Positions 1 through 64,000 of a stretch of DNA of 64,000 nucleotides are shown here, one piece after another. This DNA comes from Apostichopus japonicus (Eukaryota > Echinodermata > Holothuroidea > Aspidochirotida > Stichopodidae). How positions within the stretch are numbered: position 1 is the first letter of the stretch; every line of letters begins with the position of its first letter. Below the pieces are notes generated by a model that worked only from the letters and a program-made list of their open reading frames with translations, was not told the origin of the DNA and searched no databases. A program made the position numbers and the translations under genes. The stretch spans positions 10,299,303 to 10,363,302 of the forward strand of contig NC_092581.1 in assembly GCF_037975245.1 (NCBI RefSeq), in the 5' to 3' direction.

Positions 1-83
1 GGGCCTCGAACATTTAACTGACTGACAGACCAAGATTTCCTTCCTTCTTTGAATGTTAACGATATGTTAATTTTTCACAACAG

Positions 84-952
84 CTTTTCTCTTCGACGAC
101 GATTTTGTGGAACTGCAACTCCCCGTTCCAATCAGACCAAGAGAACTGGTCAAGTGGGTGGGGCCTAGTGACGTAACCGACAATGGCCTGGATTTAGATG
201 AGGTACATAACATACAAATAACAAGTATAATTGTTTTGATTATGTTTCCATTATGTTAATATGTTGACCATGATATTTCCAATTCTACCAATTCATTTAG
301 CATTACATAACATACTTGAGAATGTTATCAATGCAACAAACCGCTAGGAATACAACGTTTTTCATTATCATTTATAATATTCACAGGTTGAAAGCTGGGA
401 AGTCAGCGATATGTTTGCTACTAACGAGGCTAACTTCGGCTACAAATCAACCTTTGACGAGACCATGTCTGAGTACACGTGAGTTATTCTAATCCTCTCA
501 TAAAACCATCAACGGGAGAACCACTTTGTAACGTTCGAATAGGAGAACAGGCCTTTGCCAAAGTATTTGCTACATTTGGCTACATGCCACGTTTAGTGCA
601 TTCAAAATAATATGATTATATTTTCAAATTCCTTAAACTGATTAATTTTAAAAAATGGTAAAAACAAAGATCAAATAGCGTGGAACAATCATATACCTCA
701 TCTACGATATGTGCATGCCATTCATGTTCTGTGTCCATATTATATTTTAATGTTTTGTGCCTTGTCTCTCTCAGGACATTACTGGTGGTAGAAGATACAA
801 CAGATTATGTACTCAGAAGGGAAAGAGCCTCTCGCCTAGCTGATGAAATCGAAGCTAAAAAGAGAGCTGATCAAGCCATCCAGGCAAAACAACCCAAAAA
901 GCGCAAGAAGAAGACCCGACGTCGATCAAGAAAATCAGAATGTCCATATTAA
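84..952 (+). CDS. Copy A, 3' end only: LsmAD-domain repeat protein
   Basis: Last three coding exons of a gene whose 5' part lies outside the window: 84-202, 387-478 and 775-952 (stop TAA). Each is bounded by AG/GT and matches the exons 21-23 of the two complete copies downstream in length (119, 92, 178) and phase. Exon 84-202 encodes an acidic linker (FDDDFVELQ, then TDNGLDLDE). The next two exons encode an LsmAD-like domain (SDMFATNEANFGYKST, then RRERASRLADEIEAKK) and a basic tail (KKRKKKTRRRSRK) ending SECPY. LsmAD is known from ataxin-2 proteins, where it follows an Lsm fold in RNA-binding regulators. Copy A differs from B and C at several residues (for example RERAS versus RERAC, KWVGP versus KWVVP), so B and C are the closer pair. 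The reading is firm; function is unknown. Confidence 0.85.
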
Positions 953-987
953 TAACAAAAAGAAAGAAATGAAAAAACTTAAAACAA

Positions 988-993
988 AATAAA
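988..993 (+). terminator. Candidate poly(A) signal, copy A
   Basis: AATAAA 36 bases after the stop. The second AATAAA present in copies B and C further downstream is mutated here (AATCAA). Confidence 0.45.
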
Positions 994-2534
994 CAAATAT
1001 AGAAAACACTTTTACAAGGCTCCAGAAATGTTTTAAAACTTTGTCAGTTGTTTGTTTCCAAAATCAATTAAAATTATAAGTGTATTTCAGTTGTTCGTGT
1101 TTTTATTATATTTTATTGTTGTCTGTTTCATCAACCCCTGCAGGAAGGAAAGTCGTTCCAGCTAGTCATTGTTTGCCGTTGATTCATAATCGATTCACAA
1201 TGCTTCAAGGCATTATTAGAAATGGGTGGGGGGGGGGTAGTTGTGAGGGTCGCGGAGGGGCCTGCTTCATGACCGGAGGGGGGATGGTAGCCCGGTAGAG
1301 AAGAAAGTCGACCAGTTCCATAGTTTGTGCTGATTTATACACACTTGTAACAATTTTCATGTAGTTCTTTCTATAGTAAACTAAGGCAACTTACATACTG
1401 TGTCATGATGTTTCCTTTTTACTTTAAATTACAATTTTATCATACTTTGCATTAACGATATGCTACTTATCATACTGTAATGATCAGTTTCTTCTATTGA
1501 TTTAGGGCTGACAATATATTGAAAAGAAATCATATTTCTGAACATAACTGAGGGAGGGTGGTGGCATTTTGAAGTTTATTGTTTGTTTGGTGACTTCGAA
1601 TTTCAGTAATATTGACGAAACGGTATACGCTGCTGATTAATTAGGTTGATTTCAAATTTGATCAAGCTGATTATATTTTAATCCATTTGCTTGCTTTAAT
1701 GACTTCACTGGACTCTCTAACGGAAACTTTTAGTTTATAGGGGAGGAGCGATGGGGTGTAACACCTCCTTTACAACCCACACCAGAATTAAAAAACAAAG
1801 TTATTGCAGAACAATGCGTGTAGATCTAACTACAGGCCTAATTCATAGCCAAACTATGCCCCAGAATGAACCATTCCCCTATGATTTTATTCAGGCTGGG
1901 GAAGGACACCCATGTGTACCCATACATGTCGGCTTATATGACCCCACGGGCGCGACCCTTCCGTCCCAACTACAATTCTAAGTCAGGCTAAATGTGCAAC
2001 GTGAAATTCTTGAGTATTTCTTTTAGGTTTCTTTGTCTGGTATTTACAACTTTTCTGTGATCTTGTGGATAAACATTCCATCTCCGCCAAATAAAGGAAG
2101 GTTCACGTTTGTCGCTTATTTTGGCTAATAATAAGTCGCTTCGGATAGAAGAGGTTTATCCACTTTTCGTTAAGGCCCTCTTGTGGAAAAAAAGGGGGAG
2201 GGGGTCTTAGTTTTAGTACCTTTGTAATAGGCCAATTAGCAGTGCCGTATGAGCTATAGACTACAGTACTTACACGAAACCTGTTGAAGCGACAAAATAT
2301 ATTCCTACACCTGGAGCACCTTTCATTCTCAGCCTTTCTCGATACGTCAATACCAACACCTCTTGATTATATCATTAAAATATCTCGATCGTCGTCAAAA
2401 TTACATTCTAACAGCCGCATGCTTTTATAACCAACTGACACCGGACTTTCATAGAGAGATCACAAAAGGCTGGAATCATTTAGAAAACTGCAAAATATTC
2501 TCATTACGTGCAAATGACCAGTGTCGTTCCTGAA

Positions 2535-2542
2535 TGACGTCA
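2535..2542. promoter_or_regulatory. CRE/ATF-like palindrome upstream of copy B
   Basis: TGACGTCA about 420 bases before the copy B start codon, retained at the matching place before copy C (15095-15102). The perfect 8-mer is the classic CREB/ATF site; use here is inference. Confidence 0.4.
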
Positions 2543-2963
2543 AGTTTGGTAAAGGACATTGTGCGCTACAAAGTTGAGAACGCGCGCACGCGGTATATGT
2601 AAACACGAATGCGTTAATGACATTACTGGTTCAAGGCAGCGATAGGCATGTTACAGCGCCTCAGCGATATCTACTAGTAACCCGTGACAGCAAAAGCAAC
2701 GCATGGGCACACGCAATAATTAATCTGCGTAGAATCAACGCAACCAGTTTAAACTACATGTGTATACTAAACCAGATACAAAATCTTTGCAATACGAACG
2801 CATACTATGATACGCGCATATCACGCAAAGTTCTAAGTACTCTATTTCGTCACACATAAAACCTTTAGTTTTGTGTACAAATAAACTTACCACGTACTAT
2901 ACAATCAATTCATATTGATACATACAGCGATCTAGTTGTGTTTTATCTCGAAGAGTTTTAGCC

Positions 2964-5900
2964 ATGATACTGCTTATTGAACTATTAGCTTTAGTTCTTA
3001 TCTTGCTTCTTGCTCTCGTTGAGGCATTTGTGATCAGCATCCGAGAAAAATGGCGAGATGGAGTCGGTGAGTGGAATGATTTTCTTCTTATTTTAACGTG
3101 AGATTATAGGTAAAGTGGTTCAACCTTTGTCAGTGTTTTAAGTTAACTCCAGAGAATGTCCTCGTTGCGATGGTAGGTCTTATTGAAATATTAAGAATGG
3201 GACATCAATATTGCACCAGAGTTACATGAATTGAAATATAATAAACATGAATGAAGCTAGACTAGGACAACAATCACTAAAAAAACATGGTGCACTCAAG
3301 AGTGGATGGCGACTAGAGAAGAGGGTGGTGGGAGTGGGGATTGTGGGAGTGGGGGTGGGTGGAGATGGAGGGAGCGGTGGCATCGATGCTCCTAGACCAT
3401 CTTGTAAGCAACCTTATACATGCACCATCGAGAACTGAATGGAATATACAAAGTACCCTTCCCCTGCACACATATTTTTTATATAGGCCTAGGTGATACT
3501 TTATTTGGATAAATTTATTGCTCTCAGATTTTCATGAATCGTGCATACCTAAATTAATCGTAAACAAATTCAAAATATAACTACATGAGCGTGTTATCGA
3601 AGCATAAATACCTCTATCTTTCATTAATAAAAGGCAACGACTTCGGGAAGACTAAAAAGAGGTGTGCGAAGAGACTGATCAGAGAGATCCGAGGAAGTAA
3701 GTTTATATTGAATTATTTCGTTCTCTTTTCATATATATTGTTTTACAAAAGTATATTGAAGATGTATAGGTTTTATGTATGGTGTTGGCATTATATACTA
3801 GTACTATACTGGCGATATAATTGCAGCAGCCAAAAATAAATATTATGTCAGTACTTGACGGACACGTCATAGTGTGTATTATTACAATAAGTGAATGAGG
3901 GATGTCAAACCCCTTCCAATTCTCACAATCTAACATATTAATTATGTAAAATATAGTACCAAACTGATGTTATTACACACTATTTACAAGCTCAATATTT
4001 ATCTTTCTGTTAAAAGTGGAGACTCATGCCCGACAAAGAAAACATATTCTTCGTTATCTGAAGAAGATCAGAATCAACAAGATGAATAGCACAACATCTC
4101 AAGTAGAAGATCTTCCTGAAATCCTGGTAAATTATAAAAGTCTTTAGTCCCGGTGTATATAGCAAACTAACACTAACAATTAACCTAAGAATTAAATAAA
4201 TTAATGCTAGCGCCCTCACTTTTCGATATGATCAATAACTTATCAATGATCACTGGATTAGTCGATTTTTAAAATTTTTTAATATGGATTTACTATGTAT
4301 TCCACAGGACCAGTTTGCCGCAAGGAAAGTCCTCATCGGTCTCTTTCATCTCCCACCCATTGACCTTGGATTGACCTTGACCACGTGAGTTTCTTTCTAA
4401 TTTTCAGTCTCTTTATTTCTAAAACTCACACTCTAGAACATTCATGTTGTAAAATAAATTGCTTATAGGATATGTTTAGTAAATCACATGTTTTATTTAC
4501 ATCTAGCGATATACTGCCAACCGGAAAGGAACTCGTTCTTTGCAGACCACCGGTCGGTTTACCACACCGTCGAGTTGATGTTACTGGTGAGTCTTTATAC
4601 ATATAAGTAATATTGTTCAACGAAACGTGCCTTCAATTAAGCTTTTGACAAGTTTTAAAGTTTATTTCAAATAATGAACATAAAATGTTTAAAATATCCC
4701 ATAAGCTTTGTATAACCTATTAATACACTAAAAACACGACAGATTGATTCATTAATTAAAAAATTATCGACAGAAACTTTGACATCCAGATGTGGTTAAT
4801 GACGTCACCATTTATCTTCACAGCTGCTCTTGACCTTGCTCGGTTCTTGGATACCATCATGGCTGCCAGTAAAGTACTTCAAGATCTGAAGGAACCCAAG
4901 GCTATCCATCTTGATACAAGAGAAAACCTTCTCTTTAAGGTGAGGGCGGTGGCTGAGTTTACCTGCAGTTTACAATGGATATGATGTTGTGATGCCGAAT
5001 AGTTTACCTGAAACTAAAATATTGACGTAAAATGACAAATAATATATTTTTATCTGCTTTTGCAGGTTGTCGCTGATGAAACAATTTTTGTGGACAGCGA
5101 AGAACAACTGGTAGAGAGAAGGGATGCAGCTGGTAACAGGTAAGAAGAAAATATTGTAATCAGCACTAACAGGTAAGGAGAAAATATTGTCATCAACAAT
5201 CATATGTTAACATCCTAGCTCAAATGTGATGAAACTATTGAAACTTTGTCTAATACAGCGTTTAGATTATTTCTTTCTATAATTGCTGAATTTGTTAAAA
5301 TTCCGTTCCTTTTCCAGGAATGAAATTACGTCAGTGATGCTATACCGCCCTCATTCCCTATTTGGCTTGACTCTTGACGTCTCAGGTGAGCTACTTAACC
5401 TAGACCAGTGTACCCTTTACTAGTAGATGAAATATCATCATCACCTAGTCTATATTTAGGCCAGGAAAGCAGAGGCATATTAGGCCTGAATTATTGTGTT
5501 GAAGTTGATCTTGTAATTAACAGATTAACTGCTGAAGCTTTTTATTAGCAAAGAGTGGACAACCGACTTCATATCCGTATTAATTAATGCGTGCGAAACA
5601 ATGCACGCCTCTTATGTAGAACTTATGTAGAACTAGAAGTTATGTATTTTTAGATATGAAATGCAGCCATCAGCTGCATGCTAATGTTAATCACATTACT
5701 TATAATAAAGAATAGTTTGAATAGATTAGGAGTAAAGAAAAGTGCAGAAAAGATTACATGAATTGTAGGAGTGTTTATATTATCTGAGCATGCGTACGTC
5801 ACTTCACCATTATCCAGTCATGACGTCTTGCCTTCTCTTTTCAACAGCTGCTTGTGACGTTGCCCGGGCATTCGATATCATGATTGCTGCCCTCTATCGG

Positions 5901-8900
5901 TGTCTTCAATACCAGACACCCTCGGACCAGACCATCCCCCTAGTTCACCTTGGATACTTTGGTGATCTTAAACAGGTAAACCTTTTTTTTATCTTAAATA
6001 ATCGTTAACAGATTTTGTTGGACGAAGATAATAACGTCAGTTGTGCACAATTTCATATATTGTTATGTTGGAATATCAATTTTCATCCGTTTTAAAGTAC
6101 TTAAATTTATGTCTGCTTCTTAGGTTCTCGTTGATGAAACAATTTTTGTGGACAACGAAAAAGGACTTGTAGAGACTCCTATTACATCTACAGCAAGGTA
6201 AGTACACGGGTGGGCATAGAATTGAAACAACACCACTCATTTAATTGGAAAATATTCAAGAATTCTATAAATATTTTACTTGCACGTAATGCTTAATTTC
6301 GTGAATAGGAGTAATTGCTGGTAATGTTAAATTATAGGATCAAAAATTATTATAACGAGATTTGGAGAAAACTTCATTAATCATTGCATTATTATCTTCG
6401 TACTTTCTTTGCTGCTTAACGTTTTTGGTATAATTTTTGTTTTAAACACAGGGATTGTTCTACAACAGGAAAAGAAGTTGTGCCTTATCGACCTCGATTC
6501 TTCCATGGGTTGACCCTTGACCTCACAGGTGAGAAAATGGGCAGTCTCGCAGTTTATATATACTTTCTTTCGCATCTTTCTTATTATGTTGACATCATCA
6601 ACGTTTAATAAAAGTGTAAGAAATCGAAGAAAGCAGACGGATTAGAATTTTACTTTCAATTAACATGTCAAATATTTTGGGAGTATTATTAAGTAATAAT
6701 TTTGGTGTCACTTCTTTTCAACAGTTGCTTGTGACGTTGCCCGGATGTGCCAAGCCATCTCTGCTGCCCCGATTTACATGGATTATCGCAGGATTATTGA
6801 ACTAAGCATCCCTGCAGAGTTGTTTAAAGTTATTGGTGCTCAAACACAGGTTAGGATGTAATAGCATTTTAAGAGATAAAAGTCAAATTTATCAGCTAGC
6901 ATGAAGCAAAATTTAATTTGTTATTTATTTACGATTTTTACACGTTGCAGTTGTAATGTTACGTATGAAAAATCGTTACTTAACAGTTTGAGTTTAACTT
7001 TCAAATAATAAAGTATGTTTTAAGCAAATCGTTATTTTTAAATATTTTCTCAATTGATGACAGATTGTCGCTGATGAAACAGTTATTGTGGACAGCGAAG
7101 AACAATCTAGTTTAAACACCACCGCAGTCAGTGAGAGGTAAGTAAGATGATTAATACAAAATACATTGTAGTGGTTCAAAGGTAGTATCGAAAACAGTTA
7201 AAGGAAGATAAACGAGGGATTCACTCCCCCGCCACCCCCACCGCCAACCCCACCCAACCCCACCCCTTTCTCCCTATTATCATATATTTCATTAAAGGTT
7301 CATCGACACACGAATAATTTTGCCAGCGTACTAAATGGAACCCAATTTAATATTACTGCGTGACGTCAGTGACTGAATTATTTATGGCATATATAATTTA
7401 GTAAACGGATGGGCATAGAATTGAAACAAAACCACTCATTAAATTGAAAATTTTCAAGAATTCCATAAATATGACATTTGCTTAATTTCGTGAACAGGAG
7501 TAATTCCTGGTAATGTTAAATTATAAGATCAAAAATTATCACAAAAAGATTTGGAAAAAAACTTATTAATCATTGCATTATTATCTAAGTACTTTCTTTG
7601 CTGCTTCACTCTTTGGGTATAATTTTTGTTTTAATCACAGGGATTGTTCTACAAAAGGAAAAGAAGTTGTGCTTTATCGACCTCGATTCTTTAATGGGTT
7701 GACCCTTGACCTCACAGGTGAGATAATAGGCAGTCTCGCAGTTTATATATACTTTCTTTCGCATCTTTCTTATAATTTTGACATCATCAACGTTTAATAA
7801 AAGTGTAAGAAATCGAAGAAAGCAGACGGATTGGAATTTTACTTTTAATTAACATGTCAAATATTTTGGGAGTATTATTTTGGTGTCACTTCTTTTCAAC
7901 AGTTGCTTGTGACGTTGCCCGGATGTGCCAAACCATCTCTGCCGCCCCGATTTACATGGATTACCGAAGGATTACTGAACTAAGCATCCCTATTGGTGAT
8001 CAAACACAGGTTAGGATGAAATAGCATTTTAAGAGATAAAAGTCGAATTTAATAGCTAACATTAATTTCTTACTTATTTACGATTTTTACATGTTGCAGT
8101 TGTAAGGTTACGTATGTAAAAATCGTGTGAGTTTAACTTTCACAATACATCTAAAGAATGTTTAAAGAAAATCGTTATTTTAAATATTTTCTCATTTAAC
8201 GACAGATTGTCGCTGATGAAACAGTTATTGTGGACAGCGAAGAACAATCTAGTTTAAACACCACCGCAGTCAGTGAGAGGTAAGTAAATGAGTAATACAA
8301 ACTAGATTGTGTAGGTAGTGGTTCAAAGGTAGTATCGAAAACAGTTCAAGGAAGATAAACGAGGGATTTACTCCCCCGCCAGCCCCCACCCCACCGCCAA
8401 CCCCACCCAACCCCACCCCTCTCTCCCTATTATCAAATATTTCATTAAAGGTTTATCGACTCACGAATAATTTTGCCAGCGTACTAAATGGAACCCAATT
8501 TAATATTACTGCGTGACGCCAGTGGCTGAATTATTTATGGCATATATAATTTAGTAAACGGATGGGCATAGAATTGAAACAAAACCACTCATTAAATTGG
8601 AAAATATTCAAGTATTCTTTAAATATGACACTTGCTTAATTTCGTGAACAGGAATAATTGCTGATAATGTTAACTTATAGGATCAAATATTACCATAAAA
8701 ATTATTTAGAAAGAAAAAAACTTGTTTAATCATTGCATTATCATTGCATTTTCTTTGTTGCTTTAATTTTGTTATAATTTTTGTTTCAAACACAGGGATT
8801 GTTTTACAACAGGAAAAGAAGTTGTGCTTTATCGACCTCGATTCTTCCATGGGTTGACCCTTGACCTCACAGGTGAGATACTATGAAGTCTCGCAGTTTA

Positions 8901-11900
8901 TCATATCAATTATTTTGCTTCGCATCTCACTTAACGTTGAAATCATCAACGTTTAATAAAAGTATACAAAATCGAAGAAAGCAGACGGATTAGTTAAGAG
9001 ATATTTTACTTTTAATTAACATGTCAAATATTTTGGGATTATTATTTAGCATTAATTTTGGTGTCACTTCTTTTCAACAGTTGCTTGTGACGTTGCCCGG
9101 ATGTGCCAAACCATCTCTGCTGCCCCGATTTACATGGATTACCGCAGGATTACTGAACTAAGCATCCCTGCAGAGTTCTTTAAAGTTATTGGTGCTCAAA
9201 CACAGGTTAGGATATAATAGCATTTTAAGAGATAAAAGTCAAATTTAATAGCTAACATGAAGCAAAAGTTTTTTGTTATTTATATACGATTTTTACACGT
9301 TGCAGTGGTCATGTTACTTAACTGTTTCTGTTAAATTTCACAATAAATCTAAAGTATGTTTTAAGCAAATCGTTTATTTTTAAATATTTTCTCATTTGAT
9401 GACAGATTGTCGCTGATGAAACAGTTATTGTGGACAGCGAAGAACAATCTAGTTTAAACACCACCGCAGTCAGTGAGAGGTAAGTAAGATGATTAATGCA
9501 AAATACATTGTGTAGGCAGTGGTTCAAAGGTAGTAGCGTTATCAGTCAAAGGAAGGTAAGCGAGGAATTCACCCCCCCACCCATGCCCACCCCCCTCTCC
9601 CTATTATCAAATTTGTTATTAAAGGGTTATCGACACACGAATATTTTTTGCCAGCGTACTCAATGAGGACCCAATTATATATTATGCGTAACGTCAGTGA
9701 CTGGATTATTTATGGATTATATTATAATCATTTACAGCTGTAAACAACAACAGAATGACGTCATAAGTCTGAGCACATCCCAAGTAAACGATGATGAGAA
9801 AGGAGAAACTGAACATTCTCACGGTAAGATGAAAATATCTTTGTTTGGCTAGATTAAGATTGGTATTGTGTGTGGTATGGTATTATATGGTATGGTGTAA
9901 TATTGTACGGTATGGTAAGATATGATATGATATGATGTGGTATGGTACGGTGTAATATGATACGATGTGGTGTGGTTTAGTGTAGTATGGTATTATATGG
10001 TATGGTATGTATCTATAGGCGGTACGGTATGGTAAGATATAATATGATATGATGTGGTATTGTATGGTGTGGTATGGTATGATGTGGTGTGGTTTAGTGT
10101 AGTATGGTATTATATGGTATGGTATGTATAGGCGGTACGGTACGGTATGGTAAGATATGATATGATATGATGTGGTATTGTATGGTGTGGTATGGTATGA
10201 TGTGGTGTGGTTTAGTGTAGTATGGTATTATATGGTATGGTATGTATAGGCGGTACGGTATGGTAAGATATGGTATGATATGATGTGGTATGGAATGGTG
10301 TGGTATGGTATGATGTGGTGTGGTTTAGTGTAGTATGGTATTATATGGTATGGTATGTATAGGCGGTACGGTATGGTAAGATATGGTATGATTTGATGTG
10401 CTATGGTATGGTGTGGTATGGTGTGATTTGGTGTGGGGTAATGCGTCGGTTGATGGGTGGGAGTCATGAGGTTTCCTTGTAAAGCTAGCAAATTGCATGT
10501 AGATATCAGATTTACAGAATAGGTCATTAAACTTATTTTAATTTCTTAGGATAGAAGTAAAACGTAGTAAGAGTTTTATTTTCACACATTCTGAAAGTTT
10601 AAAAGCCCTTACTATACCTATTAACAAGTTACTATAGGCAAGCGCGGCGGAAGCACTTTTAATCTGGGGGGGGGGGGGGGCACCGACATCAAAGGGCACT
10701 TTGCAGAAATTCGATTGGAATGATACAGCCTTATATTTAGTACCCTTTATAACTCTTATTGTATTATCTTATTTGCGTATACACATCACTCCATCAACGC
10801 CCCCCCCCCCACCCTCAAGGAAAATATGCATACTAGCACTGCAATATCCAATGTGCAAATTTGGGAACAAGGAACAAGTTTTCTTTTGAGACAAAATGAG
10901 GTGAAATCATGCCTGGGGCGTAGCCAGGATTTGCAAAGTTGTATGCACGACTATCTGAGCGGAGCGCCACCATTGGTTGGCGCGGAGCGTACAAGAAAAT
11001 TTTTGGTTTACAAACCCCTCAGATGGCCAGAAACGGCCCTTCCCGAGTGTTCATTCTGGTTCCCTGGCCTCTTGCTAACTTGAGACACCTCAATTTTTTA
11101 TGTAGTAAAAGGGCACATTTTTAACCTGAGGAAAAGTGGGGGGGGGGGCACGTGCCCCCTGTGCCCCCCCGGTTCCGCCGCCCTTGACTATAGGTGACAT
11201 TAATATCTCATCATTTCATTCTAATGGTGAGAGAAGGGGATTTGGGTTAAATTTAGCCCAAGCTTTCTAGTGACAGAGCATGCGGGGTATATGATGACGT
11301 CACATTCGAGTTCCGGGCCTCGAACATTTAACTGACCGACAGGCCAAGATTTTCTTGCTTCTTTGAATGTTAACAATATGTTAAATTTTCACAACAGCTT
11401 TTCTCTACGACGACGATTTTGTGGAACTGCAACCCCCTGTTCCAACCAGACCAAGAGAACTGGTCAAGTGGGTGGTGCCTAGTGACGTAACCGACAATGG
11501 CCTGGATTTAGATGAGGTACATAACATACAAATAACAAGTACAATTGTTTTGATTATGTTTTCCATTATGTTAATATGTTGACCATGATATTTCCAATTC
11601 TACCAATTCATTTAGCATTTCATAACATACTTGAGAATGTTATCAATACAACAAACCGCTGTGAATATATATACAACGTTTTTCATTATCATTTATAATA
11701 TTCACAGGTTGAAAGCTGGGAAGTCAGCGATATGTTTGCTACTAACGAGGCTAACTTCGGCTTCAAATCAACCTTTGACGAGACTATGTCTGAGTACACG
11801 TGAGTTATTCTAATTCTTTCATAAAACCATCAACGGGAGAACCATTTTGTTACGTTCGAATAGGAAAACAGGCCTTTGCCAAAGTATTTGTTACATTTGG

Positions 11901-12649
11901 CTGCATGCCACGTTTAGTGCATTCAAAATAATATGATTATATTTTCAAATTCCTTAAACTGATTAATTTTATAAAATGGTAAAAACAAAGATCAAATAGC
12001 GTGGAACAATCATATACCTCATCTACGATATGTGCATTCCATTCATGTTCTGTGTCTATATCAGTGGCGTAGGAAGGTACTTTTGAGTGGGGGGGGGGGG
12101 GGGCTAAAGACTGAGGGCCGGCCTGGGGGAGGGGTCTAAGGGGAGGGGGTTCCCCCTCCCCTTTGGAATTTTTTGGCATTTCCAGGTGGCCTCAGATGCA
12201 ATTTGGTGCAATATAGCACACTTCAACTCCCACTCCATTTTGTAAAGAATTTTGCATTTTCACCTGGCCTTAAATGCAATTTGGTGCTCCAAATGAGATT
12301 TTTTTCTCATTTGGAAATGAAAAAAAGGTTTTCTGACTTGCGGAGCGGGGGGGCGGAATGATACTTCCGCCCCCCATATTTTTCATTGGGGGGGCTGGCG
12401 CCCCCAGCCCCCCGGTTCCTACGCCCTTGGTCCATATTATATGTTAATGTTTTGTGCCTTGTCTCTCTCAGGACATTACTGGTGGTAGAAGATACAACAG
12501 ATTATGTACTCAGAAGGGAAAGAGCCTGTCGTCTAGCTGATGAAATCGAAGCTAAAAAGAGAGCTGATCAAGCCATCCAGGCAAAACAACCCAAAAAGCG
12601 TAAGAAGAAGGCCCGACGTCGATCAAGAAAATCAGAATGTCCATATTAA
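2964..12649 (+). CDS. Copy B: membrane-anchored five-repeat LsmAD protein
   Basis: Predicted 725-residue protein. Exons: 2964-3066, 3634-3696, 4017-4126, 4308-4384, 4507-4586, 4824-4939, 5066-5139, 5318-5385, 5848-5975, 6124-6197, 6452-6528, 6725-6849, 7064-7137, 7641-7717, 7903-8009, 8206-8279, 8796-8872, 9081-9205, 9406-9479, 9738-9823, 11398-11516, 11708-11799, 12472-12649. All junctions are AG/GT and phases close. Layout: hydrophobic segment MILLIELLALVLILLLALVE (likely signal anchor), basic residues ~38-75, five degenerate ~90-aa repeats (~118-568), an acidic linker (~585-636), LsmAD-like domain (~640-690; SDMFATNEANFGFKST, RLADEIEAKK), then a KKRKKKARRRSRK tail. The repeats (core motifs TGKEVVLYRPRFF, LTLDLT, ACDVAR, VADETVIVDSEEQ) match no family I recognise. 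LsmAD is an established ataxin-2 domain, but no Lsm fold is evident upstream. Function unknown; membrane topology is inferred. Exon 2 has a weak acceptor and an alternative in-frame ATG at 3585. Confidence 0.85.
3323..3380 (+). repeat. G-run tract in intron 1 of copy B
   Basis: Many GGG runs separated by short loops on the coding strand, a G-quadruplex-type pattern. An equivalent tract lies in intron 1 of copy C near 15891-15950. Confidence 0.5.
4507..9479 (+). repeat. Five three-exon modules of copy B (R1-R5)
   Basis: Each module is an exon of 68-80 nt (phase 2 in, 1 out), one of 107-128 nt (phase 1 in, 0 out) and one of 74 nt (phase 0 in, 2 out), so any number of modules keeps the frame. 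R1 = exons 5-7, R2 = 8-10, R3 = 11-13, R4 = 14-16, R5 = 17-19. R3-R5 also share near-identical intron sequence, including C-rich (CCCCACC-type) tracts near 7226-7270, 8370-8425 and 9568-9600, so they arose by recent segmental duplication. R1 and R2 are more diverged. R4 lacks 18 nt in its middle exon (residues AEFFKV of the sister modules). Confidence 0.85.
9861..10440. repeat. GT-rich TATGG-type satellite in intron 20 of copy B
   Basis: Degenerate 5-bp repeats (TATGG, TGTGG, TATGA) with almost no C on the coding strand. A higher-order unit of 113-118 bp is marked by GGCGGTACGG at 10018, 10131, 10249 and 10362. Each higher-order unit carries GGTAAGATATG, which resembles the real exon-20 donor (G/GTAAGAT at 9824). 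The matching array in copy C is more than twice as long. Confidence 0.9.
10639..11186 (+). mobile_element. hAT-type MITE in intron 20 of copy B
   Basis: 548 bp with inverted ends CAAGCGCGGCGGA and TCCGCCGCCCTTG (one mismatch). It is flanked by an 8-bp target duplication ACTATAGG (10631-10638, 11187-11194). Copy C keeps the empty site (near 24400) with a single ACTATAGG. Poly-G and poly-C runs sit just inside the ends. The interior motif GGCGCGGAGCGTACAAGAAA is shared with the other elements of this family in the window. No transposase. Confidence 0.9.
12062..12429. mobile_element. hAT-type MITE in intron 22 of copy B
   Basis: 368 bp with ends CAGTGGCGTAGGAA and TTCCTACGCCCTTG. The 8-bp target duplication is GTCTATAT/GTCCATAT (one mismatch). 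It is absent at the matching sites of copies A and C. The interior holds poly-G/poly-C runs and AT-rich repeats differing from the other MITEs here, so it is a related subfamily. Confidence 0.85.
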
Positions 12650-12759
12650 TAACAAAAAGAAAGAAATGAAAAAAATTAAAACAAAAATAAACAAATATAG
12701 AAAACACTTTTACAAGGCTCCAGAAATGTTTTGAAACTTTGTCAGTTATATGTGTCCAA

Positions 12760-12765
12760 AATAAA
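12760..12765 (+). terminator. Candidate poly(A) signal, copy B
   Basis: AATAAA about 110 bases after the stop, conserved in copy C. Another AATAAA lies at 12686-12691. Confidence 0.45.
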
Positions 12766-15094
12766 TTAAAATTATAAGTGTATTTCAGTTGTTCGTGTTT
12801 TTATTATATTTTATTGTTGTCTGTTTCATCAACCACTACAGGAAGAAAAGTCGTTCCAGCTATTTATTGCTTGCCGTTGATCCTTAGTCAATTCACAATG
12901 CTTCAATGCATTATTAGGAGGGGGGGATAGTTGAGAGGGTCGCGGAGGGGCCTGCCTCATGGCCGGAGGGAGATGGCAACCCGGTGGAGAAGAAAGTCGA
13001 CCAGTTCCATAGTTTTTGCTGATTTATACACACTTGTAACAACTTTCATGTAGTTCTTTCTATAGTAAACTAAGGCAACTTACATATTGTTTCATGATGT
13101 TTCCTTTTTACTTTAAATTACAATTTGATCATACTTTGCATTAACGATATTCTACTTATCATATTGTAATGATCAGTTTATTCTATTGATTTAGGGCTCA
13201 CAATATATTGAAAATAAATCATATTTCTGAACATAACTGAGGGAGGGTGGTGGCATTTTGAAGTTTATTGTTTGTTTGGTGACTTCGAATTTCAGTAATA
13301 TTAACGAAACGGTATACGCTGCTGATTAATTAGGTTGATTTCAAATTTGATCAATATTTTAATCCATTTGCTTGCTTTAATGACATCCCTGGACTCGCTG
13401 TTACTTTTAGTTTATAGGAGCGATGGGGTGTAACACATCCTTTACAACCCACACCAGAATTAAAAAAAAACAAAGTTATTAGCAGAACAGTGCGTGTAGA
13501 CCTAACTACAGGCCTAATTTATAGCCAAACTATGCCTCAGAATTAACCATTCCCTTTCTGATTTTATTCAGGCTGGGGAAGGACACTCATGTGTACCCCA
13601 TACATGTCGGCTTAAATGACCCCATGGGCGCGACCCTTTCTTTTAATAATTCTGGTCTCCGCCCCAGTTCCGGGTTAAGCCGAAAACACGCTCTTTTATG
13701 AAATTCATAACGAAAACTGATCCACATGATACAAATACTACTCTTGCTTATTTGAACTAATGCCATTTGAAGATAGCTTCATTCTATTGCCCACAAATCT
13801 GTATAGAGCTTCCAGAGACTTTTCCCACTGGTCCGCCCCCGGGGAGTTGCCCCTGGACCCAAACATGGGCCCTAAGGCTGTCCCCTGGGCCCCACGTCCT
13901 GAGAGAGCCCTTCGCCCATCCACTGCCATTTGAAAATGTTGAATGCTTCATTCTAATGCCCATAACTTTCCCATGGACCCCACCTTAAGGCGGGGCTGGG
14001 CCCCACGCCTTCAGAGGGAGCGCTTCGTCGATGTTGGGTCATTAGATCCTGAAGCACCCCCACCCCCTCCGAAGAATATACTGTCTAGCTACGCCCCTGG
14101 AATGTTACAACCCACAAATCGAATTCTGGCAACCTAGCCTAAGCCTAGTAGTACAGTGCAGCCTATCGTATAGCTTAGGCTAGTTTCGAACATGTTAGCT
14201 CCCATCTAGAAGAGATTGATTATAACCTAGCGGACAATACTAACAGACTCCAATCAGACTGAACCATCGAGGTTAGCCGAAACAAGATATCGACCGTTCC
14301 GATGCATCCGTAATGTTCTTTAAATTGTGGCTGAAATAACAAAGAAGGGTATAGAAGGGAGATGCAATTGAGAGGCAGGGGGAACGTGGAGATGAGGGAT
14401 AGTGAGATTATTTCAACCATCCAAAATTATGCCAGAAATCAAAGTTATTCGTTCTAAGAAAGTAAAAATGTAGTAAATTATAGCGCCACTCAAGTTTCTC
14501 AATAATATAGATAACTAACTGAGCAGGTTTTAACGTCCCAACTACAAATCTAAGTCAAGCTAAATGTGCAACGTGAAATTCGTGAGTAATTTCTTTTAGG
14601 TTTATTTGTCTGGTATTTACAACTATTCTCTGATCTTATGGATAAACATTCCATCTCTGCCAAATAAAAGAAGGTACACGTTTGTTGCTTTATTTAATAA
14701 GTCACTTCGGATAGATGAGCTTCATCCACTTTTCGTTTAGGCCCTCTTTTGGAAAAAGGAGGGCCTTATTTTAAGTACCTTGTAATAGGCCAATTAGCAG
14801 TGCTGTGTGAGCTATAGACTACAGTACTTACACGAAACCTGTTGAAGCGACAAAACATATTCCTGCACCTGGAACGCTTGTCAGCCTTCTCAGCCTTTCT
14901 CGATACGTCAATACCAACACATCTTGATTATAACATAACAATATCTCGATCGTCGTCAAAATTACATTCTAACAGTCGCATGCTTTAATAACCAACTGAC
15001 ACCGGATTTTCATACAGAGATCACAATAGACTGGAACATGTAGAAAGCTGCAAAATATTCTCATCACGTGCAAATGACCAGTGTCGTTCCTGAA

Positions 15095-15102
15095 TGACGT
15101 CA
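15095..15102. promoter_or_regulatory. CRE/ATF-like palindrome upstream of copy C
   Basis: TGACGTCA, the duplicate of the site before copy B, kept intact. Confidence 0.4.
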
Positions 15103-15527
15103 AGTTTGGTGACGGACATTGTGCGCTACAAATTTGAGAACGCGCGCACGCGGTATGTGTAAACACGAATGCGTGAATGACAGTACTGGTTCAAAGCAGC
15201 GATATGTTACAGCGCCTCAGCGATCACTACTAGTAACCCGTGACAGCACAAGCAACGCATTGGCACACGCAATATAATTAATCTGCGTCGAATCAACGCA
15301 ACCAGTTTAGACTACATGACATTGTGTATACTAAACCAGATACAACATCTTTGCAATACGAACGCATACTGTGATACGCGCACATCACGCAAAGTTCTCA
15401 GTACTCTATTTCGTCACACATAAAACCTTTAGTTTTGTGTACAAATAAACTTACCACGTACTATACAATCAATTCATATTGATACATACAGCGATCTAGT
15501 TGTGTTTTATCTCGAAGAGTTTTAACC

Positions 15528-18500
15528 ATGATACTGCTTATTGAACTATTAGCTTTAGTTCTTATCTTGCTTCTTGCTCTCGTTGAGGCATTTGTGATCA
15601 GCATCCGAGAAAAATGGCGAGATGGAGTCGGTGAGTGGAATGATTTTCTTCTTATTTTAACGTGAGATTATAGGTAACGTGGTTCAACCTTTGTCAGTGT
15701 TTTAAGTGTTTTAACTCCAGAGAATGTCCTCGTTGCGATGGTAGGTCTTATTGAAATATTAAGAATGGGACATCAATATTGCACCAGAGTTACATGAATT
15801 GAAATATAATAAACATGAATGAAGCTAGACTAGGACAACAATCACTAAACAAATATGAAGCACTCAAGAGTGGATGGCGGCTAGAGAAGAGGGTGGTGGG
15901 AGTGGGGGTGGTGGGAGTGGGGATGGGGTGGAGATGGAGGGAGCGGTGGCATTGATGCTCCTAGACCATCTTGTAAGCAACCTTATACATGCACCATCTA
16001 GCTGAATGGTATAAATAAAGTACCCTTCCCCTGCACACACATTATTTATATAGGTCTAGGTGATACTTAATTTGGATAAATTTATTGCTCTCAGATTTTC
16101 ATGAATCGTGCATACCTAAATTAATCGTAAGCAAATTCAAAATATAACTACATGAGCGTGTTATCGAAGCATAAATACCTCTATCTTTCATTAATAAAAG
16201 GCAACGACTTCGGGAAGACTAAGAAGAGGTGTGCGAAGAGACTGATCAGAGAGATCCGAGGAAGTCAGTTTATATTGAATTATTTCGTTCTCTTTTCATA
16301 TATATTGTTTTACAAAAGTATATTGACGATGTATAGGTTTTATGTATGGTGTTGGCATTATATACTAGTACTATATACTGTGGAAATAATTGCAGCAGCC
16401 AAAAATAAATATTATGTCAGTACTTGACGGACACGTCATAGTGTGTATTATTACAATAAGTGAATGAGGGATGTCAAACCCCCTTCCAATTCTCACAATC
16501 TAACATATTAATTATGTAAATTATAGTACCAAACTGATGTTATTGCACACTATTTACAAGCTCAATATTTATCTTTCTGTTAAAAGTGGAGACTCATGCC
16601 CGACAAAGAAAACATATTCTTCGTTATCTGAAGAAGATCAGAATCAACAAGATGAATAGCACAACATCTCAAGTAGAAGATCTTCCTGAAATCCTGGTAA
16701 ATTATAAAAGTCTTTAGTCCCGATATATATATAGCAAACTAACACTAACAGTTAACCTAAGAATGAAATAAATTAATGCTAGCGCCCTCACTTTTCGATA
16801 TGATCAATAACTTATCAATGATCATTGGATTATAAAGTCGATTTTTTACATTTTTTAATATGGATTTTCTATGTATTTTACAGGACCAGTTTGCCGCAAG
16901 GAAAGTCCTCATCGGTCTCTTTCATCTCCCACCCATTGACCTTGGATTGACCTTGACCACGTGAGTTCCTTTCTAATTTTCAGTCTCTTTATTTCTAAAA
17001 CTCACACTCTAGAACATTCATGTTGTAAAATAAATTGCTTATAGGATATGTATGGTTAATCACATGTTTTATTTATATCTAGCGATATACTGACAACCGG
17101 AAAGGAACTCGTTCTTAACAGACCACCGGTCGGTTTACCACACCGTCGAGTTGATGTTACTGGTGAGTCTTTATACACATAAGTAATATTGTTCAACGAA
17201 ACGTGCCTTCATTTAAGCTTTTGACAAGTATTAAAGTTTATTTCAAATAATGAACATAAAATGTTTAAAATATCACATAAGCTTTGTATAACCTATTAAT
17301 ACACTAAAAACACGACAGATTGATTCATTAATTAAAAAATTATCGACAGAAACTTTGACATCCAGATGTGGTTAATGACGTCACCATTTCTCTTCACAGC
17401 TGCTCTTGACCTTGCTCGGTTCTTGGATACTATGATGGCTGCCAGGAAAGTACTTCAAGATCTGAAAGAACCCAAGGCTATCCATCTTGACACAAGAGAA
17501 AACCTTCTCTTTAAGGTGAGGGCGGTGGCTGAGTTTACCTGCAGTTTACAATGGATATGATGTTGTGATGCCGAATATTATACCTGAAACTAAAATATTG
17601 ACGTAAAATGACAAATTATAATTTTTTCTGCTTTTGCAGGTCGCTGATGAAACAATTTTTGTGGACAGCGAAGAACAACTGGTAGAGAGAAGGGATGCAG
17701 CTGCTAACAGGTAAGAAGAAAATATTGTAATCAGCACTAACAGGTAAGGAGAAAATATTGTAATCAACAATCATATGTTAACATCCTAGCTCAAATGTGA
17801 TGAACTTATTGAAACTTTGTCTAATACAGCGTTTAGATTATTTCTTTCTATAATTGCTGAATTTGTTAAAATTCCGTTCCTTTTCCAGGAATGAAATTAC
17901 GTCAGTGATGCTATACCGCCCTCATTCCCTATTTGGCTTGACTCTTGACGTCTCAGGTGAGCTACTTAACCTAGAACAGTGTACTCTTTACAAGTAGATG
18001 AAATATCACCATAACCTAGTCTATATTTAGGCCAGGAAAGCAGAGGCATATTAGCCCTGAATTATTGTGTTGAAGTTGGTCTTGTAATTAACAGATTAAC
18101 TGCTGAAGCTATTTATTAGCAAAGAGTGGACAACCGACTTCATATCCGTATTAAATGCACGCCTCTTATGATATATCACTAGAACTTATGTAGAACTAGA
18201 AGTTATGTACTTTTAGTTATGAAATGCAGCCATCGGCTGAATGCTAATGTTAATCACATTAATTATAATAAAGAATAGTTTTGAATAAATTAGGAGTAAA
18301 CATTACGAAATTTGTGATGATTAATTGGATGCCATTAATGCAAAGAAGATTACATGAATTGTAGGAGTGTTTATATAATAAGAGCATGCGTACGTCACTT
18401 CACCATTATCCAGTCATGACGTCTTGCCTTCTCTTTTCAACAGCTGCTTGTGACGTTGCCCGGGCATTCGATATCATGATTGCTGCCCTCTATTTCTGTC

Positions 18501-21500
18501 TTCAATACCAGACACCCTCGGACCAGACCATCCCCCTAGTTCACTTTGGATACTTTGGTGATCTTAAACAGGTAAACCTTTTCTTCGATCTTAAATTATC
18601 GTTAAAAGATTTTGTTTGACGAAGATAATAACGTCAGTTGTGCTCAATGTCATATCTTGTTACGTTGGACTTCAATTTTCATACGTTTTAAAGTACTTAA
18701 ATTTATGTCTGCTTCTTAGGTTCTCGTTGATGAAACAATTTTTGTGGACAACGAAAAAGGACTTGTAGAGACTCCTATTCCATCTACAGCAAGGTAAGTA
18801 CACGGATGGGCATAGAATTGAAACAACACCACTCATTAAATTGGAAAATATTCAAGTATTCTATTAATTTTTCACTTGCACGTAATGCTTAAGTTCGTGA
18901 ACAGGAGTAATTGATGGTAATGTTAAAATTATAGGATCAAAATGATCATGATTTGGAGAAAACTTTAATCATTGCATTATTATCTAAGTACTTTCTTTGT
19001 CGCTTCACTCCTTGGGTATACTTTTTGCTTTAAACACAGGGATTGTTCTACATCAGGAAAAGAAGTTGTGCTTTATCGACCTCGATTCTTCGATGGGTTG
19101 ACCCTTGACCTCACAGGTGAGATAATGGGCAGTCTCGCAGTTTATCATATACTTTCCTACGCATCTTTCTTATAATTTTGACATCATCAACGTTTAATAA
19201 AAGTGTAAGAAATCGAAGAAAGCAGACGGATTAGAATTTTACTTTTAATTAACAGGTCAAATATTTTGGGAGTATTATTTAGTTTATTAAATTATTTAAT
19301 TTTGGCGTCACTTCTTTTTCAACAGTTGCTTGTGACGTTGCCCGGATTTGCCAAACCATCTCTGCTGTCCCGATTTACATGGATTACCGCAGGATTACTG
19401 AACTAAGCATCCCTGCAGAGTTCTTTAAAGTTATTGGTGCTCAAACACAGGTAGGGATGTCCAGGCGCGTAGGCAAGGGGGGGGGGGGGGCGAAGGGGGC
19501 AGCCGCCCCCCCCTTGAGCATATTTTTAATTTAAAAAAATTTTTTTTTATATGATATCGCTAGTATTTTCAAAAGAGAAAATGCTAAGATACAACTGACA
19601 AGGCCTGGAAAGTGCCATTTCCAGCGATCTGGGAGGCATTTACAGCCAAAATTTTCTTGTACGCTTCGCGCCAATCACGGTGGCGCTACGCTTAGATAGT
19701 TTGCAATGCCGAATCTACCGTTTCACCCCTCCCTTGGCAAATTCCTGGCTACGCGCCTGGGGATGTCATAGCATTTTAAGGGATAAAAGTCAAATTTAAA
19801 AGCTAACATTAATTTCTTATTTATTTACGATTTTTACATGTTGCAGTGGTAATGTTACGTATGAAAAAATCGTTATTTAACTGTTTGAGTTTAACTTTCA
19901 CAATACATCTAAAGTAAGTTTTAAGCAAATCGTTATTTTTAAATATTTTCTCATTTGATGACAGATTGTCGCTGATGAAACAGTTATCGTGGACAGCGAA
20001 GAACAATCTAGTTTAAACACCACCGCAGTCAGTGAGAGGTAAGTAAAATGAGTAATACAAACTAACTTGTGTAGGTAGAGGTTCAAAGGTAGTATCGAAA
20101 ACAGTTAAAGGAAGATAAACGAGGGATTCACTCCCAGCCCCCCCCCCACTCAACCCAACCCAACCCCACCACTCTCTTCCTATTATCATATATTTCATTA
20201 AAGGTTTATCGACACACGAATAATTTTGCCAGCGTACTAAATAGAACCCAATTTAATATTACTGCGTGACGTCAGTGACTGAATTATTTATGGCATTTAT
20301 AAGTAAGTAAACGGATGGGCATAGAATGAAACAAAACCACTCATTAAATTGGAAAATATTCAAGTATTCTATATATATATATGACACTTGCTTAATTTCG
20401 TGAACAGGAGTAATTGCTGGTAATGTTAAATTATAAGATCAAAAATTATCACAAAAAGATTTGGAAAAAAAAACTTATTAATCATTGCATTATTATCTAA
20501 GTACTTTCTTTGCTGCTTCACTCTTTGGGTATAATTTTTGTTTTAATCACAGGGATTGTTCTACAAAAGGAAAAGAAGTTGTGCTTTATCGACCTCGATT
20601 CTTTAATGAGTTGACCCTTGACCTCACAGGTGAGATAATAGGCAGTCTCGCAGATTATATATACTTTCCTTCGCATCTTTCGTATAATTTTGACATCATC
20701 AACGTTTAATAAAAGTGTAAGAAATGGAAGAAAGCAGACGGATTAGAATTTTACTTTTAATTAAACATGTCAAATATTTTGGGAGTATTATTTTGATGTC
20801 ACTTCTTTTCAACAGTTGCTTGTGACGTTGCCCGGATGTGCCAAACCATCTCTGCCGCCCCGATTTACATGGATTACCGAAGGATTACTGAACTAAGCAT
20901 CCCTATTGGTGCTCAAACACAGGTTAGGATGAAATAGCATTTTAAGAGATAAAAGTCGAATTTAATAGCTAACATTAATTTCTTACTAATTTACGATTTT
21001 TACATGTTGCAGTTGTAATGTTACGTATGTAAAAATCGTGTGAGTTTAACTTTCACAATACATCTAAAGAATGTTTAAAGAAAATCGTTATTTTTAAATA
21101 TTTTCTCATTTAACGACAGATTGTCGCTGATGAAACAGTTATCGTGGACAGCGAAGAACAATCTAGTTTAAACACCACCGCAGTCAGTGAGAGGTAAGTA
21201 AAATGAGTAATACAAACTAGATTGTGTAGGTAGTGGTTCAAAGGTAGTATCGAAAACAGTTCAAGGAAGATAAACGAGGGATTCACTCCCCCCGACCCCG
21301 CCCCCCACCAAACCACACTCAACCCCACCCCTCTCTCCCTATTATCATATATTTCATTAAAGGTTTATCGACACACGAATAATTTTGCCAGTGTACTAAA
21401 TGGAACCCAATTTAATATTACTGCGTGACGTCATGAGTGACTGAATTATTTATGGCATATATATATAAGTAAGTAAACGGATGGGCATAGAATTGAAACA

Positions 21501-24500
21501 AAACCACTCATTAAATTGGAAAATATTCAAGTATTCTTTAAATATGACACTTTTTTAATTTCGTGAACAGGAATAATTGCTGATATAATTGCTGATAATG
21601 TTAAATTATAGGATCAAATATTACCATAAACATTATTTAGAAAGAAAAAACTTGTTTAATCATTGCATTATCATTGCATTTTCTTTGTTGCTTTAATTTT
21701 GTTATAATTTTTGTTTCAAACACAGGGATTGTTTTACAACAGGAAAAGAAGTTGTGCTTTATCGACCTCGATTCTTCCATGGGTTGACCCTTGACTTCAC
21801 AGGTGAGATACTATGAAGTCTCGCAGTTTATCATATCAATTATTTTGCTTCGCATCTCACTTAATGTTGAAATCATCAACGTTTAATAAAAGTATACAAA
21901 TCGAAGAAAGCAGACGGATTAGTTAAGAGATGTTTACTTTTAATTAACATGTCAAATATTTTGGGAGTATTATTTAGCATTAATTTTGGTGTCACTTCTT
22001 TTCAACAGTTGCTTGTGACGTTGCCCGGATGTGCCAAGCCATCTCTGCTGCCCCGATTTACATGGATTACCGCAGGATTACTGAACTAAGCATCCCTGCA
22101 GAGTTGTTTAAAGTTATTGGTGCTCAAACACAGGTTAGGATATAATAGCATTTTAAGAGATGAAAGTCAAATTTAATAGCTAACATGAAGCAAAAGTTTT
22201 TTTGTTATTTATATACGATTTTTACACGTTGCAGTGGTCATGTTACTTAACTGTTTCAGTTAAATTTCACAATAAATCTAAAGTATATTTTAAGCAAATC
22301 GTTTATTTTTAAATATTTTCTCATTTGATGACAGATTGTCGCTGATGAAACAGTTATTGTGGACAGCGAAGAACAATCTAGTTTAAACACCACCGCAGTC
22401 AGTGAGGGGTAAGTAAAATGATTAATTCAAAATACATTGTGTAGGCAGTGGTTCAAAGGTAGTAGCGTTAACAGTCAAAGGAAGATAAGCGAGGAATTCA
22501 CCCCCAACCCCACCCATGCCCACCCCTCTCTCCCTATTATTAAATTTTTCATTAAAGGGTTATCGACACACGAATATTTTTTGCCAGCGTACTCAATGAG
22601 GACCCAATTATATATTATGCGTAACGTCAGTGACTGGATTATTTATGGATTATATTATAATCATTTACAGCTGTAAACAACAACAGAATGACGTCATAAG
22701 TCTGAGCACATCCCAAGTAAACGATGATGAGAAAGGAGAAACTGAACATTCTCACGGTAAGATGAAATATCTATGTTTGGCTAGATTAAGATTGGTATTG
22801 TGTGTGGTATGGTATTATATGGTATGGTGTAATATTGTACGGTATGGTAAGATATGATATGATATGAGGTGGTATGGTATGGTGTAATATGGTACTATGT
22901 GTTGTGGTTTACTGTGGTGTGGTATGGTATTATGTGGTATGGTATGTATAGATGGTACGGTTTGGTAAGATATGATATGATGTGATATGGTATGGTGTAT
23001 TTTGGTATGGTGTCGTGTGGTTTAGTGTGGTGTAATTTAGTGTGGTGTGGTTTAGTGTGGTATATGGTATGGTATTATGTGGTATATGGTATGGCATGTT
23101 TAGATGGTACGGTATGGTAAGATATGATATGATATGATGTGGTATGGTATGGTATGGTGTAATATGGTACTATGTGTTGTGGTTTACTATGGTGTGGTAT
23201 GGTGTGGTATGGTATGTATTAATGGTACGGTTTGGTAAGATATGATATGATATGATGTGGTATGGTACAGTGTAATATGATACGATGTGGTGTGGTATGG
23301 TGTGGTATGGTATTATGTGGTATGGTATGTATAGATGGTACGGTTTGGTAAGATATGATATGATGTGATATGGTATGGTAAGGTGTAATTTGGTATGGTG
23401 TGGTGTGGTTTAGTGTGGTGTAGTTTAGTGTGGTGTGGTTTAGTGTGGTATGGTATGGTATTATGTGGTATGGTATGGCATGTTTAGATGGTACGGTATG
23501 GTAAGATATGATATGATGTGGTATGGTACGGTGTAATATGATACGATGTGGTGTGGTTTAGTGTAGTATGGTATTATATGGTATGGTATGTATAGGCGGT
23601 ACGGTATGGTAAGATATGGTATGATATGATGTGGTATGGTATGGTGTGGTGTAATTTGGTATGGTGTGGTGTGGTTTAGTGTGGTGTAGTTTAGTGTGGT
23701 GTGGTTTAGTGTGGTATGGTATGGTATTATGTGGTATGGTATGGCATGTTTAGATGATACGGTATGGTAAGATATGATATGAAGTGGTATGGTACGGTGT
23801 AATATGATACGATGTGGTGTGGTTTAGTGTAGTATGGTATTATATGGTATTGTATGTATAGGCGGTACGGTATGGTAAGATATGGTATGATATGATGTGA
23901 TATGGTATGGTATGGTGTAATTTGGTATGGTGTGGTGTGGTTTAGTGTGGTGTAGTTTAGTGTGGTGTGGTTTAGTGTGGTATGGTATGGTATTATGGGG
24001 TATGGTTTGGCATGTTTAGATGGTACGGTATGGTAAGATATGATATGATGTGGTATGGTACGGTGTAATATGATACGATGTGGTGTGGTTTAGTGTAGTA
24101 TGGTATTATATGGTATGGTATGTATAGGCGGTACGGTATGGTAAGATATGGTATGATATGATGTGGTATGGTATGGTGTGGTATGGTATGATTTGGTGTG
24201 GAGTGATGCGTGGGTTGATGGGTGGGAGTCATGAGGTTTCCTTGTAAAGCTAGCAAATTGCATGTAGATATCAGATTTACAGAATAGGTCATTAAAATTA
24301 TTTTAATTTCTTAGGATAGAAGTAAAACATAGTTAGAGTTTTATTTTCACACATTCTGAAAGTTTAAAAGCCTCTTACAATACCTATTAACAAGTTACTA
24401 TAGGTGACATTAATATCTTATCATTTCATTCTAATGGTGAGAGAAGGGGATTTGGGTCAAATTTAGCCCAAGCTTTCTAGTGACAGAGCATGCGGGGTAT

Positions 24501-26251
24501 ATGATGACATCACATTCGAGTTCAGGGCCTCGAACATTTAACTGACCGACAGGCCAAGATTTTCTTGCTTCTTTGAATGTTAACAATATGTTAAATTTTC
24601 ACAACAGCTTTTCTCTACGACGACGATTTTGTGGAACTGCAACCCCCTGTTCCAACCAGACCAAGAGAACTGGTCAAGTGGGTGGTGCCAAGTGACGTAA
24701 CCGACAATGGGCTGGATTTAGATGAGGTACAAAACATGCAAATAGCAAGTACAATTGTTTTGATGTTTTCCATTATGTTAATTTGTTGACCATGATATTT
24801 CTATTGCCAATTCCAAGCATGGGCGTCAACAGGTGGGGGACGGGGAGGACATGTCCCCCCCCACTTTCAAAAGTGGAGGGGATATCATATCATATGTCCC
24901 ACCCACTTTTCAGAGCAGTTATTAAAAAAAATCACATGCATATGCGCGATTTTCTATCACAATTGCTGAGCTGATTCAAGTAGAATCTAACTTAAGAATC
25001 ATTATCAATAAATTGCACTGGAAATTAGAACAGTGCTTGGCCCTTTATCCCCTTCCTCCGATATTCACACTCCCCGCTTCGTCCGAGACCTCTGATAAAA
25101 GTTTGTGCGATGTTTGAACGATGTTTTAGAGTGTTTTGTGGAAGCACCCCTTCTCGCCAGAAATGGAATTCCCCTTGCCCTACACTGTGAATCAGAGAAA
25201 ACAACGACGCATTTCAACTTGAAAACAAGGCGAAGACCCCACCAGGAAGGTAATATCATATATTTTAGGCCCTACAGACAGTATTCTGCCTGTATGCAGG
25301 ATATTATATGATACCAAACTACCGAAAATATTTCGTTTGAGATGGACGCTGTGTATTTCGTCTCCCTTGGTGTCAGAACGGCATCTTTCTACCAGTACTT
25401 TCTGTCGGAATTTAGTTTTGTGAGACAAAATTTCTCCTCACAGATCTGGTTCTGATGTAACTAAAAACGACTCGGGAAGGCCGTCTCCTGCGATCTAGGG
25501 GGTCTTATGTACCCACAATTTTCTGGTACGCTACGCGCCAACCAATGGTGGCGCTCCGCTTAGATAGTATAGTGTCCCCCTCACTTTCTGAAACCTGCTG
25601 ACGCCCATGATTCCAAGTATAGCATAACATAACATACTTGAGAATGTTATCAATGCAACAAACCTCTGTGTTGTTTATGTTCACAGGTTGAAAGCTGGGA
25701 AGTCAGCGATATGTTTGCTACTAACGAGGCTAACTTCGGCTACAAATCAACCTTTGACGAGACCATGTCTGAGTACACGTGAGTTGTTCTAAAACTTTCA
25801 TAAAACCATCAACGGGAGAACCATTTTGTTACGTTCGCAAAGGAAAACAGCCCTTTGCCAAAGTATTAGCTAAATTTGGCTGCCTGCTTCGTTTCATTGC
25901 ATTCAAAATAATATGCAAATCATGATTTTATCAAATTCCTTAAAATGATGTTAAAAGTTAAAAACAAGATCAAATAGCGTGGAACAATCATATAGCTCAT
26001 CTACGATATGTGTATTCCTCTCATGTTCTGTCTCCATATTATATTTTAATGTTTTGTGCCTTGTCTCTCTCAGGACATTACTGGTGGTAGAAGATACAAC
26101 AGATTATGTACTCAGAAGGGAAAGAGCATGTCGTCTAGCTGATGAAATCGAAGCTAAAAAGAGGGCTGATCAAGCCATCCAGGCAAAACAACCCAAAAAG
26201 CGCAAAAAGAAGGCCCGACGTCGTTCAAGAAAATCAGAATGTCCATATTAA
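15528..26251 (+). CDS. Copy C: membrane-anchored five-repeat LsmAD protein
   Basis: Predicted 724 residues, a close paralog of copy B. Exons: 15528-15630, 16201-16263, 16587-16696, 16884-16960, 17083-17162, 17400-17515, 17640-17710, 17889-17956, 18444-18571, 18720-18793, 19040-19116, 19326-19450, 19965-20038, 20553-20629, 20816-20922, 21120-21193, 21726-21802, 22009-22133, 22335-22408, 22671-22756, 24608-24726, 25687-25778, 26074-26251. Exon lengths equal those of B except exon 7, which lacks one codon (acceptor CAG directly before GTCGCTGAT). Anchor, five repeats, acidic linker, LsmAD and basic tail are all intact, with no stops or frameshifts. Oddities: the exon-2 donor is GTCAGT rather than GTAAGT, and the exon-19/20 junction codon is Gly instead of Ser. 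Two MITEs sit in its introns. Open frames in both copies indicate selection, so this is unlikely to be a pseudogene. Confidence 0.85.
17083..22408 (+). repeat. Five three-exon modules of copy C (R1-R5)
   Basis: Same module order and phases as copy B. R4 (exons 14-16) has the same 18-nt loss (IPIGAQTQ instead of IPAEFFKVIGAQTQ). Module multiplication therefore came before the whole-gene duplication. R3 carries a MITE in the intron after its middle exon. C-rich intron tracts recur near 20130-20175, 21285-21335 and 22500-22530. Confidence 0.85.
19462..19759 (-). mobile_element. hAT-type MITE in intron 12 of copy C
   Basis: 298 bp with ends CAGGCGCGTAGGCA and TGGCTACGCGCCTG. The 8-bp target duplication is GGGATGTC (19454-19461, 19760-19767), lying 4 bases after the exon-12 donor. 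The sister copy B intron is empty. The interior GTACGCTTCGCGCCAA is the reverse complement of the family motif. Confidence 0.9.
22795..24205. repeat. GT-rich TATGG-type satellite in intron 20 of copy C
   Basis: 1.4-kb homolog of the 0.6-kb array in copy B, with longer composite units that add GTGTGGTTTAGTGTGG blocks and AGATGGTACGG variants. GGTAAGATATG recurs in most units. The opposite strand gives low-complexity ORFs that are not genes. Confidence 0.9.
24818..25609 (-). mobile_element. hAT-type MITE in intron 21 of copy C
   Basis: 792 bp with ends CATGGGCGTCAACAGG and CCTGCTGACGCCCATG (one mismatch). The target duplication ATTCCAAG is perfect (24810-24817, 25610-25617). Copies A and B lack it. 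The interior has the family motif in reverse (GGTACGCTACGCGCCAACC). No transposase frame. Confidence 0.9.
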
Positions 26252-27004
26252 AAAAAAATATAAAATAAAAAATTAAAATAAAAAATTAAAATACAAAACA
26301 AAAACAAAATTATTTCAATGCTCCAGATATGTTTAAAAACTTTGTTAGTTTTGTCTTGTATTGTATTTGAGTTTTTTTCCAAAATAAATTAAAATTATAT
26401 GTGTATTTCAGTTGTACGTGTTTTTTGGTGTTGTCTGCTTCATCAACCCCTGCAGCAAGAAAAGTCGTTGGTATACCTGCTATTAATTACATGCCGTTGA
26501 TTCATAGTTGATTGACAATTATTTAGGCATTATTTGAAGGGGGGGGGGGATAGTTTAGACCCCATATATGTCGGCTTCAATGACCCATGGCCTTGTTCCT
26601 TCCTTTTAAACATTCTGGCCTCCGCTCCTGCTCCGGGTTAAGCCGAAACACTACCTTTAATGGAAGCCACAACGAAAACTGATTCGTATTATACAAACAC
26701 TAAAATTTTCGCTTATTTGAACTAACAGATGTATATATGTCGAAAGGATTATTTGAAGCGAAATATCTTGAAACAAATAAACTGGAGTACAACGGATTTA
26801 AACATTACACAGCAACAATAATTGACCATAATATGCTAGAAAGTCTATGATAATGGTCACCGTACTCAAACATCAACAACAGTTTCCTCCACACTTGAAA
26901 CCTTCTTCCATCACTTTTATTTTTATTTATTGTCAATTTAACACCATCCAAAGTCCCTTCATAGTTCGAGGAACAAAAACCATCAATGAAGTAGCTCACG
27001 AGCA
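26252..27004. other. 3' flank of copy C
   Basis: 3' UTR followed by sequence matching the B-C spacer to about 26730. A poly-G run lies at about 26540. After 26730 no homology to the duplicated unit is seen, so the tandem array ends here. No gene recognised. Confidence 0.6.
26383..26388 (+). terminator. Candidate poly(A) signal, copy C
   Basis: AATAAA 131 bases after the stop, at the same place as in copy B. Confidence 0.45.
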
Positions 27005-28900
27005 TGATTGTACGATATGCCTCACCTCAATACCCTGCAAGTTATTGGAACACATTATTTATCACCATATAATGAACAATATAAGGATGTCCATCAGCTC
27101 TTGGCCAATGTGCAACATGGTTTTAGGAAACATCATTCCTGTGAAACACAGCTGGCAATAACCATTAATGATCTAGCTAGAAACCTAATCTGTAAGGCTC
27201 AGACTGACGTGGTGATTACAGATATCAGTGAAGCTTTCGACAAGGTCTCACACAGACGCGACTAGCGTATAAGCTTCAACACTATATGGAATCTCCAGAA
27301 AGAATTCTCAATTGGATAAATGTTTTTTTGAGCACTCAGCCTGTTTTTATTGATGGTGCAAAATTCTCGCTTGGCACTGTCTCTTCAGGGGTTCCCAAGG
27401 GGTACAGTGCTCGGACCATGGCTCTTCTCCATATGTAAATGATCTGCCGATGATTACGCAATCCAATATAAGAATGTTTGCAGATGACTGTATTTTGTAT
27501 CATACCATCAGTTCCATTGACGACAGTCCCATGCTCCAGCAAGACCTGGATAAGTTTTCATTATGGAGTAAGACTTGGCAGATGAATCTAAATGCAACTA
27601 AATGGTTGTTACAAATAAAAAGAAACTTGTACAGTTCCAGTATGTAATCGATGATACTCCCCTCAAAGCGGTAAAACAACACTCATATCTAGCTATAGTC
27701 ACTTTAACTAGTAATCTTGCTTGGACTACTCAAATATATAACATAGCTTCTAAGGACTTCAAGATTCTTGGCCTGATTCGTAGACATCTTTATGATTGTG
27801 ATACCAAAACTTAAATTACTGCTTATAACACCTTAGTTCGTCCTTATCTGGAATATGCCTCCTCTGTTTGGGATCAACACAAAACAGGTTACATTAAAAA
27901 ACTAGAATTGGTCCAGCGTAAAGCTGCTAGATTTGTGTGCAAGGACTATCGTCGTACAACTAGTGTGACAACCCTTCTTCAACAACTTACAGAAGAGACG
28001 GCTTAATTCATGATTAAAGTTGTTTGAAAAGCAGTGGCGGAGCTAGGGGTATTGGTCAAGGGGGGGGGGGATGGTCTGTAGGGCGCTTTCGACACTATCT
28101 AAGCGGAGCGCCACACAGGTTGGCGCGGAGCGTACAGAACTTTTTTGAATAAAGATACTCCCTAGATCGCCGGAAATGACCCTTTACGGGCCTTGCTAAT
28201 TTGCAGATAAACGAAGAATAAATAGGTGTCATCGCCATTTGTGACAACTCGGAAGTTTATATGGGTGTTAAAAGTACTGTACATGCCCTTCATCACAATC
28301 CCTGCGGTATCTTTGTGAGTACTCATGTTTTCGTAGCCCTGGTACAATGCCTGTTGTGCCTATTAGGTATTCTGGACCTGTAAATGCCAGCATTACAACA
28401 TCTGGGGGACAACATTTTGCCAACACCTATATTGGCAGAAATAAATATAAATTAAAAACCGCCATTAGAGCATTTTGTCGGAAAATTACACCAACAAAAT
28501 GTGCCGACAAATGTCAATAGGTAGATGAGAGCGCAATAAAAAAGTCAATAATCGCGAATAAGTAAAATGTGGTAAAAAGCTGAAAAGGGCGCCAGCAGTC
28601 CATTTGAGTCCGTCGGAGGGGGGGGGGGGATCCGCCCGACTGTATGGACGCTCCGCCACTGTTCATAAGGCTATTAACAACTAATTAGTGGCTCTACCAG
28701 TTCCTGATTTTGTTGACATTACCAACTATAGTTCGCACCAGATCGTCATTTGCTAACGGTTTTAGTTACAGACAAGTTAGTGTTAATGTAGATGCTTTTA
28801 AATGTTTTTTTTTTGGCCAAGAACAACTCAAGATTGGAATACTTTCTTCTGTCTGAAAACTGATCATCAGAGTGGACCCGAGGTGTTTTCTCTCTGTTAG
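27005..28900 (+). pseudogene. CR1/L2-like LINE reverse transcriptase relic
   Basis: Broken reverse-transcriptase frame. Visible blocks in order: LTSIPCKLLEHIIYHHIM, VQHGFRKHHSCETQLA, VVITDISEAFDKVSH, SSGVPKG, the catalytic block RMFADDCILYH, then VRPYLEYASSVWDQH and LVQRKAARFV. After the MITE inserted at 28032-28661 it continues with KAINN, LVALPVPDFV and a final FKCFFF block. Several frameshifts and stops (near 27162, 27262, 27440, 27605 and 27814) make it dead. The start is 5' truncated and no endonuclease was seen. Block order and spacing fit CR1/L2-type non-LTR elements; clade assignment is by eye. Confidence 0.85.
28032..28661 (+). mobile_element. hAT-type MITE nested in the LINE relic
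   Basis: 630 bp with perfect 12-bp inverted ends CAGTGGCGGAGC and GCTCCGCCACTG. Flanks TTGAAAAG and TTCATAAG are a decayed 8-bp target duplication (6 of 8). It carries the family motif CTATCTAAGCGGAGCGCCAC. The insertion separates the MIKVV and KAINN parts of the LINE protein. Confidence 0.85.
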
Positions 28901-29273
28901 GCTTATGCATGTTGCGTGCCTGTCCCATGTGCAGTAATAACCATCTAGTTGGTGTTTGCATAGAACAAGACAAGACATTTATGACCAGCAGTTTTCATCA
29001 TCACACCGTACACAGAACGCCCAGATCTGTACACAACATTGATATCGCTCTAAACCTAGTTGTATCCCCAAAATGGAACAACGTTGTATCGTCATTTAGA
29101 GAGCAGACCGTTCTACAATGTCGACCAGACATTCGTGTTATGTCCGGCAGCATCTGCTTAGTATGTATGCGCTCCACTGCCCCCCCCCCCAACATACACA
29201 TTCAAGAAGTATCAGTTTCATAACTGTTGTTGTTCATATAGTGGTACTATGACCAACACACGTAGGCCTACGG
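28901..29273. other. Unassigned stretch
   Basis: No gene or named element recognised. A 104-codon open frame (28909-29223) has no recognisable domain. Confidence 0.4.
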
Positions 29274-30904
29274 CAGGGTTGTCCAACCTTTTGCAGAGAA
29301 GGGCCACATGGAATGATTATGATGAAGGAGGGAGCCGCATGAACCCTACGCTCGATTTTCGATTTTTTGCGCGAAGCCTAAGGCAACAAAATGTGAGCAC
29401 TGCGCGCGGAGCGCACTGATTTATTTTCCTTCCTGATAAAACAGATGAATAAAGTCCAACCGCCCCTCCCCTTCCCCTCCGCTGAGAGAGTGTCACACAA
29501 ACTGACCTGTATGCAGTTTTTTGGACCCAGAAGGTTCGAATGATTGATTATAAAGCTTCAAATTGTTATCAATAAATCTGCTCACTAAATTTCACACCGT
29601 AGAGCATCTCTGGTGGGCCGGACGCAACCCTGCGGCGGGCCGGACTGTGGCCCGCAGGCGAATTTCTTTTTCCTGAACCTTTCGGGCAGTGTACGTGGAG
29701 TTTAACCAATCAGAGCGAGGCTGTGTTGATGACGTTCTACGTGCTTACCAAATGTTGAAGTGGGGAAATCACATTCGATAAGTCAACATCATTGTTGTAC
29801 TACAACAGAAAGTATTAAGGTATGTAGGCCTTGCACTAATAACATTATACTGAATCATTGTGCACAACTTACGTGACGTTTGCATCGGTTTTTTTGTTGA
29901 AAAACGGCGATGTATGATCGCTGTGAATTTCAAGTTGTTGCTATAGTGCTAAGATTATTAAATTTTGACTCACTCGTCAAGTTGCTGTTTGCAAGTAAAA
30001 AAGTAATTTTAGTTGGCCGTTTAATCATATATTTTTTAAAAAGTCTTTGTCTGATCCTGTATTTAATTGTAATTTTGATTTTCTGCGCCTGGAACTGTGT
30101 TTAGGAATCGACTAACATCAGTTAGATAAAATATATTTGACTTTCTTTACTTGTAAATTATCATTGGTTTATTTATTAAAAATCCTGCTCTATGTGTTAA
30201 TAATTGGAGACCTAACGGAGGTCCGATTGCAATGAAATAACTTTTCCTACAGCAACTCCTTGAGAGAGACGAGGTCCAGTAATTAACGGTTCATTGTGGA
30301 AACTGCCAAATATTTGTTGTAAACTGATGAGCGATTTATGTAAAAAAGAGTGCAAGCACTGCCCTTGTTTTATTATGCAATAAATCCTCTCTTTTAAATT
30401 GTTCCAGAATGAATATCTGTTTCCCTTGTCTATTATTCTAGCCAGTCATCTGCCTTTAAATTAGGATAAACTTTCCTAAAACGGATGTACCACATTTTGG
30501 GACTGAGACCGATTTCCCTCTAATAAGATCTAGAAGGAAAATAAACAAATGAAACTATATATATTTTCGCCACACTATCTTCGGAGTTTCATATATAAGA
30601 TGACCATGCACTAAAACCATGACATAACTTATAATATCGATTTTCAATTCATGATATAATACTTGGACATAACTACTTGGACATGAGAAAAATGGGGGAA
30701 AAATCCACACGGGGGCCTGAACTCGCGGACTTTCGTTTTCCACCTTATGTTATTGAAGCAACGCATTTACCCGACTGACCATCTTTACTGAGTAGTACGT
30801 CATCAACGCAGCCTCGCTCTGATTGGCTAAACTCCTCGTACACTGCCCGAAAGGTTCAGGAAAAAAAAATTCGCGGCCCGCAGGCCGTAGGTTGGACAAC
30901 CCTG
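29274..30904. mobile_element. Non-autonomous hAT element, 1.6 kb
   Basis: 1631 bp with 16-bp perfect inverted ends (CAGGGTTGTCCAACCT) and a perfect 8-bp target duplication GCCTACGG (29266-29273, 30905-30912). Both ends carry a longer subterminal inverted repeat: CTTTCGGGCAGTGTACG and CCAATCAGAGCGAGGCTG on the left recur inverted at 30795-30860. The CAGGG-TGTCCAACC style end is typical of Charlie-like hATs. No transposase ORF. Confidence 0.9.
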
Positions 30905-30912
30905 GCCTACGG

Positions 30913-31623
30913 GAAGCAGATTAGTGAGTAGTCTTCATGACCTTTACTTTCCCTTCAGTAGGCAACTTTTGTATTCACCACATAATGAAGAATATAACCA
31001 CTGATGGAAAGTTAAGAACAGTGAAGATAAACATTGCCGTAGTTATATAACGCACATATATTATCCTCTCTTTGTCCCCCACTGTTTATCTCCTACCTCT
31101 CCTCTTCCCCTGCTCCTTTCTTCTCACCATCCCTTGTCTACTTATAATCTCCTTTCATCTATCTCATTGTGTTCACCGTGCTCATTAACCTGTCTGTATT
31201 CTGTGCGTGTTTTTGTCCCCTCTGTTACTGTAACTTGTCATTTAGCCTCTGAAGAAGATCCTGCTAGGATCGAAACGTCAGGCCAACTTACTTTTACACA
31301 TTCTATTACACAGGCTCTCTAGTGGATAAGCAGTTTGTTAACAGTTTTATTTTATTTTGATGCCCATATATTAGATTAGACAAAATAGAAAAGAAACTTA
31401 TAAATAAGTCCCAAAAGGCGCGCCATACCGGTAAAGGCAGTCAATGCGCGTTGTTCAGAACCCAGTTGTTTGCTTGCTTCATTACTATGATAGTATGTTC
31501 GTTATCATCGACCAATATTGCACTCTAACTTCAAGGTGACCCAAACTGGAACTGAACTGACGAGAGGGCTAAGTTTCCTAGCCAAAATTTCGATTCCGAT
31601 CCCGCTTCGAAAGCAGTCTCATC
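30913..31623. other. 5' flank of CDC5L
   Basis: Upstream region with the hairpin described at 31249 and a C/T-rich stretch near 31070-31130. No clear TATA box. The promoter must lie here or in the adjacent hAT element. Confidence 0.4.
31249..31279 (+). other. Hammerhead-core-like hairpin, possible Penelope-like relic
   Basis: CTGAAGA, then a perfect stem GATCC/GGATC around TGCTA, then GAAAC and GTC. CUGANGA plus stem II plus GAAA is the hammerhead ribozyme core, and such motifs accompany Penelope-like elements. I could not find convincing partner strands for stems I and III, so activity is doubtful. A damaged relative (GAAGATCCTGCTAGGAGC) lies near 43760. Confidence 0.35.
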
Positions 31624-47435
<15,812 letters not shown>

Positions 47436-47799
47436 AATCACTTTGGGAAGCTACAAGAGAACACATGATAAATGGAGCTTAAAGAGGAGTATTTGGGGAA
47501 ACTGTCTTTACAAGATTAGGACGTCTAACTCACTGCTCACCCAGTCAGTATGCCGTCTGCTCTCGGACAGCAAGAACAGAAACCGTCAATTTTAAGGCAT
47601 TGAAGACTCGCCCCAAACCGTGTGCGGCCATCTGCAAAAGTTAACTTTCTGTTGCTTGCAAGTGACGTTTTGTGTCGTTACAAAATGCAGACAGTAATGA
47701 AACGTGATACCTTGTTATCTTTAGCTGGACCTGAGATGTCCATCACTGTATCGTTTGTATACTGTGCTGTGGATATTGACCGCAGCTGTATGTACTGAC

Positions 47800-49438
47800 T
47801 AGGGTTGGGCGATATTTGCTTTTTAATGTCACGATTAATAGTTCAAAAATTATCGCGATATTTCGATAATTACGATAATTTTTTCTTGTTGTTTTTAGTG
47901 TGTTCGCGAACACACTAAAAACAACTGCCGATTTCCACCGGTGTTTTCACGCAGCAAACACACCGAGCATAATGGCGTGGGGTTCAGGGCCCGCTTTAGA
48001 GCCCCGTTGGGGTCAAGGGGTGGAACCCCTTTTGGGGTCCAGGGGCGAAGTCCCCCGGAAAAGTTAAGTATTTTTGCGTGTCTGGCGATAAAATATTCGC
48101 AATTGAGGACTCAAAATACTGACTAACTTTATGAATTTAAATTGTCACAAAACTGATGAAAGTTTTAAAATGACAAGTTAGAGTAGCTATATTATGTGAT
48201 AAAATGAAAAGAGAATTAATCTGTCTTACAATCTTTATAAAGTTTTACTTACAAAACTGTCGATATTATGAAGCAAACTACGTTCGGCAAAGCCCCGTTT
48301 CTAGACTGCCTAACAATCAGTTTACAACTGCAGTGTTAACCGTACTTAAATATCACGGTAGGCTAATGTGCTTCAAATTTTCGCAGGTACCTTGCAAAAC
48401 AACCCCCCTGTCTAACACCTGTTTGTTAACATTTTTGGCACGGTTCCAAAAAACTTTTCATGGAGTAAACTTTTTTGGCTCCACCCTAGAATTAATTAGG
48501 TCAGTCAGTAAAGGATCCGTAAAGTTATGCGAAATATTATCTTGGACGTTCAAGGAAAGTAGGTAAATATCCCCGTAACATTAAGGTAAGTAAAACACAC
48601 CTCAAGCCAACTGACTCCTCCGCCTGAACAAAACAAACTATTCCCCATGATACACGAGGCACAGTCTATACCATACAGACATACTGTAGCACGATATCAA
48701 GGCCCCAATAGCTACAGTATGGCCATCTTTATGAAAGTAAACCTTGTAATTCCATGTTTTAGGCCACCTTAACTTAATGCTACATATTGTTTCCATGTCC
48801 TTGTAGAAATCGTCAACTTCGCAAAATACAATTAGTTGTGTTTTTGTTGTTACGTGAGATCCGTAACCGACGAAGTGGTTAGGCTACTTACTATACACTT
48901 AACTATGGTAGGATATTATTATTATTTTTTGTTGGAAATTCTAGAAAATACTTTCTTTCCCCCGCTTTACACCATATGTGGTCTTCTGGTTTATTCATAA
49001 ATGGGTGTACTAGAGCCTTGTTTACATGACACTTGTTGCATTTAGCACGATATGCCAGTTTCGCGTGAATTTTTCGAAAGTATTTTGCTCGATCTTTCGT
49101 AAAATTAGAAAGGTGTACCAACTTACTTTTCGTACACAATTGGTAATTTCTCTACTGATTTTCAGAGTTTTGTTCTCTTTACAGTCAATGTTGTAAAGAA
49201 CGGGTTTTCACGAAGTTCAAAAGTCAGTAAATGAAGTTGATAAAATATTTCTTTTCAACTTTCTTAACCATGGAATGCTAGAATAACATTTGTACACATA
49301 AAACGGAGATTTTTTTTCTACATCTATTTCAAATTTCTTTCACAAGAAATTATCGTCATTTGTTCAATCCTCAAAAAATATCGTCTTGAAAAAAAATTAT
49401 CGCGATAATAATATTTTTTGATATATCGCCCAACCCTA
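47800..49438. mobile_element. Non-autonomous hAT element, 1.6 kb
   Basis: 1639 bp with inverted ends TAGGGTTGGGCGATAT and ATATCGCCCAACCCTA and a perfect 8-bp target duplication GTACTGAC (47792-47799, 49439-49446). The SYF2-side duplicate preserves the empty site. Its longest ORF (48204-48566) shows no transposase motif. Confidence 0.92.
47888..47925. repeat. 38-bp perfect palindrome
   Basis: Two 19-base arms with no spacer; the left arm is GTTGTTTTTAGTGTGTTCG. It lies inside the hAT element. Confidence 0.9.
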
Positions 49439-51654
49439 GTACTGACTGTACACTAGTGTCTAATTACCGACAGTAGCAAGCTGTGTATGTATATATGTTC
49501 TGAGATCGATGGTGGTGTTTAACACTTCTGTTACACCTCATTCGAAAGTTGGTCAAATTACCGGCATAAGACGTTTCTTTTTGCGCGAGTCTTCACACCC
49601 TTTAAAATGCCTATGCGATGACACAGAAACTGCTACATATGCTCATGTGAATGTTTGCCAAAAATGATCAAAGTTTACGTTCCCTCATTTCATTTACATG
49701 TTAGGAATGTTTTGTGTGTTATTCATAATTCAGCGAGTCTTTGTGATTACATAAAAACACTGAGCAATGCTTGTTTTTGCTTCACTTTTCCTGGTCCCCT
49801 TTCAATGTGATAATATATTATCATTAACAGAATTAGCCAGCCCTGCTTGATAAAGACATTGTAAGTGTTTGGGTCTGTGGGACCCGGTTAAAGTAGGATG
49901 GTGACTTCGAAGTTTGGCCACTTAAGACTTAAAACACCCCAAAACTAAATCTTCTGGTAATAAATCATTTGAAAATATACTTGATATGGTGGGAGAATTT
50001 TGTTATAGTACGATACACGGCCAAACTTTCTTTCCTGCAAACTGTTTTCACGTTGTTTTCCAAGAAGATTCTTCGTGATTGTGGAACTGGTATTTCTTGC
50101 TAGAGTATTGTGAAGTTCGGACACGCAACCCACAGTGTGGCGCTGGTAAAAATTGGTGGCGCTGTTGCTCTTTCAGTAATTATAACAGACTTCATAGATC
50201 TTCGTCATTTTATTGACAAATATGTAAGTAATTTCTTGCACACGGGTCATTTTGGAGAGAAAATAACTGTAGCTTCGTACTTTTTGGTGAAATTTGGCTC
50301 TTCCTGTAGGTTTTCATGGTGAAAATCGTGTATTTCTTAGGGTGCCCGAACTTCGCAGTATGGCGAACTTCGCAATACTGACTATACTTGTAGAAAGTTA
50401 TGAGATCTTTCGTTCGTACTATTTGTGTACATACTTAATCTGACCATCCAGTTTTTTGATGATTTTCATCCTTCTCACTTCTAATACAATTTGATACCTG
50501 TTGACAGAATTCAGACTGTTTGCATCGTTAACCATTTTCTTAAAATCATCCAGATGAGAATGAAAAGCGTTAAAATGAATTGGACCAACAATAAAGTTAT
50601 TGACAAACATGATACTGGCACATATTGTATTTAATTAAATATAACATGAGGATAATCACATTGTAAATCTTGATGCCAGATATTAAACCATGTTGTTTTT
50701 ACGTAGGTGATGCTTTTAATAATCTTGAATTATGCGTCATTCAAATCACTGTTTCATCACTAAATTAAAATGCATCCACATTAGCGCAAGTTGTATTTAA
50801 CAGAAGTGCTTTGTAAACACTGCTACAGCAGTTGATGTTGTGTTCTTGGTATGAATTGTCAATTATGCTGATCATAAATAATAGAAAACAAACATGAATT
50901 GTTGTTATTTTCATTTATTGTCATCTTTTAATATTAATGCTGTTATACTGTAACAGAATCTATCAGTGTTTCAGGATGAAATGATATAGTCTGTTATTTT
51001 CACCAGGAGGAGGAAAACCAAAAAAAGTGATACAGAAACAGAAGATTAATGGCAGTTCCAACAAACAGAAACCTAATATTTTATGATTAACAAATGTCAA
51101 AGATTCAAAACTTGCTTTTTAAGATGTAAACACTAAAATATTCCATGGAGACGCTGTATGTTGGTACTCCTACAAGCAATAGTCATTCCACCTTACTTTT
51201 GTACTGTTAGAATGGCTAACCTTATCGTTGTTCTCAACATAAGGTGTTTATGGGACAGACTTACTATGCATGTACATGTATACATGTCATCATGGGAGGG
51301 AAAATGATTCTGTGTGTATGAAATAACTCTCCCCAACATACCATTGCTGAATTAACTTTAAATCTTAAATTAGAATATCAGAAATTCCCATATAAGCTTT
51401 AGTACAGCACTTGATATGAATGTGTTAAAATTAAAAATTGTAGTAAAATTCAACACAACTGTTGAAATGAATCTTTGCTTTTACTTTTTCTTTCGCTAGG
51501 AATGTTCAACGCTAGCAAAAACTACAAAATGTTATTCACATTGCACCAAGATCTGTGAAACTTTGCAATACACCAGCTAGTTATATGAACAAAAGTTGAT
51601 AGTTATAAGAAAACGCTACTGATGTTTATAGGTGTCTTTGTAATGCAACAGATA

Positions 51655-51829
51655 CTTTAAAAAAAAAAGTCACCCAGGAAAGAACCTGGGCACGAAAACC
51701 AAACTACCTAACGACTGATCCGCTTCCAACCCCAGTCCCCTTGCATCGGGACTGTGACTGTGATCATCGTCAGTTGTGCATCACCATTCCCCTCGAAAGG
51801 GAACAGATACTACACATGATCTTAGCCAA
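51655..51829 (-). mobile_element. Retroposed SINE with U2-snRNA-like head
   Basis: On the minus strand the element starts TTGGCTAAGATCATGTGTAG and continues TATCTGTTC. This matches the U2 snRNA 5' region including the branch-site-pairing GTAGTA, with one change (CATG for CAAG). The rest is unlike U2: three hairpins (CCCTTTCGAGGGG; CAGTCCC...GGGGACTG; CCCAGG-TTCTTT-CCTGGG), then GTGAC and a T10 run ending AAAG. It is flanked by a perfect 13-bp direct repeat AATGCAACAGATA (51642-51654, 51830-51842), the mark of LINE-driven insertion. SINEs with snRNA heads (SINEU) are known; this family is not one I recognise. Confidence 0.8.
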
Positions 51830-52322
51830 AATGCAACAGATATATACTACTACCACCCAGTGGGGCATATGCACTGTATGGAACTATTTGCAATAGTCTC
51901 TTTAAGTGGCACTGAAGCAGATGATCTTACCTAATGAGCAGATCATTTAAAGTATCATTTAGGGTTGGATATGATGTACGACAATTAATTTTACATTGGC
52001 ATCACTATGTAATTATTTAAAGCGAGGTTGCAATAAATGCTGCATGAGATATCAAAAGGTTTAAAATGGAAAGGTTAAATGTTGCTTCAAAGTATCTATT
52101 ATACAAGCATTCCACTCACAAAAATGTTGTTTCATCACTGTCACGTATCTTTGACATGTTTTTCTCTTGGAAGTCATGGTTCGATTTTTAAACCTGGTTC
52201 CCTCTTCAACACTCTTTGAAGCAATGTCTCTCTATTTGACCCTGGTTCTCTATACAAAATCTTTGAAGAAAGTTCACACAATGTGATGGTATAACCCCCA
52301 TTAAACAGTTTTCCTTAAGAAC

Positions 52323-52328
52323 TTTATT
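52323..52328 (-). terminator. Candidate SYF2 poly(A) signal
   Basis: AATAAA on the minus strand about 360 bases past the SYF2 stop codon. Confidence 0.35.
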
Positions 52329-52684
52329 CAAAGCAGGTGTGTTGAAAATATCACCATTTGGCTTCAAGTGTCTGTGATGTACCACTGTGATGGATTTTCC
52401 TCAAAACACATCCTATCGTCAATGTCGTCCGCTTCATTAAGTGCTACACTGAAAGAAAGAAGTTTTGCTGAAATGTTCAGCAGTCTTCAAAGTACCGACC
52501 TAGAAGACGTTCTTCTACTCAAGCTGTTCTTTTGATCTCTATGGACGATACTCTGGAGAAACTCTCCACCATGTTGCTGATATGTATGTTTCATTCTTGT
52601 TGCTCTTCAGTAAATACCCTTGCAGTTCTTTCATGAAAGGTTAGTTTAAAGTTAACTATTAAAACCTCGGCTTCAAATAATCTA

Positions 52685-55600
52685 CTATACAGCAGTTCCT
52701 CTCTCTAAGTTTTGCTTGATCTCTGTGGTGTATTTTCCATAGAACCTCTCAATCTTCTTGTTGAAGCGCATGTTTCTTTCGTTGATGTAATCGATGTCGT
52801 CCTCTTCGTTGAACGCCCTTCTTCTGCTGTATTTGGACCTCTTCTCGATCCTGTGAAGCAAAATGGCGGGTACAGGTGAAGCAAACAAAATAAAATAAAT
52901 TGTCAATATTGTAAGGCCTACCCCTCTGTGATATTGCTGCAAAGAATATACATACATATAAACATGTTTCATCACCCGAAATAAAGCAATGATGTTAGTC
53001 AACGACTGCCCAGAACAACCTAGAAACTTTGCACAATGCCACCGACATGTTTAAACTATTGTGTCTCTATTGTGTTTTTAGTGCACTGTCACTGCTAAAC
53101 ACCAAATTAACATCGAATTGTAAAAGAGAACTTGAAATGTTCTCATCTCCTTTCAGTCCCTCTGGTGATAGGCATGAAAAACACACTTTAAGTGTCACAC
53201 TGACACACTTTAAAATGAACTCCAGCTCCCCCCCCCCCCCCCCCAGTTCATTCCTCTAAGCAAAAACAAACGGTTCATGAACCATCCAATTCCCCACACA
53301 TGAAAGACATGGTAAAGTCAATATTAAAATCATTGGCAAATGATGGATGGTAAAAGAAAAGAACAAAAAAGTCTATGAATTTAATGTAAAATGTTCTGAA
53401 TGAGGGATTTCTTGAACACAACCAAACTAAAAGACTCCTCAGTTCTTTGATGGCTTATGCACATAACTTCAAACCGCCGTAAAAATAAGAAGCATAAAAG
53501 AAGCAATGGTACGACTTACTGTTTTTCTAAATCTGCGACCATTCTGTTTATACCTTCCTCTGAGTCCTTGTGAGTACCTTGCATCAGGGAGTCTACGCTG
53601 GGGTACATATCCGTCCCCCTGAAATAACAGAAACCAGATGATAGATAAGGAAATACATTAATAAGAACTGACATTACAAGCAGCAGTTTTGTGTATCAGT
53701 TTCAAAGTCTCTGAACTTGGTCTCATATCAAATGCTATTAGCCTCCATGCAGGAACTGTATACATCTTTGCACTTGCGCAGCAATTTTGCCCATTTTGCA
53801 TACAATCATGGTGATGCAATAGAAGATAAATTATTCCCAGATAAAAATATTTCTTTATGTAATATTAATGCAGCTGTTTGTTGTTCTTTCTGCTGAATGG
53901 CTATTCAAAGTTTAACTGTAAATTGATGGCACAAAAAAAGATATATTTGGATGTAAAATGAAAATGAACTTCAGGCTTCCAAGCAATTTCTGCCGCAGTT
54001 GAAATTGACACAATTATTGTATCAGGGGATGTTTGCAGAAATCCTTGCCCATTGTGATGCCTCAACTCAGCATAATTTAAAAATGAGAAATCATGATTAA
54101 TAACATCAAAATTTCATGAAAAAAAACATATGCATTACTCCACTATCCTAAATGATTGTAATTGTTAATCCTTGTATGACTTTGATCAAGTAACCATCCA
54201 TAAATTATCCTGGACACCATTTATGTCATCTCACTTTGAACCATCCCACGGTTACATGACCACAATATAAAGTTGAACGCCAGTTCAATTGCTAGGGGCT
54301 GTGTTGACAGTGCTTCAAAACAATTTCAAAATGTGTACATTTCTGCTACCTTAATATGTTTTCTCATCTGTTTTTTGTTTCTGCTTACATTTTATCTTTC
54401 TTGTGACCATATTCTGCCATGTCCGGTTTCATCTGCTTCGTCAGTCTCTGGTATTGTCTATAGGAGGCTTGTTCATAGTCAGAGAATCCTTGGTCTGGAT
54501 TCTTCCTCTTCTTCTTCCTCTCCCACCTGTCGGCATCCTCTGCAGTGACATCCATGACCTTCACTCTGTCATAATCTTCACCCTTGGCCTCTGCAGCCTA
54601 TTACAAATGAGTGCAAATGTTGGATGTATGTTAAACACACTCGAAAAAAACTGGAGAAAACATTACACATCTCGTATGCTGAAGTACATTCCTGGCTATA
54701 TCACAATATGATTATTATTATTACATTCCATTATTATCCACACAATTGTAAGATACCTTTTGAATTTTATTCCTTATGTGCTCCAGGAATTAATTTAAGG
54801 AATGACCAGGAATTAATTTATTGAGTATTGGAAGACTTGAGGCTAGGGGAGGGAGGAAGGGGGAGTGGGAGAGGGAGGGAGGGTGATGCTACTGTAAGGA
54901 TTTCCTTATCATATATATCCTTGCTTTGAACTAAATGAACAACTTGACAAATTCAGAGCTTAGACTAACTTATTTATCAATAATTTATTACTATCAATAT
55001 TTTATATTTTACCTTTCTCTTTTCTTCTTCTTGTAAAATCCACTCTCCTTTCCTCTTCCTGGCCTCGTAATTCGACGGGAGCTTGTTCCGTCTGTCTTCT
55101 TCAACAACCTCTGCGTGGTTCAACTTCCTTGCTTCATTCTATAAAGGAGATGGAAGAGATATTTAGAGGAATAAAATAATATGCCTACTCATAAATATAA
55201 AAATTATTATTTTGTCCGGTTTTAATGATAACAAAAATGTTAAAGGGTATATAATTGTAGCATTAGATAAAACACAATTCCTCTTACAATCCATCAGTCT
55301 ATTTGTGTCATTTCTTTGTTTGCATATTGAATATTATTCAATTTTTCAGTCTTCAATGTACGAGAGACACAGAAGAAAAAAGTCAATGTAAATAAAGCAC
55401 TTGTCTCACTATTCATGAACATGAAAACAATAGTTTTTTGTTTTGTTTTCACTGATAGCCATTACCAACCAACAATGTCTTCCTGTTATATGATAATAGC
55501 ATGTCGTACCACTAATTATAGGTCTACGATAATCTGTAACCTAATGTTTCAATAATTTCCTGTAAAGGATACCATGTAAATTCATTAATGCACTGAGCAC

Positions 55601-56767
55601 GGTGGGTCCAATTTAATATTAATGATGATCTGGAGACATTGACCCGGCAAAATTATAACTCATTGTTGAATCATTTTTCTCAATCTGACTTTTGCAATGT
55701 GATAACAACATGTACATCTACATTTTACGTATATGGAGAAAACAATTTGACGAAACTCTGGACAATTTCCCTTAACTGACTACTGAAGCTCAATATCTTT
55801 GCCAATAAATGAAGCTGTACCTGTACTGTATCTAATATCATGGTGCTGTCTGCATTTAAAATGAGTGGAATGAGAATGAAACTCACTTGGATGACCTTAT
55901 GTAAATGAGATAAGAAAAACACTATCATTTGTTCTAATGCAACTATGTGAAGCAAAATTTAACACAGTTCTAGAACGAATACTTTGGGGATATACTTTCC
56001 AATTCTGTTTACATTGAACACAAACAAATAATAAAACCAGTCTAGCTGATATCAGTAAGTTAACTCAAAAGAGGTTACTCGATAAATGTGATGACTTTGG
56101 ACATAGCTGTGCCAATTGTTATCATCCTTGGACACACTGAGGTGACTGATAGTACGCTTGTAACACTTTTGGTTACATTCCGTTGCTATGGTAATGTGTG
56201 TCATAATCAGTACCGCATCAGAGTCTGTCCCTATGAATATGCAACACCAGGAATTTACAATACGTTTACATTACAGTATATGATAAGACATATGTGCAGA
56301 GTGTATTGTAGGAAGATCGAAAGAATGGAGAATATTTTTATTATTTGAAAGCAGTTCTTAGAGTGGTACATTTCAATCCTTATCTATGCTTATATTTTCA
56401 CTTTCATAACCTTGAACTACCAAAATAATCATATCAAGTCACCACGTACTAGATCAAACATTTTGAAAACCACAGAGTGCCAAATTTTAATGTTTGAATG
56501 ATATAAACTGTTTGTATTAAGTACATTGACTCAAATGCTCAAACTATATATTTCGCTCGCAGGGACTGTTGGAAGTACAAAATGTAGTTCTCTTACTCTC
56601 TTTAACTGAAGTTCTCTGAGTTTTATCATCCTTCCAAATTTCTTCTGAGCAGCTGTTTTGGTAGATGAACCAGATGACGAAGCTCCTGATGATTTGCTTT
56701 TCACTCCAACATGTTTCACTGTCGATGTGCTTGTGCCCGGAGCATTCATTGTGTCTATACTTGCCAT
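52685..56767 (-). CDS. SYF2: SYF2 pre-mRNA splicing factor
   Basis: Complete gene on the minus strand, five exons, 256 residues: 56597-56767, 55013-55138, 54389-54597, 53520-53618, 52685-52850. All junctions are GT/AG and phases close. A variable Ser/Thr-rich N-terminus (~1-40) is followed by the conserved SYF2 body: [84 protein letters not shown] and the family end [22 protein letters not shown]2 belongs to the Prp19/NTC-associated set in the catalytic spliceosome; human SYF2 also binds GCIP/CCNDBP1. Length is slightly above the human protein because of the N-terminus. It lies tail to tail with CDC5L, a partner in the same complex. Confidence 0.95.
53650..53845 (-). repeat. Dispersed repeat, copy 3 (SYF2 intron 3)
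   Basis: Reverse-complement member of the family at 38880-39075 and 43455-43640, with shared blocks AATAATTTATCT, GCAAAATGGGCAAAATTGCTG and GTGCAAAGATGTATA-like sequence. Both NTC genes carry it in introns. Confidence 0.5.
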
Positions 56768-56807
56768 GATTAACTGGGAAAAGAAAAAAGAGTCATGAAT
56801 CTTTAAA

Positions 56808-57180
56808 GGATGTTAAGACTTGTGCAAAAAGAAACATCTAATGCCGGTAATCTGAACTACAGTAGTTTGGAATGAGGTGTAACAGAAGTGTTAGACACCA
56901 CCATCAATCCCAGAAAATACACACACAGCTTGCTACCGTCAGTAATTAGACACTAGTGTACAGTCAGTACGTACATACAGCTGCGATCAATACCCACAGC
57001 ACAGTGTACAACGATACAGCGATGGACATCTCAGGTCCAGCTAAAAATAACAAGGTATCACATTTCATTACTGTCTGCATTTTGTAGCGACAAGAGAAAA
57101 ACTTCACTTGCAAACAACGGAAAATTAACTTGTTAAAGATGGCGGCACGCTGTTTGGGGCGAGCCTTCAATGCCTTTAAC
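56808..57180 (-). repeat. SYF2 promoter/5' region, partner of the inverted duplication
   Basis: Uninterrupted partner of 47591-49612, beginning about 40 bases upstream of the SYF2 start codon. It probably contains the SYF2 transcription start. Confidence 0.85.
57136..57146. promoter_or_regulatory. YY1-type motif near the presumed SYF2 start site
   Basis: AAGATGGCGGC on the plus strand, the extended YY1 site often found at start sites of housekeeping genes. The duplicate beside CDC5L has lost it (GTGCGGCCATCTG), which argues that this copy is the functional one. Confidence 0.45.
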
Positions 57181-57633
57181 TATTAGACTAACTCCCCTAT
57201 TTTACCTATCTAGAGCTACTGTATTTGTCAATACAGTATACACCAGGATTATTTTGACATATCATGGCCATAGGTTGTCTGGATAAGAAAGAAATCCTGA
57301 TAACCAAGTTTCTAATACCTTAGTACTGCTTGCCATTTTATTGTTCGCTTTTTTGTTGGAAACTACTGCGCTTTGCTTTCATGATGACACAATATGTTGT
57401 ATTTGTAAATGGAATTTGAAGTGGACTGTAATGACAGTGTTCTCAGCTGCCACACTGATATGTAATACATTGGTTTATTCACCAGGCAGCTAGACAAATT
57501 TAGGCAAATCTCTCCTTCCAAGTTGAGTCAAAACTTTGAGTTAGTTGTTACATGGTTCCCATTCTTGAAGTTCCAGAATTCTTCAAGACCATGACATATA
57601 TCATGCAGTTTTCTATGAAGCCTAGATACTAAT
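57181..57633. other. Upstream flank of SYF2
   Basis: No gene or element recognised. Confidence 0.4.
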
Positions 57634-58030
57634 GGGGCATTGTGGTCAAGTGGTTAAGGCAGTGGACTTGTGATCTAAGGATTACAGGTTCGAGCTCTGG
57701 CCAGATCATTGCATTGTGTCCTTGGGCACTTGCTCCATTGCCTCTCTCTATACCCAGTTGTATAAATGGAGACTTGCGAGGTCACTTGTAAATATAGTTG
57801 CCTGCGCCAGTTTGTGGCTGCACCCTATGGGAAGTCCCCTTGGGGACACATGGTTGTGGTGCACTGTGGTGCCCCAGGAGAGATTGATTGAATTGTGCAC
57901 ACTTTGGTGTGTACGTAGGTGTGACAAGTTACCAATGACCAGGGCTAAGTTGCACACGCTATGGTACACACTTTGGGGTGTGAATAGTGTTTTTAAAGGC
58001 TGGTAAATCATAATAATCATAATAATAGTG
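57634..58030 (+). mobile_element. tRNA-derived SINE
   Basis: The tRNA-like head has an A box (TGGTCAAGTGGTTAAGG), an anticodon-arm-like CTTGTGATCTAAGG and a B box (GGTTCGAGCTC). A body with CATTGTGTCCTTGGGCACTT follows, a block common in marine invertebrate SINEs, then a tail of ATAATC-type repeats. No clear target duplication was found. Confidence 0.8.
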
Positions 58031-58604
58031 ATCATCTAAAATCTGTAACTCCTGCAAAATGTATACTAACCTCTTTCATACATTCTGGAGAGCCTGTGTC
58101 ATTCAAAGAGCCATGAATCCCAAACATGATATGCTGTAACTCAATAACTTTTATTCACAACTTTGAGTTGAATGTGATTAACTTTATCTCACAAAGTTTT
58201 AGAACCAAAAGGTTGTATCATATGAGAATGATTCATATAAGGATTTTTCCTTCCTTTTGTAGATTTAACTTTAAGGGCTTTCAAAACCTACAAAAGTGAT
58301 GTGTTTCCTTGCCCTTGCCTTATCCATATTTTTCCAATTTCCTGACAGTGTGGGAACCAAGGTGTAACAAAGCACATTTTGGTGGAATCTGATCGGGGCA
58401 TAAATGAAGTAACATAGGCCTAGTTGAATGATAAAACTAAACTACAGGCAAAACAGCGAGATAATTACAGCAGTGCTTTATGCCACGTCAAGAGACCATT
58501 TCTTGTGCTCTTTACTCTCTCTTACTCTTAGCATCACAAAATGCTTCTTATTTTCATGGAAGTTGCTTTTCAGTTTTATGTGGCAGTTCTAATTTAGTAC
58601 CAAT

Positions 58605-59802
58605 TAGTACAGATTCTAAATTGGCCGTGGCTATTCTTACAACTAGTCGTAACAGTTATTTATAAACTATTCTTACGACATCGGCGAATTCAAGCGCAGT
58701 TAAGTAAATAAAGCAACTTCGCATGTAGTAGGGTAACCCTAACACTAAACACTAGCCCTAACCGGAAATTATTGATACTCCTAGTCGTAAAAATAGTACT
58801 CCTAGTCGTAAAAATAGCCACGTTAAAGCAACTGCGCATGCGTATTTATAAATTGGCCGTGGCTATTCTTACGACTAGTCTTAACAATTATTTATAAACT
58901 ATTCTTACGACATCGGCGAATTCAAGCGCAGTAAAGTAAATAAAGCAACTGCGCATATAGTAGGGGTAACCCTTACCCTAAACCTAACCCTAAACACTAA
59001 CCTAACCCTAACCGGAAATTATTGTTACTCCTAGTTGTAAAAATAGTACTCCTAGTCGTAAAAATAGCCATGTTAAAGCAACTGCGCATGCGTATTTATA
59101 AATTATTCTTACGACTAGTCGTAAGAATAGCCACTTTGTTATAAATTATTCTTACGACTAGTTGTAAGAAGGGACAAACTAAAACGAATGACAGCGAATG
59201 ACCGAATGACAATTGACTTTGTACAGGGTAAATTATCATTTGCGAATGACAGCGAATGACAACGAAGGACAGTGTTGAGTGGAGATAGAATGATTAACGG
59301 AGTGGAGTAAATGCGGTTATTGGTTTTCTGTGCAAAAATGATTTGAGGAAAATCGCATGTTACGTGGTTGTAGGGTTTTGGTGTAATTTACGGATAGAAA
59401 CCACAGGGAAAGATTTTGTGTGAAAATGAGCTTGAGTGCTGTGCTTTTTACCTCTGTAGATTTATATAGAAAGATAACTGAAGCCGTTTCAAGATTATAG
59501 TATTGTTAGTTTCTAACAATTAATATCGGAAAAATGACGTTAAATTTACTTTTTAAAATCAGACTTACAATTTCGCTTACTATAAGGTGCATTTTTATCT
59601 TGTCCGTACTTTACTAGATCTAGATACCCACGAAGTCTGAACTGTGATATCCGGTTGAAGCAAATGTCTGTGCTGTCATTATTGTCATTCGTTTTAATCA
59701 ACTGAATTTTTTAGTGTGTACAACATATTGTCCATCGTTATGTGTAACGCAATTGTCATTCGTTTTAGTAACACTCCGTAAGAATAGCCAATTTGTTCTA
59801 AA
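58605..59802. mobile_element. Palindromic MITE complex with telomere-like repeats
   Basis: Flanked by a perfect 11-bp direct repeat TTAGTACCAAT (58594-58604, 59803-59813). Ends are inverted (TTGGCCGTGGCTATTCTTAC on the left; GTAAGAATAGCCAA on the right). The left half has two ~232-bp tandem units starting at 58621 and 58853. Each contains TAACCCTAA-type telomere-like stretches (about 58733-58763 and 58965-59012) and CGACTAGTCG palindromes. The right half holds another inverted pair (AAAACGAATGACA near 59180, TGTCATTCGTTTT near 59755), probably a nested element. Confidence 0.7.
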
Positions 59803-59813
59803 TTAGTACCAAT

Positions 59814-61197
59814 ATGTCACTGTCACAATACCTTTTAAGTAGGAAACAAGTTCAGGAATAATATTGAATTTTAGTGTTCATGTCCCTGATTGCATGGAAT
59901 CGCCCAAAGACAGTGGACAGGATATGTGATAAGACTTTTATTTCGCGTAATCGATTCCCATCAAATTGTATACTGTAGTGTAATGGAAACAGTACTAACA
60001 CTGAGTGTGCCAAGCCTAGGCCTAGCTGGTAATCTACGCTACGTTATTCTCTCTGCTATTACACAATTACAGAAAATCTGAAACTCTTCATTCATGTAAA
60101 CTTACGGTTTTCGGCTGTTCAAACAAATTTCACCTACGTGGAATGTCTTCAATCTCCGATGTTTACAATAAGATCATTGACGCTCTCTGATATTAACTCA
60201 ACCACTACGCTGTCTGCGTTATGTCGTCGATACAGCGTTTGTGTTACAGCCCATGGAATTCATACACAACTTTGCTTCCTCTGATCTGAACGTCAGAGCA
60301 AGAAATCAGTTGACCTTGCACCTTTTGTTTTATTCATGAGGAAGAAATTTAGTATTACCCGTGTAATTTTGATAAGTTTGGAAAAATTAAACACAAATAT
60401 CAATGGTTACTTGGCAAAACGTTCTCAAGTCAAACAATAGTAATAAATCTGTTGTATTTGTTATACTACTCTTTCCCATTATCGTAGAAAAGGCCGATAC
60501 TGGATGTTTCGCGATGCATTGTGGGGGATAATTCTAATTAGATTTCAATCAATCATGTTAATTTGATGCGGTGATTCCGAATGATCGGGATACTGATCAG
60601 ACACAAAAGTTTCTGAATTTTGACCATTGGAGCCATCGAAATTTAGAAAATTGCTGCCGATCTCGCCATGAATCAAATGCAGAACAACTTCAACCCACTT
60701 ATGACGAAAATTATAAGGGTAAGTAAGATAACAGGACTTGATTTTAGTTGATTTGAGACTGACATGTCTTATATTTGTATAGATCACACAGTAAACTTGT
60801 GTCACTGAGCAGACTGTAGCAATACTGCCATAGGCCCATATGTGATTTTAACAATAGGGTATGGTATACATGTCACGAATAAGTGTGACTAACACAGGAG
60901 GTACAATAATTAGAGACAATAATATCAGACTAGTGACAAGGGTTGTGGGTGGTGGTGGGGGAGGGGGTTGCTAGCCTGCATGCTTGAGCTACTCCTAAAG
61001 GTTTTAAAACAAAATTTATGAAAAGGATTAGAGGCAATAAAGTAAGAGTAAAGGAAACAAGCAAATCATTTTTCAGATTGGAATCGTGAAAAAGAAGAAA
61101 AAGAATATAGCCAGCCAGAGCTAGGAAGGGGACAGCTAGCTTCACTGGGGGATTGATATCAGAACAACAATAATTTCACTTTTATTTCAATATCAAG
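59814..61197. other. Upstream flank of the HDX-like gene
   Basis: No confident gene or named repeat. Short open frames here have no recognisable domain. A 5' non-coding exon could be present but cannot be placed. Confidence 0.4.
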
Positions 61198-61203
61198 GTG
61201 CCA

Positions 61204-64000
61204 ATGCGACACACCTTCACTGTGGAACAAAAGATGACACTCTTAAGATACTTTGAAAATGGTATGCTGGGACAAAGTATGGCCTACCACGATAAAATCA
61301 TCCAGTGTGCCCAGGAATCTGGACTTGACTTTGAAGTAGTGAAGGTAAAGTGAAGTTTAAATTATTGATCATTCCACACCAACTTTTTCTGGTTGAATTA
61401 TTGAGAGCAATTTTGAAATGTTTACATATATGTAGGCCTATACTGTTGCTGTTATTGATCAAATCAGAGTGAAGACTGAAGCCATCCACATCATGGATCA
61501 ATGTCGTGCCCATCAACTGATGGTCCTCGGGCTATGGGATGCTGGGAGCTGATGGCTCCTGAAAATTTTGCAGTGGGTTGCAGGCCGGAGTTTTCCAGAT
61601 GAAATTTGTTGTTGTTTGAAGTTTGCCAAAGGTAGCTTTTGTGCATTCTGAGCAGTGAATCTGAGGGGTGGGGTGTGGTGGGTAATGCGGCCTAATCCAC
61701 ATGCAAGATCCTGGGGTGTGGGCCGGCCCTGATGTTCGTGAACCGCTGCATGCTTTACAGTTTACACTATAGTGACTTTGCTTGCTTGTACACATAATGT
61801 TTCTACACCCTCAGGTCTCTGGATAGATGGGTTCCAGCATACATGTACATGATGGTGAACACCTAAAATGAATTTTACCAATTATATTCACCCATTATGG
61901 GAAGGTGCATGGTGGGGGCAAGGGGTGGGGGAATTTCTTCCCATGCAAAGTTCTACGGTCCATGTGAGGACTATATAATTCTCAAGTTTATGTCAACTAT
62001 GAACTTTTGTTGGGTAGGATTTTTTTTTTGGGGGGGGGAGGGGGACTTTGGAAATGGAAGAGTGCTCTCAAATGGTCCAATTGGCAGAAAGGAGCCAGAA
62101 GCATGTCAAAGTGAACGAAACATGTCCTACTGTAGGAGACTGGGATTTTAGTGTCTCCAATGCCAGTTAAGGAGGTTGGGGTATGGAGGCGACCCATTTT
62201 ATTTACTGGCTAAGGTACCGCCTCCAATTAGACACCACTGAATGTTGGTCTGGTTCCTATAGTCCCCACCCACTCCCATCCCAAATTCTAGTAAAGCCTG
62301 TGTCAGCCTAGCTAGGGTCCTTGGTTAGAGCTGTAGATTCAGCACTAGAAACTATCTAAGCATAGCTCCACCATGAGTTGGCACGAAGCGTACAAGAAAA
62401 TGTTGGCCAAAAATGCCTCCCAGATCCCTTGAAATGGCAATTCCCAGGTCTTGTAAGTTACATCTAAGCATTTCATATTTTGAAATTACTAGCAATATCA
62501 TAAAAAAATACAGAAAAATTTGCTCAAGGGGGGTGCGGTTGCCCCCCCACCCCACCTGCCCCCACCCCATTCGCTATGCACCTGATTCAGCTATACATAT
62601 GGATCTGGCAATTGCATAAGGTTTCTGTCCGTAACAACTGTAAGCTTGAAGAATTTCAGTACAGAATATATTTTGCTATCACATGGGCCAACATGTTAGT
62701 TAGTGTGCCTTATAAATCTTTCCTGTAGAGCATTTGACATGGACTGACTTTGAAAAGTTCAATTTTTTTCTATTTTACACCAAGAGTAATATTACAACAT
62801 TTGTTTATGATCTTTTTCAGAACTGGGTTGGCAATCAGAGAAGGAAACGCCGCATGGAAGAGATGCAGTCAGTTTGTGGAAATCAGGAGCCAATGATGGG
62901 TCCAATGTCTCCACAGTCATCCATTAGGCCTCGGATGGTTTCTAGCCCAGCAGGTACAGTAATTCTACTATGGCACATCCAATCGGTGATCATTCAAACC
63001 ATCATGATGTTGTGTTGAAATTTTCTATGCTCAGACTTTTTACGGTAGTACCATGCTAAAGGAACTTTTGCCATTGTACTCCAGACTATCTATAGCTCTA
63101 TCGGTCTGTCTAATTGCTGGAAGAAGTCATTAACAGAACTTATTAAAATCGATGTACATAGTTCAAAGTCAAACATTGATGACACTTGCTATTAAATCTA
63201 GGTATTTCAAACAGCCCTTATGTATCAGAGTTAGTGCTTGGATGTCCACTCCCCAAACTGGAGCAGCTGCTGGAAATCTGCAATTACTGTTTGCGTGTAA
63301 CTCAGCAGATTTTCAAACCTGGCCTGAACATTAGTAAAACATAAAATTGTGAATATGCTGCTTGTCAAAAAAAGGAAGGATCATGTAAGATCAGATGATA
63401 AGAGGTCATATTGTGCTAACACAAGTTAAAAATTTCACATGTTTGTCACCGGATGCTGGTTTCAGTGACCTGGCTCTCTATGCCACTGGAACAGCCACAT
63501 TACATGACGCTCTTAAGGTAAAAACTTGTTTAGCCTGATCTGACTAAGAAAACCAAGAAATATGCCCTCTCATCAATAATAGTATGGGTGTAATGTGTTC
63601 AAGGGAGTGCTATATGAAATCTTAAAAAAGAAAGAATATGTTTGCATTTTAACTTGTTTTTTTTTTTTTTTGCCGTTATTTTTGCCCCTGTCAGGTTTAC
63701 CCAGACAAAGTCAGGTTCTGTATTTTCCAAGATCGTCTGACGCACCTGTGAATTTACAGGGTAAACCTGTGAACACATCAGCCCCGTGTCAGGGTCCGAC
63801 ACAACACGTCCACGTTCGAGAAGTTGAGAACAGGCACGTACAGTATTCGCAGCAGTTTACACCCACACCGTCAGTAGAATCAGTGCACAGGGGGAGCCTG
63901 GATCATCATCATCATCCCCACAGTTCTGGAATGGCCGCCCACCACAATGAGGCAGATCGTCTTCAAGTCTCAGTGTCACCGCCGACGAGTCAACATAACC
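61204..64000 (+). CDS. HDX: HDX-like highly divergent homeobox protein, 5' part
   Basis: Partial gene running off the window. Coding exons: 61204-61344 (possibly beginning at an acceptor, 61198), 62821-62953, and 63695 to the edge; phases 0 and 1 join correctly. The start is MRHTFTVEQKMTLLRYFENG, followed by IIQCAQESGLDFEVVK and NWVGNQRRKRRM. This fits the N-terminal homeodomain of HDX, including its short length and the NWVGN-type third helix with the invariant W and N. The protein then turns Ser/Pro/Gln-rich and the last visible exon has an HHHH run. HDX-type proteins are presumed DNA-binding regulators. A possible extra exon at 63466-63517 has good splice signals but does not fit the phases of its neighbours: it would give a truncated end in one frame, so it is left out. 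Confidence 0.82.
62340..62581 (+). mobile_element. Fragment of the hAT-type MITE family
   Basis: ACTATCTAAGCATAGCTCCACC and TTGGCACGAAGCGTACAAGA are degenerate forms of the family motif. A G-run/C-run stretch and the end-like CATTCGCTATGCACCTG follow. The left end is lost. Confidence 0.65.

What the first reader, a model, noticed from the sequence alone, without database searches (positions are those of the whole stretch)
84..26251. Unrecognised tandem gene family: membrane anchor, five repeats and an ataxin-2 LsmAD domain
Three head-to-tail copies encode a protein with a hydrophobic N-terminus, five ~90-aa repeats, an acidic linker, an LsmAD domain and a basic tail. LsmAD is otherwise known beside an Lsm fold in ataxin-2 proteins. 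Two complete copies keep 23 matching exons with no disruption. This architecture is the best candidate for an undescribed system here.
Basis: partly seen in the sequence, partly recalled or inferred. Interest (0 to 1): 0.88.

Follow-up and report, generated by a model that had tools for sequence, protein, structure and literature searches.

The report
Membrane-anchored ataxin-2 offshoot gene family
Three side-by-side genes in what looks like an echinoderm genome belong to a larger family in which a piece of the RNA-regulating ataxin-2 gene is joined to a membrane-anchor-like start and a row of repeats that matched no known protein family tested, a likely new kind of ataxin-2 relative whose job is still unproven.

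Summary
Copies B (2964-12649) and C (15528-26251) each splice into 23 in-frame exons with AG/GT borders and no internal stop (725 and 724 aa); copy A enters the window with its last three exons. B and C have a hydrophobic N-terminus, five 86-92-aa repeats, a linker, an LsmAD domain (29.2 and 29.4 bits, cut-off 25) and a basic tail.

The LsmAD exons descend from ataxin-2: they match the genome's own ataxin-2 at 48% identity over 80 columns and share two intron positions and phases with it. The repeats match nothing in Pfam or PDB above chance and show no LSm signal, though that test was weak.

The family is larger than three: 30 places carry its last exon at E <= 0.01, in three groups with different middles. 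LsmAD is under purifying selection (omega 0.19-0.25 between groups); the repeats are less constrained.

Function is inferred: a membrane-tethered LsmAD adaptor acting on ataxin-2 or its partners. No expression, structure or other-species data were available.

The parts
84..952 (+). Copy A, last three exons (84-202, 387-478, 775-952): linker, LsmAD, basic tail; the rest lies upstream of the window
   Evidence: upstream exons in L009, first exon match at C21:10291908
2964..3066 (+). Copy B exon 1: hydrophobic N-terminus, start codon
3634..4384 (+). Copy B exons 2-4 (3634-3696, 4017-4126, 4308-4384): basic stretch and lead-in
4507..9479 (+). Copy B exons 5-19: five repeat units of three exons (4507-5139, 5318-6197, 6452-7137, 7641-8279, 8796-9479)
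9738..9823 (+). Copy B exon 20: short linker exon
11398..12649 (+). Copy B exons 21-23 (11398-11516, 11708-11799, 12472-12649): linker, LsmAD, basic tail ending CPY
15528..15630 (+). Copy C exon 1: hydrophobic N-terminus, start codon
16201..16960 (+). Copy C exons 2-4 (16201-16263, 16587-16696, 16884-16960)
17083..22408 (+). Copy C exons 5-19: five repeat units (17083-17710, 17889-18793, 19040-20038, 20553-21193, 21726-22408)
22671..22756 (+). Copy C exon 20: short linker exon
24608..26251 (+). Copy C exons 21-23 (24608-24726, 25687-25778, 26074-26251): linker, LsmAD, basic tail ending CPY

Best explanation
A family of protein-coding genes that arose when the linker-plus-LsmAD exons of an ataxin-2 gene, introns included, became joined to exons for a hydrophobic N-terminus (supported by similarity and shared introns). 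The family then multiplied, with variable numbers and kinds of middle repeats (shown in this genome). Inferred: the protein sits in an internal membrane by its N-terminus with the rest in the cytosol; the repeats are spacer or binding beads; and the conserved LsmAD plus basic tail acts without an LSm domain of its own, by engaging ataxin-2 or its partners in trans and holding such RNA-protein complexes at the membrane, or competing with ataxin-2 for them.
For: LsmAD above the Pfam cut-off of 25 in one or two members of each of three groups: B 29.2, C 29.4 and L003 36.5, L002 27.1. Profile match to the genome's own ataxin-2: probability 98.5, E 2.5e-15, 48% identity over 80 columns. Introns before the LsmAD core (phase 0) and inside it (phase 2) at the same places as in ataxin-2. 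Omega 0.19-0.25 for linker-LsmAD-tail in 7 of 7 comparisons between groups at dS 0.86-0.99. Intact frames in B, C, L019, L020 and, with splice sites chosen by script to keep the frame, L002 and L012. The hydrophobic first exon was found in all three groups, in 10 of 20 fetched family stretches besides B and C (the model was built partly from these rows, and the other stretches may have it outside the piece cut). In print: LSmAD helps the LSm domain fold but binds no RNA alone, and is said to carry an ER-export signal (PMC11898529, abstract and Discussion); ataxin-2 has been reported on rough ER (a reference title in PMC12898128).
Against: No expression, localisation, structure or partner data. 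LSmAD alone bound no RNA (PMC11898529) and did not bring down DDX6 (PMC11254730, passages, which also cite an earlier two-hybrid report of binding through LSm and LSmAD), so the module may do nothing without an LSm partner. The evidence for the ER/Golgi signals is called not unequivocal and poorly conserved in PMC12898128 (passage). Charge does not settle topology: net charge of the 15 residues after the hydrophobic window is 0, 0 and -1, and of the next 30 is +5 in B, +3 in L012, -4 in L002. B and C each carry 4 N-glycosylation sequons, which would fit a lumenal protein.
Confidence: 0.5

Rival explanations
1. A secreted or lumenal, fast-diversifying family: the hydrophobic start is a cleaved signal peptide, the repeats are the working part, and the LsmAD piece is a passenger used as a structural tail.
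For: Tandem copies with four or five repeats; in the last repeat, replacement exceeds silent change between copies (pooled ratio 2.71 from 8 silent and 72 replacement differences in 10 non-independent pairs); two repeat exons (R2-R3) give omega 0.73-2.25 in 15 of 15 comparisons; four sequons each in B and C.
Against: LsmAD is the most constrained part (pooled ratio 0.16; 0.19-0.25 between groups) and L002 has no such repeats. Repeats 1-2 have a pooled ratio of 0.48. LsmAD is part of a mainly cytoplasmic protein in ataxin-2.
Confidence: 0.2
2. The repeats are very diverged LSm domains, so the protein is an ataxin-2 paralogue with its LSm amplified five times.
For: LsmAD normally follows LSm; PMC12898128 says InterPro and Pfam miss the LSm in about a third of ataxin-2 orthologues (passage).
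Against: No LSm or SM-ATX hit in the repeats scanned; profile comparisons with ataxin-2 LSm and three other LSm/Sm proteins give E 0.36-0.86 and, with exact units only, 0.21-0.89; exon phases of a repeat (2-1, 1-0, 0-2) differ from those of the two ataxin-2 LSm exons read (0-0, 0-1). The control, ataxin-2 LSm against the other LSm proteins, was itself weak (E 0.0027 local, 0.00084 global), so this is not excluded.
Confidence: 0.08
3. The N-terminus is not an anchor in the mature protein and the basic tail drives the protein to the nucleus or to RNA.
For: Lysine/arginine-rich tail, largely invariant in four aligned members of three groups.
Against: The hydrophobic first exon is found in all three groups, mean hydropathy 2.18-3.26 over 19 residues in three members.
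Confidence: 0.15
4. The copies are decaying duplicates without function.
For: Some members are broken: L021 has a shortened exon (123 instead of 128 nt) that shifts the frame, L015 is split over two strands, L017 gave no donor for the linker exon and a shifted tail, L004 changes frame in its last exon, and some last-exon matches contain stops.
Against: B, C, L019, L020, L002 and L012 are intact; in the LsmAD part B and C differ at 6 of 55 fourfold but 1 of 243 zerofold sites (p 1.9e-4).
Confidence: 0.07

Closest known systems
Ataxin-2 / ATXN2L / Pbp1 family
   Same: LsmAD domain, part of its preceding linker, and two intron positions and phases
   Different: No detectable SM-ATX/LSm domain, no PAM2-like match, added hydrophobic N-terminus, unmatched repeats, basic tail; about 30 places in one genome, whereas a survey of 127 species reported one orthologue outside vertebrates and land plants (PMC4105795, abstract and passages). 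That survey searched with the LSm domain, so it would have missed LsmAD proteins without LSm.
Plant CID16/CID17 class
   Same: An ataxin-2 offshoot that has only one half of the LSm-LsmAD pair (PMC4105795, passages)
   Different: It keeps LSm and lacks LsmAD; here the reverse
Ataxin-2 chimeras in PMC12898128 (passages read)
   Same: Ataxin-2 parts joined to other domains
   Different: Those described in the passages keep the ataxin-2 core and are put down mainly to transcriptional readthrough; here exons of a genomic fusion repeated in many copies
Sea urchin 185/333 (SpTrf) immune genes (recalled, no call)
   Same: Echinoderm tandem family with variable repeats and fast-changing parts
   Different: Gene structure, LsmAD and basic tail; no immune evidence here

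Membership tests
Ataxin-2 | LsmAD domain | tested here: met
   29.2 bits in B, 29.4 in C and 36.5 in L003, 27.1 in L002; cut-off 25
Ataxin-2 | SM-ATX / LSm domain | tested here: not met
   No hit in whole B or in the repeats scanned with max E 10, HMMER filters on; the genome's ataxin-2 scores 41.7 bits for SM-ATX with the same library
Ataxin-2 | PAM2 motif | tested here: not met
   No match to one loose pattern recalled from memory in B or C; a weak test
Ataxin-2 | Common descent by gene structure | tested here: met
   Introns of phase 0 and 2 at homologous places
LSm-fold repeat protein | Repeats with Sm sequence signal or fold | tested here: inconclusive
   No signal, but weak control; no structure prediction was run
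Single-pass signal-anchored protein | Hydrophobic N-terminal segment | tested here: met
   Mean hydropathy 3.26, 2.60, 2.18 in B, L002, L012
Single-pass signal-anchored protein | Uncleaved, cytosol-facing topology | not testable with these tools
   Needs experiment
SpTrf-like immune family | Induction by immune challenge, secretion | not tested
   No expression data

The most novel reading that the evidence does not exclude
A lineage-specific family of membrane-tethered LsmAD proteins that work in trans on ataxin-2 itself, supplying or withholding the LsmAD half of its RNA-binding module at a membrane, with repeats of a new fold (or cryptic LSm beads) setting valency.
Probability: 0.15. Interest if true: 0.82.

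Novelty: new variant of a known kind. Interest (0 to 1): 0.58.

Why it matters
LsmAD is described as the characteristic feature of ataxin-2 (PMC12898128, abstract passage) and as a helper of its LSm domain (PMC11898529). A gene family that keeps LsmAD under purifying selection without a detectable LSm domain is a natural experiment on what LsmAD does by itself, an open question in a protein linked to ataxia and ALS. It also shows ataxin-2, reported as single-copy outside vertebrates and land plants, giving rise to a multigene family.

Tried and rejected
Repeats as LSm domains: no support, not excluded. Repeats as a viral or prokaryotic import: 63 and 232 pattern matches, none confirmed by tblastn at E <= 1e-3; both used alignment A1, see below. 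Repeats as duplicates of the LsmAD module: hhalign E 0.067 over 25 columns, no support. Known domains elsewhere: only weak hits below cut-off (whole B: DUF7382 0.035, DUF1176 0.056, Patatin 0.18, Cystatin 0.55; single pieces: HigB-like 0.17, DUF4381 0.13, Chromo 0.067; Methyltransf_19 0.16; NCBIfam 0.1 and 0.12); PDB best 0.56 for whole B, 0.31 and 0.67 for repeat profiles. Exon-sized gene conversion to explain low silent change: divergence is lowest mainly in the exons but some intron windows are as low (unit C3 left out); not decided. Literature, open-access library only: LsmAD (68 papers, 40 listed), LsmAD with gene-family terms (15 of 10,666 listed), sea cucumber with ataxin-2 (0), PF06741 (0), LsmAD with echinoderm (1, the 2014 survey), Apostichopus japonicus with ataxin (4, titles and abstract starts seen) showed no description of this family. 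A preprint on sea cucumber gene families (PMC13228809) had no occurrence of LsmAD, Lsm or ataxin in its main text.

Full report
What is there. The window lies on contig 21 of a 671.6-Mb genome in 35 contigs. The COX1 on contig 35 reads through with mitochondrial code 9, used by echinoderms and flatworms, and the size fits the published sea cucumber Apostichopus japonicus assembly of 671.6 Mb in 34 scaffolds (PMC10344927, passages); the species is an inference. Copies B and C were spliced by script from exon borders read in the sequence: 23 exons each, every internal border AG/GT, phases consistent, no internal stop, 725 and 724 residues, identical at 701 of 725 aligned positions. Copy A enters with its last three exons; with the flank fetched as L009 its exons 2 to 20 are in one frame with four repeats, and a first-exon match lies at C21:10291908.

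The domain. Pfam LsmAD matches spliced B at residues 653-708 with 29.2 bits, cut-off 25, and the last three exons of C with 29.4 bits. The raw genome search gave one LsmAD place only, in ataxin-2, because exons are searched singly and the domain is cut by an intron here; SM-ATX also gave one place. A missing match in these searches does not show absence. Ataxin-2 exons read from C15:17.593-17.600 Mb score 41.7 bits for SM-ATX and 47.5 for LsmAD. A four-row alignment of the family's linker-LsmAD part matches it with probability 98.5, E 2.5e-15, 48% identity over 80 columns. Both genes have a phase-0 intron before the LsmAD core and a phase-2 intron in the threonine codon after the glutamate-tyrosine of the core. 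The linker exon also starts in phase 1 in both, but that stretch does not align well enough to call homologous. So this piece most likely descends from an ataxin-2 gene with its introns.

The repeats. Each unit is three exons (R1, R2, R3), 86-92 residues in B and C. Nine exact units from B, C, L003 and L014 share 14 invariant columns. Pfam, NCBIfam and PDB gave nothing above chance, nor did viral or prokaryotic collections. I tested whether they are hidden LSm domains: profile comparison gave nothing, but the positive control was weak, so the question stays open.

The family. Searching the genome with the linker-LsmAD-tail protein gave 101 exon matches at E <= 10; I count 30 separate places with the last exon at E <= 0.01, of which 22 cover at least 57 of its 60 residues without a stop. 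I fetched 20 family stretches besides two ataxin-2 pieces, not every place found. Three groups appear. Group I (contig 21, one copy split over two strands on contig 15) has the repeats of the window: five in B and C, four in A, L019 and L020. Group II (contigs 15 and 17) has fewer, partly fused repeats. Group III (contig 17) lacks the repeats and has short exons resembling the start of the linker exon. Of five models tried in groups II and III, L012 (392 residues from its first ATG) and L002 (223 residues, one GC donor) are in frame from the first exon, L003 and L014 are in frame over the exons found, and L017 is broken; the script chose splice sites that keep the frame, so these models are weaker than B and C. 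L015, L021, L004 and L006 among others carry breaks or stops. In the tree group I and group III are supported (100/100 and 99/98), group II rows stay unresolved, 8 of 14 inner branches are open, and ataxin-2 is a long branch; two rows were cut at breaks. The hydrophobic first exon was found in 10 of 20 stretches, in all three groups. The tail ends CPY in A, B, C, L015, L019, L020, L002, L012 and L014 and CPYK in L003.

Selection. In linker-LsmAD-tail, 7 of 7 comparisons between groups give dS 0.86-0.99 and omega 0.19-0.25; three inside group II give 0.39-0.64 with few changes. R2-R3 of the repeats give 0.73-2.25 in 15 comparisons. Within group I the pooled ratio is 0.16 for linker-LsmAD-tail (10 pairs of five genes, not independent), 0.51 for exons 1-4 (6 pairs), 0.48 for repeats 1-2, 0.52 for exon 20, and 2.71 for the last repeat, that one from only 8 silent differences. 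A second count by site class gives, pooled, fourfold 33/370 and zerofold 24/1726 in the LsmAD part, 50/1470 and 210/6149 in the repeats, 10/379 and 52/1856 in exons 1-4, and 2988/35331 in introns after dropping badly aligned columns; two of the ten pairs had no LsmAD columns. The two counts differ on the repeats (ratio 0.48 for units 1-2 by one, about 1 overall by the other); both put them above the LsmAD part. Silent sites in the LsmAD part lie near the intron rate, while those in the repeats and first exons lie below it: 1 of 258 against 281 of 5391 between B and C, p 4.7e-5, a weaker gap in the other pairs. I have no firm explanation for this.

How it may work. Shown: gene structure, similarity and shared introns with ataxin-2, constraint on the LsmAD part, a conserved hydrophobic start. 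Inferred: an internal-membrane anchor with a cytosolic body. LSmAD of ataxin-2 binds no RNA alone but helps LSm fold (PMC11898529, abstract and Discussion), and did not bring down DDX6 alone (PMC11254730, passages; an earlier two-hybrid study cited there differs). A free LsmAD is therefore most simply read as acting on another protein's LSm, ataxin-2 first of all. This step is untested.

Place among known things. A survey of 127 species found one ataxin-2 orthologue outside vertebrates and land plants and LsmAD in all animal orthologues examined (PMC4105795, abstract and passages); it searched with LSm, so it could not have found this family. This family fails the LSm test, so I do not file it as ataxin-2, but as an LsmAD family derived from it. 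No eukaryote protein or genome collection other than this genome was available, so how widespread it is could not be tested.

Noticed in passing
window 2964-9479 and 15528-22408; Silent sites in the repeat exons and first exons diverge less than neighbouring introns (1 of 258 against 281 of 5391 between B and C), although amino-acid changes occur.
   Followed up: partly
window 9870-10436 and 22805-24201: TGGTA-rich minisatellite (113-base unit) in the intron before the linker-LsmAD exons of B and C, much longer in C.
   Followed up: no
window 44438-46702: Minisatellite of about 30 copies of a 75-base unit.
   Followed up: no
window 52688-53050, minus strand: Exon of the splicing factor SYF2 (Pfam E 9.9e-23).
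   Followed up: no
window 35184-35645: Open frame that recalls CDC5L from memory; Pfam gave no hit at E 0.01.
   Followed up: no
window 19450-19760 and 62333-62508: Insertion in an intron of copy C, part of which (19543-19718) matches, inverted, a stretch near the window's end (84% over 177 columns).
   Followed up: no
window 27354-27644: Weak reverse transcriptase match downstream of copy C (19.9 bits, below the cut-off).
   Followed up: no
L005 (C9:4521500-4529500) and three further places at about 6.05-kb steps: Four tandem places with repeat-like and linker-like exons; no LsmAD exons were found in L005, the only one fetched.
   Followed up: partly
L015 (C15:9805000-9814900): A group I gene whose 5' part lies on the plus and 3' part on the minus strand: rearranged or misassembled.
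   Followed up: no
G000:C29: Five COX1 pieces on a contig other than the one with the full COX1.
   Followed up: no
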